Below are positions 1-64,000 of a stretch of DNA of 64,000 nucleotides, one piece after another. Source of the stretch: Phlyctochytrium arcticum (taxonomy: Eukaryota; Chytridiomycota; Chytridiomycetes; Chytridiales; Chytridiaceae); assembly GCA_025602905.1 (NCBI GenBank), contig JAHLKI010000003.1, positions 496,001 to 560,000 of the forward strand, given 5' to 3'. Each line of letters starts with the position of its first letter. The stretch's first letter is position 1. The position numbers and the translations under genes are program-made. The notes under the pieces were generated by a model that was not told the origin of the DNA, ran no database searches, and saw only the letters and a program-made list of their open reading frames with translations.

Positions 1-213
1 GACACATGTATTCCCTACTATGAGTTCCATCATATTCAGCCTATTCCATATGTGACAGTTTTCTAATATTCGATGTGTACAGATACAATGATTATCCTTT
101 TCCGTTACACCGACAACGTCCCATTCATCGAGGGCTGATTGGAATTCATCGGATTCAGAATATGATAGAAGCGCCTTCTCAAACTTTGCTTGTAACTAAA
201 CATATCTCGTGGC

Positions 214-462
214 TTATACTTCAATCATCAGAAATTCATTTTCTCTGTTTTTTGGTGCGTTTGGGCCTGAATGCATTGGCTTCTCTTGTTTTGTTATGGT
301 AATGTAATTTGACCAGTGTGATTTGCCTCCCTTCAAAATATTGGTGACCGTGGCCCTGTCCAGGTTGAGCTGTTTGGACAATTGTCGCAGCGATGAGGCT
401 TCAAAGTGCTGTTCGGTACCGAATCGATTCACTGTTACTTGATAGGTATAATATAAAAACAT
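214..462 (-). CDS. short hypothetical ORF, HTH-like
   Basis: An 82-codon open frame of unknown function. Its middle (residues about 25-50, SLRQLSKQLNLDRATVTNIL) reads like a helix-turn-helix: two predicted helices around a short turn. The following GKSHWSNYITI stretch recalls the small HTH repeats seen next to homing nucleases and transposases, but no nuclease domain is present. It has no recognisable neighbours. It could be a remnant of a larger protein or a chance ORF. Only the HTH-like spacing supports it. Confidence 0.22.
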   Translation of the reverse strand: MFLYYTYQVTVNRFGTEQHFEASSLRQLSKQLNLDRATVTNILKGGKSHWSNYITITKQEKPMHSGPNAPKNRENEFLMIEV

Positions 463-580
463 CGTGGGACTTCAGTCTGTGGTTCATATTTAGTACATGA
501 TATTTTTCTTTTGTTTGATGCATTTGGAGACTTGATGTTCCGAATGTTTCTAATGTTTCGTAATGTATAGATGTATCATC

Positions 581-655
581 AAAATCCGGGGAAATACCCA
601 AGATCAGATATTACACTAAGACATATTGCTGAATCTAGGTATTTCCCCGGATTTT
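581..655. repeat. perfect 18-bp inverted repeat with 39-bp loop
   Basis: Bases 581-598 and 638-655 are exact reverse complements (arm AAAATCCGGGGAAATACC), separated by 39 bases. Pairing stops at both outer and inner edges, so the arm is exactly 18 bp. It could form a cruciform or RNA hairpin, or be the meeting point of two element ends. No gene overlaps it convincingly. Confidence 0.8.
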
Positions 656-1582
656 ATGTGTTGCATTTTTTGATTCGTATGGCAATGCGGTGAGTAATGT
701 TGCAAGAAGCACAGTTAGCCCTCGCTGCATCATAATAATCGTGAGGAGAAGAGTGACATCACAATGATATCCATTGATATCAAGATCAGCCCTATAAAAG
801 GACCAATGCGTTTCGATTATTTCCGGAGGAAAAAAGATATTCTCAGTAGTTGAAGTATAAGCCATGACAGCGGCCCTCAAGAAAGTAGAATACAAGGGAA
901 TCACCTGGTTCAAGAATATCAGCAGCAAAGGAGGAGCACAGGACCATGTCATTGAGAATTTGAAACCAGACGAACTACCTGCTCTGACCACGGACCACGG
1001 AGGCAGAGGCCATACTTTTGAGAGGACAGGAAAGACATTACGGCGCATTCCGTCCACGGGTCCAGTGGGAAAGTGGCAAATGCAAAGAACGGGAAGAAAA
1101 GTATCCCACACATACGCGAGGACACGAGATTTTCGGGAAGTATAAAAGGACATCCGTTCAATTCTTGACCAGACACCGCAACATTTACACACACCATCAA
1201 CACCGATTCTAACATCCACCTGTATCAACCACAATGCTCGTCATCTCTTCCGAAACAGCAACGTGAAGTTGACCATGCGCAAAGACGGGAGTTGGTAGGA
1301 AGAGTCCGACATGTATCATGGTCTGCCCTTGACACACATAGAAAATTGTTGTCGTTTGAGAATGAAGGGCATGTCTCCCTCATTGGTTGTCATCAGGATC
1401 CGGGGGATAAAGACAATCGAAACGATATTGGTGCCCGTCAAAATTTGTGCCTTTATCACTTTTTGCCCGAGACACTGAACAATAAGGGGTGTTCCATTGC
1501 AGAGGCCGAAAGAAGGGTTGAGACTATGGAGGAGGATGACAGGGACTCCCGTCTTCAGTCGCAGATTTGGTTTGCCAGACCA
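656..1582. other. no confident gene
   Basis: Overlapping open frames occur on both strands (for example 864-1145 plus and 635-1234 minus). None shows a domain, a motif or a plausible splice structure. I see no recognisable feature here. Confidence 0.4.
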
Positions 1583-1963
1583 CTACTCTTGACTAAATTC
1601 AGGAACTCTACTGGAAAGCGAGCCTCTTGCAGCCTCATCGTGGGCTGTAGTGCCCTTGTTGGTAACTGCGCAATTGCCTCCAGCGCCAGGGTCCGGTACC
1701 AAACCGGAAGCAGTCTGCTCACTGCCTGAAGTCTGGCCAGCAGCGGCGTCGTGAGAGGCGTGATCGCCTCTGGAGCTGGTAGTCTTGTCGAAATAGGGGA
1801 TGCCAAGGCGCTCAGCCCACCGCTGATGTTGATCTTTGGGGACCAGGCGAACGATTTTTTTGTAGCCGGCGACACGTTCGGTAAAAGGTTGTTTCTCGCA
1901 TGCAGCAAAGATCTCGGCAGCTTTCTTGGATGCAGCTAATTCATCGTTGCGGTCGTTGTCCAT
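1583..1963 (-). CDS. hypothetical 126-aa protein
   Basis: Open frame of 126 codons. The first 55 residues look protein-like: charged, with regular hydrophobic positions (KKAAEIFAACEK, then a segment ending RWAERLGIPYF). The rest is Ser/Gly/Thr-rich and of low complexity. No catalytic motif is visible and I do not recognise the family. It could be the first exon of a longer mobile-element protein whose remainder is lost. Opposite-strand ORFs covering the same bases look less protein-like. Confidence 0.28.
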   Translation of the reverse strand: MDNDRNDELAASKKAAEIFAACEKQPFTERVAGYKKIVRLVPKDQHQRWAERLGIPYFDKTTSSRGDHASHDAAAGQTSGSEQTASGLVPDPGAGGNCAVTNKGTTAHDEAARGSLSSRVPEFSQE

Positions 1964-2340
1964 ATAGGCAAAGGAAAAACAGAAGTGAATGAACGATGGT
2001 CAAACGATGGATGGATGGATTGTCTGCAATGAAGGGACACGGGAAGGAAGAACAGTCCCACTTGGCCTTGGCTTGAAGGGGGGGAAGAAAAGAGGGACCA
2101 TGTCCGTGAGAGATCTCGTGAGCGCAGCATGCGCAGCGTCGGATCTCATTTGTCCCGAAGTGGCCAAAGTGTGAATTCACGCGGGCATGCATCGGCGGGG
2201 ATAGATGCTCAAAACGCTGTTACCGCATCATCCAAACATTATTTTGTTATTCTTATGAGCGCTTTATTACAGTTGGTCTCTGCAGGGCCAAAATAATACT
2301 TTTCCAAGGTGGCCTTTGTAGGGCCAAACAATACGCCATT
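1964..2340. other. no gene; repeat-like fragments near its end
   Basis: No supported gene. Around 2285-2340 there are two short fragments resembling the downstream 116-bp repeat (the words GGGCCAAA and AATACGCC recur), suggesting a decayed extra copy. Confidence 0.35.
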
Positions 2341-2572
2341 TGAACACGAACTATAGGCCCTTCCGGGGGCGAAAACATTACGCCTTGGTGATGGTCTTAC
2401 ATATGCAGTTTGGTATAGCTGCATATATGGCTAATTTCTTATGTAATGTCGCACTTTGAACACGAACTATAGGCCCTTCCGGTGGCCAAAACATTACGCC
2501 TTGGTGATGGTCTTACATATATAGTTTGGTATAGCTGCGTATATGGCTAATTTCTTATGTAATATCGCACTT
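2341..2572 (+). repeat. tandem repeat, 2 x 116 bp
   Basis: Two adjacent copies of a 116-bp unit, 2341-2456 and 2457-2572, differ at only a handful of positions. Each starts TGAACACGAACTATAGGCCC and ends CGCACTT. The array lies about 300 bp upstream of the OB-fold-like gene at 2873 and ends where the promoter region begins. Confidence 0.85.
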
Positions 2573-2770
2573 TGCCAGGACTTTGCACGATCTTGGGCCG
2601 CGTCTTGGCCCTCCCGAGGCCTACTTGTTTGACCATTGAGTCGTTATTTGCCGCTCGAAGAGCCATCAGCTTTCACCACCACTTTGGCCCTCTCTGGGCG
2701 ATCTACATTTTATTGCCTGACGGTCTTCTTTCTTTTCGCAAACCCTCGTCCTTCCCACTCCTGCCCTACG

Positions 2771-2780
2771 CCTATAAAAA
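2771..2780 (+). promoter_or_regulatory. TATA box for the 2873 gene
   Basis: CTATAAAAAC lies about 95 bp upstream of the ATG at 2873, followed by a pyrimidine-rich stretch. The paralogous gene near 26 kb has an equivalent TATA (CTATAAAAAGG on the minus strand) about 130 bp upstream of its start, which supports both assignments. Confidence 0.6.
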
Positions 2781-2872
2781 CCCTGTCCCGAGACCGTCCC
2801 TCCAACTTTCGGTGTGTTCCCTTTCCCAGCCAAGCTTGAAGCCACAGCCAAACTCGCCAAACTCCTTACATC

Positions 2873-3823
2873 ATGCTGGTCATTACCGCCGCCATCAAGG
2901 TCGTTGAGATAATCTCACAAGAAGGCAAGAGGTACAATACAATCATCGGCTTGCCGAGCGTCGACGGCCAACTTCCGGAATTCAAGGCCTCGGTATGGAT
3001 CAAGCAGAACCGTATTGAAGATCCCATCCTCAACGCAAACTACTTCTGCGTTCCAACGGTCCTGGACGCCACTTCTGAAAACTTGCAAGTGTACACACTT
3101 CTGCCATTGCCAGACGACTCCGACCCCATCACCACCCAAGTCACCGTTACGGGATCTATCATTGCCGTCACAGATGACACCATCTCGGTGAAGTACCGGG
3201 TCTATCATGAAGGTGTGGAGGGTTCGGGAATCCTCCTTGCAACGATACCGGGCGGTTGGAAAAACCGTCCGACGGTCCTCTCCATCGGGTCCATGGTGCA
3301 GGTTATAGGCAAACTTGAGGCATTGGACCAAGTGGTAGTTAGCAACTTCCACTTAAGCGGAGGCCGGGTTACGGGAACTGCCGCCACCACCACCCCGTCT
3401 TCCGACAGACGAAGAGCTGTATGGAGCCGTCGGCCCCGCCAAGAAGCAAGTAGTCCAGCTCCCACTTCCCCCCCCCCCTCCCAGGCATTCAACATCGAGT
3501 CGTATTCGCCCGCTTCCATCACTTCACCCACCCCCCGGCGAAGTAGGCCGCCTATCAGATCTTTGTCGCCAGCGACCAGTCCCCCACCCTTGAGACTGAA
3601 CCTTAAATTCCTGGCGGAAGAGGCCGCCTCTTCGTCGGGTTCGCCCGTGACCACCCCCACAAAACGTAAGCCCGGTCGCCCGCAAAAGAACTCCCTACCC
3701 CCACACGCCGTAAATACTCCACAGCAGGTTCTTCGAAACAGGATCCCGTTCGAGAGCATAGGGAAGAGGTGTTTGAACATTCCGATGAGGATTACGGTTG
3801 TTAGGATGAATATTTTCTTGTAA
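2873..3823 (+). CDS. OB-fold-like protein with AT-hook
   Basis: An uninterrupted 316-residue protein. Residues about 1-165 alternate short beta-like segments (MLVITAAIKVVEII at the start, a VTGSIIAV segment, then GSMVQVIGKLEALDQVVVSN). That order resembles an OB-fold of the RPA/single-strand-binding type. Residues 170-260 are Pro/Ser-rich linker. An AT-hook core (KRKPGRPQK) lies near residue 265. A paralog sits at 25070-26004 beside a Helitron Rep gene, with the same start (MLVIT), the same body order and an AT-hook near its end. Some Helitrons are known to carry RPA-like proteins, so I infer a single-strand DNA-binding accessory factor. The ATG at 2873 is chosen because the paralog shares it. 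The OB-fold call is by eye. Confidence 0.6.
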   Translation: MLVITAAIKVVEIISQEGKRYNTIIGLPSVDGQLPEFKASVWIKQNRIEDPILNANYFCVPTVLDATSENLQVYTLLPLPDDSDPITTQVTVTGSIIAVTDDTISVKYRVYHEGVEGSGILLATIPGGWKNRPTVLSIGSMVQVIGKLEALDQVVVSNFHLSGGRVTGTAATTTPSSDRRRAVWSRRPRQEASSPAPTSPPPSQAFNIESYSPASITSPTPRRSRPPIRSLSPATSPPPLRLNLKFLAEEAASSSGSPVTTPTKRKPGRPQKNSLPPHAVNTPQQVLRNRIPFESIGKRCLNIPMRITVVRMNIFL

Positions 3824-4220
3824 ACAATAATTAACATATATTATAAACATTCCGTATGCAACGTACCATTTTTCTACTTATGCTGTTATCAACATCACAA
3901 AGATCCTCCGCCATTTCCTGTCCCCAAACTCTCCAAGTCCAAGATGGTTTCCAGTCCTCCCTGTCTTGTGGTCCATACTCACATATCTTCCAAAGGCCAA
4001 TACTCGCTAGTCACTCAACCAAGTATTCCTTAGCAAGAAGTTCTCTTTGGCGGAAATATATTTCCTCTTGTCGTCCCAAGAACAGGCATAGATTTCAATC
4101 GCTGCACACCTCAACGTTGACATTTTGAGGGTATGTGCTGCTTATGAAATCCAATCTGCCAGAGAAAACCCGAGAAGAATACCAAAACAATTATGGACAG
4201 CAGACCACTAAAATAGGAAG
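3824..4220. other. no confident gene
   Basis: A 90-codon plus-strand frame (3856-4128) has no domain. The minus strand has protein-like fragments broken by stops. Probably decayed sequence between elements. Confidence 0.35.
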
Positions 4221-4500
4221 GATTCGGCTCGAGGAGAGAGTAATGTTTGTAGGAACGGAATTATGAATGAATTTTAATTCATTGGTTAAGACTTGATCGA
4301 AAAAGTTTTAGATAGAGAATGGTCCCAATGTGTGTTGGACATGCAAAAACCTGGAAAAACACGAAGATAATTTTCGACAGACAACGACATGGAACCAAGC
4401 AGATCGGCTCGGGGAGAAAGAAGCGCTTGTGGGAATGGAATTTTTACCCAAATTTAATTCATTGCTTCATACTGGATCGGAAAACTTTTAGACTAAGAGT
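4221..4500 (+). repeat. diverged direct repeats, period 180 bp
   Basis: Bases 4221-4320 align without gaps to 4401-4500. Both carry CGGCTC-GGAGA near the start, TTTAATTCATTG in the middle and TTTTAGA-TA-GAG at the end. They are clearly diverged, so the duplication is old. They lie just upstream of the D5-like helicase fragment. Confidence 0.65.
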
Positions 4501-4609
4501 AGTTGGAGGTAAACAATGGAAATGCAGAAATGCAGAATAAACATATGCATTAGATGACTGTGCCAAGGGTACAAAATTGATGGTACCCCATACCCCCTAA
4601 CACTCAGCT

Positions 4610-4909
4610 TTAGACCAGAGAATTCTAGAAGTTGAACAAAAGTCGTTATATACAGAATTTTTGAAGTTAATTTGCGGTGGTGATGAAACGAGTGCTCGCG
4701 GTTTGTATGAGGGTAGAATGGAGGCGATTAAACTGGCCGTTGTTCCACTGATTATGTTGAACACTTTACCAGTCACTCATGACAATACAAAACGTTTTTG
4801 GAGACGAGTTGTTGTCATTACCTGCAAAGCACAATTTGAAATGGAGCCAGACCCAAGCAATCCGAAACAAATAAAAATTATCAACGGTTTTGAAGAAGGG
4901 AAAACGTCT
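4610..4909 (+). pseudogene. fragment of virus-type D5-like SF3 helicase
   Basis: The open frame from about 4610 to 4905 reads like the C-terminal part of the superfamily 3 helicase module of D5-type primase-helicases, known from large DNA viruses, virophages, Polinton-like elements and some phages. Visible marks are GGDE followed by RGLY, a hydrophobic strand with the N-x-LP motif (LNTLPV), and FWRR followed by a strand and an acidic DPSNP segment. The Walker A and B parts and the primase domain are missing, so it is inactive. The frame continues in phase into low-complexity codons and then a MULE transposase, which looks like accidental joining. No other viral gene is visible nearby. It is a fossil fragment of uncertain donor. 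Confidence 0.5.
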
Positions 4910-4999
4910 GATATGCCCCTGTTTTCGGCCAAAGTTCCTAAAATGCCCCTCTTTTTCAAAAAATCCTCAAATGCCCCTGTTTTGAGGGTGATAACCAGG

Positions 5000-6302
5000 A
5001 TGGCGCAGAAGTTCATCACTCCCTTTGACAACTTCGATGCCGTTGTGCAAGTGGCCGCAGACCATGCTTCTCAACACGGATACTCTTTCAGCGTTGATAT
5101 GCGTGATAAAAAACGCTTGGTCCTCTCTTGTCATGCCGTTGATTGTCCGTTTCACTTGCGGGCAATTGTAGATCGTCATCAAATTTGTAAGATAACGCAG
5201 CTTAACACTGACCACACGTGCGTGGGCAATCTCCAAGAGGCAAGAGGATCTCAGAATGCGAAGAACTGGGTCAGCAAAACAATCGGAGCTGGAATGGTCG
5301 TCACCTCCAGAACCACCCCAGGGCAAATTCGAGCCCATAAGCGTCAACAACATGGGAACGTCCCATCTTACTCCACCGCGTTACGCGTGAAGGAGGACCT
5401 TCTCTCTGAGTCTGCCGATGATCAACGGGAGCAGTTTCGAATGTTTCGATCCTACTGTGTAGCGTTACAGGTAGCGGACCCCCAAACCACCGCCATCGTC
5501 AAGGCAAGTACAATTCGCCTTCCGGCAATCTTGCCTGACTCTGCCCAGTTGTACGCACAACACTTTCACAGTGTTTTCATTTGTACTGGGAGTGCCAAGC
5601 ATCTCTGGTTGCATAACCGCAAATTTCTTGCAATGCACGGGACCTTCACAAAGAACAGATTCATCCAGACTTTACTACTTGCGTGCACCATGGACAGCGA
5701 GAACAAACTAGTAGTTCTTGCTTGGGCCCTAGTGCCGAATGAATGTGAGGAAACATGGACCTGGTTCCTGCAGCATCTATCAGACGCCCTGCCAACCTTG
5801 AATACCAGTCAAACTGTGATTATCAATGACCGAGAGAAAGGGCTCATAAACGCCCTAGAGACTCGAACACCAGAAGCGTATCCGGCTTGGTGTTGTTATA
5901 ACATCGCGGCTAATGTGCAGAGTAAATTTGGTTTGAAAATTAAGAGATTGTTTTGGAGATGTGTATATGCGGGTAGGTTCAACACGATCTTACCGTCTAC
6001 TTGAACAAACTACACACCATCTGATGAAATGCAATAGATACAGAAGCCAAGTTTCTAGAACATTGGTCCGAGATCCAGACAACGAATGCTGCAGCCGCGG
6101 CCTACATCAATGACATTCCCCACGAGCGTTGGGCTTCATATGCAGTGACTGGCAGACGATTTGGACATGTTACCTCAAATCTGGCGGAGATTGCCAACGC
6201 CCTTTTATGTGAGATTCGGACCCTTCCTGCACTTGAAATGGTACATTCCATTTACCTGCATCAAATGGGGAGGTTTTACGACCGCGCCCAAGCATCCTTG
6301 GC
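5000..6302 (+). pseudogene. MULE-type transposase, truncated
   Basis: Starts at the ATG at 5000. Residues 1-75 form the N-terminal zinc-binding domain typical of Mutator-like transposases (C-x5-C, then H and C spaced by about 30). Residues 195-320 match the MULE catalytic core: a HGTF block, LLLACTMD, NECEETWTWFLQHL, then NDREKG. The first catalytic Asp, usual before GTF, is His here (AMHGTF); the second Asp (NDREKG) is present. After an intron of about 70 bp (donor near 5973, acceptor near 6042) the frame resumes with RRFGHVTSNLAEIANALL, the usual C-terminal block carrying the third acidic residue. The product then runs into the gypsy element near 6300. The His substitution and the truncation suggest an inactive copy. 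Confidence 0.72.
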
Positions 6303-8257
6303 ATGGCGCGGGACTTCGACACCCTCCGTGGCGGAGACCCTCGGGCTTCCTCCGCAGGAACCGTGCAAACGGTTGAGATTCATGAGTGGGCGGATCGGGT
6401 CTACTTCGAAGTGGGCGCCGTCGATGGCTTTGACGGTATTCTGGGTCCGGAGTGGTTAGAGGCTGTTGGTGCGCAACAGTGCTGGATCTCAGACAAGTTG
6501 GTGCTCGGTGGAGAAATTGTAGGCGGAGAGGAAATTCCTCGTGCGCAGAAAGACAAGAAAGTTCGCGCGATATCCGCTACTGTTGCTGCCGACACCGCGG
6601 CCTCCCCTCCTATTGACCCGACTCGCACCATCACGATCTCAGAGTCTGGACCAGCTATGTTTCCAGCTTGGGCCGCGGCATTGGAGGAATTGAAGACTTC
6701 TGGTGACTCCCTGACCGTGGAAGAAGCAGGCAGGATCGTCCGAACTTTTGGGGAAGAGATGGGCGTTATTTGGCCGGATGGCATGTTACCCCCTGGGTTG
6801 CCTCCACTACGCATTGGGATGAACCATACGTTCGTGATGAAACAGGATGCTCCTCCTCTACCTAAGCGTGCGATCCGTTATCCCGTCAAATACAAACAGC
6901 AAATGCGGGACAAAGGGGCAAAATACATCAGCGATGGCCGCTGGTACCGCTCGTCAGACCCTGAGGCGGTTCCTACCTTCGTTGTTCCCAAAAGAGATAT
7001 TGCTAAGGCCCGAATGGTGTTTGATGAGCGTGCGAGGAACCAGCAAAAGGAGCGTTACACTTTGCCGCATACGGATGGGATACGCGATGCAGTGCAAGAG
7101 GCAGATTTTGCAAGCCAGTTTGACCTGATCAACGCCTACGAGCAGTTTCGCGTGGATCCTGATTGCGAGAAGCATACAGCGTTCCTGACGCCCAGTGGTC
7201 AATTTCGTTCACGGGTACTTTCGATGGGCGATACTGAATGGAGTAGCCAATTTCCAAAGAGCGTCAGAAGTGACAGCTGGACCGAAGTTAGGCAGAAGCA
7301 TTCGAGCCTATTTGGACAACTTTGTTGTTACCACCAAGGGAAGTCTTCTGGAGCACGCTTCGGAATATCTGTGGTTGTTGGCGCGGTTCAAAGAGTGTGA
7401 GTGGTACATCGGAACATATGAGTTCTGTCCATCGAAGATGGAAGTTCTGGGGAGTTTGATAGGCCAGGGGATTCGATTGCCGGGATCCAAGGTTATGCAA
7501 ACAATTTTGGACATACCAACCCCCACTTTCATTGAGCAAGTCGATCGCATGTTGGGAGCGTTTCAGTTTGTTGCCAAGCACTCTTGGGACACCGTCGCGG
7601 AACGTTCGTTACTGGCTGATGGTGTGAAGCATCGCAAGGTCAAGGGCCGCAAGTCTACCCCGTGTCCCCCGCCTTTCAACATCACCGGTCGGTTTCTGTC
7701 GACACCAACACATCAACTAGCCTGGGACTGCGTGAAGGATGAGATGGCCCGTTGTATGTCACTGCGCAGTTTTGATGTCGCTGATCCATCGCTTCGTACC
7801 TACCTTATTACGGATGGGAGCATCGTTGGAATCGCCGGCTACTTAGCGCAGGGTCCGATCGACGGAACATGGAAGGATGCATGGCCGATTCGTTGTTGGT
7901 CTCGCTCTTACGTAGCTGGGGAGCGCAACTACACTACCACTAAGCAAGAAAAATTAGCTGTTGTTGAGTCGCTTTCACATTATGAGCACTTCTTGCGCGG
8001 AGTCGACTTTACGATTTGTACCGATCATGAAGCGTTAGTTCCCCAAGGACTCGGCACGTCGGCACCTCTTTCCGACCGACAAGATGCTAGGTGGAGTTTA
8101 TATCTTTCTTCCTTCGCCCCAACGTGGCAACACATCACAGGGGAAGACAACGTCCTGGCAGATACCCTATCTCGGTTGTGGGATACTTATCGAGCGGCGG
8201 AAGATGAGTTGAAGCCTTCTGCAGAGGACGATGATGGAGCCATTTGGCGATGGAACG

Positions 8258-8259
<2 letters not shown>
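6303..8259 (+). pseudogene. gypsy protease tail, reverse transcriptase, RNase H
   Basis: The first part (6303-7230) begins with the protease tail (DGILGPEWL) and continues into reverse transcriptase: MNHTFVMKQDAPPLPKRAIRYP, then FDLINAYEQFRVDP with the first catalytic Asp. A frameshift near 7220 moves the frame; RT continues with IRAYLDNFVV, where the usual YxDD is YLDN. Next comes RNase H with all four acidic positions: TDGS, the Glu in TTTKQEKLAVVE, CTDHEAL and GEDNVLADTLSR. The last ten codons (from about 8260) are rRNA sequence read by chance. The frameshift and the YLDN substitution make it inactive. Family assignment is secure. Confidence 0.85.
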
Positions 8260-8288
<29 letters not shown>

Positions 8289-8330
8289 AGAAGCAGAATT
8301 CTCAAAGTGTCGGATTGTTCACCCGCCAAT

Positions 8331-8385
<55 letters not shown>

Positions 8386-8780
8386 ATGAAGTGTTATCGC
8401 AATAGTAATTCAACTTAGTACGAGAGGAACCGTTGATTCGCATAATTGGTATTTGCGGTTAGCTGAAAAGCTAGTGCCGCGAAGCTACCATGCGTAGGAT
8501 TACGGCTGAACGCCTCTAAGTCGGAATCCATGCTAGAACGCGATGATGATTAAACTCTCCGAAATCAGAAGATTACAAATAGACGCATCTTGTATGCGTC
8601 GGGAATCATAACAGGGAGGGATCCCGCAGCTTGGAAGCAAGACTGTGGTAGCCTCTGAATGTTAATTTAAGATATTGGAGAGGGTAAATCCTTTGCAGAC
8701 GACTTAAATAAGGAACGGGGTATTGTAAGCAGCAGAGTAGCCTTGTTGCTACGATCTGCTGAGATTAAGCCTTTGTTCTC
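8260..8780 (+). rRNA. 3' fragment of large-subunit (25S/28S) rRNA
   Basis: About 520 bases match the extreme 3' part of fungal LSU rRNA. It begins at TTCGATGTCGGCTCTTCC (8263), then AGGGAACGTGAGCTGGGTTT and GACCGTCGTGAGACAGGTTA. The sarcin-ricin loop AGTACGAGAGGAACC is at 8417-8431, followed by GGCTGAACGCCTCTAAGTC and ACGGGGTATTGTAAGCAG. It stops at CTGCTGAGATTAAGCCTTTG (near 8776), within about ten bases of the usual mature 3' end. The fragment is in the same orientation as the retrotransposon and sits between its RNase H and integrase regions. It cannot make a working rRNA. It was most likely captured by template switching during reverse transcription. Confidence 0.93.
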
Positions 8781-8801
8781 TCTGGGGCTGGGGAGAAGGA
8801 A

Positions 8802-10505
8802 ATGCCTGCGGTGTTTGATGGCGCCCGGGTTATGGCCTGTTCTGCTGTTTCCGATTATGATGAGCCGACTACCCCGTCGTTTCGCGAGCGCCTGGTTATG
8901 GCCTTTGGTGCCGGATTTGATGTCGCATTGATCAAGAGCGTTCAAGAAGATCCTCGATGGGGAGCAGTGTGGGCTGAGCCCGCCTTACATCCAAACTACT
9001 CCGTCAGTGATGAATTATTGCTCCTCAACGAAACGCGTTTAGTTATTCCTGACACTATGACCTGGTCAGGAAGCAATCTTCAGACGTTATTGATTGAGGC
9101 GGCACACCTGGAACTGGTGCATGTGGGTGCCGAGCGGACCTGTGCGCACTTGCAGGAACACTACTTCTGGAAGGGCATGTTAGCCGACATTACGACTTAC
9201 GTACGTGAATGTGATAGGTGTCAACGCGCAAAGTCCCGATACACGCAGGAGCCCGGATTGGCCATGGCAATGCCAATAGTGGGCCGCCTGGGGGAGCACA
9301 TTGGGATGGACTTTGTGGGACCCTTACCGGAAATTCGCGGTTTCGATTCTATTTGGCATGTACAGGATCGGCCGTCAGGGAAGTCAATGTTCATACCCTG
9401 GAGGACAACAGGTACTGCGCAGGATTTAGCGAGTCTTTTCATTGAAAGGGTGTATCCGCAGTGGGGACTACCAATGGATATTATCAGCGATCGAGACTCC
9501 AAGTTTACTTCGCAATTCTGAGAATCCGTCATGGCCGCGTTACCGGTGAAATTACGGCGCACGACAGCCTTTCGTCCCAATGTAGATGGACAAGTAGAAA
9601 GGCGACATCGCGATTTGAATGAGGGTATGCGGGCATTGGTTGATGGCAGCCACGAGAAGTGGTTAGATACGCTACCGCTACTGGAATTTCGTTGCAACGC
9701 TACAGTTTCCCGAACAACTGGACACAGCCCATTTGAGTTAAGCATTGGGTTTATTCCAACCATACTTCCGCGATTGTCAACCTCGGGTGTGAAAGATGCG
9801 GGCGCCTGGCTCTCAAGACTTGACTCTTTACGAATGGATGCTGAAGATTCCACGCGTGTCACGAAGGTCGACCAAGTACTGACCGCCAATGCCGGCAAGC
9901 GGAAACAAGTGGAACACAGCCCCGGTGACAGGGTACTGCTGAGCACGACCAACTTGAAACTGAAGTATCAAAATGTTGCCAAATTGAAGGACAAGTGGAC
10001 TGGCCCGTTCATTATTACCGAACAGAGAGGACGTACAGTATATCTGGAGTTACCCACGCACTGGCGCATTTTTCCAAAATTTGATGTCTCCTTGGTGAAG
10101 CTGTACAAGGGACCGGCGGACCGCTTTCCGGGTTCATTTCCGGAGTTAGACGAAGATGGTCAGACACTATGGTCCGTGGATCATATCGTGGACCACCGAT
10201 GGAACACCAAGCAGAAACGGGACGAATACCGGATCCGTTGGACAGGCTATTCTTCTACTGATGACACTTGGGAGCCAGTTGACCACCTTAACCAAGCTGT
10301 TCTCGATGAGTTCGCCGCGTACCTGGAGCGAACTCGACACGTACCGACCACTACCGTCCTCCCACCGCCACTGTTCCCGTCACCACCACTGCTCCTGTCT
10401 CTGCCCCTAACGCGACTACGGAGAATGAGGCACCCGTGCGTGTGCTGCGCAACAGACGGATACCTCTGGGGAGAATGTAGGAGACGCGTTGGGCGTTTGT
10501 TCTAG
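8802..10505 (+). pseudogene. gypsy integrase with chromodomain, one TGA
   Basis: One reading frame throughout, broken only by a TGA at 9519-9521 where related integrases often have Trp (after FTSQF); a single G-to-A change explains it. The zinc-binding HHCC domain is intact (LVHVGAERT, then YVRECDRCQRAK). The catalytic DDE is complete: MDFVGPLP, IISDRDSKF and GQVERRHRD. Downstream lies the SH3-like GPF block (KDKWTGPFIITEQRG). Near 10170-10330 is a chromodomain (VDHIVDHRWNTKQKRDEYRI, then W-TGYSSTDDTWEPVDHL). Chromodomains of this class steer insertion to marked chromatin. The Pro-rich tail after 10340 looks like a neutral linker. Confidence 0.88.
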
Positions 10506-10547
10506 CGTTTGTTCGATTTCATAATTTAGATAGATTAGGGAAGGATG

Positions 10548-10720
10548 TGTTACAGTACCTTATTTTTTTTGGCAGGATCAAGAACCGTCGGAGATTCAGA
10601 GGGTGGAATGGCAGGTCACATGTATAGAACCCTCTATACATATATTCTTGAATAAGACTACTTTACACAGTCAGTCGTATCCTTCAAGACCGTGGTTTCG
10701 GCCACTACAGCTTGTAAACA
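10548..10720 (+). repeat. candidate 3' LTR of the gypsy element
   Basis: The stretch starts TGTTACAG right after a purine-rich run (GGGAAGGATG) and ends TGTAAACA, giving the TG...CA and TGTT...AACA ends usual for LTRs. Inside are a TATA-like CTATACATATA and AATAAG, suitable as promoter and poly(A) signal. Its short length (173 bp) and the missing 5' partner keep this a proposal. Confidence 0.45.
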
Positions 10721-10859
10721 TTGCTGAGGGTTGATTGATCGGAATCGGACGGAGCCGGAAAGCAGTGAGTCACGATTTTTTGGACTTGAAAGCAGGTGGG
10801 TAGGCACCGGTCCCTGTTAACAGTACTTTGGGATAAACCCGCAGCACAGACAGCGCCGA

Positions 10860-11966
10860 GCTGTCACATGCTGGCATGAGTCAGAATTTTCATAGACGGG
10901 GAGGAGGCCGCCATGTACTACCAAGTATTTGAGATGATTGACGCACTTTTCTATGCTGATGCGGGCCATTGCCTCCGTTTCCGACATATACACGGTGAAA
11001 GCGAACCCGCCATCGGAGTCGTAATGGCAGATTTGGACGGTGGACAGTATAAAGGATTCGGCCTTGATTTGCAAAAACTTACCGCGGAAACCGCCAAAAT
11101 GGGATGGGGGGAACACCTAACAAAAATTTTCAAGTCTTGTAAAGTTCATTTCCAGAGGTACTATTCATTTTCAAATTCGTCCCTGTTTGACGCTGATTGT
11201 TCTTCTTAGAAATGTGTTGAAAAATGCAGCAGGCAAAGGTCGTAAAGGACTACGCGCGTTGATGGAAGCTGTCACCACTCACCCTGACGTTACAACCATT
11301 GACCATCTATTTAAGGAAATCATTGAGAGGGGAAGAGAGGTAGGCCTTGAATTGCAGGCTTGGACTCTATTATACAAGCATCCTTATTTCTTGGGGTAGC
11401 TGAACCCAAAAACCCGATTGATCAATGGAATTGCACAAGGTATTTTACTCATGTATGCATATAGTGTCTTATGAACCGAAAATTAAATTTCTCCCCTCGC
11501 AGCGAGAGCAGCAACGAGATCGAGGGACTGCATGCAGACACCAACAGGGATTATCAAAATGGCAGTCTGTTGCACTGTATTAGTTCTCGACACGAGTATG
11601 ATAATCGTTGTTGGCAGCAGCTCGAAGTTGGCGCAACAGAGGGTGTTCACTACAAAGCCCAAAAACACGTTGTACAGGACAACAAGACCCGCATGAAAGT
11701 GATGAAAGTGCGGGCTCGTAGTCATGCCCGCAAGCCTGCCGCCGCCGCCAATCACGGAAGCCTAGGAGGGCAATTGTAGGCATCATTTCGCCCGAACCCG
11801 TCATCGACCTCAAAGTGGAAGGTGTCCCCCCAAGCGGTAGCGCAAAGGCTCCTGGTGCCAATGACAACGTAGGTGGCAAATGACAATTTGAAGCAACAAA
11901 TCGCAATGTTGGAAGCGTTGCAAGAGGAAGAACGCCAGCTGCGGGAGCGGCTTTTAAATCTTTAAG
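10860..11966 (+). pseudogene. MULE-like transposase copy A, decayed
   Basis: A diverged relative of the transposase at 31781-35023. From about 10879 the frame reads VRIFIDGEEAAMYYQVFEMI, matching IRIYTDGADAQVYCQIFELV in copy B. Next come RFRHIHGESEP and MADLDGGQYKGFGLDLQKLT, with the presumed second catalytic Asp (copy B: GDLDQGQAKGLG). After an intron near 11155-11215 comes NVLKNAAGKGRKGLRALMEA, and after another SSNEIEGLHADTNRD with the presumed catalytic Glu. The C-terminal basic tail follows. The N-terminal domains and first Asp are absent, a TGA stands near 10876 and a stop at 11397. It abuts the gypsy LTR on the left. Confidence 0.62.
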
Positions 11967-11969
11967 GCT

Positions 11970-13514
11970 AATTCGTCTGTCACTGGTTTGCTTAATTGTT
12001 TCATTCCGGTCGCATTTTCTCATTTAGTGTCTGGACTCTGAGTCATCATTTGCACAAGGCCAAGGGGTGCTGCTGACTATTAGCTGCTCAAGGCATATTG
12101 GTCAAATTGTTAAACCCTCTCGACGTACTGCGAGTGCCGGGTAAGCATTGATTTTTTCTGTGTGCAGATTTATCAGCTTCACCTCGTGCAGGGTAGGGCG
12201 TTGAAACAGGATATCTGTTGCCTTCAAAGATACCTAACCGTCCCTGACGCGGCATCTTCGACGATATGGCTACCGTACAGCTGCGAGGTTTTGTTGACAA
12301 CAAGGCACACGAACAATCTGAACTGGCGGAGGGTCTTGAATGTTTGAACATGTACGGTGCACCGGGAATGGCCGATTTGCTTGTCCGCAACCTGGAGAGG
12401 TAAGTCGAAACCGAACGGTAATGGCGTCGCGATTGTTTCAGATGGAAGGCAGGTATGTTGCACATTTATAGAAATTAGTAGCGGTCCTGTAGTATAGAAG
12501 GTAGTTAGCTGAACCTTGTTTTTAATGCCGGACTGGTATAATACAGTACGAGTATAGTACCTTTGATGAGCGATCTCTGTCTTTTTGCAAGTTTCCACTT
12601 TGTTGTGTATTGCGTGATGGGCATTTCAGCTACAGCCAACACCCAAGCAAGGATGAATGTCAAGGCCCACAAACAGGCACAGCATTTTGGAAGAACCCTA
12701 CGGCTACTCGCGTGTCGCGCGACGCGTCCGCGCGCTTGCACGCTCTAGACGCGACGAGTTTGTGCAAAGCCCTTGAAAGCACCTTCTTATTTCCAGGGAC
12801 CATCTTTGGGCGAATTTCCGCCAAGTTCGTTTGTGTTTCACGTTGGCCAATGCTGCGACAGGACTTTGACAAGCTAGAATATCAAACTCAAGATTTTATC
12901 TTACTCGTATGTACGGAGTTTTTTTGGCCAAGCATGTCATTGCGCAAAACACTTTGACAGAGTACATGTATACAAACGTCCTCAGTGATCCCAACATCGG
13001 GTGTGGACTGATGTCCTTAGGCTCTCTCATGCCTGTCAAGTCTTTCCCTGGCTTTTATACCCCGCGAAATCCAACACGTATTACACGAGTATGATATATA
13101 TAATGAGCCTGCAATGGCAAGATTTTTGCAGCATAGCAGAATTTAGCCTTCGAAATAAAAGCATACTTACACTGTCATTAGCTGCTTTCCTGTAAGGATG
13201 AAGCGTTGACACCGTTCTTAGCGTCTATCCCGGCCAATGCGAACGCGCTCACGTGTCTAGCTAACGAGTATTTAAGAAGATTGAATTCGTGTGGAGAGAA
13301 GATTCAATTCTTGGCATTTTTCTCCTCATTGTAAACCTACTGCACATTTACAACGACTTCACATTTTTGACCCCCACCACCGGCCCTTTGTTGTGTTTGT
13401 ACTGTATGGTTGTTTGTTGTATGTGGTTATATTGGGCGTGTTTGGTCCTGACAGAACAGAGTTTTTATTTGGGGCGTCTTGGTTGAGGCGAGCGTCATCA
13501 CCTGCTTATAACAC
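11970..13514. other. no confident gene
   Basis: Several ORFs of 60-125 codons on both strands, none with a domain. A CpG-rich patch at 12705-12760 stands out from the AT-rich surroundings. Probably unrecognised repeat remnants. Confidence 0.4.
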
Positions 13515-13976
13515 TCTCTGTGAATAGCGTGGACATTGGCCATGCATGCTGGGCCAGGGTCATGGGGGTATTTAGGGCGCGTTTGGCAACCGGATTCCTG
13601 AGGCCAGGAATCCGTTTTGGGCCTAAATGCATTCCCGGGGAATGTGGTGTGTTTGGAATCCCGATTTCAGATTCCGTCGGAATGCGTTTTGGCCGTTTTG
13701 GGTTCCAGGAACGCAATCCCCTGGAAACAGGTCAGACCTGTTCCCTGATGTCATTTTCGACAAAATACGTGTACTGTACGTCTCGACTTTCTTGACCTGC
13801 CCATCTACGAGATCTCTTTACACACACACGCGAAAAAAATACACACACACCACCACCCACATTCTTGCTATTGCATACACACCCTCCGCTACCACTTACT
13901 TGTAATATAATTCGTTAATATATTCATACAAATTGTTTTTGTTTATTCATTGTCTTTCAATGTAGACTTTCCAACC

Positions 13977-15049
13977 ATGCCCAACACAACTAATGACAAA
14001 ACAAAGGCCATGTGGAGCGACGCTCATGACAAACTTTTGATGAAAGAGTTGCTCAAAGTGGACGAAGCAGGAAAAAGTACAGTATGTCTGGATTGATCCA
14101 CGCGACCAGTTTTCTTTGATGTCAACGTGATAATGTTGGGAAAATGTTTGCAGAACGGTTACAAGAAGTCAGTCTGGCAAAATGTGACAGAAAAATTCAA
14201 TAACAAATTCAAAGAGCAGAATACGACTGTGCAAATCAAAGCCAGACACGCTACGGTTTGCAAAAATTTGATTCCATTGTCACAAGCACATCCCTAATAT
14301 ATTTCTGCAGCTCAAGAGAAAGCATGAAGCATACAGAAACCTGCAAAGCATGAGTGGATTCGGGTGGGACACGGAGCTGAAGACCTTCACACCTCCTGCA
14401 GATGTGTGGAAAGATTATCTCAAGGTCAAGGTCGGCTTGCACATCCTTCTTTTTGCCTCTTGCAAAAAATTAAAAAGACATCCAATCTTTTTAGTCCCAA
14501 AACATTGCCCAGCAATTCCGCCAGGGTCCGTTCGTACTGAACAAGCTCTCTGCGCAACTTTTTGATGGCAAATATGCCAAGGGCCATGGGGCATATACCC
14601 CGCAATCTGGTAGCAGCAGCACCGCAACCACCGCCACACCCACCACATCCACCCCTACATCCGCCGGGGCTCCTCCTCCAGCGCGCGCGGTCCCCCGGCG
14701 CCAACGCGGGGGAAGGCTTGTCTGCGCCGCTTGATGAAGGGGCAGCGATAAACAAGTCTTCCGGCCAAGCAAGCGCGATGGGGCACCGGCGTTTGCCAGG
14801 GGCGCGCCGACCCCTGACGCATCCGTGGCTGAGGCCATGAATACAATGGTGGACCGCAAGTCCTCCATCATCGCGGCTATTGACACCGCTATGGATCTAG
14901 TCCATGCGGATGGACTGGACAGTCTTTACCGTAAGGCGGCCAGAAAATCGTTTGGCAATCCCATGAAGGCAGCCATGTTTGCCAAATTGTTGGACTCGGT
15001 GGAGCATAAGGAATACCTGCAGGAGGAGATTGAAGAGTTAGACTTATAG
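13977..15049 (+). pseudogene. Myb/SANT-like protein of Harbinger element
   Basis: Starts ATG at 13977 (MPNTTNDKTKAMWSDAHDKL). Exons are separated by short introns: donor near 14080, acceptor TTTGCAG near 14153; then 14256 to 14311; then one ending near 14494. The spliced protein follows the Myb_DNA-bind_3 pattern: W-LL at the start, GYKKSVWQNVTEKFN, QIKARHATLKRKHEAYRNLQ, SGFGWDTELKTFTPPADVW, then the LFDGKYAKGHG block. A Pro/Thr-rich linker and a helical tail (14825-15049) complete it. In Harbinger elements this protein binds the ends or carries the transposase into the nucleus. The linker needs a frame change near 14720, so this copy is probably damaged. The transposase gene is convergent. 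Confidence 0.72.
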
Positions 15050-15180
15050 AGTATAGGATTTCATAGAAAAATATATTGTCTCATCATCTATAGTCGTCGA
15101 GAATAGTCCGCCCACATTTGCTTTGCAATAGTGTTTCTTTTTGCCGCCGCCGTCGGAGAAACTCGAGCATTCCTGGCAAG

Positions 15181-16933
15181 TTATTCTCGCCCATCAAGCT
15201 TCGCAAGTGCCTCCAGCTCCAATTCGTCGTCTATCCCACCAGACTCGACGTGGATGATGTTGTGGAGACACAGAAGTGCCGTCACCAGGCGAACTTGGAT
15301 GCCAAATGGATAGTCGTTCTCTTTTTGCAAGATGGGAAACTTTTTTTTGACAATACTAAAAAACGTTCAATGGCATTCCGAGCGGATGAGCGGCGGAGGT
15401 TGAATAACTCCTTAGCATCCTGCGGCCTGTGAAAAATGGCTAAATTATCGCTGCAATCGCGTTGCAAACATGCGGAGTTACCCTTGGTTTCCCACTGCCC
15501 ATTCCCTCAAATGCTAGCGGACGCCGCGGTATGGAGTCAAAAAAATCCGCAGTAAGGGAGTACCCTGCATCGGCTAGAAAATTCTTGCCCTACGGAACTA
15601 CAAAGTTGTGCCTGGTAAGGGCATCTGTCAAGACCTTGCCATCGGCGGCAGACCCCTCCTACCCATCAAGAACGTACTGGAATTTGAGATCAAAAGAGCA
15701 TGCCGCCAAAACATTCTGGCTCAGAAAGACCTTCCTATTTTGGTAGTTGGCCTGCTCACTTGCTTCCACTCTAGCAGTGATATGGGTGCCATCGATAGAC
15801 CCAACGCAATCCTTGAAGTAAGGATAGAGCTTGCTGCTGTTGCGGATCTCGGGAATGATGATATTTTCGGAAGACGGGAGCTGTACATAGAGGGGATAGA
15901 GCTCCTTGAGGGCTTCGAGCACTAAATGGAAGATGCGGTTGATGGTCTCCTCAGAGCGTTGGAACCGCTCCTGAAGCTTTCTGGTGGACAAGGATATGCT
16001 AGGTATGGGGCTATGCTCAATACAGAGACAAATGTAAACCAAACACAGAGGAAGTCTGCAAAAAAATGGCAGAGGTTCCATATACAGAATGCCCCTGGTC
16101 ATTCTCACTGCCAATTCCATTGAGCGCTCCTCTAAAACCATGGCTGCAAATCCCCCTCCCATCTTGGGTTGGCTTTGGAAATCAGGGCTGTGTGCAATAC
16201 CCGCCCAGGCGACGCCATCCCACCATGAATACTTGTTCCCTCTATCACTCCCAAACGGCCATGCCAAGATGCCATCTTTTTTCCCACGCTCAAGCCATGC
16301 CCAGATGTAATATGGCATTGAGACTCGGCCTATGGCCTCGAGAATTTGCCCAGAGATTTCAACTCAAGGCCCTCCATCACTTACCAACTGCTGCAGTGTG
16401 TTTTCCCACGCTCATGATTAGCAAACTGGGCTTTGGGACTCGGCCTACGGCCTCGAGGATTTGCCCAAATATACCAAGTCGCGGGACTCGCGGCGGGAGC
16501 AACAGTGTCCGAACAGATCACGTGAGACATGTCATCTTTTTCGGACATTGCTATTATACTATATAATATGTTGTTGCCAACAATATCGAGGAAAATGATG
16601 AGCTGTTGCTCAACGGAGATTACGGGAGAATCCTCGAGCACATACTTGCTCCTCATGATTGAGTACAGTTGACAAAAAATGGTGAAGGGCATCCAAAATC
16701 CGCCTCAGGTGCCCTGAATGCAGCAATTCGTCTACATGCTGCTGACAGGAGGGAGGAGAGGCTCGACAAGGAATCTCCTCGCCAGAGGCTCCATCAATGT
16801 ACGTTGCTGCACCCAGAATCGCATTGTCCATCAACTTGTCCTCTAGCTCCATCTCCTCCTGTATCAGCTGATCAATGTCCGTAGGGTTGTCACTCATAGT
16901 GAAGGTGAGGGAGAGAAACTCAGCGCAACCCAA
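15181..16933 (-). pseudogene. Harbinger DDE transposase
   Basis: Read from 16933 downwards. An acidic N-terminus (MSDNPTDIDQLIQEEMELED) is followed by a helical region that shifts frame near 16630 to YVLEDSPVISVEQQLIIFLD, the usual helical block. An intron lies around 16060-16500. The core follows: ERFQRSEETINRIFHLVLEA, then GSIDGTHI (first Asp). A TAG at 15659-15661 replaces a likely Trp. The second Asp lies in LADAGYS and the Glu in RNAIERF. A frameshift near 15370 restores KKKFPILQKENDYPFGIQVR. The catalytic triad is present across frames. At least two stops and two frameshifts mark it as a pseudogene. Confidence 0.78.
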
Positions 16934-17405
16934 GATCTTGGCGCCAAAAATTTACGTAAGCAATGTCCGACAGCCCGAACCATTTCCGCAAGAATGAAGG
17001 GATACCTGAAAGTGACCCAATTTCACCCAAACTTTCTATAAAATAACGAAACCGAGTAAACGAGAATGAAGGAAACATATCTAAGAAGCTAGGGAAAACG
17101 TGGCCGCTACCTCAGACTATATAAAGGATAGAGTTTGACCCGAAAAACCAACACCCTAACCCTAAGGAGAGAAAGGTTTAGTATAGGTAAAGACTTTTGA
17201 TGGAGGTATGTAGCGGTGCTGTATTTTATTTATTTTTGAAATAATGAATACAGCAGATCTTATGGACAGGAAATTGTTCCTGACGTTGGCGCGTTTCGCT
17301 GTCACATTCCAGATTTCAAGCCAAGCCACCCAGATTCCCGCCCTGCCCAAAATGAGTTCCTGGGGAATCTGTTTTGCTGGAATCCGGTTGCCAAACGCGC
17401 CCTTA

Positions 17406-17790
17406 AGATTCCCGGGCTGCCTTCCTTTGCCTGCCCAACCCATGGCCTCTTGGGCAAGTACACTATTGTAATCACTTATAATATTCGACTTGCCTTACCG
17501 GTATTCCTCTACTACTGCTTTATAAATGCGCAAGATGGATTCTCCATTACTTCCCCGGGCGCTGGGCAATCCTACAGATTCCTACTACAGTATTAACCGA
17601 AAGCTCTTCAATCCAGTGGCACAGTTTTTTTTTTGCGTGCAGCGGTTTTTTTATGGTCCTTGGGTAGCTCCTTGCTTCAGAAATTTACCCTTTCCCCATT
17701 GCAACTCGTTCCCTCTTTTTGGTTCAAAATGAGTTCACGACAAAACCGAGCACTAGCTCGAAATAAGAAGCCGCAATACTCCCGCAATGT
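17406..17790. other. no gene
   Basis: Flanking sequence right of the Harbinger element. Short ORFs only, with no domains. Confidence 0.35.
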
Positions 17791-18015
17791 TGAGCAAAAT
17801 GTTGAGGACACAGCATTTCATCGTTGACACCATATTGGAATACACGTGTTCTCTCAATGTTAATCGCAATGTCGTCTCAATATTCATACGATCTTTGTTG
17901 TACCAATATTGACACCATATTGTGACCATGTTGCATTACATTCTGCGTCCATATTGATCTCAGCATACCGTCAAGGTTGGATTTCGTATTGAGGTAATAT
18001 TGTGATGGTCCACAT
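17790..18015. repeat. cluster of AATATTG-like motifs
   Basis: About ten close variants of CAATATTG/CCATATTG/CAATGTTG occur in both orientations within about 225 bp. They lie just upstream of a CACTA/Plavaka-like transposase gene. Subterminal arrays of short transposase-binding motifs are known in CACTA elements, so this may mark the left end of that element. Confidence 0.4.
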
Positions 18016-18194
18016 TGATGCAAGACTTTTCCCAAAAGCATGATGGGTGGCATTATGGGATGATGAAGCATCTTTCGCAGTCCGAAGCCCAAGTGTTCTC
18101 CCCATTCTCCTTCTCATCTTAGATCTCCTTCCCACAAACTTGAAGAGAGGCCCCCATTGCAACATGCCGTGACTACGACAAAGACACATTGGGA

Positions 18195-21100
18195 TAGGCG
18201 ACTTAAATCAGATTCAACAACTCGAAGGAAATATCGAACAGGAAGTTGCTGCCAATGAGGTGATCGTCAATCAAGTGAACGAGCAATTTGCTACAGTGGA
18301 GGGGAACAACAGCGTGGTGCTTTGCAAAACTTGCTTGATTACCATAAAGAACACATTGTCGGTCAAGAAGAAACATTTGGCAACCAAAAGTCACTTGCAG
18401 TGCGAAGATGCATCGATGGATCCGGTGAACAGTAATGTTGGTGGCCATCCAATGGACGACGAAAGTATTTTTGCGGATCCTACTCCTATGGAAATGGACT
18501 TGGGGGACTTGGGCATATATAACCCAAGTAACAACACATATATGCCAGCAACCGGCTTCAATCTCTTCGAACATCTCCGGCAGCAAGCAGAGAGGGCCCG
18601 GCTAGAAGCAGAAGCAGAAGCATTGGAAGGCGAACGTGAGGATGAGGAGAACTTTGAGGTGGACGAGACTCCTTCACCAGTTAACGTCTCTGCACAACCT
18701 CGCCCGCGCGATCAAGATGACCCCAACTGGTTTCCCTTTCCCAATCGCACGACAGCTCTCTGCGCTATTTTGATGACCATGCCCAGGCATCCTTTGTCAA
18801 ATGTGGTTCTAGGGATGATTTGGTGGTGGGCAGGGCAGCTGGGATTGGTTTTGCCACCTATTGCAAAAGTTAAAAACCTATTGGCAACGCTACATAGAAA
18901 GGTTCGCGACAACCAATGAAACGCATGTGTATTCATTCCTAATAGTGTTCTCTAGACTGGTGGACAAGTCAATGAGCATGTGTCAAGTCACAAAACCCCG
19001 TTTCACATGAACGACGTCAGCAGCATCATTGTCCAGGAAGTCGCAAATCCGGTGGTTATGCACCATTTGAAATGTTACAGTGAACGCAACAATGTCGTTA
19101 CCGAAATGTATCACGCAAGCAAATGGCATCAAAATCCACAAGTCAAGCTCCCATGGTACGAGTTAGGTCTGTAGACTTCTTCTTACGGGACGTGGTGCGC
19201 ACATTGGATGGTATGTTGTTTCAAATTGACCGGTTTTTCACTCAAGATGGCCAGCTATTCGCCGAAGGACCGGAGCTGCTGGACAATGATGCCGGCTATT
19301 TTCTCTCCACGAACATTGTCATCAACTCAAATGACTTTGCGGAAGTAGCTGACCTACCCATGAATAGTATCCAAGGACGCTTTGATGAAGAAAACGGATT
19401 CATTTCCATCAGTCAAGTGGATTGGCACCAAATCTTGCAGCAACATCCTCTCAAGGAGCGCGCCAATGGCCACAGAGTCATTATGTGTCCTATCATTCTC
19501 TTTTGTGACGATTCTGCCGGCACCAGCTCCAAGAAATGGAACCCCTTTTACAACTGGTATATGCAGCTGGGCGGGCTACCATTTACCCAAAGCCAGCGGG
19601 ACTTCCACACCCTTTCTCTGGGGACCAGCAACAAGGCCTCGGCCCTCGAGATGGCCAAGGCTGTTGTGGAATCCATTACTCACAAGTTGGAAGTCGGTCT
19701 GTGGTCTTTTGATGCAGCCTCAATGGAGCCTGTGCTGGTGACAGGAGCTGTCGTCTGCATTATGGGTGACAATCCCATGCATTCCGAATTATGCTCCACA
19801 ATTGACTTTCGACGAGGCTTGCACTTTTGCCGCGTGTGCAAAGTTGAGGGAAAACTTGGTAACGCCGATCGGTTGATCCGCTTCCTTACTCCCGGTGAAC
19901 CGCGTAACTGGAACGAAACACGATTTGAGATCGTTAAACAACTTGACAATGCCTGTGCCGGAAATGCTGCCCAAGTCCGCAAGCGTCAAACTTTGAAAGG
20001 TGTGAAATGCCAGCTTGTGCAAGTCACGGTCGAAAAGCTGTTGAAATACGCCCAAACTCATACCGCGGAAGAAACAAAGGACTTTCGAGACACGCTCGGC
20101 AGTGTGGAGGACGTCATGAATCCACTTTTCCGTGTATCCTCGTTCGACGGGCATACAGATCTGCCAGTGGAAGTCCTCCATACAGTCTTGTTGGGAATCG
20201 TGAAATGGTTGTCTCGCGCTTCGCAAAAGAAGCTCTCTGACTCCCAGAGACGTGAACTGCTGTTGCGCGTTGATGCACTCAACTGGCAAGGCTTCCAGCG
20301 CCCTTTCCGTGGAAAAGAGATGATTCAATACGGAGGGTCACTAGTAGGCAAGGATTTTCGACGTTGGATTCAAGTTGCGCCTTTCGCATATGATGGTTTT
20401 CTCTCAAATCGTTGGATGAGAGCGTGGTTTTGCATGGCCGATGTCTTCTTGCTGGTCTATGTGCGCAATATCGTTAATATGGAGTCTTACATCTGCGATC
20501 TGCAGATGGCTATGGCAGCACTAATTGCATCCATATGCGACATCGACATCACAATCTTTTCCAGATGCAAGTACCACGCCCTTGTTCATCTTGTCGAGGA
20601 TATTCGCCGGTTTGGCCCCCCGAGAGTGTACGCTTCAGAGAAATTCGAGAGCTTCAACCCACTTGTGCGCTGTCAGCTGAATCACACAAATTGCCATGCT
20701 CCTTCCAAGGACGTTGTAATTCGCTTCGCGCAATTCCGGACAGTTCGTCACATCATCAGTGGGGGTTTCTGGGAAGAGATCTCCTCTTACATCAATGCCG
20801 GACGAAAAGTGCTCGATCTTTTCCAGGATGACACAGTAAGAAGCGTCCTAGGTAATACGTCACACAATATTCCAGCGAGCACCGATTTACTTCCCCCCAT
20901 TCTCAGGCCTGTCATCGGGGAGTCAAGATCACCAACCCATCGCACCATTCACCCTTAAAGTTGACAAGGAACCAATACCATTTGATGCTACCCTAGCCAA
21001 TCAGTTCACCGCTTTCATTCCCTCTGAACAACATCAATTTCAAAGATGGACGACTGCGACAGTGCAACCTATGAAAACTCGCGTACGGATCGGCGACTTC

Positions 21101-21620
21101 GTGGGATTGTCCAATGGATTCTTCGGAAGGGTTCTGGAAATTTTAGAGGAAATTGCGCCCACGCGTACGGGGTCGCTCACAACTCGCTTTCTGATTGAAA
21201 ATTTTGAAATTTCGGAGGAGATCTATAGGGCTTGCCCCGTGATTACTGGACTTGACACCAACGCAGTTATAGTTGGAGGGGACATTCAATGTGGCGTTAA
21301 TTGCCAACATTGGTGTTCCGCATCGTGTAAGATTGGGACAAAAGAGCATCTGGTGCTGGAAAGGCATCAGTCATGACGCTTGGATTCATTCTGACGAACC
21401 CAGATATCTGATTAATGTTTTTTGTGAGCAGCATGAGTGGATTAGAGCCCGATTTCCCCGGCATTATCCAACTCTGGAATCTACCGACCTCGAGAAGCAC
21501 TGTAGAGAGGCATTTGATCGACAAAGTAATGATTTGAGCCAGCAGTTTGCGCAAGACATGGGTCTCATGGAAGGTACCAGGCCTGTCGCCGCTTTCTTCT
21601 TGAAATTGCAACAACATTAA
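18195..21620 (+). pseudogene. CACTA/Plavaka-like transposase
   Basis: A long multi-exon gene. The first part (to 18919) holds a C2H2-like finger (CKTC-x12-H-x4-H), a coiled acidic stretch and a block beginning PNWFPFPNRTTALCAILMTM. After a break around 18920-18955 comes NPVVMHHLKCYSE and, with a frame change near 19150, the 611-codon main ORF (19123-20958). This has CDDSAGTSSKKWNPFYNWYM, then FCRVCKVEGKLG, and GHTDLPVEVLHTVLLGIVKW, the hallmark of the fungal Tnp2/Plavaka group. The C-terminal domain continues in other frames with VRIGDFVGLSNGFFGRVLEI and VNCQHWCSASCK, and ends near 21620. Role: cut-and-paste transposition. An initiator ATG is not evident. Breaks around 19150 and 20960-21370 may be introns or frameshifts. 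Confidence 0.7.
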
Positions 21621-21868
21621 TGATCTTGGACAACATTTCAGACGCTGATGTTGAAGATGACATATCCTCAATTGCGTCATCATCGTCCACCAACTACAGT
21701 TTTGTCGCCGAAGATCCATCCCAACAACCTACGTCGTCTTCCCGCCCTCAAGGACGACCCCCCGGCAGCCGGAACAGTACATATTACATCACTTTCATCT
21801 TGCATTGCAACAATGGTGACACAATGACCTTTTCCTTTCCCGTGCTTCTCACAGGATCGATATCATGA
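21620..21868 (+). CDS. 82-aa acidic/Ser-rich ORF with GRP motif
   Basis: This frame starts at an ATG overlapping the stop of the preceding transposase frame (TAATG). It has an acidic Ser-rich start, an AT-hook-like QGRPPGSRN near residue 45 and a hydrophobic end. Most likely the last exon of the transposase, or a small separate tail. The function is unknown. Confidence 0.28.
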   Translation: MILDNISDADVEDDISSIASSSSTNYSFVAEDPSQQPTSSSRPQGRPPGSRNSTYYITFILHCNNGDTMTFSFPVLLTGSIS

Positions 21869-21888
21869 CGCGCAACTAGCATGGCGCG

Positions 21889-21896
21889 TATAAATA
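21889..21896 (+). promoter_or_regulatory. TATA box for the 21980 gene
   Basis: TATAAATA is placed 91 bp upstream of the ATG at 21980, a distance matching the other TATA boxes in this window. The leader between them is CT-rich and ends in an A-rich context before the ATG. Confidence 0.6.
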
Positions 21897-21979
21897 GCCA
21901 TCGAGTCGCGCGTCCTTCACCTCCTGTATCTTACGAATCCCAACTCTTTGAGTGGCACTCTTAACAATTATTCAATAAA

Positions 21980-24759
21980 ATGTCTCAACAATCTGCATCC
22001 ACTGGCTCTTTGCAACTCCCCCAAACAGGTGCAAGTACATTCATGGAACGGCTGGCGACCAACAAGAGAAGAAGAACGGTGGCTACCCTCGAACAGGTCA
22101 GTTAACTCCTGCGCTCTACAGTGACTTCCAAAAACGTTCCAATGTTTGGATCTTTTTCAAAGACTATGAAATTTGACAACGAAAACTTACAAAATACAGG
22201 ATGAAGGATAATACAAAAGTGATTTTATATATAAGCCGAAGTTGTTTATCTAATACAGTAAAGGTCAACATCCAACCTGGGCCTTGGAATTAGCATTCGA
22301 AAAAAAAAAATCATTGGAACGTTTTTGATGCATACCACAAAAAATCAGGATTCAGTACTTTGCGTGCCCTCCTTTGGCCTTAAGAACTGCCTCCACGCGT
22401 CGGGGCATACTTTCAATCAAGTTTTGACAGACGCAGGCAGGAATGTGGTCCCATTCTTCCTGAACACGTTCCCAGAGTTTGTGAATAGATGCAGGAGGTG
22501 AGGGGTAACGTGCCAGCTGTTTTTTCAGATGTGACCATAGGTGTTCAATAGGATTCAGATCCGCACTTTGAGCCGGCCATTCCATCACCTTCAAACCGTG
22601 GTCCTCAAACCACTTTCTGGCCAAACGACTTGTATGTTTGGGATCATTGTCTTGTTGAAAAATAACGCTCCTTGGCCGTAACTTGTAATACCGAAGGCTA
22701 GCTTGAAAGTCGTCCTCCAGAATTTGACAGTAGAGTTCGGCATCCATTCGGCCGTCGATCTTTGCGGCATATCCCGGCCCCTGCCAGAACATACAGCCCC
22801 ACATCATCAGAGACCCCCCACCAAATTTCAATGTTCCTTGCACAGACCTATCAGACAGGCCCTCCCCTGACTTCTTCCACACCCACTTGCGTCCGTCTGA
22901 CCCCAGACGATTGATCTTGGTTTCGTCAGTCCACACAACCCGTTTCCAGTCCTCCAAAGTCCAATCCTTATGTGCCAAAGCCCAATCCATACGAGCCTTG
23001 CGATGACGTGGTAAGAGTAAAGGCTTCTTTTGCCTGACAGCAGCCTTCAAACCAACCCGTTTCAGTTCCCGACGCACTGTAGAGGGGGAAACAACTTTGT
23101 TGGTAACGTCTTGTAAAGCACGAGCAACAGCAGGTGCAGTTTCAGCTTCACCAGAGGTAACCATGGAAACTGCCCGAGACACATTTCGTTGTGAAAGAAG
23201 CTTGGGTCGACCGGGAGATGGCAATGGAGCATCCGGAAGTAGTGCTGACCTGACTCTGGAGACCGTGCCTTGACCTACACCCAGTGCTGAAGCAATCTGT
23301 CGGGTGGAACGTCCAGCAGAGAGCTGGGAGAGGATGTTGTTTTTGGTGTCTGGTGAAAGTGGATGCATGACAAATAATGAAGGAGAAATTGGTGCTGGGC
23401 CAGTCTTTTATACCCAGGGGATCAGAAAAAAGCCACAGCTGTTGCCATAGTACCTGTTACCATTGTAACAATCCACTTGGGGGGGGGTACATCCATGCTG
23501 CGCAGCAAAAACGTTCCAATGCATGCCAGAGGTATAAAAAATAATTCTGAGGCCTACATGCTATATATCCCTCCACTCTCATAATGAAAGATGTACCCTG
23601 GATACTGTTGATCATTCTTTCGTTAATGGAGACCCCCCAAATCCGTACTTCCATAGGCAAAAAGTATGTGTTTCAAAAAATATTGAAAACATTGGAACGT
23701 TTTTGGAAGTCACTATGTGACCAGTCACTAATGTTCTTGTACATGCAGGACCCGGACGATGATTCCGATGGTGAGAGCCCACCCGGCCCCGACCCCGGAA
23801 ATCCAGCCAGAGCTGGTCTGCTCACACCGCCTAACCGATCGCCGGCGCGGCCAAATGCTGTCACATACCCTATCCCCGCCGGATGTCTTCTGTCTGTCCA
23901 AAGCGCATCAGCTACGCTAAAGCGTCTTACCATCAATTGGAGCAGCTTGGGCATCAATTTGCTTCTACGAGTCTTGGGGAACCGCTACTAACCCATTTTG
24001 TCAACATTGAAAAACTCGACAGAAAGGTTATGGGGGTGCAGACATCAGAGATCGAAAATTGGGAGATCAATCCTAGTCTGAAGGTATAGATTTTTTTGTA
24101 GAACACCGTCTCTGACCAAACATTAAAGCTTTCTTTGCAGGAAAATATCAAAAAAGAAGTCAGAGAATACTCTCGGAACCCTTTCAAAAAACGGTATAAC
24201 AAAGAAGCGAGTAGAAGCGAGTAGACTTACCAACAAAATCTTGGATGAAGAATTGTGCGTCTCCGGTTCTCTCAAAGAAGTTTCTTCAGTTTACAAAACA
24301 GTACACGCCGCTGTCGGTGACGAATTCGCCCAGGTTAAAACGCGAATGAAAAAAGCAATCCTCGGAGGTCCTGGAGGGACCGTCAGCACTTGTCCATTGA
24401 TTGAATTGGCCACCAATCTTTTCGGAGTCAAACACTCTACGGACCATCGAAATCGTGCAGCCGTCCTGGTAGGAAATCACTGCGTCTTTGCTCAAGTGTC
24501 ATATTGTTAACGTTTTTCTGTTAGCGCACCTTGGCGAAAACATTCACAGCCGAAGAGGCAAGTCCCCACAAGTTCTGGGAAAGCATGACCAACAAATTGA
24601 CAGAGATGGAGGCGCTCGCTGGAGAAAATCTTGAGAGGTAACATTGAAATGTATACTTTGACTCTCTCGGACTGCTCATATCTTGTTCATATCAGGGAAA
24701 TTGAAGATGCTGCTCGGGAAGATGAGGAAGAATACTTTGTTCCAGGAAACAATGAGTAA
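21980..24759 (+). CDS. unknown multi-exon gene, Tc1 in intron 1
   Basis: Exon 1 (21980-22096) encodes 39 residues including a basic NKRRRTV patch and ends at a GTCAGT donor. Intron 1 now contains a whole Tc1 element (22119-23714); its acceptor is CATGCAG at 23748. Exon 2 starts DPDDDSDGESPPGPDPGNPA and shifts frame near 23890 to SYHQLEQLGHQFASTSLGEP, ending at 24086. Later exons read ENIKKEVREYSRNPFKKRYN, then DEELCVSGSLKEVSSVYKTV, RTLAKTFTAEEASPHKFWES and finally EIEDAAREDEEEYFVPGNNE with stop at 24757. Each junction has GT-AG sites. I do not recognise the family. It is helical and acidic at the end, and lies directly downstream of the CACTA-like transposase in the same orientation, so it could be that element's second gene. 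Confidence 0.55.
22119..23714 (-). mobile_element. Tc1/mariner element, copy 1
   Basis: Ends are near-perfect inverted repeats starting CAGTGACTTCCAAAAACGTT; TA precedes the left end (22117-22118). At the right end the terminal G is missing (GTCACTATG where copy 2 has GTCACTGTA), so about two bases were lost. Four copies of AAAAACGTTCCAATG lie at 22130, 22312 (inverted), 23507 and 23690 (inverted). It is nearly identical to copy 2 at 48241-49836 and sits in an intron. Confidence 0.93.
22352..23368 (-). CDS. Tc1-type transposase, copy 1
   Basis: A complete 338-residue transposase, the usual Tc1 length. The N-terminal paired helix-turn-helix region spans residues about 5-110 (RSTRQIASALGVGQGTVSRV, then a GRP motif at 53-55 between the two HTH units). 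The catalytic domain carries a DD34E triad: Asp148 in WTDETK, Asp240 in FQQDNDPKH and Glu275 in NPIEHLW. The start ATG at 23368 follows the MHPLSPDTKNN pattern shared with copy 2. It catalyses cut-and-paste transposition into TA sites. The frame is fully open and all catalytic residues are present. It differs from copy 2 by about eight residues. Whether it is expressed is not known. Confidence 0.96.
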   Translation of the reverse strand: MHPLSPDTKNNILSQLSAGRSTRQIASALGVGQGTVSRVRSALLPDAPLPSPGRPKLLSQRNVSRAVSMVTSGEAETAPAVARALQDVTNKVVSPSTVRRELKRVGLKAAVRQKKPLLLPRHRKARMDWALAHKDWTLEDWKRVVWTDETKINRLGSDGRKWVWKKSGEGLSDRSVQGTLKFGGGSLMMWGCMFWQGPGYAAKIDGRMDAELYCQILEDDFQASLRYYKLRPRSVIFQQDNDPKHTSRLARKWFEDHGLKVMEWPAQSADLNPIEHLWSHLKKQLARYPSPPASIHKLWERVQEEWDHIPACVCQNLIESMPRRVEAVLKAKGGHAKY

Positions 24760-25069
24760 ATCGCATCGCCAATGTGCCGGTAAGTAGAAAACTTGATACT
24801 TGATCAGCGTAAACTGAACAGTAGCCCCGGACGAAGTTGCGGGGATTAGCTCTGGTATATAATGGGCAAGCAAAGCAGTTTAGCGTGTCCGAGTAGCAGA
24901 TTGGACTCATGGAGTAGGGGAAGACACCACGCGCATAAGGATAGTTAGAGCCGCAGAAGACATATTGGCAGACGACATCAATTCAAAAGGAAAATACACA
25001 AGAAGCGTTCATGAAATCAAGACAGGAAGAAAAATAAGACTATCTACATTATATACAGGGACAATAATC
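24760..25069. other. intergenic, nothing recognised
   Basis: AT-rich spacer between the unknown gene and the OB-fold-like gene. No repeat or gene is seen. Confidence 0.4.
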
Positions 25070-26004
25070 CTACTCCAAGTACGTTTGCAATAGGGAACGT
25101 TTGCTCTTATAGGGCACGCCGTCATCGGAGAATGAGTCGTTGTCGCTTAACTTGATCACTCGCGTGGTGGGCGGTGCCAGCGGCGACAGTCGAGTTTTTT
25201 TGGAGGGAGCAAGATGCGCTTCTTCCGCGGGTTTGGCCTTGGGTGGGCGGCCTCGACGTTTCCCGTTCGCGGTTAGAGCAGGCAGTTTCGCTGGTGGCGA
25301 GCGGCTTGGTTCGGGCGATCCGGAAGGGTACGGGTAGGATGAGGAGGGCGAGGAGAACGTGGCGGAGCTACAGTATCCAATGCTGTTGCAGAGTCACAAG
25401 CGGCAGAACGATGTTTCCTCACAGGGCTGTCAGCTGCTGATTGCGGCTTGCGCCCCCAGACTTGGGCACGGGAGGTGCTAGCGGCACTAGTGATGGTAGG
25501 GAGTCTAGCGGTAGCACCGGTCAAGTAGAAGTTGGAAACCTCTACCTCGTCCAGGGAGAGCAGTTCATCCACGACTTCCAAGACAGCACCTTTGACGAGA
25601 ACGGAACGCCGGGTTTTCCATCCACCTGGACAGGTGATGGTAACTGAACGATGGGCTTCCACGCTGTCCCGATAAACACGGTAGCCCAATTTGGCGGAGT
25701 CTTCTTGAACAGTGGAAATGATGCCTGTTGGGGAGACTTGGGCAGGGCAGGGTTCAGTCCAGTCTGGGAGAGGTTGAAAGGTGTAAACTTGAAGGTCACT
25801 CGACTTAGCATCCATAATAGCAGCAACGCAGAAGTACCCCCCGTCCTCCTCAGGTTCGACAATCCGGTTAGGCTTCACCCAAACGCTTGCGGGAAGCTCG
25901 ACGAAAGCCCCATCGGCGGTGGGTACAGCGAGAATAACGTCCCATTTCTTGTGGTCGTTGCTGACGATGGACAGCACCTTCACGGCAGAGGTGATGACAA
26001 GCAT
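25070..26004 (-). pseudogene. second OB-fold-like/AT-hook protein, frameshifted
   Basis: A paralog of the protein at 2873. It starts MLVITSAVKVLSIVSNDHKK at 26004, the same start motif; an in-frame ATG 48 bases upstream is less likely because it precedes the conserved start. It keeps SVWVKPNRI, YFCVAAIMDA, DLQVYTFQPLPD, GYRVYRDSVE, CPGGWKTR and EVEVSNFYLTG, all aligned with the first copy. The frame ends at 25273, but the adjacent frame continues with a Pro/Ser-rich linker, then an AT-hook (KRRGRPPKA, near 25250) and ends at 25070 after a basic tail. So a single indel between about 25280 and 25400, or a small intron, separates the two parts. It is divergent from the Helitron Rep gene (27108) with about 1.1 kb between them. 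Likely a single-strand DNA-binding accessory factor. Confidence 0.6.
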
Positions 26005-26134
26005 GGAGAAGAAGGGGGGTGGGGGGGTTGCAAGGGTGGTTGGAGGAAGCAAGAGAGAGTGGAAGATGCTGAAGCAGGGATGTGCAGTGGGTGTAACAGA
26101 GGGATGTTGTTGTGGGTTGTCCGACGGGCAGCGA

Positions 26135-26145
26135 CCTTTTTATAG
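26135..26145 (-). promoter_or_regulatory. TATA box for the 26004 gene
   Basis: CTATAAAAAGG on the minus strand, about 130 bp upstream of the ATG at 26004, matches the placement in the paralogous gene at 2873. Confidence 0.55.
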
Positions 26146-26159
26146 GTGGCAGGCAGGAC

Positions 26160-27107
26160 AGGGCAAGGACTTAGAAATATGGCGTAATTACGTGAAAGGG
26201 CAGATCTCATACACAACAAAGCGGGCAGCAGAAAGAGAAGCGGCAACCTATCAGGAACGATTGAGGAACGCCGAGCGGACAAAGGATACGCGTATATTCG
26301 ATTGAACTCAGGAGTAGAGGCAAGCGGCAAGCGTCCAGAAGCGTGCGAAAAATGGGGCGTAAGGGGAGAGAAGCTCAAATGGAACGGGACGCGGAAGCAC
26401 AGGCGGCCACCGTCCAACAGTAAGTGTAAAGCGGCTAGTTACCTCCGTAGTGGAAAGAAGAGCGGTCAACCTTCAACGGCGAGAGTCAACTTGAAAGGAA
26501 GTAAGAAGGATATGTGTGATGAGGAATGCATGTATGTGTGGAAAGGGAAGCGTTAACGTAACTCTAAAATTAACGCAAGGCAGCGGCCAAGTCAGCCGCA
26601 AACCTAAATGAACTCAGAACGGAAAGTCATTAACAAGGCTAAGCGTAAACGGCATGAAGTCGTAGTTGAATGAAAAGCGACAACGCAGAACATGGCAAGC
26701 GGAGGGGGAAAGCAAGTTGAAAAACACAGGGAGCAAAAGGAGAACATGTCCATTATTTAGAAGGAGTATGTACTATGTAACGGGAAAGCCAGAACAAGGT
26801 CTCGCACAAAAACAAATGAATAAAGGGAAATATCAGATTCGGTTAGGCGGGGGCAAAGTTAGTCGTAAACTTAAATGACGTCCAAAACGGTTAGCCGTCA
26901 AAAGGTTAAGTTAAAACGGCATCAACTCCTTTGTGGAAAGAAAATGCAGAACCCACAAGCGTATTTGAGATCAGGGGGCCAGCTAGAAGAACGACACAAA
27001 GTACAAGACTCTTGCCAGTGAAATCCGCATCACGCGTCCCCCCCGACACCCCCAGCGACACCCCAGTAAACAACAAACAGCAAAGCAACAGGACCAACCA
27101 CAACACC
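26160..27107. other. intergenic, purine-rich, diverged direct repeats
   Basis: No gene is supported. The plus strand is strongly purine-rich. Bases from 26591 (GTCAGCCGCAAACCTAAATG) and from 26858 (GTTAGTCGTAAACTTAAATG) are direct repeats. Weaker similarity continues for about 90 bp, including AAACGGCAT and GCAGAAC. Confidence 0.45.
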
Positions 27108-30100
27108 ATGCCGCGAGCAAGTACGCCGGCGGCAATAAGCATGCGACGCCTACGTGCACAGCGTCACAACCCTTTGTAAGTGTATGACAAAACGCATATG
27201 TATTATGTGAGATATTAATATGTAATACAGAGCCGGTTTCAGCATACAAACTGCTGCGCAAGAACGCAGGACAAAGGAACAACAGGGCCGCAGAAATGAA
27301 GCCAGAAGAAGGCAACGACAGACGCAAGCAGACCGACATCATCCGCAGTTCTACACGGCTGTAGAATTAGTGGAGATGGAGCAACATCCCATACTGGGCC
27401 CGATAGCCAAGGACACCATCACAAGAGTATACCAAGAAACACGCGACGCGCTTGCAGATGGGAACATGCGTGAAGAGGTCTGCGCAGTATGTGGCACACT
27501 GTGGATCCAGCAACAAGTGACCAAACTCAGTGTGCGCAGCCCGCACGAGGCAATCTGCACGCGGTTGGGTTGCCCTGATGAGGGGTTCCCACGGCGCCTG
27601 CCACAAGAGTATGATGCCAGCGAGTTCGATGCAAGGTTCTCCGGGCTTCTACTCTCTCGCAGCGGCTTCTCACATCCAGCAAGTACGGGAACGTCGGACG
27701 TTGTAACGCACTTCTGCCAGCCATGCCTGCATTCACTCCGCCGCCCAGCAGACACGCCGCCCCGTTTTGCCATTGCCAATGGACTGTTCGTTGGCTCCCT
27801 TCCGGCAAATGTGTACAACGCAGCCACAATGGTGGATTTCAGTATGGCGGCACCCGTCCAGTCGGCGCACCACATCACGGTCGTCCAAGGAGGAAAGTTC
27901 AACCGGCTGAAGGGGCACTCTTACGCGATGCTAGCCGACCCATCCCCGCCCGCACTTCTTCTTCCCAGAGACATGGCACGAAACGGGGACATCTTGGTCA
28001 CGACAGTGGGCGCATTTACCAAGGAGGCCACGATACGCGTCGCAAAGGAGTTCAAAGGGAACCGGGGGAGCATTTACACCCTGCTGTCGTTTTTCAAACT
28101 GCACAACCGGTTGTACGAGGAAATCGATATTGACATCAATTTACCTGACGCGACATTCGACCAAGCTACGTCCATCATCAATATTGACCAGGAAGATCCA
28201 GAATACCCAGAAATCGCGTCAACTCTACAGGGATCACTCAGCAGTCACCGAGCAGCAGAGGCCGCTACAATGGAAAACGAAATGTGTCAGCAAGTGCACC
28301 TGGAGATCGAGACATCACTTATCATCGATACTCGCGATGGGGACAGCTATGCAATGCAAGTAACGCGAGCCATCCAGCTGCTCGTCCACCGCAAAGACCC
28401 GAACCGGGTGCTAATGAAGAGATCCACCACGTTTGTTGCAGACGATGACCCAGAGTCTATGTACATGCGAATACCGGAGTTGTTGCCGTATGGCGGCGGC
28501 GGACCATCGGGAAGCCGCAGAAATCCAGTCTCCCTCGAAGAATGGATGGGATATGTCTTGAGACTCCCGGAGCAACGGTTTGCGAAGCATGGGGCCTTCA
28601 TCCTAATGGCATTCAACATAGCAGCACGCAAACGGGCCCAATCTTCAGTACATCTACGATGTCGGTTAGCACCCAAATCTGCCAAATTAGCCGCAACCGT
28701 CACACTAGAAGAAATTCAACAGTACGCCGACCAGAAAGCAGCGAGAACCCAAGCAGCAGGCCGATCTTTGCGGGTAACCGAACGGACACCCGTTACCACA
28801 GGAGTGCTGGCACTCAAGAATGGGGTCGCAGCAGGAATGAGTTCATACTGGGGGTCAAACGAAGAACGAGCGGCGGCACGGAACCGTATGAACGCCTTCA
28901 CCAACGCTCTCGGTCTCCCCAACATCTTATTCACCATCAACCCGGACTCAATGAACTCGTTCCATGTAGTTCAGTACACTCAGTATGAAGGAGCTGACAT
29001 GGCAATCTCTGACATCAACAAGCGCATGCAAGCCATGACGCGGGAGGAGCGCAGAGAGGAGGTTGGCAAGAATCCTATGGCAGTCGCCAGGAATTTCGAT
29101 CGAGTGATGAACACCATCCAAGACACATTTCTCGGGTGGGATACCACAAAGCAAGAGCCGCGCCGAGGCGGGGGGGCGTTGGGAGTGGTGAAAGCGTTTT
29201 CAGCAGCGGTGGAGACGCAGGGATCAGGAAATCTACACGCGCACTTCCTTGTGTGGGTATACAATCTTCCATCGACAACCAGCCAATTCATGCGAATGGC
29301 TAGCCAACCTAGCCCGAATACTTTCCTCTCGCAAGTCGCCGAATATACCGCATCCGTAGTCAGCAGTACATTCCCCATTCCTCTTCATCCATTTTGTGCG
29401 CAATGCGGATCACCGCTTGAATTTCAACCGACACCTTTGGGGGCGTTCCGGCGAGCAAGACCCAACTGGACGGCACCAGTATCGGCCATATGTACGGCAT
29501 GTGGGGAGGGACATACGGATCAGGATGTTGCAACCAACTCCGCGGAGTACTTTGCGACCCGGAGCGGAATCTTGAGTGTTGAATTGTGGACATGGGAAGA
29601 TGCAGATATGGTAAACTGTTCCTGGAAGCCGCTACCGCTGGAGACCGTCATGTCATAGAACCACGGAATCCGGAAGACATGTTGCACTTCGAAAGTAGCT
29701 TATTCGCCTATCAACTGCACTCATGGCGACATGCACGGTCTTGTTTCAAGAAAAGCGTCCGAACCCTTAGCGGATGCTATTGTTGTTTCATGAAGCCGGA
29801 GCACGCAGTGCCGTGCACGCAGTGCCGTGCACGCAGTGCCGTGCACGCAGTGCCGTGCACGCAGTGCCGTGCACGCAAGTGACAGCTATGACGGTGTCGT
29901 TGGAGCGCCAGAACGGTTCCTTGTACCTCAACAACTACAATCCACTCTTCGCCAGCCTGTTGAAATTCAATCACGACGTACGGCTTATGCTAGGCGGGGA
30001 AGCGGCGGATATCAAACAGTATGTTCTCAAGTACACCTTCAAGCCGCAAATGCAGTTGGAGAAACTGCACACCATTTACGTGTCGGCGTTGCGCAAAAGC

Positions 30101-31536
30101 ATCCGCGACGAGGCCCACGCCACTGATACTGAGCAGATACCTGCATGGACCCGCGGATTCCGGAGAATGAAGCGACAAGTAACTGACTTGAGCGGCAAAA
30201 TGGAAGTAACATCCATGATGGCGGCACTATATCCTATCCGGAAATCGGCTTTCTACGAATCGCACGAAGTCGTACATCTCTTTGTGAAGTCAATTATCAA
30301 CGCCCTCACATTGGAAGGAGAAGTTGATGCCGTTATCGGCGAAGCGAGTCAAGAGGACGTCAATGATATGGCAGATCACGGCGACGGGGACAGTGTCGGG
30401 AAGAAGTTCTATGCCATCAACAAGGGAAGCGACTAGCTCGGTAGACCGGAAACACCCGAATTCGAAGACGTGTGTTTGTTCTTGTTCACAGGCACGTATC
30501 TGAAACGCAAGACTCAGAAATCATCAGGCACACACCAATTCAAGGATGGCCGTCCACAACGCAGTACACACCGGTTGGAAAAGCGGAAGAAGGCAGTTTT
30601 TGTCAACGTGGTTTCGAAGCAAGTGGCCGACCTTAGCCGTGATGACTTGACAGAGGAAGCGTCGGAGCGAACTTTCAAGATTTTGTTATTCTTGTTCAAG
30701 CCGTACCGCACATTAGAATCATTGAGGACATGCAGCACTTGGGAAGGAACGTTCTACGAATATCTTGAGACTGATGATGGAACGGCGAACTTCCTGGCGC
30801 TGCGACAGTTCCTGCGAAACACGGAGGATCATTTCTTAGGAAAAAGACGGGCAGCGGAGCAGGGCCGGCGGAATATGGAGGCGGAGCTGCGCGAAAGTCA
30901 TCCCGAAGTTCCTGTAGTGACGAGATTTGGGAAGAGGACAGCGCGTCAGAAACAAGCGATCTGCCAAGTGATGATAGTTCAGAAGGGGCGGAACCTACCA
31001 AAGGCGCTGAAGATCCACTGGTGGATATCAACCACATACCCCACGCGGCAGAGGCATTGGCGTTCGCAACACAACTGGGTTCAGTACCCCAGTGGCAAAC
31101 GGACATTAGACACGTAGACAATTTGAGCGAGTTTGATGCGGCAGCCCAGCTTTTCCAACCCCAATATGGCATTGTTGCGGAAATGGGAGGAACAGACCGA
31201 GAAGCCCGGTTTTCAGCAATATTTCCGATAATGGCCACACAAGTAGACCACTACGAAGCATGTCTAGGAGAGCTCGATTGGACAGCGCCAGCACCCGTTT
31301 CCGCCAACCCAGCGCTAACGGAGTTCCCAACGATAGCATATGTATCCCGGCAATTTGGTCTGAACCGCGAGCAGCATCGAGTGTTCGTAATGGTGGCGGC
31401 GAGCTTGCTGTACCAATTTGCTGCGGAAGACGATGTACCCCTCGACATGGCAAGAGCCGGCAACACGGGGAAGGAGTTTCGATTCACGGCAGCGATGTGG
31501 GGGCCAACATGGGGTCCAACGCTACCTAGCTCTTGA
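27108..31536 (+). pseudogene. Helitron Rep (HUH), helicase truncated
   Basis: Exon 1 starts ATG at 27108 (27108-27175); a 55-bp intron (GTAAGT to TACAG at 27230) joins it in frame to the long ORF running to 29658. That ORF has a cysteine-rich N-terminal block (CAVCG, then FCQPCLHSLRRP and FAIANGLFVGSLP), like the DUF6570 region of fungal Helitrons. It then has the Helitron-like N domain (IPELLPYGGGG; LGLPNILFTINPDSM) and the HUH motif HAH in GNLHAHFLVW (29227). After a frame change near 29640 and a 14-bp minisatellite, the frame resumes with LYLNNYNPLF and YVLKYTFKPQ (30019), which holds both Rep tyrosines. The helicase begins FGLNREQHRVF and breaks at a damaged Walker A (AGNTGK) near 31470. 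Role: rolling-circle transposition. Inactive as it stands. Confidence 0.8.
29801..29877 (+). repeat. 14-bp minisatellite inside Helitron Rep
   Basis: GCACGCAGTGCCGT repeats about 5.4 times without error. The unit contains GTGCAC/GCAC dyads, so single strands could fold. Because 14 is not divisible by 3, each unit changes the frame; it lies exactly between a Cys-rich segment and the Tyr motif region of Rep, and frames differ on its two sides. Confidence 0.92.
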
Positions 31537-31780
31537 CGTGATCGCCTTTACGATCTACAACTGTTTTAATACAAATCAGATCGAATGAACACTTACATGG
31601 ATCCACTTCTTGAATATATCTCACTTAGGTTTGTGCTTCCCAGTAACGATCAGTGGTATGAGGATGCAATGAACTATGAGTGGCAATGGCGTGCCAACCG
31701 TAAAATGAGAAGTTGTATGGCTCCCTGAATAGCGAATAGTGTGTGACTGGAGCAAAAATGTATTGTGATGCAAAGTATAT
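31537..31780. other. spacer, nothing recognised
   Basis: AT-rich sequence between the broken Helitron helicase and MULE-like copy B. It may contain the outer end of copy B, but no inverted repeat was found. Confidence 0.3.
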
Positions 31781-34700
31781 TCAAATGGTTCCTTGTGCCG
31801 GGGGGTCCTGTGCCGGGGTGCCTTGCAGCCGCTCAAACTGGGCCTGTAAATCCTTTTCTAGCTGGAGGAGCCTGTTGCGTTCGACCATGGCAGCGATCTT
31901 TGCGGCAAAAATGACATTTGCCTGTGTGATGGCGGCAACCTCAGCACTCTCAGCGGTGCTCGGCTGGGCAGGCAATGGGGTAGTGGCAGTCGAGGTTGCA
32001 GCGGCTGGCTTTCTCCCTCTACGGGCAGCGCGGGGCGGGGCTGCACCAACGGTACTCCCGCTGGCAATCGGTGGTGGACCATCGTCTCTGGCGTCAGTAG
32101 AAGTAGAGGACGTAGAGGCCTGCTTGGCAGCAGCGCGTGCGTCCTGGCGACGACGGTTAGCCAAAGCGTCTTTCTCGAGCTGAACCGCGCTTTTGGTCCT
32201 CTTGTACTCAACCCCTGTCTCAGCCCCTATCTGTACCTGCAGCCATCTTCTTCTGTCGTAGTCGTGCCTGGCACAAATGCAGTTCAGAAGGGATGTATTG
32301 ACCATATCCCTATTCTGGTCCGCATGCAACGATTCCATTCGGTTTGAAGAGTCACTAGACGCAGGTGAGGACAGCCAACAGCTTAAAAACGATGGCAGAT
32401 ATACAAACCTCGTGTTTCTCCAGACATCCCGCGGGATCTGTGAGCATGCCGCGTTCAGTGATCCAATGACGTGGGGCTGCTTGTAATATACCGTCCACGC
32501 TTCAAGGTCGCGGTTTACCAGCCGACCCGCCGACAAAATATGACCAAAAATGGCATCTAAACTTGCTGGGTCATCAAAGGACGTGATAGCCTTCATGAAA
32601 GTCCGGAGCGACGAACGCGCTTTCCCGGCTGCATTTGTTTCCACATTTCTAGTGTATAAATCAGTGGCAAATACAGAGGTTAGCAAATGTGTGCGACATA
32701 CCGAAAAAAGTGGACCTGACAAGACTTGAAAACGTGTAATAGGTGATCCTGCCACGTCATGCCCGTTGTGTTTGCCGTCATTTTAGCCAAAAAGAGACCA
32801 AGGCCTTTCGCCTGCCCTTGGTCCAAATCACCAATAATCACATCAATGACCTTGGTTTCATTTGTGTGAATGTGCCGAAATTTGAGGCCTCTGCCGGCTT
32901 CCGATTTGCAGACAGCATTAACAAGCTCAAAAATCTGGCAATATACTTGTGCGTCGGCGCCATCGGTATAGATTCTGATACCCGCAAGGACTAGATGATG
33001 CAGCGTCAGTAGGGGAGCTACGCCATACCACGAACAACAAACTCTTACCTGATCCCCGGTGGCTACCTCCACGCCCCTTAAAGGCTAGCTCCCATTCATT
33101 GAACTCTCCGACAATACCTTTGTACGTCATATCCATTTGTAATTGATTCATAACTAGCAAACCCTCGATTTGCCTCTGCAAACCACAAACGATGATGGTC
33201 TTGCCGGCAGCCGTAAACTCTAGCAAGGGCCATTATCAGATTCGGCTTGGCACAAAGTACTGCTGTTGCACGAGGTACTCACCCACTCTACGGAGGTAAA
33301 CACCGTCTTCCACATCGCGTATCTTTGATTGTTTGTACATTTCTGCCATAACCCCCATTACGGCCGTCCCCCGTGGATCTCTACGTCGGATTTCGGCAAT
33401 TGATCAGACGGCGGGTTACATCTAAATCGTTCAATGCGGGGTGGACGTGCGCCGCCAGCGTGTCTGTTCCTCGCCTAAAAACTGTTGAGTATGTTTGACC
33501 GTGAATTTTGGAAACAGTCCCGCCATACCCAAATAATGTTTGTAAGAACTTTCCACCAATCAAGTTCCGAGCTTTGAGCATATTAGAGTTGTCGCCAGCC
33601 AGGCTGTCTTCTATTTGCTTGCGAATGTTGGTTGGAAGTTTAGACGGGGGAGGGGGTGGATGATTGTGCACACCAGTACTGATCAAAATGAGGTAGGGGC
33701 AGCCATCCTCGTCGATTGGCGTGACCTCAATGAATTTAACAGGACAATGCTTCCTAACCATTTTCGCCTCAATAAAGTCGCCGTCGTCAAGCTTGTGAAG
33801 ATCCACTGTGGCAGGTAAGTTAGCGCCTGATAAGCCGATCGTTGCAAGGAATAAGCTTGGGACTTACGACATGTGCGTTGTTTCGACAAAACCGACATAA
33901 TCGTCTTGCAGGGTGCCACTGCTGTCGCGACCCTTTGCGCGGGCGGTTGATATTGGGTCGGTATCAGGCGTTCAAGATATTCCATATCTAACTCCGGCTT
34001 GATAAAGTGATAGTAATGGTTTTGATGCGGTGCCCATTGACTGCAACCCAAAAATTTTCGGGCGGTTATAAGGCCGGCCAACTGAGCGGGCATATCCTGA
34101 AGCAGGATATTTAGCAAACAGAACGGTCCGTGGAAAAAAAATTGTCATACCTGCGACATGGGTTTGATGATTAGTTTTCCAGTGCACGAGATTCCGTCGC
34201 CGACAACAAATGGACAACATTTTGATCTGCAAGCTGCAAAAAATCTAATGAAAAGCTCACAAAATTATTAACAAAATAGTGGATATTCAGGAATGGGTAC
34301 CTACTTCTTGGTGTCGTACTTCGCAGTTTCTTCGGAATGGGGTAGCAAATCCATTATTGCAAGTATGGGGGCCATAACGGGACTCTCGGGGTCCACGGCC
34401 ATGTGACTCATGTCTTTAATCTCGTCCGCAACGTATTCCACATTTTGATACCCTGGCAGGTTCGGGTTTCTTTCTTGGTCTAAACCCCCAGCTATTAGTA
34501 CACGCACATGTCACTAGGTGAGTCTTGAGATGTTATACCTGCACATTTAAAAGCACACAATGCGCGACTTGGCTCCCGCCTGGTGACCCCGTAGAATATT
34601 GGACATTGGCGAATGCCGCTTTTGGGGTGGTCCAAACTAATACGTCGTAAACAATGGCAACTCCGGTAGGGGACGTGGGTGGATACTCGATCGGTTCCGT

Positions 34701-35023
34701 TGAATACAACAATTGTTCTACAAAAGTTTTTGCGAAGATCTGGTGTTTGGTTTCTTCCGCAAAAACCACTTGTTCGTCTTCTTCGACTAATTCGTTCTCT
34801 CCAGGCGTGTCCGTTTGGCTTTGACTCGCGGCGTCCTCAAGCTCCTGGTTTGCGACGCTCTCAATCTCAGGCTCCTCCTGTTCATTCTCGTCATCGGTCT
34901 CGTCCTTGTTCAATTTCGTCACTTCAGGCAGTTGATCCTGGCGGCAGTAGATGATCAGATTTTTTTTATGACCTTGGATATCTTCTATTGACTTACCTCT
35001 TCGTCGTACTGGTCACCCGCCAT
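31781..35023 (-). CDS. MULE-like DDE transposase copy B, multi-exon
   Basis: Starts ATG at 35023 (MAGDQYDEE, then a GTAAGT donor). Exon 2 is acidic (KLNKDETDDENEQEEPEIES onwards). Later exons hold a cysteine-rich patch (CRSKCCPFVVGDGISC), a His-rich HQNHYYHF, and DLHKLDDGDFIEAKMVRKHC continuing to TGVHNHPPPPPSKLP, a DNA-binding/entry region typical of fungal MULE relatives. The core gives MDMTYKGIVGEFNEWELAF (first Asp), VIIGDLDQGQAKGLGLF (second Asp) and SSNRMESLHADQNRD (Glu). The tail is Ala/Thr-rich with RRGRKPAAA (AT-hook-like) and a coiled coil. At least eight exons with short GT-AG introns. No obvious stop within exons, so it may be functional. Copy A at 10860-11966 is a decayed relative. 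The exact superfamily is uncertain. Confidence 0.6.
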
Positions 35024-35203
35024 GTCTATGTGTGGGAAGATTCGGCTAAATTCGGAGGGTTTCAGGTTCCCGCCGTTTTCTGAGCGGGATCGTTGGGAAA
35101 GGGGGGCGGGCTCAGATCGCCACATATGTCCAAGCCACATGTGGCAAATTTTCTTCCATTGACTGGCTGGCTGGTAGTGAGTATGGTTGGTCACCAACCC
35201 TAC

Positions 35204-35287
35204 GTGAGTAGTGTGAGTAGTGGAGTAGTGGTGGCACCATGGCACGCTACTTGGCTACTTTATTACTACACTACTCACGCTACTCAC
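35204..35287. repeat. imperfect inverted repeat, 17-bp arms
   Basis: GTGAGTAGTGTGAGTAG (35204-35220) pairs with CTACTCACGCTACTCAC (35271-35287) with one mismatch. The arms are simple-sequence-like (GTAGT units). It lies just upstream of MULE-like copy B and could be part of that element's end. Confidence 0.6.
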
Positions 35288-35623
35288 TACTTACATAACC
35301 AACTACCATACTCATTTACTATATACTCCCCGCTTGCAAGTCACATGAAAGTGACGTGCCACTAAAGGGCGCTTCTATTTTACTATTATAATAATAACGA
35401 TCGTGGGAGTGACAAGGCCCAATTCAATGCAAACTTCCTGAAGCTTTGCTTGGGTAATAGTTGCCATCAATATTTGTGGGAATGTTCATGTCGCTGGTGA
35501 TTCTCATCGGGGACTCCCACTGCTTCATGCGTTTGATACTGTACTTATTGTGAGTTCCCCGAGCACTATTGGTGGAACCAAGGTCCAAAAACTTGGACAC
35601 ATCGGAAGAGGGCATGGAAGGTC

Positions 35624-37471
35624 GTGGCTCGAATGACCATGGCTCCTCCTGGGAACGACCGTTTTCACTTGCGTATGCTGTTGAGTAATGTAAGGGGGCC
35701 GACCTCTTATGAGGATCTTCGAACGCACAACGGCGTTTTGTATGAAACGTTCAAAGAGGCAGCGATTGCACGAGGGCTCCTTGAGGATGACACTGAGTAT
35801 GATACGTGTCTGGAGGAAGCAACTGTGTCCTCCATGCCATAACAGATCCGCAAGCTGTTCGCCACTATGGTGGCCTTCAGTGAACCAGCAGACGTTGCAA
35901 GGCTGTTTCATAAGCTTTATGGAGCAATGGCCGAGGATCAGAGGGACATGTCGGAAGGTCAACGGCAATTCCGCGTCATTGCAGACTTGGACCCGCTTTT
36001 GGAGCCGTTCAATATGCGCATGTTGACTTGGATTAACCTAGAAGAGTTCTACTCCGAAGGTTTCGATCCGAACGACGATGGGGCTCAAGAAGATTTAAAC
36101 CAAAACGACCACGACACCAATATCGCTCAGCTTATTGACACTTTGAATGTTTATCAGAGATCGGTATTCGAGATGGTGGCGGACACTGTCCGTCAAAGTG
36201 CAACCTCTCAGGAGCGAGTCTTCTTCTTGGATGGGCCCGGCGGGACCGGCAAGACATACGTCTACAATACGCTGTTGTGCGCGATGCGTTCAGAGGGCTT
36301 CCGGTGTTTGGCAATGGCCAGCAGTGGTATTGCTGCGTGTCTTCTTCATGATGGAAGAACGGCACATTCAACTCTCGCTATTCCGTTGGAGCTTAACGAG
36401 ACCAGTACATGTCACTTCGGCCCTCGATCTGCAATTGCCAACACCCTTCGGGAGGTTGACTTGATCATCTGGGACGAGGCTTCTCGATATGCGATTGAAG
36501 CGGTTGACCGTACTATTCGGGATGCACTTGATGTCAACAAGCCATTTGGTGGCAAAGTGATGCTCTTTGGAGGTGACTTCAGGCAAATTTTGCCAGTTGT
36601 TCTACAAGGTGGTTGGTCGGCAACAGTTGGGCGCTGTTTCAAAAAGTCACCCCTTTGGCGTCACGTTACAACGATGAATTTGACCATCAATATGCGTCTG
36701 CAGTCACGGCCAGACTTCCAGCAGTTTCTACTTGATGTTGGTGAGGGCAGAAACGGTGCGCGTGTGAACATTGAGGAATCCATGGTTGCTACAGGGAACA
36801 ACCTGGATGGTTTGATCGATGACATTTTTGCGGATGGCGCTGACTTTGAAGATCGTGTGATCCTCGCTGTCAAGAATGACAACGATCACATGATCAATCG
36901 TAGGGTGGTAGAACGTCTGCCTGGTGACTTCCGCGAGTGCTTGAGCGCTGACTACGTTGATCAAGAGGACGCTTCTACTTATCCTGTAGAGTTCCTCGAT
37001 ACTCTGCAGCTTTCGGGACTTCCTCCCCACAAGCTTGAGATCAAACCTGGCCAGTTTGTCATGCTCCTCAGGAACCTCAACCCTTTGCGTGGTTTGTCAA
37101 ACGGAACTCGCTTGCAACTACTTGAGGTGGTATCACAACGGCTTCTACGCTGCTAAATCATTGAAGGGCCCTTTACTGGCAATGTGGTTCTTATCCCGCG
37201 AATCACACATCGGTGCAGTGATTCACGGATGCCGTTTACTTTGTATTGGCGACAGTTCCCGGTCACTGGCACATTTGCCATGACCATCAACGAGTCCCAG
37301 GGACAGTCTTTCAACCATGTTGGCGTATATTTGGGCACTCAGGTCTTCACCCATGGTCAGCTGTATGTGGCTCTTTCGCGAGGTTGTCACCCAGACCAAA
37401 TTAAAGTTGTGACTGGATCGGAAACTGCGGGCAATGGAGTTCAGAATGTGGTCTTTTCCGAAATCATCTGA
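35624..37471 (+). pseudogene. Helitron-type Pif1 helicase, two in-frame stops
   Basis: One frame runs from about 35624 to 37471 and is broken only by TAA at 35840-35842 and TAA at 37154-37156. It begins HLRMLLSNVRGPTSYEDLRT and ETFKEAAIARGLLEDDTEYD, the region preceding the helicase in plant/oomycete/fungal-type Helitrons. It continues with FFLDGPGGTGKTYVYNTLL (Walker A, 36220), LIIWDEAS (Walker B), LFGGDFRQILPVV (motif III), then PVTGTFAMTINESQGQSF (motif V) and HGQLYVALSRG (motif VI). The Rep part is missing. This helicase has a pre-helicase segment that the Helitron at 27-31 kb lacks, so it comes from another Helitron lineage. Role: unwinding during rolling-circle transposition. Confidence 0.85.
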
Positions 37472-37794
37472 ATTCTTCCTTAGATGTTGGCGATTCTTAC
37501 TTGAAGTTACCATGTTGGCAATTCTCAGCACATGACGCTGTATAGTTCCAAAAGCTTATATCCTGCATGTTTGGGGTTCATGCCTTCAACGTCCGCCTGT
37601 TACTATACAACACAATGTGTGGTTATGGCTAAGATGATAATAACTTCCACCTTAAAGTTGAGGGAAATGCAATGACCATATCAAAGAGATCTACTCGCAA
37701 AACACCATAAAGGATGAAAATTGTGATGCATATACAGTATGTGGAACATGTATTATGCGCGTTCGCCATGCGCGCTGCAAAGCGAGGCGCGCCA
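37472..37794. other. spacer, nothing recognised
   Basis: AT-rich DNA after the helicase. A Helitron 3' hairpin with CTRR could be here, but I could not identify one. Confidence 0.3.
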
Positions 37795-37853
37795 ACCGCT
37801 AGTTTTTTCTAATATTCTTGACTTGGGGGTGAGGTCAAGGAAATTTTCTTGTA

Positions 37854-39622
37854 CTAACGGGTCACGGTCCAAAGTGTCTTTGTTGGTGAGGTCGCCACCC
37901 ACCACGATCGAAAGGAGCAGGCCTGCGTCTTGGAGCGACCCCCGCATTGAATCAGGCATCCTTTAAGATTGAAGTGCTCCATTTGCTTTGAGGGTCCTTC
38001 AAAATTGCCTTCCCGCAGGACTGCTTTCAGTCCACGGGATTTCTCGCACAAACTCATAGCAATAATAGGACGCGTGATGTACTCTTCTTCATCGTAATCC
38101 CAAGCAATGAGCTCGCCGTGAGACTCCGCCACTTTGCGCATATGGGCCCATCCATTGTCGTATGATGCAGCAATGGAAGTATTGCTGGGTTCCTTTGCTC
38201 GCTCAATAACATGGGCTAATGACTTCTTGGTGGAAAGGTTTTCCTCAGTCAAAGCCAGAGCATCTTTATCGCCCATGTTTTCGAAAATTTTACTGCGGGT
38301 TAGTCGCGCAGTAATTCCGACAACATCCAGAAAATCTGTTAGCTGATTGCAACCAAGGCCGGCGTGCATCATTGCGGCTGGGACCAGTTTGTTGAATGTG
38401 CAGCTGATTGCGCCTTGATTAGATTGTTGCTCAATGGTTCTGGCATCCTCAAAATTTCGAAATATTTTTGGTTGTCGGCAGGAACATTTGAGGGAAGCCT
38501 TGACCCCGAAGCCTCGCGTTTTGACGATACCCGTGTTTCGATCAAACACCCCAGAACAATCTTTGCATTTTGTTGCGAGAATATTGTTCAAAAACGTCTC
38601 GAACTCAATCAAAATAATGCTGCCGACTCGGTCACTATCAGTATTGGGCACGGATTGCGCAGCAAGGGACTCTTCACCATCGGTAGCTGCATTCTCTCTT
38701 TTACGGTGGTTCAGTCTTCTCTGCGCCAAACGCAGTTGATCTTGTTTTTCTTTCAATGCATCCTGCATTTTTGACGCATTGCGAACCGCAATCTTGTTGT
38801 TTTTTTGTGGCTTCGTCAAGCAAACGGACAGTTTCATGGTATAGCTTCAGCTTTTGACCGTGGCTCGACTTTAAAGCCTGCAGCTCATTACGCAAACGAT
38901 CACTCTCAGGAAGTGCTTGGGTTCTGCAATCCTCCAATTCAATCTAACGTAAACAGAGAGTCTCTTGCACAGGTGGCATGGCTGCTTGCAGAATTTGTTG
39001 CAGTTGGAGGGAATCTCTCCAAGCAAACTCTCTGGGTCATATCCCACGGCCTGTGCCAATGGAATGTCTTTGATCAGACGAGTGAAGGCAGTAGTCTTAG
39101 TCTTGCTGGCATTTGGTAAAACTGTCTGGCAAATTGCAATGAAGGAATCGCAGAGCACTGCAAACAGACCTCGGAAGCTGGAAGATTCTGCAGCATACTC
39201 CGAGGCAGGAAATCTTACAGTACGATGCTTATGAGTGCCAGAGACGGAAAAGAGGAAGAGTTTAAGTTGCTTGTCTGGCTTATCAGCAGAATGAACTGGT
39301 AACAATGTGGGTGCATCAGATGAGCCAACACTATCTTCGTTTTCCAATGGATTGTTGTCGTCATGCGTAAGGAAATCACTGAACTGGTAGGACGGATTAT
39401 ACCAATCATCTTGTCTTGGCTCGGTTCGGGGCTAACTTGCAATTTTCTCTTTTTATGAAACAGGTTGTTTGCCACTGCTTTGGCAAGGCTGTCTTTTCGA
39501 GCTTTTTTGAGCGATCTACTGCCTTTCTTTGCACCAATCTCCTTCACATGCCCTTGATCTTTTCGAATGTATTTTCTGTCCACTGTCTGACCTCCAGATA
39601 GAGTCTGTCGTACTTCGTCCAT
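37854..39622 (-). pseudogene. Mutator-like transposase, copy A
   Basis: Read from 39622 downwards: a basic start (RKYIRKDQGHVKEIGAKKGS), a coiled-coil region (LRNELQALKSSHGQKLKLYH, then QDQLRLAQRRLNHRKREN), a cysteine cluster (CKDCSGVFDRNTG, later LKCSCRQPK), and NKLVPAAMMHAGLGCNQLTD. The core holds AASYDNGWAHMRK (first Asp), NFEGPSKQMEHFNL and, after a frame change, VVGGDLTNKDTLDRDPLV (second Asp). This order fits the PF20700-type Mutator-like transposase family seen in eukaryotic elements. The frame is broken several times (near 39350, 38940, 38840 and 37970), some of these perhaps introns because copy B breaks in similar places. The C-terminal part, with the Glu, is absent. Confidence 0.6.
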
Positions 39623-40520
39623 GGCGGAAAATGATAGATGGTCCGATTCTCGAGTAAGTTTGTTTTATGTAATGTACAGTGATGAAGCACAAGTTCTAGG
39701 TCAAGTTGAAAGAAAACATGGCTATGCTATCTACTGTACATAACTATATACAGCTGGACAAAAGAAAAAAGTGTGTACCAAGGAATAGTTGGCAACGCCT
39801 GGCGTTGAACTTGGGCGTGGGAACGCGCACGCGTCGCGCGAGTTGCGACGTGTCTTGAACAAGTCGATCCAGTTCGCTAGGAAAAATGAATGTTTCGGCT
39901 ATTCACCGGAGGTACAGACTAACTGAACGGAATCTGGTTTACCCGACACTCTATGACTGAAGGGCCATTGGATCCCGTTGATCCATTGATCTTCTTGCCA
40001 TCCTAAATCGCACATTATTTTCCCACCCATCCTCTCCTTGTTATTTATACTTGGATCGATACATAGTTCTGACAGGGGAGACAGAGCCTCGCTATCCGCT
40101 AATACATAAAACCTTTGTTCTACGTGCGGTACCAGTGAGTACCTCAGACAAAAATACAATTGGGATGGACGTGAGTTGGCGACTGCAGGATTGGACCGGA
40201 TTGCATTAGGCTTGCCAGCCACACTTAGTGTACGACTACTAAACGCAAGCCAATTCAAATGTGAAGTCCGCGTTTGGAGCCAAACAAGGCCTGAAAAACA
40301 GAGAAATAATGTGACTGATATTTCTCTCTTGAGCTCCTAAACGAAACTTTCAAGTCCATGGGGCTCAAGATAAAGGCGAGAGCTGCAAGAAAATACTTTC
40401 AGAGTCCAATTTGCATAAAAATTGACTGAGTTGCATGAAATTCAAGATTTAATTAAAGGTCTCCGACAGCTGGTGTCCGGTGGTGTAACCCAAAACGCGA
40501 CCAAAACATAGACTAGTAAA

Positions 40521-40548
40521 GTGGCCATCTTGGGACTCCACCCTTAAA
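40521..40548. repeat. terminal motif of transposase-RecQ element (copy A)
   Basis: Ends with CTTGGGACTCCACCCTTAAA, matching 61611-61637 directly and 43638-43664 as reverse complement over about 27 bp with few mismatches. It marks the transposase-side end of the element. The base order beyond it differs in each copy, as expected at an insertion boundary. Confidence 0.75.
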
Positions 40549-40684
40549 GATCTGCGTTTGCTGGTCTCCGCGGCCGCCGCTGCATGCAAACTTGAGTGAA
40601 TGAATGTGTACAATTGAATGTATCAGAAAGGACATCAGGAAGGAAGGCAACATTGCCGTCTGCTTGCACCCAGATGCAAAAGCT

Positions 40685-40690
40685 TATATA
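40685..40690 (+). promoter_or_regulatory. TATA box of Crypton gene
   Basis: TATATA in GCTTATATACTG lies about 70 bp before the ATG at 40757, with a CT-rich leader between. Confidence 0.5.
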
Positions 40691-40756
40691 CTGTAAAGGG
40701 AGGGTACAATCACCAAACCCTCCTCTTCTTCTTCTTCATATCCGCCAACTTGAATC

Positions 40757-43073
40757 ATGGCTTCCACCGCAACTACTACTGACGCTACTGCTGATGCCAC
40801 TAATGCCGAAGCTTCGACCACTTCTGGGCCGCCTACTCTCGACCAGACCCCTCCCAATGCAGCCGCCCAACCAAGGACTAAACGGGGCAGGAAAGGCAAC
40901 AACTCAACCTGACCCGAGAGCAAGCGCAAGAACAAGGTGCCAGAACCGTTGACAACTTCCGGCTGTCCAAGGCCACGGGGATCATTTGCGACAACCGCAT
41001 CAAAGCCTTCAAGGAATATATTGCCGAAAGCTGGCCAGGTTTGTTTCGTGTTTGGAAACCGGAGGCCTTGACCAAAACACACCGAGAGATTGCCGAGCCT
41101 ACTTGGAGAATGATATGGAGAACAAGAACCTATCGTACTCAACCGCGGAACAAATTAGATCGGCTCTAAAAGACTACTTCACGTAAGTTACATGTCGCTC
41201 ACTCCTTTGTATGCTGGAACATGAACTGACCATTCCTGTCTTTCTGAGCAACAGCCAGAAGCATGATTGCTACGAGAGCAACTATGAATTCGTCGATGGC
41301 GAATGGCGAGGCACCATCAACCACAAAGACTTCAAAACATATTTCGACTCTATCAAGCGCCGGGGAAAGAGAACTTGTAAGTTATCCAAATCATGTTTGT
41401 ATGCAAGTCAGCCATGGCCTCACCTCCTCTATTTTTCTTTAGCCGAGCCGGAGCGCTCTGCCCCCATGCTCCTTCCCCAGCTAGAGCATCTGGTCCCATG
41501 GCTCAAGTCCACATTCCTCTTCAAAGACTGGGAACAAAAAATGCTACTGGCCTATTTCACGTCGGCCTGGTATCTCTGGACCTGTTCGGAAGAGCTATGC
41601 AAACTGCAAATGAAGTACGTCCGCCCCAACATCGAGGACAACGGCCTAGAATACCATGAGATCGAGTTGGTTTGGCGCAAAACCAATCAGGAAGACCCTT
41701 TGGCAGGACGAACTTACCAAATGTACCCTGCAACGGCAGAAGAGAAGGATGTCGACTCGTTTGGTTACCTAAGCGACCGGATTGCGTATCTGGACCAATC
41801 TCGGGTGGGCGGACTCCAGCAAGACAACTACCTTTTTCTAACAGTAGCCCGCAACAAAAAAGGTCCTAGCCCGTTCCGGAGGGGGACCCCATTGACAACA
41901 AAATTCCTGAGCACCTACCTCAAGAAGTGCATTGACGGCAGCAATCTATTGGGCACGGTTGCGATGGGAAGCAAGTTCACAACTCATTGCTTCCGGCAAG
42001 GAGGGGCTCAACACAGGTAACGATCGTTTGTTTATCTAGTTTTTTATTTCAAAGTTCTAATGCATATATTATTTGCAGGTTCACGTATGCGAAAATTCGG
42101 TGGTCATTGAGGGCGGTGCGATGGTGGGGTGGGTGGGGGAATGGTGAGCATATCGATACTGTTGTGAGGTATTTATTGGACGAGGTTGGTAAAAATGAGA
42201 GTTATTTGGGAGACATGATGCGGCCAGGGAGAGCACAGGAAAGCTCTCGAGGCGACTACTTTAGTGCCGAGGATGCTGAGGGAGACAGCGCGGTTGCATA
42301 TGAGCTGAAGATGATAACGAGGCAACTACAACGGGCCCGCCAAGATGTGGAAGATTTGGACAAAAAATTCTGGGTTAGTTAGTGTGCCTTGCAAGCGTGA
42401 TGAACCTTTCCCCTATGCCCTGGAAAACTTTCGACTGACTTTCTTTTTCCTCTTTCTTTCTTTCGAATTAAAGCAAATCTCCCTGATGCCGCAATGGTTC
42501 CAGGAACTACAGGAAATTAAGAGACACCTCCTGAGCCAACCCCAACACCCATCTACCCAACCCCCCAACGGACCTCCTTTCATACCGGCCACCTCTTCCT
42601 CCAACATCCCCACAACTCCAATCCCTCGCCGTGCCAGCGTTGATACGAGCCGCTCAATCCCGTCACTCCGGGGAGGCCGCAAGCGCCGAGGGAGAGACAC
42701 CACCGCCACCATTCCCCAAGCCAGCAACACCCAGCAAGAGATCATCCCAACGATCACCTATTGGTTTGAATCAATCAAGCAGTGGAATTCCGCCGGCCCG
42801 AACCTCCCCATCCCTCTCAAGTTCTGGACTCAGAAGGAACGGTCCAGGAATGCCAACACCTACTCAAACCGAAAGGAGATCGTCATTGAGGTCGAATTCT
42901 GCGGGGGTATTGCCCGATTCAACGAGATTTACGGCGCGGGACTGCTGACCGCCGACCTCAACCCAATTCCTGGAACGACTTACCTCGGCTTCAAAAAGCT
43001 TCTGGCCAAGATTTGGCAGCGCAGAATCCAAGAGGACCGGAAGGGACCCAAAACGGAAAAGCTGCTGACTTAA
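40757..43073 (+). pseudogene. Crypton tyrosine recombinase with GCR1_C-like domain
   Basis: Starts ATG at 40757 with an Ala/Thr-rich leader. A core-binding helical region follows (SKATGIICDNRIKAFKEYIA; TAEQIRSALKDYF), then HDCYESNYEFVDGEWRGTIN and HKDFKTYFDSIKRRGKRT, with introns near 41183-41255 and 41377-41442. The catalytic region has the Arg-I block WTCSEELCKLQ, where the usual Arg is Cys (CGT to TGT would explain it). Next come the H-x-x-R box HCFRQGGA and, after an intron near 42017-42079, WWGGW and the Tyr in TVVRYLLDE. The last part (42730-43073) is a GCR1_C-like DNA-binding domain (YWFESIKQWNSAGPNLPIPL onwards). This is the fungal Crypton plan. A stop after NNST near 40910 requires a frame change. 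The missing Arg-I suggests inactivity. Cryptons move by recombinase-mediated circle integration. Confidence 0.75.
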
Positions 43074-43637
43074 TTGCAACTGGACCGAGATGCCGCTATT
43101 CCCGACTCACCCCCCTCATAGTAGTGCGATTTTTCTTCTCTCATTTCCTTTATACGGCGTATTTGCATTCATAGAGTAGTTCTAGTTGAATTTCACATAG
43201 TATTTTTTACTTCATCATCTGTGTTTTCTACATTGATTTTATTTCTTCAATCATCAATACTTCGATTCTATTGAAATCCATTGTTCTCTGTTGTTCTCCA
43301 CTAGTTTCATTTTTTTTCTTTCTTCGAGTATGTGCAATAGCACTCGTCAAGATTTTATCATATTCGAATTTTTTGAGCCTAGGCTTCCAAATATTTATCG
43401 TACTCAGACGTTCCCTTGTCTGTCGGTCGTTTGTGTCCATCAGTTCAGTTCTTCTGTTGGTCAGTCCGCACCTCCTCCGCAACCCCAGGTTTTAATTATC
43501 AGTTGAACCATTTCTTGTTCAACCAAACCGCGCGCTTGAACGAGCCTTTTTATGAGCAACATATTCACCCGGTTCAAAACATCCATGCAGCAGATGACGG
43601 AGGCATTGGCTGACATGGAGCAAGCAGTGACCCCCAA
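43074..43637. other. AT-rich spacer 3' of the Crypton
   Basis: T-rich sequence with no coding signal. Probably the 3' flank of the Crypton. Confidence 0.35.
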
Positions 43638-43664
43638 CTTAAGGGTGGAGTCCCAAAATGACCA
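43638..43664. repeat. terminal motif of transposase-RecQ element (copy B)
   Basis: Begins CTTAAGGGTGGAGTCCCAAA and is the RecQ-side end of copy B. The following 220 bp (to about 43885) also match the reverse complement of 61385-61611 in copy C with high similarity. Confidence 0.8.
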
Positions 43665-44750
43665 TAATTTTTGTCACAAGCACATTACACAAAACACGCC
43701 TGTGTGACAAGGATTCAATTAGTACACCATAAAAATGCTGCACGTTTTTGAGTTTTAAAATTACAGACATGCCGATTGGCGCAATAGATTCCTCTCATCA
43801 AATACTATAATACCATGGACTCAAAATGTAAAATTTCCTTGTTTTTGACGACAGCTTGGTCTACCATTATAATGCAGAAGGTAATTGTCCTTTTGTTTGT
43901 TGAATGAGGAGACTAGGATTGCTCACCATTCCAGATCTCCGAGAGCCCGAGTCAAGTTCCCATTATATTTGTTCCTATAGATTTCGCCTAAGTTCCCCAG
44001 TTCCCTTGGTTCCCTTGTAGGCCCCGGTACATTAGCTTGATATGATCATAGGATAGTTTACTCTCATTATCTTTTACATTGTAGCTTTACATCCTGTGTC
44101 GTTGATTGACAAGGTCTTTCTATCGAATATAAAAGCAGCCAGCCAGGTATCTTTTCCCTGGCATGCGCAACTACAAACTACTTCTTTGCCTATCTGTTGA
44201 GCTCTCTACTCTTCTATACTTTCCTCACTTCGCTATTCTCAAGTTCTTGCTCATTAACCGTTTACAGTTAAAAGTCACAGTGGCCTGGACGGCACTGGCC
44301 TGACTTTTTACCCCAGGCTTCCACGATCGACTCCGACTCCTTTACTTTCGTCTTTACTCTCACACCACAGCAAAAATCCAGCAATACAGACGAGAGCACT
44401 GAAAATTAAGAAAAGCTGAGAATAAGTAATAGTGAAAGGCAAACAATGATATAAAATAATAAAAGAAATAGGCAAGATTGGCATCATATACAGCATATAA
44501 AGCAGTAAACTGGGTCTTCCATTAGTTAGAACCAACAATGAACGGGTGTACTTGTCGTTGTGTTCCATTTTTTCTCCCAGAATCTTGAACAGAATCATTT
44601 TTGGAATCAATCCCTTAACTTGTTTGGTGGTAAGCTTACGCCTATGACTGTCGCCAAACAGGCGCCTGGCACTGGCCGCCGTGCTCTCTGGAACTTCTGT
44701 GCCAAATTTAAATCTTGGCCACAAGATCAGGAGTAACTTCTGCCCAAAAG

Positions 44751-47532
44751 CAGGGTTGACAAAACCCAAGATTTCTTGGAACCAGAGAATGGGTTTAAAA
44801 AAAACCGATTAAAACCCAAATTGCGCAGCGTTCACAGCCATATGTACTTATAGGAGGTGTGGCTATGACAATTACCAATCCGGGACAGATGGCGTACCCG
44901 TTGCATCCACGACTGCTGCTGATCTCGGGCTTGAGAGTTCGAATCCTAGCGAATGAAGTTCAATCTAATAGTTTTTTGATTTTGATTTCCACGTCAAACT
45001 TGATCTTTTGCAAAACATTTTTGTTAGTAGAAAAAATACAAGGAAATTTTCTCGCCATTGGTCCACTTATCCACCCGATGGTAGGATCAGCGATACGATT
45101 TTGCTTTCCATTGGTCATCAACTTTGTTGCATCTGCAGTAAAAACAGCAGTTGTTCAATTCTTGCCCATATAATTCGTCAAGTTGAAGACTTCTGAGTGC
45201 TGATAACATCACCACAAAGATAGCAATGTGAACATATTATGAATGTAACAAACTGAAGCTACGTAGAAAAAAGCTATATGGCTATGCTACTTATATACCA
45301 GCCATTCTCTCAGTTTATCTAGATATCTACTCACTAACCTCATGGTCGGATTCATTCAATTTCATTGGCGTTATCGTCATTCGCCTCCGGCTCGGACTCT
45401 GACAAGTACTGTGAGGCATCAGCCAGCGAAGTACCTGAAACAACGTCGTGGTTTGTCTTGATGTACTGTAAACCAGCTTCTCCACCCGTTCATTAGTAAG
45501 GGAATTCCGCAACTTCGAGTGAATGAAGCCCATGGTCAAAAAGTTGCGCTCAGATGCGGCGCTTGACGTGGCCATGGGGAATAATCTAAGAGCAAGGATT
45601 TGAAGAGCTGGCCAGGAACTCCCATGTACTTGCCAGTATTTAACTACTGATTGGCGCTTCTCGGCAAGCATTCTGTACCGCATAGAGTTTGTTGTCTTGT
45701 CTTCCTGTGCGGCAATCACAAAATCAGAATATTCAAGATCGAGCATTTCGCGGCGCTTGTCATCCACCGTGGTAACATCGTCCACAGGAATATTCAGCAG
45801 GCTCTGCTCGACCATTCTCTTGTAGGCATGATCAAGTGTCGCACCTATGTATTGCGGATCGAGCATGTAAGCAATGCCGTGACCAACCCTGTACATAAAC
45901 TTAAATTGTTGCATGACGATGTTCAAGAGATAGGCAGATTCCGCTGCGTTGATGGTTCCTTTGGGGACCAATGCCTGGTACTGTGCCGGGAGACCCAAGA
46001 AGTCAGGATAAATATCACTGATGGGGCAAGAATCAGATTGATATTTGACTATGAGCTGGTCAACTGGATGAAGCAGAGCCAAACCCTTCTCCAGCTTTGT
46101 CCTAAAGCTGTTGCTTGTAACAATATCTTTGATAATTGTTCGTTGCGCAATATCAGTAGCATTGCCTGACAGAAACCCCCGCTCACAAACAATAATGTTT
46201 AACAGATGCTCTGACCTGAGAACAGTCTCCAGGCATTTCTGCAATGATCCCCATCTGGTTGGTGCTGGTAGGGCAAGCCGGCACAGATTTTCCGGCTTTT
46301 GAAGGAGGGATAACTTGGTCTTAATCGCATGGTGATTGGTGAAGAACTTCACAACTTGCTTCACTTCATTAACAAAACTTTGCAAATGCTCGAAAGGATA
46401 ACCGTCTGGGAAGGTTGGTTCGGTAGATCCTCCTTTCTTGGTCTTGGTGGCGGCAAAGATGTCTTTTGCCAAAACATGTAAGCTGTGTGAAGTGCAGCCC
46501 TGGAAGAAAAGTGAGGGGAATTCAGTTTTCAGAAGCTCCCAATCCTTTTTGTTTGCTGCTGTATTGTCCGTGACAGCTCCGACAATATTGATTTTGTGCT
46601 TTTTGATGATCCGGCTGATATCTTGCGCAATCCATTCACCTGTATGCCCCTGCTGACCTGTGGCAACCGCTTCAAGAAACAATGACTTCTGGGATAGGAG
46701 AGTTGCCATGTAATTCACGTTTGGCTCCTGGTTAATGTTGGACCACGCATCTGATATGAGACATGCGTTCAGCGCATGATTTTGCAAAAAGTTGTCGGAC
46801 TTCGCCCTCACGGTCTCGTAGCAGGTGTCGAGCAGTTTTCCACTGAGCTGCCTTCTGTTCGGGAGGAGATCTTTGTTGGGTCTCAATAGTTTGAGCGCCT
46901 CTTTGAGATGTTGCTCTTCCACCCTCTGGAAAGCATTTCCAGTGATATAATAATGCATCGCAAAGAGCTCCCATTACTCGCTGACTTTTAGAGGCTAGTG
47001 GGCTGGAGGACGGGCCAGAGGTGGACGTTTTGGACTTCTTGGCAAACGGCTCGACCCAAGAAGGCTTCTCGGCCATAGCATTCAGAACAACCTTGAACGG
47101 AGGACACCTCCGCATCATGTGAGCCACAGCATTCTCCGATTTGTGATGGGTGGCAACAGTCTCTTTACAATGTTTGCAAACTATGTACTTCTTGGTGTGT
47201 GGCTCTACATCGTCTGTAAAATTCGCCCAGAATCCGCCCACAGTACGTCCTCTCTTTTGTGGAGCAGCGGGTGTCGTCGGAACATGACTGTTGTCATTGG
47301 GGTCAGTCATGCTTGGTTGGTAGGGTGTCCGAAGTGAGAGTGAATTGATCCCAAAACTTCACAGATCATCCGATCTGGGTCAGTTCAAGATCTGGGATGA
47401 GTCCCGGATGACTCATTAGCTCAATGTCTTATGTAAGGAGATTTAAACCCAAATCTGGTGGAGCCGAAAGACTTGGGTTTTTAAAAAACCCAATAAAACC
47501 CAATGCATTAAAACCCAGACGTGCCACCACTG
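44751..47532 (-). mobile_element. hAT element with 8-bp TSD
   Basis: The duplicated target CCCAAAAG flanks it at 44743-44750 and 47533-47540. The ends are short inverted repeats of hAT type: CAGGGTTGACAAAACCC at 44751 and, on the other strand, CAGTGGTGGCACGTCTGGGT at 47532. Several extra AAAACCC/GGGTTTT words sit just inside both ends. It contains one transposase gene and lies in the RecQ gene of copy B. Confidence 0.93.
45327..47310 (-). CDS. hAT transposase with BED finger (one frameshift)
   Basis: Starts ATG at 47310. A BED-type finger is at residues 25-70 (GGFWANFTD; VCKHCKETVATHH; H near RRCPP). A frame change near 46940 joins this part to the 543-codon frame ending at 45327. That frame has the DUF659-like region with ISDAWSN (Asp, about residue 70 of the frame) and AVTDNTAANKK (Asp, about 131). 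It then has the Trp motif PTRWGS and the C-terminal dimerisation domain WPALQILALRLFPMATSSAA followed by SERNF (Glu, about 470). All three catalytic residues are present. Apart from the frameshift, which could be an indel or a small intron, the gene looks sound. Role: cut-and-paste with 8-bp duplications. Confidence 0.88.
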
Positions 47533-48240
47533 CCCAAAAGTCGCCATCCTTAGCCAAAAAATCTACAATACTCCAAATGTCAACCATTGCCCTTTCCGCA
47601 TTGACCAAACAAGTTTGAGATGCATCTTTTGTGCATATGTCGCATGGCTGGACTTCTTCGTCAGGATGTATAGTCTTGGAAGAGATCGAGAGGCACCATC
47701 GTGCATTCACTGCCGTATTAGCGCCTGGGAAAGAAGCCAGATCGTGCCAAACACGGCGACAAATGTGCGGGTCGAGCGTGTAGACAAGTGCAGCCTTCAA
47801 ACCCAGACGCTTCTCGTTCAGTTTGGCTTTCCATAGGGCGCTCTGACGCGCCTCGCTCCGATACCCTTGCCTAATGATATAGTCCGCTTGTGTCAAGGAA
47901 CCGCTCTCCTAAATGAAAATGACAAATCATCTGGCAAGGTCATTGTTGCGGCCGGCGCAACCGCTCTCCTGCAGAAGGTCCATCATTGAACATGGCAATT
48001 CCGCCTCAATGACAAAACGAACGTCGCTCTTGTTGATACCGACTGCGAAAGCCGACATTGCAATCATGATCAATACTTCTCCTTGCTTCCGAAGGTCGGC
48101 GGCCTCCTCTTTTTCTTTGCTTCTCACTTTTCCATGGTAAATGCCCACAGATAGAGATGTCATCTCCAGAGCAGTTGCTAGTGTTATGCAGTCCTCGGCG
48201 CTTGCACAATAGAAATTCTGCATTTGTCAGTGTAATCGTA

Positions 48241-49836
48241 CAGTGACTTCCAAAAACGTTCCAATGTTTTCAATATTTTTTGAAACACATACTTTTTGCC
48301 TATGGAAGTACGGATTTGGGGGGTCTCCATTAATGAAAGAATGATCAACAGTATCCAGGGTACATCTTTCATTATGAGAGTGGAGGGATATATAGCATGT
48401 AGCCCTCAGAATTATTTTTTATACCTCTGGCATGCATTGGAACGTTTTTGCTGCGCAGCATGGATGTACCCCCCCCAAGTGGATTGTTACAATGGTAACA
48501 GGTACTATGGCAACAGCTGTGGCTTTTTTCTGATCCCCTGGGTATAAAAGACTGGCCCAGCACCAATTTCTCCTTCATTATTTGTCATGCGTCCACGTTC
48601 ACCAGACACCAAAAACAACATCCTCTCCCAGCTCTCTGCTGGACGTTCCACCCGACAGATTGCTTCAGCACTGGGTGTAGGTCAAGGCACGGTCTCCAGA
48701 GTCCGGTCAGCACTACTTCCGGATGCTCCATTGCCATCTCCCGGTCGACCCAAGCTTCTTTCACAACAAAATGTGTCTCGGGCAGTTTCCATGGTTACCT
48801 CTGGTGAAGCTGAAACTGCACCTGCTGTTGCTCGTGCTTTACAAGACGTTACCAACAAAGTTGTTTCCCCCTCTACAGTGCGTCGGGAACTGAAACGGGT
48901 TGGTTTGAAGGCTGCTGTCAAGCAAAAGAAGCCTTTACTCTTACCACGTCATCGCAAGGCTCGTATGGATTGGGCTTTGGCACATAAGGATTGGACTTTG
49001 GAGGACTGGAAACGGGTTGTGTGGACTGACGAAACCAAGATCAATCGTCTGGGGTCAGACGGACGCAAGTGGGTGTGGAAGAAGCCAGGGGAGGGCCTGT
49101 CTGATAGGTCTGTGCAAGGAACATTGAAATTTGGTGGGGGGTCTCTGATGATGTGGGGCTGTATGTTCTGGCAGGGGCCGGGATATGCCGCAAAGATCGA
49201 CGGCCGAATGGATGCCGAACTCTACTGTCAAATTCTGGAGGACGACTTTCAAGCTAGCCTTCGGTATTACAAGTTACGGCCAAGGAGCGTTATTTTTCAA
49301 CAAGACAATGATCCCAAACATACAAGTCGTTTGGCCAGAAAGTGGTTTGAGGACCACGGTTTGAAGGTGATGGAATGGCCGGCTCAAAGTGCGGATCTGA
49401 ATCCTATTGAACACCTATGGTCACATCTGAAAAAACAGCTGGCACGTTACCCCTCACCTCCTGCATCTATTCACGAACTCTGGGAACGTGTTCAGGAAGA
49501 ATGGGACCACATTCCTGCCTGCGTCTGTCAAAACTTGATTGAAAGTATGCCCCGACGCGTGGAGGCAGTTCTTAAGGCCAAAGGAGGGCACACAAAGAAC
49601 TGAATCCTAATTTTTTGTGGTATGCATCAAAAACGTTCCAATGATTTTTTTTTTTCGAATGCTAATTCCAAGGCCCAGGTTGGCTGTTGACCTTTACTGT
49701 ATTAGATAAACAACTTCGGCTTATATATAAAATCACTTTTGCATTATCCTTCATCCTGTATTTTGTAAGTTTTCGTTGTCAAATTTCATAGTCTTTGAAA
49801 AAGATCCAAACATTGGAACGTTTTTGGAAGTCACTG
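48241..49836 (+). mobile_element. Tc1/mariner element, copy 2
   Basis: Flanked by TA at 48239-48240 and 49837-49838. It has perfect 29-bp terminal inverted repeats beginning CAGTGACTTCCAAAAACGTT and is 1,596 bp long. Each end also has an inner, inverted copy of the AAAAACGTTCCAATG word. Removing it with one TA joins the RecQ reading frame (LIRKYDYTDK). Opposite orientation to copy 1. Confidence 0.97.
48587..49603 (+). CDS. Tc1-type transposase, copy 2
   Basis: Full-length 338-residue transposase with paired HTH, a GRP linker and the DD34E triad (Asp148, Asp240, Glu275), as in copy 1. About eight residues differ between the copies (for example residues 2 and 4, and the last residues TKN against AKY). 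This copy has both TIRs and TSD intact, so it is the best candidate in the window for an autonomous element. The upstream 250 bp contains a TATA-like GGTATAAAAG about 45 bp before the ATG. Confidence 0.97.
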   Translation: MRPRSPDTKNNILSQLSAGRSTRQIASALGVGQGTVSRVRSALLPDAPLPSPGRPKLLSQQNVSRAVSMVTSGEAETAPAVARALQDVTNKVVSPSTVRRELKRVGLKAAVKQKKPLLLPRHRKARMDWALAHKDWTLEDWKRVVWTDETKINRLGSDGRKWVWKKPGEGLSDRSVQGTLKFGGGSLMMWGCMFWQGPGYAAKIDGRMDAELYCQILEDDFQASLRYYKLRPRSVIFQQDNDPKHTSRLARKWFEDHGLKVMEWPAQSADLNPIEHLWSHLKKQLARYPSPPASIHELWERVQEEWDHIPACVCQNLIESMPRRVEAVLKAKGGHTKN

Positions 49837-49981
49837 TATTTTCTGATTAGCTCGTCAATCTGTTCAGCCGTTTGAGTCTTCCCACGCCACTTTTTTTCGA
49901 CAAAGAACTGCAAGTTTGGACGGTGAAGCTGTTGGCTGAAAAAGATGGCAGGGTCGACCATGCCTAACTTTGCGCAAATGT

Positions 49982-52900
49982 CCCAGCACACAACTGCCTT
50001 TTTCACTGAAATGGATTACACAGCCACCTGACCTACCGGATCTTTTCCCTGCACGTTTTTCTGGAGGCAAGTCTATTATTAGAAACCTCCCAGACAAGCA
50101 GCCAAATATGACTGGTATCCTTCTATATTGATTAAAGTTTATGTTGTAGCAGCCAGGGACCCAAAACAATACCAAAAGTGTAGAGTTTTGAGGCATTTTG
50201 GGATAGCAAATAGGAGGCCCCCAGCCTCTGAACGGTTGTAGAAAAAATGTGTCCCGGTGGAATTGGCTGAAAATGATGTATATTGTTCTCTTATATGTGT
50301 TATAGGATATGTGATGAGCTCAAGGCTGTGAGTGGGGTGGATATGGTGCTTGACAGTGATTTCATTCTGGGCTTATATCAGTGACATGAAAATGTGCTGA
50401 AGAGTACAATGAACACTAACCATAATTCTTCAGTAATCTCCACGTCTTCTTCTTCTTCTCTAACGAAATCCTTTTCGTCGAATGGAATGGTCAGGTTGTG
50501 CATCCACCATATAAAGTTTTGCTCAACAATATGTTGTTGGAGATGAGAACAAATGCCCCCATCCAGAACGGAACATTTGGCATGCGGGTGTGCCGAGCCG
50601 GCCATTGGGTTCTCGAACACTGACTCTTTTGTAAAAAATTCATTCTTCTTCCTATTTGCGGTCTTGCCTTTGTTTAGGATATCTTCTAATGGGACCCGCT
50701 TCTCTTCAATGGCGGAAAAGCTGCTGATATCTGTGCCAAGGTTGAGGGAAACCTTTTTATCACCCCACAATGCAAGTGGGAGAAGTCTTTCGCAAAACGT
50801 GACAATGATGGTGGGTGCTGGATTCATGAATGTGGCAATCTTGGTGTTAGCCCTCTTCCGCTTTTTTCCCACAAACGCGGACTCTGAATCACTTTGCTCA
50901 GGGGCAACCTTGTACCGGACCTGATATCCGCGGACCTTTTTCTTGGAAGCGGAATGGGAGAATATCATCTCGCCATGGATATATATATTGTCGGAGTTAA
51001 CCACCAGCTTTTCGAACATGCTGAGGAGAGCAGCGAACATGATTGTGAGGTGGCGGTCGTAATACAAGTCTCGAGGAGTCAGCACTTGCCGGGACGAGTG
51101 GATTCTGAATCTGCCTTGTAGATGGGCGCCAGGTGTCCGCCGCTTCCTGTCTATTGCTTGGCAACTTGAGCCAAAAAGGACCTGGCGCTAATGTTTCGGT
51201 TGGCGGAGAGAATGAGGGTTTTAAGAGTTGCAGCCGATTCAGAGTCGTGGGGTCTGATGGAAGCTCGGAGCAATGAGTAAAACACTTCCAGCTCGGAGCA
51301 ATGAGTGAAACACTTCCAAGTCTTCCGAACTTGCCAACGGAAGCTTGCTTTGGAACGCCCTCAACAAGTCCGGATTGCCACGAGACTCGATGTCTTGGAT
51401 TACCGAGAGTATGTGAACTACAATTGTGACGTAGTTCTTTTTCCGGTATCGAATGAATACGGGCAACAGGCGCTGCATGACTTCTTTGTAGAGAGAGACA
51501 TTGCCAGCGGCCATGGCTGTTGCCGCATCCAAATCTAGCGGCAACTCTTCATCAAACAGCCGAACAAGCGACTGGGTGGCAACCTGTTGAAAGGGGGGTA
51601 ATTCCTTTTGGCAGTTCTTCACTAGCGCTATGATTGCCACTCTGTTCCTCTTCCAGGCCAAGAAAGCCATCGTCAGCAGCATCATTCGCCGCACGGGCCG
51701 GAGCTTGACCAATTGAACGGCAAACCCTGGAAATGCTGCAGACCAGATGGGCATAAAAATAGCAAAGTTATGTTCGATTAATGCTGTGAAACAAAACAGG
51801 TCAGTTAATAAAGTTCATGTCAGAGCAAAACACAAACTCACTCACCCTGCTGCGCATTGAGAGCGATATGCATTCCATCCGGCCAAGGAAAGAGCAGATC
51901 CTTCAGCCATTTGTGGTCTTGGGTCATTGGTGTACGACTTTGGGCCCACAAGAATTTCATGACATTTTGCCAAACATAAAAGTCTCCAACTATCCAGACA
52001 ACTCCGTCCTTGTAATGCTTTACAAACTTGCTGACGTCAACCATTAGAACTTTGAGGTCTTCAGCGGATTTCATCCGGTTGGGAACCGCGCCAAAAATGT
52101 GGAATTGTTTGAGTTCGGCGGCGGTAGTCGACATGTCAAATCTATATAATGATCGGAACTTTGGGTTGCTGACAAGTCGGTCTCCGTACGATATGGACGC
52201 GATGGTAGCATTCATTTCATTTTGGTGGAATATCGGTGCCACGTACATCTTTTTCTTTGCATCGGAATTGAGAGCCGCCCAGTCGACATACGGTCTGGCC
52301 AGGAATGGCATCGGCAGCGCTTGCTGCACAATCCGATCATTCTCATCCCGGAATGATTCCCCTTTCGGGTAGAACTTCACGGCCAGGTTGGCTTGCGTGT
52401 GGCAAGTGGAGAATTTTCCAGAGTTGGCGGAACCAGGGGTTCCGTGTATAGAAACACGGTTGAAGTCATCCATTCTGATGACAGGGACCACTGTCCCGCT
52501 ACCCATCTCCCGTGTCAGTTCCTCGTACGCGTTTTCATTGACCATCTTCATTTTTTCCTTAGCGACATCCGGACTGTAGGTTAGGTTGAAGGATGACAGA
52601 ACCCTGCGACTGCTATCCGAAATCCCTAACGTTGTCGACAACACCGCATCTTTCATAAAGTTGATGCTCGGATTAGGAAAGGCTGCCTTTTGAATTGTGA
52701 GGGAAGCAATCATTCTTCTTTGCCTTTCCGAGAGCGTTAATTTCCAGTCATTGGCTCAGAATAAGGATTAGAGTGAGATTTTCTGATAGATGAAGGATCC
52801 CACAATACCTGAAAGATGCAAATCAACTGCTGTCTTTGTAGCAAGTTGGTCGCAGGTATCGAGGTGTTCGATAAAACCCTCTAAGTCTGTTGAAAAGGGC

Positions 52901-53910
52901 ATTTTCCCCTCAAACTCGGAATCTGCAAGCTTCTGAACACCGCTGTTGAAATGGAGTTGATCCACAAGTTCAACTGGGAGAGAAGAAGAACATGTGGTTT
53001 GCGTGGAAGTCGATTGGAAGGTCTTGTTGATAGCAATGGCACCGGTAGCTGCTGGTATACTGTTGGTAACAGATTCCATCATAATAAACGGGCCCACTCA
53101 CATTCTAGATTTAACTCGACATTTACTTGATCTTGGCGGCCGACATCTGAAATAATCTCTGCGTCGGCAAACGGATTTCGAGGTTGTTCTTGGGTGGATC
53201 TGAGAAGTGGGTGCGGATGATTTCGATCCAGAAAAACCCAGCAAGTCTTGCATAGCGAGGCCTTCTCGTGGCCAGCATCAGTGTTAAAGTGAAATTTGAT
53301 GCCCTCGGCTTGGATATGACTGAGTAGGGCTAGATCGCGATGATAGAATTGTGGACTGCTCTTGGTCCTACACTTGATACACCCAGGGGCGAAGGCATCC
53401 GTTTGTTTACAATCGGGAGTTTTTGATTTGCGTGATGATGCAGCACCGTTGGGTGAGACAAATCTGCCTCCACGTCGTAGCGGCGACTGATTTTTGGGGG
53501 GGCTACCTGCCATGATTGCTCGAATGTGTCCCGGTGAATATGCTTGAAAATTGAAAGAGAGCGAGGTTAGGTGGTAGTTGGGAGGATCTGAGTATTCTCG
53601 TCACCTCACTGTGCAGTGCAACCAAGTTACAGGTCCTGGAAGGGGGGGTCATCTAAAATGGCAATTGCGGTCGAAAAAGTGCACACAACTGATGTCATGG
53701 CTACAGTTTCCCGCCCGAATTGTCACATCTCTAAACTAGCATACTCATACTTGAACTTCGAGAGGTTTAAGCGCAACTTTACTACATTTTTTGGCCACTG
53801 ACAGGTCCATATTGATTTCGCAAGTTGGGTTGGCGGAGCGCGTCAAAACTCTGATTACCTCAGCGAGGCTGGTATATTCATTTCGGTGAAAAAGGCAGAT
53901 GTGTGCTGGG
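49982..53910 (-). mobile_element. DUF6589-like transposon, 8-bp TSD, TIRs
   Basis: The target GCAAATGT is duplicated at 49974-49981 and 53911-53918. Ends are inverted repeats of about 34 bp with a few mismatches: CCCAGCACACAACTGCCTTT at 49982 and, on the other strand, CCCAGCACACATCTGCCTTT at 53910, continuing through TTCAC-GAAATG. Length 3,929 bp. It carries one multi-exon gene on the minus strand and interrupts the RecQ gene of copy B. Confidence 0.88.
50378..53513 (-). CDS. DUF6589-like putative transposase, multi-exon
   Basis: Starts ATG at 53513 (MAGSPPKNQSPLRRGGRFVS). A cysteine/His region follows (CIKCRTKSSPQFYHRDLALL; ASLCKTCWVFLD). An intron lies near 53060-53103, then SSLPVELVDQLHFNSG. 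The main exon (52713-51838) has VVPVIRMDDFNRVSIHGTPG (candidate first Asp), AALNSDAKKKMYVAPIFHQN, and VWIVGDFYVWQNVMKFLW (candidate second Asp), followed by LFPWPDGMHIALNAQQGEL. That GD...P-PDG-HI-LN pattern is what I associate with DUF6589-type fungal proteins. The next exon (51754-51239) contains RYRKKNYVTIVVHIL. The last (51085-50378) has basic and acidic stretches and a Cys/His patch (HPHAKCSVLDGGICSHLQQH). The clean TIR/TSD frame argues that this is the element's transposase. Exon limits and catalytic residues are provisional. Confidence 0.6.
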
Positions 53911-54829
53911 GCAAATGTCATTCAACTTTGGCCGGGTAACTGTAGCTGTCAGAACGAGTGTGGGTATACTTGTGGAACCATGCATTCTCATGGGCGAATT
54001 CGAGCTCTTCATTTGCTGGATGTGGTCGTAGTCTCCAAAATCGTCCCATTGATCAGACAAGTGGACTTCATTGATGACCATTTGAACTTTCTTATACGCG
54101 CTGCGCTGAATATGCAGTAACATATTTCGGAAAGAAGGCAAACCCAGCCTTTCTGGCGTCACAAGAAGAATCTGCAGATATCCCCTCTTCAAATCCTCCC
54201 GAATTGCATTGAATGCCGACCATTTTGTGGACCCTGTGATCTGCGCGGTTGGTATATGGATTTCAAGCAATGAACTGTACTGATCTTGGATCAAACTCAA
54301 CGTCGGTAGTATCACAATGGTAAGAGAGCGTTCGCTTTGTACAATCGATGGCACGGTGAAGCAGATGCTTTTGCCACGACCGGTTCATGCTACATATGCA
54401 GTGTCCATGTTGCTCAGGAATGACTTACAAACATCCAACTGTGAATCCCGAAAGGAGTCATAGCCATAAAGAGTTTTCATGGCAAACACGCAACCTTTAT
54501 CCGGGTCCACATGACGGATGGTGCCCAACAGATTCGACACTAATTCTGCGACCAATATGTTGCTGCCCTCAACCCTGGCGGTGTACACGGCCATGCAACA
54601 AACATTGCACAGTCCATCTATGCTTTGCGGCATGATCTGGCACCCGACACACTTCAGACATGTCTGCCAGTTCTTGACTTTTGACGACCAAGAAGGCATG
54701 TATACGGGTTCGGGAACGTGCTCCCCATATGACTGGTATGGCGCATTCCAATCGAACAGTCTAGATTCCCACGTGGCTTCCGCAATTGTTTCCTTGCAAA
54801 TGTGGTTTCGTTCCTGAATACTGTATCTT

Positions 54830-57181
54830 TAGACTCCGATTCAATCAAGTGTAGATCTGCCTGCGTAAGATTGGGCAAATTGTAGGCCTTACAAACCAGT
54901 ATAATGTTTTGGGTCCTACCCAGGACGGTTAGATGATACTTTGGTCGATAGGAGGCCCAGTAGTCTACAGACTTTGGGGTCCTCCTCGTCCATTTGTGAT
55001 TCAATGCTTCGTTAGGGGTGGTGCGCATGAGAGTGATGATCTTTTACGCCCCATTCACACTAAACAAAACTTCGATCATTTTGGTAAATCCGGGGATGTA
55101 GGCAGGGGTGTCTTCGGTGAGGTTGGGAGATCCCAGACGTTGCTCGTGGTTATTTAGCTTGTGACAACGAGTCTCCCACTTGCAGTCAGAGTGATCAACT
55201 AGAGTAAAATTTGACAATGATTAATTAATGTCTTTAGAAAACAGCAACTCACTTGACAACCAACTCACCTTGTAGATGCTTGGAAAAAACTGTCAGTAGA
55301 GAAATTTGATCGGTGGGGGCACATGCGTCGTTATGCTGAACTGCCCAATAGACTGTATCGCGAAAATAGTTTAGTATAACATCTTCCCAGGCACTGACAT
55401 AGTCTCGGTGATTGATTTTGATATTTTTTCTAGTGTTCTTGACTTTGTGCGTGAGGTCAAGGAAAATTTTGGTTACCAGCGGGTCACGTCTTTGCTGGTA
55501 AGATCGCCGTCCACCACGATCAAAAGTTACAGGCCTGCGTTTTGGAGCGATCCCCGCACTGAGTTCAGGCATCAAAAGAGGTTGAAATGATCCATTTTCT
55601 TTGAGGGACCCTCAAAATTGCCTTCCCGCAGGACTGCCTTCAGTCCACGACCTTTCTCGGCCAAACTCATAGCAATAATAGGACGCGTAATGTACTCTTC
55701 TTTATCGTAATCCCAAGCAATCAACTCGCCATGGGACTCCGCCGCATCGCACATATGGGCCCATCCATTGTTGTATAATGCAGCAATGGAAAAATTGTAG
55801 GTTTCCTTTGCTTGCTCTATAACATGATCAATTGCCTTCATGATGGATTGTTTTGCCTCAGTCTCAATCAAAGCCAACGCATCTTTATCTGCCATGTTTT
55901 CAAAACTTTTACTGAGGGTAAGTTGCGCAGTATCCATCAGCTGATTGAAACCAAGGCCGGCGTGCATCATTGCGGCCGGGACCAGCTTGTTGAATATACA
56001 GCTAATTGCGCCTTGTTTCGATTGTTGCACATTGGTTCTGGCATCCTCAAAATTTCGAAATATTTTTGGTAGTTGGCAGGAACCTTTGAGGGATACTTTG
56101 ACCCCGGAGCCTCGTACTTTGACAACAGCCGTATTTCGATCAAACACGCCAGAGCAATCTTTGCATTTTGTGGCAAGAATATTGTTGAAAAAAGTCTCGA
56201 ACTAAATGAGAATAACGCTGCTGACTTGATCACTTTCAGTATCAGGAGCGGATTGCGCAGCAGTGGACTCTTCACTGTTGGTAGCTGCATTCAGTCTTTT
56301 ACGGTAGTTCAGTCTTCTCTGAGCCAAACGTAGTTGATCTTGTTTGTTTTTCAATGCATTATGTAATTTTGATGCATTGCAAACCGCGACCATTTGTTTT
56401 TTTGTGGCTTTGTCAAGCAAATGGACAGTTTGATGGTACAGCTTCAGCGTTTGACCGTGGCTCGACTTTAAAGCCTGCAGCTCATTACGCAAACGATCAC
56501 TCTCAGGAAGTGCTTGGGTTCTGCAATCCTCCAATTCAATCTCACGTAAACGAAGAGCCTCCTGCACAGGTTCCATGGCTGCTTGTAGAATTTGTTGCGG
56601 GTGGAGGGAATCTCTCCAAAGCAAGGTCTCTGGGTCATATCCCACGGCCTGTGCAAATGGAATGTCTTTGATCAGACGAGTAAAGGCAGTGGTCTTAGTC
56701 TTGCTGGAATTCTGTAAAACTGTGTGGAAAATTGCCAGGAAGGAATCACGCAGCACTGCAAACAGACCTCGGAAGCTGGAAGATTCTGCAGCATACTCCG
56801 AGGCAGGAAATCTGACAGTACGATGCTTCTGAGTGTCAGAGATGGAAAAGAGGATGAGTTGAAGTTGCTTGTATGGCTTATCAGTAGAATGAACCGGTCA
56901 CAATGTGGGTGCATCAGATGAGCCAACACCGTCTTTGTTTTCCAATGGAGTACTCTTGTTATGCGGAAGGAAATCACTGAACTGGTAGGACGGATTATAC
57001 CAATCATCTTGTCTTGGCTTGGTTCGGGGCTAACTTGCAATTTTCTCTTTTTATGAAACGGGTTGTTAGCCACTGCTTTGGCAAAGCTTTCTTTTCGAGC
57101 TTTTTTGGGCGATCTACTGCCTTTCTTTGCACCAATCTCCTTCACATGCCCTTGATCTTTCCGAATGTATTTTCCGTCCAC
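54830..57181 (-). pseudogene. Mutator-like transposase, copy B
   Basis: The same protein as copy A but reaching further. It shares the basic start, the coiled coil (LRNELQALKSSHGQTLKLYH) and the GAISCIFNKLVPAAMMHAGL block. Its core has AALYNNGWAHMCD (first Asp changed to Asn; copy A has YDNGW), then NFEGPSKKMDHFN. After a break it gives DPLVTKIFLDLTHKVKNTRK (the family's DH-HK-KN block), a DAWE segment and, after an intron starting GTGAGT near 55268, HSDCKWETRC and TTPNEALNHKWTRRTPKSVD (candidate Glu). So the full protein ends close to 54830, and RecQ coding begins within about 50-100 bp. Frameshifts and the Asp-to-Asn change make this copy inactive. Confidence 0.62.
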
Positions 57182-57765
57182 TGTCTGCCCTCCAGATCGA
57201 GTCTGTCATACTTTGCCCATGGCAGAAAATGATAGATGGTCCGATTCTCGAATAAATTTGTTTGATGTGTATAATGTACAGTGATGAAGCGCAAGTTCTA
57301 GGTCAAGTTGAAAGAAAACATGGCTATGCTATCTACTGTACATAACTATATACAGCTGGACAAAAGAAAAAAGTGTGTACCAAGGAATAGTTGGCAACGC
57401 CTGGCGTTGAACTTGGGCGTGGGAACGCGCACGCGTCGCGCGAGTTGCGACGCGTCTTGAACAAGTCGATCCAGTTTGCCAGGAAAAATGAACGTTTCGG
57501 CTATTCACCAGAGGTACAGACAAACTGAACGCAATCTGGTTTACCCGACACCCTATGACTGAAGGGCCATTGGATCCCGCTGATCCATTGATCTTCTCGC
57601 CTTCCCAAAGCGCACATTGTTTTCCCACCCATCCTCTCCTTGTTTTTTTTACTTAGATCGATACATAGTTCCAATGAGGGAGACAGAGCCTCGCTATCTG
57701 CTAACCTCGGACAAAAATAATATTGGAATGGATGTGAGTTGGCGACTGCAGGATTGCATTAGGAA

Positions 57766-58115
57766 GCTTTTGCCCGTACCCGCCTGGGGACTAGCGAGAT
57801 TTGGAATGACGCGCTCGGCCTATGTTGTGAGAGCTTGTGACGTTGGTGCGAGCCTGTCATTCCAATTTTTCGCATGTATTGCGTGAGCATAAGGACTGCT
57901 TTTCTTTGCTCTGTACCTAATTAGACACCCGAGCCAATTATGATAGCAATGAAATAGTTCCTTACCCATCTGACAGTGCTCAATATGCGTTCGAATACAA
58001 ATATCGATCTTTTTTTGTCGAACTCGATTCTTCTACATGAAAAATCAAGATTCTTGTCAAGTAAACAAGCCAGTACAGGCCAGTGTAGGGGAAAATCACA
58101 ATTGTGCACTGCGCG
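57766..58115. other. spacer, nothing recognised
   Basis: From 57766 on, copy B no longer matches copy A. Short ORFs only. Confidence 0.35.
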
Positions 58116-58720
58116 TGTTATGACAGGGATAAACTTCTATGAATAATCAGAGACCCATATGTGTAAACGACATGTCTACACATACTCTTGTTATACGTCA
58201 AACACAGCCGTTGTTACATCCGGCCGGCCGTAGGCTAAAATTATTCAATTCTTATATTTGCTTTGCCCACGGTGGACCCGGACCAGACATTATGCAAGAG
58301 AAACATCTAGGACGATTCTTACACCAACAGAGAGACACTGATACTGTATATGCACTATGCAAAACTCAACTTGAAGAGACACTGGTATATGTATTACTTA
58401 CTCTGTGAGTTAGGAAGACTATTGACAGGTTAGAACTGTTTTGTGTGCATATGATGAGCGCTACCGAGGGGGGATTGTCCCTCGGGCCTCTGCTTTTATA
58501 TTGTTTGTAAAACCCTCCCAGTTCCCTGCTTTGACAGACCAAAGTCAGAGGAATCCTGGTGGAATATAACTATGAAACATAATGTGACAATGTGATGCGG
58601 GAGCTAGTCCTAGGACCATGTCCTATGACTGCCGCTAATATACTAAACAATGGGAGATGATATGGGGTAGAATGGGAGCTAATATATACAAGACAAAGCT
58701 ATCTGCTTAGACGCGACTGA
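58116..58720 (+). repeat. candidate copia-type 5' LTR
   Basis: Begins TGTTATGACAGG. It contains a TATA-like CTTTTATATTG near 58492 and is directly followed at 58721 by TGGTATCAGATCTG, which matches the copia primer-binding site (complement of initiator tRNA-Met, TGGTATCAGAGC) over ten bases. No gag or pol follows, so this would be a solo or truncated copy. The 3' border lacks a clear CA. Confidence 0.35.
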
Positions 58721-58732
58721 TGGTATCAGATC
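58721..58732 (+). promoter_or_regulatory. copia-like tRNA-Met primer-binding site
   Basis: TGGTATCAGATC matches the canonical TGGTATCAGAGC at ten contiguous bases and then diverges. Its position immediately after an LTR-like stretch supports the reading. Confidence 0.4.
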
Positions 58733-58739
58733 TGAAACT

Positions 58740-60009
58740 TGACCGTTTGGCGATGGTCATCCGAGCCTGACCAATGCGCAGTAGGTAAGGTTAACAAAGA
58801 CCAGTCCGATGGTGGAGTGGAATAGTTCTTGGGCAACACCGGAGCTCGGCTGGATCGAAACTCGGTAGTTTGTTTTTGGTGAAACTTTTTTTTTTGATAA
58901 TTTTGTCGACATTTTCTCAAGTACAAAGTAAAATGCACTCTGCACTGAAGATGAAGATGAAGGATTCTAATATATAGATGAGAGGGAGATGGTTGGTTAA
59001 TTGTTGCCTCTTTCATGATTTTTTTTCTTGTCTTTTCCTTTGATGTCAATGTGGTAAATCAGTTGGGTTCAATTCACAACCTATTCTGAGGTTGACAACC
59101 GCAATGGCGCAATTGCAACCCAAGTATTTTTATTTCCTGAGATCTAGGCAGGATGTGCACTAGATATGGAATAGCTTAAGGCGGATTCATTCCTTCTTCA
59201 TCCTGATGCAGGAATCCTCACTGGGACGTCCGAGCCAGCGTCCGAGCAAGGTTCATGTTTGACCAATGATTGACCCGGCAGCAGCAGTGCAGCACAGAAC
59301 GGAACATTACGGACGTATGATGCCCTTCCCGGTAGTACCCGATATATGTAGCCTGGTAGCGCCGCGCAGCCGTGGTCATGGTGGTCATGGCACGGGCTAC
59401 TCACTACCTACCAGGCCGACTACCATACTCATTTGCGAATGACCCGCAAGCGGGGAGGCTCCTCCTTTTTGAATTCTTTCAAAGTTGGTCAATCCCCCAC
59501 TTTCCTTTTGAACTGTATGATAATCAACCTTTACAAATACACAAACTCAAACATTATCATACCTTCTGGGAATATATCCGTAACGGTATCTTTGGGTCTT
59601 TCAGTTGCCATGTACTGTAAGTACCCTTTTGCGGTAACCGGTTTTTACATCTCATCTATTGTTTACCCGGCGGCTGTTCTAACCCGGCCCACGCGTGGGG
59701 TGATGTGCTGTATGTGGTGAAGACGTGGGGCAGAGGTGGAGGCCAACGTGATACTGAGGACATAGAGGAAGTGGTGATGGCAACAATTACAAGCTGGGAC
59801 AAAGTCCCAGGCTAAAAGGATGCTGGGACAAAGTCCCAGACCAAAAGAATGATCAGGGAGAGTTAACACGAACTGCGGTGTATCCAAGAGTTCCTCTTGA
59901 CCATATAAAATCAACTCCCACCCCTCAATTAAGGAAGAAAATGATGCCAGTTTGTCAATGGGCGTTGTAATAGTCAAGGAAGAAATGTCCGTGGTGGTTG
60001 AATAGAGCA
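58740..60009. other. no gene; small repeats
   Basis: No coding region is supported. Contains two hairpin-like CTGGGACAAAGTCCCAG words (59794 and 59823), and at 59398-59434 a segment resembling 35281-35317. Confidence 0.35.
59794..59839. repeat. two copies of a 17-base hairpin word
   Basis: CTGGGACAAAGTCCCAG occurs at 59794-59810 and 59823-59839. Each is a perfect 7-bp stem with an AAA loop, 29 bp apart, with AAAAG following both. Confidence 0.85.
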
Positions 60010-60017
60010 CACCTGGA

Positions 60018-61122
60018 TTGGGCTTCGCCCCATCCCCCTGGCATACACACGTTTTCAGCAAACAATTACACCGTCCCAATCTGGAATTCATTGTCAACTC
60101 GACTGCGCGAGGGAAAAGCAAGCTGGCGCAGGAGATTGTTGCCATTCTCACAAAACACGACTACCTAGATAAATGTGGTATCATATATTGTGCAAGCGCT
60201 GCCGACTGCATCACGTTAGCAGATGCATTAGAGACCGCATCTCTGTCTGTCGGGATTTTCCACGGCCAGTTGAGAAGTGAAGAGAGAGATGAGGCCATGG
60301 CATTTTGGAGGCAGGACACATTTTCAATCATGATCGCTACTACCGCTTTCGGAGTTGGGGTCAGTAAGAGCAACGTGCGATTCGTCATCCAAGCCAAGTT
60401 GCCGGCCTCCATGATGGACCTTCTGCAAGAAAGCGGCCGCGCGGGACGTGACAACCAGCCTGCCAGATGCTTCCTGATGCTACCAAACCCAGGATCACCA
60501 GAGCCAATTTTGGACGGCAAAGCTGAATGAGATACGCCTGGCTTTGAAAGCTTGACATATTTACGCAACCAATAATCACATTTGTCGGCGGTTTTGGCAT
60601 AATATGGCGCTCTTTCCCAAAAGCAATGCCCCAGTGGATGCGCGTATGTGCCTGCCTACTTCCTTCAAAGAAATTTATCCTGAAGAAGAAGTAATTCCAT
60701 GCGATGTCTGTCGGAAGGATGCAGCCCAAAATCGTATCACCAATGCAGAGATAGCCATCCAAGACATCATCGATATTATAGATTTCTTAGCTCGGGATGA
60801 AGATTTCGAAGGAGATGCTACTGCTGCTATCATTGCCAAGATTTACGGGTGGCATACTAACACGAAAATACCGGAGTTGCCTCAGAGCACAGCGGATATC
60901 GCAAGGGAGCGCTTCGGAAATAGGGGCGGAACTAGTGGCCGCGGCAGGCGCAAGCTCAATGTTCAGCAAGTCAAGGAACTCATCTCGAAAATGGTCCTAT
61001 TCCGAGTGCTGGCCCAGAATATAAAGAATACCGAGAAATCATATGTTGCCTTGTTGGCCGTTATTTCCACTGCAATACCTACCCAGATACCAAGCTTACT
61101 TTTCGATACACTATACAAATGA
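60018..61122 (+). pseudogene. RecQ-family helicase, copy C (C-terminal half)
   Basis: The first part (60018-60531) has FSKQLHRPNLEF, DKCGIIYCASAADCITLADA, FHGQLRSEERDEAM, IATTAFGVGVSKSNVRFVIQ and the intact motif VI LLQESGRAGRD. A stop at 60528 and about 70 noncoding bases separate it from part two (60604-61122). There the zinc-binding end CDVCRKDAAQN is followed by a helical region, GRGRRKLNVQQVKELISKMV and the C-terminus. Copy B has extra residues between these parts, so a deletion happened here. The helicase N-terminal lobe, with Walker A and DEAH, is absent. This copy is younger or less decayed than copy B (motif VI unchanged) and is therefore the best guide to the original sequence. Confidence 0.82.
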
Positions 61123-61610
61123 TCATCGCAACACTCATCTCACCTGTCGATAATTTAGTTTATGCCGCGCGATAGTTTTTTTGCATCCTTTTATCCTTTT
61201 GCTTATTTACTCTCTTCAATGTCAGACAACATCATTTTCTATACCATCTTCATTGTTGTCGACGGTTGTTGCTGTCGTGTGAGATTACAAGGAAAGAAAA
61301 GGAGTCGGAATCGATCGCGGAACCCTGGGGTAAAAAGTCAGGCCAGTGCCCATCCAGGCTACCGTGACTTCGAACTAAGGGACAATTACCTTTTGCAATA
61401 AACAGTAATGGTAGACCACACTGTTGTCAAAAACAAGGAAATTTTACGTTTTGAGTCCATGGTATTATAGTATTTGACGAGAGGAATTTATTGCCCCAAT
61501 TGGCATGTCTGTAATGTTAAAACTCAAAAAAGTGCAGCATTTTTATGGTCTACTAATTGATTCCTTGTCACACAGGCGTATTTCGTGTAATATGTTTGGG
61601 ACAAAAATTA

Positions 61611-61637
61611 TGGTCATCTTGGGACTTCACCCATAAG
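61611..61637. repeat. terminal motif of transposase-RecQ element (copy C)
   Basis: Starts TGGTCATCTTGGGACTTCAC and ends CATAAG. It matches 40521-40548 directly and 43638-43664 inverted. Confidence 0.75.
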
Positions 61638-61994
61638 TTTCATGATCGGGCAAACGGGCTATTTTACTCTATTTTGATGTAAAATTTCCATTGGTAAAGG
61701 AAGGAAACGTTCATTTTGCATGCAGCGGAGACGAGGGCAACGCCCAAAAGTCTTTGGACATGGAGGCTGACAATGATGGGTTACAACGGTGGTCTCAGTT
61801 TCATGATCGGGCATACGATCTTATTCCAATGTAAATTTTCCATAAGGAAAGCAATGCCTACAATATATAGTTTGCATGCAGCGGAACAGCAAACGCCTGC
61901 AACATTTTCCAAAGAGACCGCCAACGGCGTTCTCTTTTTCATCAACATTGTTCAAGCAGACCCCGCCTTTGGCGGTCTCAGTTTCATGATCGGA
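61636..61994 (+). repeat. diverged direct repeats, 160-183 bp apart
   Basis: AGTTTCATGATCGG recurs at 61636, 61797 and 61980, and TTTGCATGCAGCGGA-like words recur between them. The last unit also has complementary GAGACCGCC (61914) and GGCGGTCTC (61971). This lies between the end of copy C and the third Tc1-like element. Confidence 0.7.
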
Positions 61995-62009
61995 GTGACT
62001 TGGGGTGTA

Positions 62010-63349
62010 CAGTGACCTCCAAAATTGTTAAAGTGTTTTGCCATTGGAAATAAAATGTCAATTCTAGAGAAACTGAATACAAGAACAAATGACTACGACT
62101 AATATAAGTTTAATAAGAGGGTTCTAGACAAGAAGTCGGTATAATATATTATCAAGATTGATCCATTCTACAGGTCAGAAAAGTAAGTTCACAGTGAAAA
62201 TCACACTTTTACAATTTTGATGCACATACCATTTTTTCCTGAAATCAGTACTTTGTGTGCCTCTTCTTGGCTTTCAAGACAGCCTGAACCCTCCGTGGCA
62301 TGCTTTCGATAAGGTTTTGGCACACTGAAGCCGGAATTGCATTCCATTCCTTCTGAACACGGTCCCAAAGTTCATGGATTGATGAGGGGGGTTCAGGGTA
62401 CTTGCAAAACTGCCTTTTGCAATGGTCCCACAGATGTTCAATCGGATTGAGGTTGGGAGATTGCGCGGGCCAGTCCATGATTTCATACTTTTTGTCCCTG
62501 AGGAATCCTTTGGCCAGTCTGCTGGTGTGCTTTGGGTCACCATCTTGCTGGAAAATCACATCTTCTGGGGTCAGAACATAAAATTCGAGACTATTCCCTA
62601 TATCCTCCCTCAAGATGTCGACATAAAGAATAGCATCCATCCGACCGTCGATCTTTGCAGCATATCCAACCCCAACCCACATCATACAGCCCCACACCAT
62701 GACACTTCCACCCCCAGACTTCACAGTACTGCTGACTGACCGTTCTGTGAGCCCCTCCCCGGGCCTCTTCCACACCCACTGACGCCCATCAGACCCAATA
62801 CGATTGATCTTCGATTCATCTGACCATACAACACGCTTCCAATCTTCCAAAGTCCAGGAGGAATGGGCATGAGCCCAATCCAGGTGATCCTTGAGATGTG
62901 TCCTCTTTAAAAGGGGCTTCTTCTTCTTAAACGGGCTTGTTGGTAGCATCCTGAAGGACTTGAGCAACTTGAGGGGCAGTCTCTGCATCACCAGAACCAA
63001 TGAGAGAAAGGGCACAGCTGACATCGCAAGGGGTAAGGCACTTGCACCGGCCAGCAGAAGGTTTGGGAAGCTCAGAGAGGTATTCCGACCTAATGTTTGA
63101 GACGCTGGCGTTGCTAATGCCTAGTTGCTGAGCAATTTTTCGAGTAGAAAGGCCAGCCTGAAGCTGGGCCTTAACACTGTTGATAGTGTCTTGGGAAAGG
63201 CAATGCCTGTTACAAAAGGGGGTGGGAGCACGCGGAGGGGGTCCTTATATATCCGCACAGCAACCAGTGACATCATACAGTGCCTCCAGGTGATGTAATG
63301 CATGTGATGTCACATTTTTTGAGTAGTGCTCCAAAATTGTTCAAATGTG
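62010..63349 (-). mobile_element. Tc1-like element, diverged family (copy 3)
   Basis: The left end starts CAGTGACCTCCAAAATTGTT at 62010 after TA. An inner inverted copy of the same word (CACTTTTACAATTTTGATGC) lies near 62203. On the other side a CTCCAAAATTGTTCAAATGT word occurs at 63329, in the position of the inner right site of the related family. The outer right end was not found, so the true boundary may be further right. Confidence 0.7.
62245..63214 (-). pseudogene. Tc1-like transposase, diverged, small deletion
   Basis: The catalytic part (62245-62940) is open and has WSDESK, FQQDGDPKHTS and NPIEHLW with DD34E spacing, closely resembling the transposases at 22 and 48 kb but of another family. 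The N-terminal HTH part is readable in another frame upstream to 63214 (GLSTRKIAQQLGISNASVSN; AETAPQVAQVLQDATNKP). About 20 residues between the two parts, containing the second HTH end, are missing, and the frames do not join. So this copy is inactive. Confidence 0.8.
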
Positions 63350-64000
63350 TTAAGTATTCACTGGAATGCACTGCAACCATTGTGGCTAGAGTGCATGACC
63401 CTGACTGTTTATGTCAGCTTCGGAGACATCCCATAACTTTGTGCGATGCTGCTACATTACTTTGGTACTTTACACATTCAAAACTACAATCAACCAGCTG
63501 AGATTTCAACAAAATGACATGGTCACATGTTTTGTACCACAATGATGTCAATCATGATGTAATAGATTTGACATCTTAAAAAAAATGCAGAGTGCCCATG
63601 GCCGATGAAAATGATGTAATACAGCTTGGGGTGATGTCATAGTATGTTGATGTGCAACAGAGCCATATCTATTATATAAATGAAAACAATCAAAGTCAGA
63701 AAAGCTCGAAAGTGGCACAGCTTTGCAAGGGAGAACGCAAAGTCATACCAACTAATCAATAGGAAGGGGCACAGTTCTCGGGCCTGCAAGGGATCCTCAA
63801 ATGCTTTGACAAGCATCGGAGATTTGCGCGAGATTTGGAAGGACACTGTCATGGCTCAAGGTGGGCCAAGTGCGCAACCACCACATGTAAAAGACACATA
63901 AACGGGGAGACTTGGGGTACCATAACCCTCTTCACTAAGAACGGCATGATTTCCGCTACAAATCCCAACGGCATGAATGCCATCATTGCGTTTGTGTTTC
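63350..64000. other. no confident gene
   Basis: AT-rich sequence. TGATGTAA/TGATGTCA words recur between 63263 and 63640. A 73-codon basic ORF (63680-63901) has no domain. Confidence 0.35.

Follow-up and report, generated by a model that had tools for sequence, protein, structure and literature searches.

AcademH is a helicase-bearing DNA transposon lineage of fungi whose transposase belongs to a different superfamily from that of Kolobok elements and whose target duplications differ from TTAA, and Mutator-like elements (MULEs) duplicate 8–11 bp of target DNA. The closest described system to the locus studied here is KolobokH, a Kolobok lineage that is confined to fungi and carries RecQ downstream of the transposase, according to the part of PMC9587614 available to us. 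The same partial text gives as Kolobok traits a TTAA duplication, 5'-RR/YY-3' termini, C/DxxH between the second D and the last E, and a zinc finger located after C/DxxH and before that E. The KolobokH of Cladobotryum mycophilum, as the accessible portion of PMC10989895 describes it, is ~10.5 kb long, has two RecQ-like genes and lies beside telomeric repeats. Literature searches on DUF6589 and on Phlyctochytrium arcticum together with transposable elements returned nothing to the point.

We analysed a stretch of 64,000 nucleotides of P. arcticum DNA (the window), in which the original prediction had placed three partial copies of a transposon with a Mutator-like transposase and a RecQ helicase. 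Motif, repeat and protein comparisons recovered the three copies (Table 1), with transposase followed by RecQ on one strand, as had been stated. These pieces are very probably decayed relatives of a KolobokH-type cut-and-paste transposon, a membership judged by architecture and ends set against the published description rather than a reference sequence. Direct repeats between copies A and B are 80–96% identical (D1–D8, D10), and their transposase proteins are 75% identical. Copies B and C share a tail that is 86–89% identical (ungapped pieces I1 and I5 91–93%, I10 86%), and their RecQ coding parts are mostly just 68–71% identical (including I2 and I8; 63% for the protein), so that they are relatives and not near-identical copies. 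All three are decayed, and a two-ended copy is absent from the window. In copy A, a G replaces the second D of the transposase motifs, and the copy is broken off by an apparent Helitron 3' end (hairpin and CTAG, by eye). A PIF1 helicase ORF adjoins this Helitron-like end at ~37801. Copy B has an N in place of the first D and contains stops; a stop codon stands immediately ahead of its RecQ Walker A motif, ~370 bp of its tail are without counterpart in copy C, and it is missing the element's 5' end beyond ~57760. Bases 1–37800, searched with pieces of copies B and C, gave no match. The span of copy B is 14,122 bases, or ~5.9 kb after subtraction of three nested elements (of which the hAT has approximate ends), and adding 354 bases of 5' end unique to copy A gives an element of ~6.25 kb. 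The earlier figure of ~6.1 kb agrees with this estimate and with the complete relatives described below.

Table 1 Features of the three element copies, and of the foreign DNA nested in them, in the window
Feature	Position	Strand	Evidence
Copy A, transposase-side end: TTAA (40544-40547, target duplication) and TIR GGGTGGAGTCCCAAGATGGCCA	40522..40547	-	repeat and motif matches
Copy A, 5' non-coding and transposase N-terminal part; Helitron-like break at ~37801	37802..40521	-	PF20700 at 37857-38846
Copy B, decayed transposase; DLTH at ~55450; NEA stretch 54921-55196	54921..57220	-	repeats, alignment
Copy B, Cys-cluster linker and DEAD-bearing N-terminal part of RecQ	53920..54882	-	DEAD 1.7e-15
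Copy B, RecQ C-terminal part (Helicase_C end, Cys cluster)	47429..48238	-	I2, alignment
Copy B, 3' tail and RecQ-side TIR (43643-43664)	43643..44799	-	I1, I5, I10
TTAA, outer edge of copy B	43639..43642	.	
Copy C, RecQ C-terminal half: Helicase_C ORF 60006-60527, Cys cluster 60541-60717	60006..61122	+	Pfam, alignment
Copy C, 3' tail and RecQ-side end (61611-61636)	61123..61636	+	repeats, end motif
Foreign: transposon from an abundant, unnamed family, nested in copy B RecQ; flanks GCAAATGT(C)	49982..53910	-	
Foreign: nested Tc1/mariner with identical 31-bp inverted ends	48239..49838	+	I7
Foreign: nested hAT (Dimer_Tnp_hAT, DUF659); approximate ends	44800..47490	-	

The ends at 40522–40547 (-), 43639–43664 (+) and 61611–61636 (-) have 1, 1 and 2 mismatches to one 26-base string, and the next-best place in the 64 kb, the only other one within 8 differences, has 8. 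The shared end of ~27 bp described earlier stands as a common motif of 26 bp at three sites, but its outer 4 bp are TTAA; the terminal repeat proper, inside TTAA, is GGGTGGAGTCCC, and at the copy C end the TTAA position reads TTAT viewed from outside. At up to 3 mismatches, the window-family end pattern gave 24 matches versus 18 in a reversed control, so that just the three window sites (at most 2 mismatches) are meaningful. The TTAAGGGTAGTCACCGA pattern, at up to 2 mismatches, gave 22 matches versus 6 in the control; 6 were exact.

Complete relatives lie at C3:737137–743363 (6,219 bp between TTAAs) and C14:678859–684659 (5,793 bp between TTAAs), each flanked by TTAA on either side and carrying transposase and RecQ between GGGTAGTC... 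inverted ends, although the C3 copy has stops within RecQ and DEAY replaces DEAH in the C14 copy. Their ends match at 18 of 20 (C3) and 17 of 20 (C14) positions, where 60 base shuffles of each reached at most 15 and 13, and the inversion of the ends to each other holds in these relatives as in the window. When the two flanks of the C3 copy are joined, the full 224 bases match C5:655k at 72%, and this locus is a paralogous empty site with a single TTAA at the junction; a search with the joined flanks of the C14 copy did not find an empty site. Two elements of 0.6–0.7 kb have both ends and neither gene; TTAA stands on each side of C18:107764–108347 (0.6 kb), and C11:386895–387586 is flanked by TTAA and TTAT. 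Inside TTAA the termini read GG...CC, fitting the Kolobok 5'-RR/YY-3'. Complete copies thus pair transposase with RecQ as expected, but with TTAA in place of the anticipated 8–11 bp duplication. The case that had been named as evidence against the pairing, an end motif accompanied by one gene alone, occurs once, at C3:661312, where RecQ follows ~230 bp on and the transposase is absent; this is a deletion derivative, and both complete long copies carry both genes.

Pfam recognised RecQ domains in the window as DEAD (53881–54384, 1.7e-15) and Helicase_C (60006–60527, 3.8e-16). Elsewhere in the genome, an ORF of 626 aa (C3:234418–236295) holds the transposase C-terminus with NEA, the RecQ DEAD domain and Helicase_C in one frame, and P0001, a gene model predicted at 1,445 aa, extends from the transposase through DEAD to Helicase_C; because it is without stretches present in the model P0002, P0001 may be partly mispredicted. 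The proposal that RecQ is a regular partner of the transposase was borne out by eight places that have both, with equal strand and order, in a census that left out 12 of 29 rows (23–29% identity), taken as other helicases. A RecQ tree of eight element rows and ten selected cellular rows separated the two sets by a branch with 100/100 support. Between families, pN is 0.14 for the transposase piece (95 codons) and 0.21 for RecQ (518 codons), with pS of 0.87 and 0.84, respectively. A query with the fused protein, for which the best 8000 candidates were scored, returned two models of P. arcticum and 11 other proteins, all helicase-bearing. The RecQ query gave 617 matches, and among the 120 listed identity was at most 34%, one P. 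arcticum model excepted. A RecQ without transposase (C4/C83) has an open 649-aa frame.

Because of the eight joint places, the separate RecQ group and the conservation of both parts, the helicase looks, at the sequence level, like a lasting, working part of the element. We consider it improbable that RecQ is a functionless passenger, captured once: such a passenger would fit the fragments bearing one part alone, which are common in the genome, and the dN/dS of ~1 in both parts between the recent copies C3:230k and C3:735k, which alone gives no support for selection, but RecQ is conserved across families like the transposase, lies in the transposase frame, and occurs together with it at all eight places. 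Still less likely is a RecQ that serves telomere-directed insertion or telomere maintenance and not transposition itself. KolobokH adjoins telomeric repeats in C. mycophilum (available text of PMC10989895), whereas the eight gene-bearing places in P. arcticum are >80 kb from the ends of contigs of 0.24–1.76 Mb, and near contig ends there are just a 5'-end fragment (C12:9 kb) and the RecQ of C83, a contig of 28.7 kb. Judged by this distance, the telomere targeting raised earlier is unsupported in P. arcticum.

For the transposase, the ORF at 37857–38846 matches Pfam PF20700 'Mutator' at 6.8e-10, over the cut-off, and the copy B piece falls under all Pfam cut-offs (PF20700 at 0.018, with a peptidase model ahead at 0.0035). 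Pfam left the transposase part of P0001 unrecognised, and a search of 5.8 billion proteins, covering candidates of 0.55–1.75 of the query length with shared exact words, returned the query itself as the sole match. Aligned across families, the motifs are ADGxW (YDNGW in the window family), DGDL (DRDL in the C2 copy), DLPH/DLTH and NEA/NET, where DxxH is DLPH in the C14, C3 and C2 copies and DLTH in window copy B. The D, D, DxxH and E of these conserved motifs are putative catalytic residues. Cys and His residues that may contribute to a four-ligand zinc finger occur between DxxH and the last E, as DHTSCMDELCW (C3) and DHSDCKWETRCHKLNNH (copy B).

The Mutator-like label was not sustained by the 4-bp TTAA duplication, the GG termini and the DxxH, all as in Kolobok. 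A true MULE, as assumed in the original prediction, with a RecQ acquired by capture is very unlikely: PF20700 is named 'Mutator-like transposase', and the name suggests a distant transposase kinship with MULEs, but the duplication here is TTAA, 4 bp, against 8–11 bp there, which speaks strongly against such a MULE, and GG stands directly inside TTAA at the ends. The Pfam name extends to the present relative. AcademH, likewise a helicase-bearing DNA transposon lineage of fungi and named with KolobokH and Helitron as a source of DEAD and Helicase_C (accessible part of PMC10799480), is the least probable origin and unsupported, as the PF20700 match, the Kolobok-type DxxH and the TTAA duplication point to Kolobok.

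With KolobokH, as the available text of PMC9587614 presents it, the P. arcticum element shares the downstream RecQ, the fungal host, TTAA, 5'-RR (here GG) and DxxH, so the pairing of transposase and RecQ, first noted as outside the textbook MULE plan, had already been described. The host belongs to Chytridiomycota, which fits the restriction to fungi, but it is a chytrid, in contrast to the examples from Rhizophagus irregularis and C. mycophilum in the same partial source. The C. mycophilum element, in the accessible part of PMC10989895, has the KolobokH name and RecQ-like helicase genes in common with ours, whereas the P. arcticum element is ~6 kb, has one RecQ and is contig-internal.

Under a KolobokH-type reading, a Kolobok-superfamily DDE transposase and RecQ would be encoded in a single frame after splicing and produced as one polypeptide. 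The transposase part would bind the inverted ends (GGGT...), excise the element and integrate it at TTAA sites, which are thereby duplicated. The helicase part would have the DNA of the element itself as its substrate, either while excision is under way or afterwards. It may unwind or resect DNA at the element's termini or at the donor gap, and the gap would then be copied from the sister or homologue, so that copies are retained. Such donor-gap or end processing is the most likely RecQ role, about evenly balanced against other roles, and the part of which we are least sure. The fuller scheme, in which the ~1,445-aa polypeptide couples TTAA excision to helicase-driven, copy-gaining donor-gap copying and a freed RecQ (C4/C83) was kept by the host, is speculative and rather unlikely.

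The P. arcticum element is very probably a further KolobokH-type member, and the combination itself was known already. The analysis corrects a plausible but mistaken Mutator label, and a helicase-bearing transposon lineage gains complete copies, a same-frame fusion and an empty site. If transposase and helicase do reside in one protein, the role of an accessory helicase would become testable via a single active-site change.

The transposase and RecQ helicase are joined in a single reading frame in the copy at C3:230k, where a 626-aa ORF (C3:234418-236295) holds the transposase C-terminus with its NEA motif together with the RecQ DEAD and Helicase_C domains. P0001, the predicted gene model of the C14 copy, likewise places the transposase first within 1,445 aa, with DEAD at 863-1032 and Helicase_C at 1083-1190. 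The Pfam "Mutator-like transposase" model PF20700 was undetected in P0001 but, for the C3:737k copy, matched the transposase model P0002 at 1.6e-7. The core of P0002 shows a 47% match to the C14 copy, and in alignment P0001, itself a prediction, is without stretches that P0002 has. In copy B of the window the transposase-RecQ junction is disrupted by a frame change and stops.

A six-row transposase alignment contains the motifs ADGxW (YDNGW in the window family), DGDL (DRDL in C2), DLPH or DLTH, and NEA or NET. Following a Kolobok paper (PMC9587614), these motifs would represent the three DDE residues together with the C/DxxH signature; the second D is G in copy A and the first is N in copy B. 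By its sequence matches the element helicase is a RecQ: against the PDB, P0001 scored best with an ATP-dependent DNA helicase (7a8r, 8.1e-38) and Q1 (3.1e-37), followed by RecQ (4tmu, 1.7e-34) and BLM (2.2e-33). In a RecQ tree, a branch supported at 100/100 separated eight element rows (one combining copies B and C) from ten cellular rows chosen among the 120 matches listed. The window family is deeply split from the others in this tree and in a small transposase tree (seven rows, one long). An open 649-aa RecQ frame at C4:953674-955620, with an identical stretch on C83, belongs to the same group as the element RecQs and had no transposase within the 3.4 kb examined; it is possibly kept by the host, or else a remnant.

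We searched 18 stretches stitched from pieces, mostly of ~3 kb, for inverted ends flanked by TTAA, and found end pairs with at least 14/20 matches in two of them, the complete copies (Table). Sixty base shuffles per region reached at best 15 for the C3 copy and 13 for the C14 copy. The ends of the complete copies, TTAA-GGGTAGTCACCGA, resemble those of the window family, TTAA-GGGTGGAGTCCC. The 17-base end occurs six times exactly in the genome, and 22 times with at most two mismatches versus six for a reversed control. For the C3:737k copy an empty site lies at C5:655260-655506, which aligns at 72% with the full 224 bases of the joined flanks and has a single TTAA opposite their junction TTAA; the same test found no empty site for the C14 copy. 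Separately, one TTAA at C3:1129786-1129815 is common to two element ends facing outward from each other.

Table. Element ends, copies, gene places and neighbouring features (plain coordinates are window positions; C numbers are contigs of the assembly)
Feature	Location	Strand	Details
26-base end	40522-40547	-	1 difference from one string
26-base end	43639-43664	+	1 difference from one string
26-base end	61611-61636	-	2 differences from one string
Complete copy	C3:737137-743363		ends 18/20; 6,219 bp between TTAAs
Complete copy	C14:678859-684659		ends 17/20; 5,793 bp between TTAAs
Short element, both ends, neither gene	C18:107764-108347		TTAA both sides
Short element, both ends, neither gene	C11:386895-387586		TTAA and TTAT
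Both genes	window B, C36:88k, C14:680k, C3:234k, C3:740k, C3:606k, C2:1410k, C2:1490k		
RecQ only	window C, C3:661k, C4 (identical C83), C31, C3:617k, C10, C11:392k, C15, C17, C34		
Transposase only	window A, C37, C11:150k, C26, C1, C18, C3:277k, C29		
PIF1 helicase ORF	35843-37153		beside copy A break, within Helitron-like element 35843-37801
Unnamed 3.9 kb element	49982-53910		within copy B RecQ; inverted ends CCCAGCACAC, flanked both sides by GCAAATGT(C)

The three partial copies of the original prediction were all recovered in the window by direct repeats and domain search, and the common end motif of about 27 bp that it proposed was borne out as a 26-base end at three sites; only one other window place came within 8 differences of it, with 8. 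Copies A and B have the 5' part and transposase in common at 80-96% identity (nine repeat blocks; 75% in transposase protein), and copies B and C the RecQ and a tail that is 86-89% alike. The copy A transposase matched PF20700 (6.8e-10), that of copy B fell under the Pfam cut-off, and the helicase parts gave DEAD and Helicase_C matches. In copies B and C (43639-44799 compared with 60006-61636) the tails are closer than the RecQ coding sequence, for the most part just 68-71% alike, the reverse of what coding constraint predicts; perhaps ends were exchanged between subfamilies.

Copy A stops at ~37801, abutting a putative Helitron 3' end (hairpin and CTAG, read by eye), and the RecQ copy at C3:663.4k is, by eye, broken by the same Helitron-like end. 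Three elements are nested within copy B, namely a hAT, a Tc1/mariner and the unnamed one, whose ORFs had no match above the Pfam cut-off (best hint DUF6589, 0.11). A 305-aa ORF of this last element (51841-52755) has 180 genome matches, and the element represents an abundant transposon-like family. ORFs at window 41187-42020 (no Pfam match over cut-off) and C3:231647-233074 resemble tyrosine recombinases by eye and are perhaps Crypton-like.

Both genes occur in the same order and on the same strand at eight places in the genome. RecQ was seen without transposase at ten and transposase without RecQ at eight, mostly as fragments; the surroundings were covered at all of these but C10, C11:392k, C15 and C34, for the most part by ~1.5 kb on each side, so a partner may lie beyond. 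The census took in 17 of 29 RecQ-search rows, the other 12 having 23-29% identity. C3:661312 is a RecQ-only derivative, with a 5'-type end and RecQ ~230 bp further on. Seven separate element stretches lie within ~0.5 Mb of one contig (C3:231-743 kb, picked post hoc).

Between the C14 and C3:230k copies, pN was 0.205 and pS 0.84 for RecQ (518 codons), and 0.144 and 0.87 for a transposase piece (95 codons); pS is saturated, and therefore no ratio is given. For RecQ, dN/dS was 0.15 between C14 and C3:659k, and 0.43 and 0.39 between C2 and C3:604k. The recent pair C3:230k and C3:735k gave 1.02, 0.98 and 1.12. These codon comparisons thus indicate that transposase and RecQ are both retained during family divergence and that recent copies drift.

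KolobokH, a fungal Kolobok lineage with RecQ downstream of the transposase, is described in PMC9587614 and named in two further papers (PMC10799480, PMC10989895). We therefore file the element as a probable new KolobokH member by its architecture and ends. Element structure supports cut-and-paste insertion at TTAA. Being joined to the transposase, the helicase would be brought to the element ends and the donor gap, where its role may be gap copying, which we favour, or else end processing.
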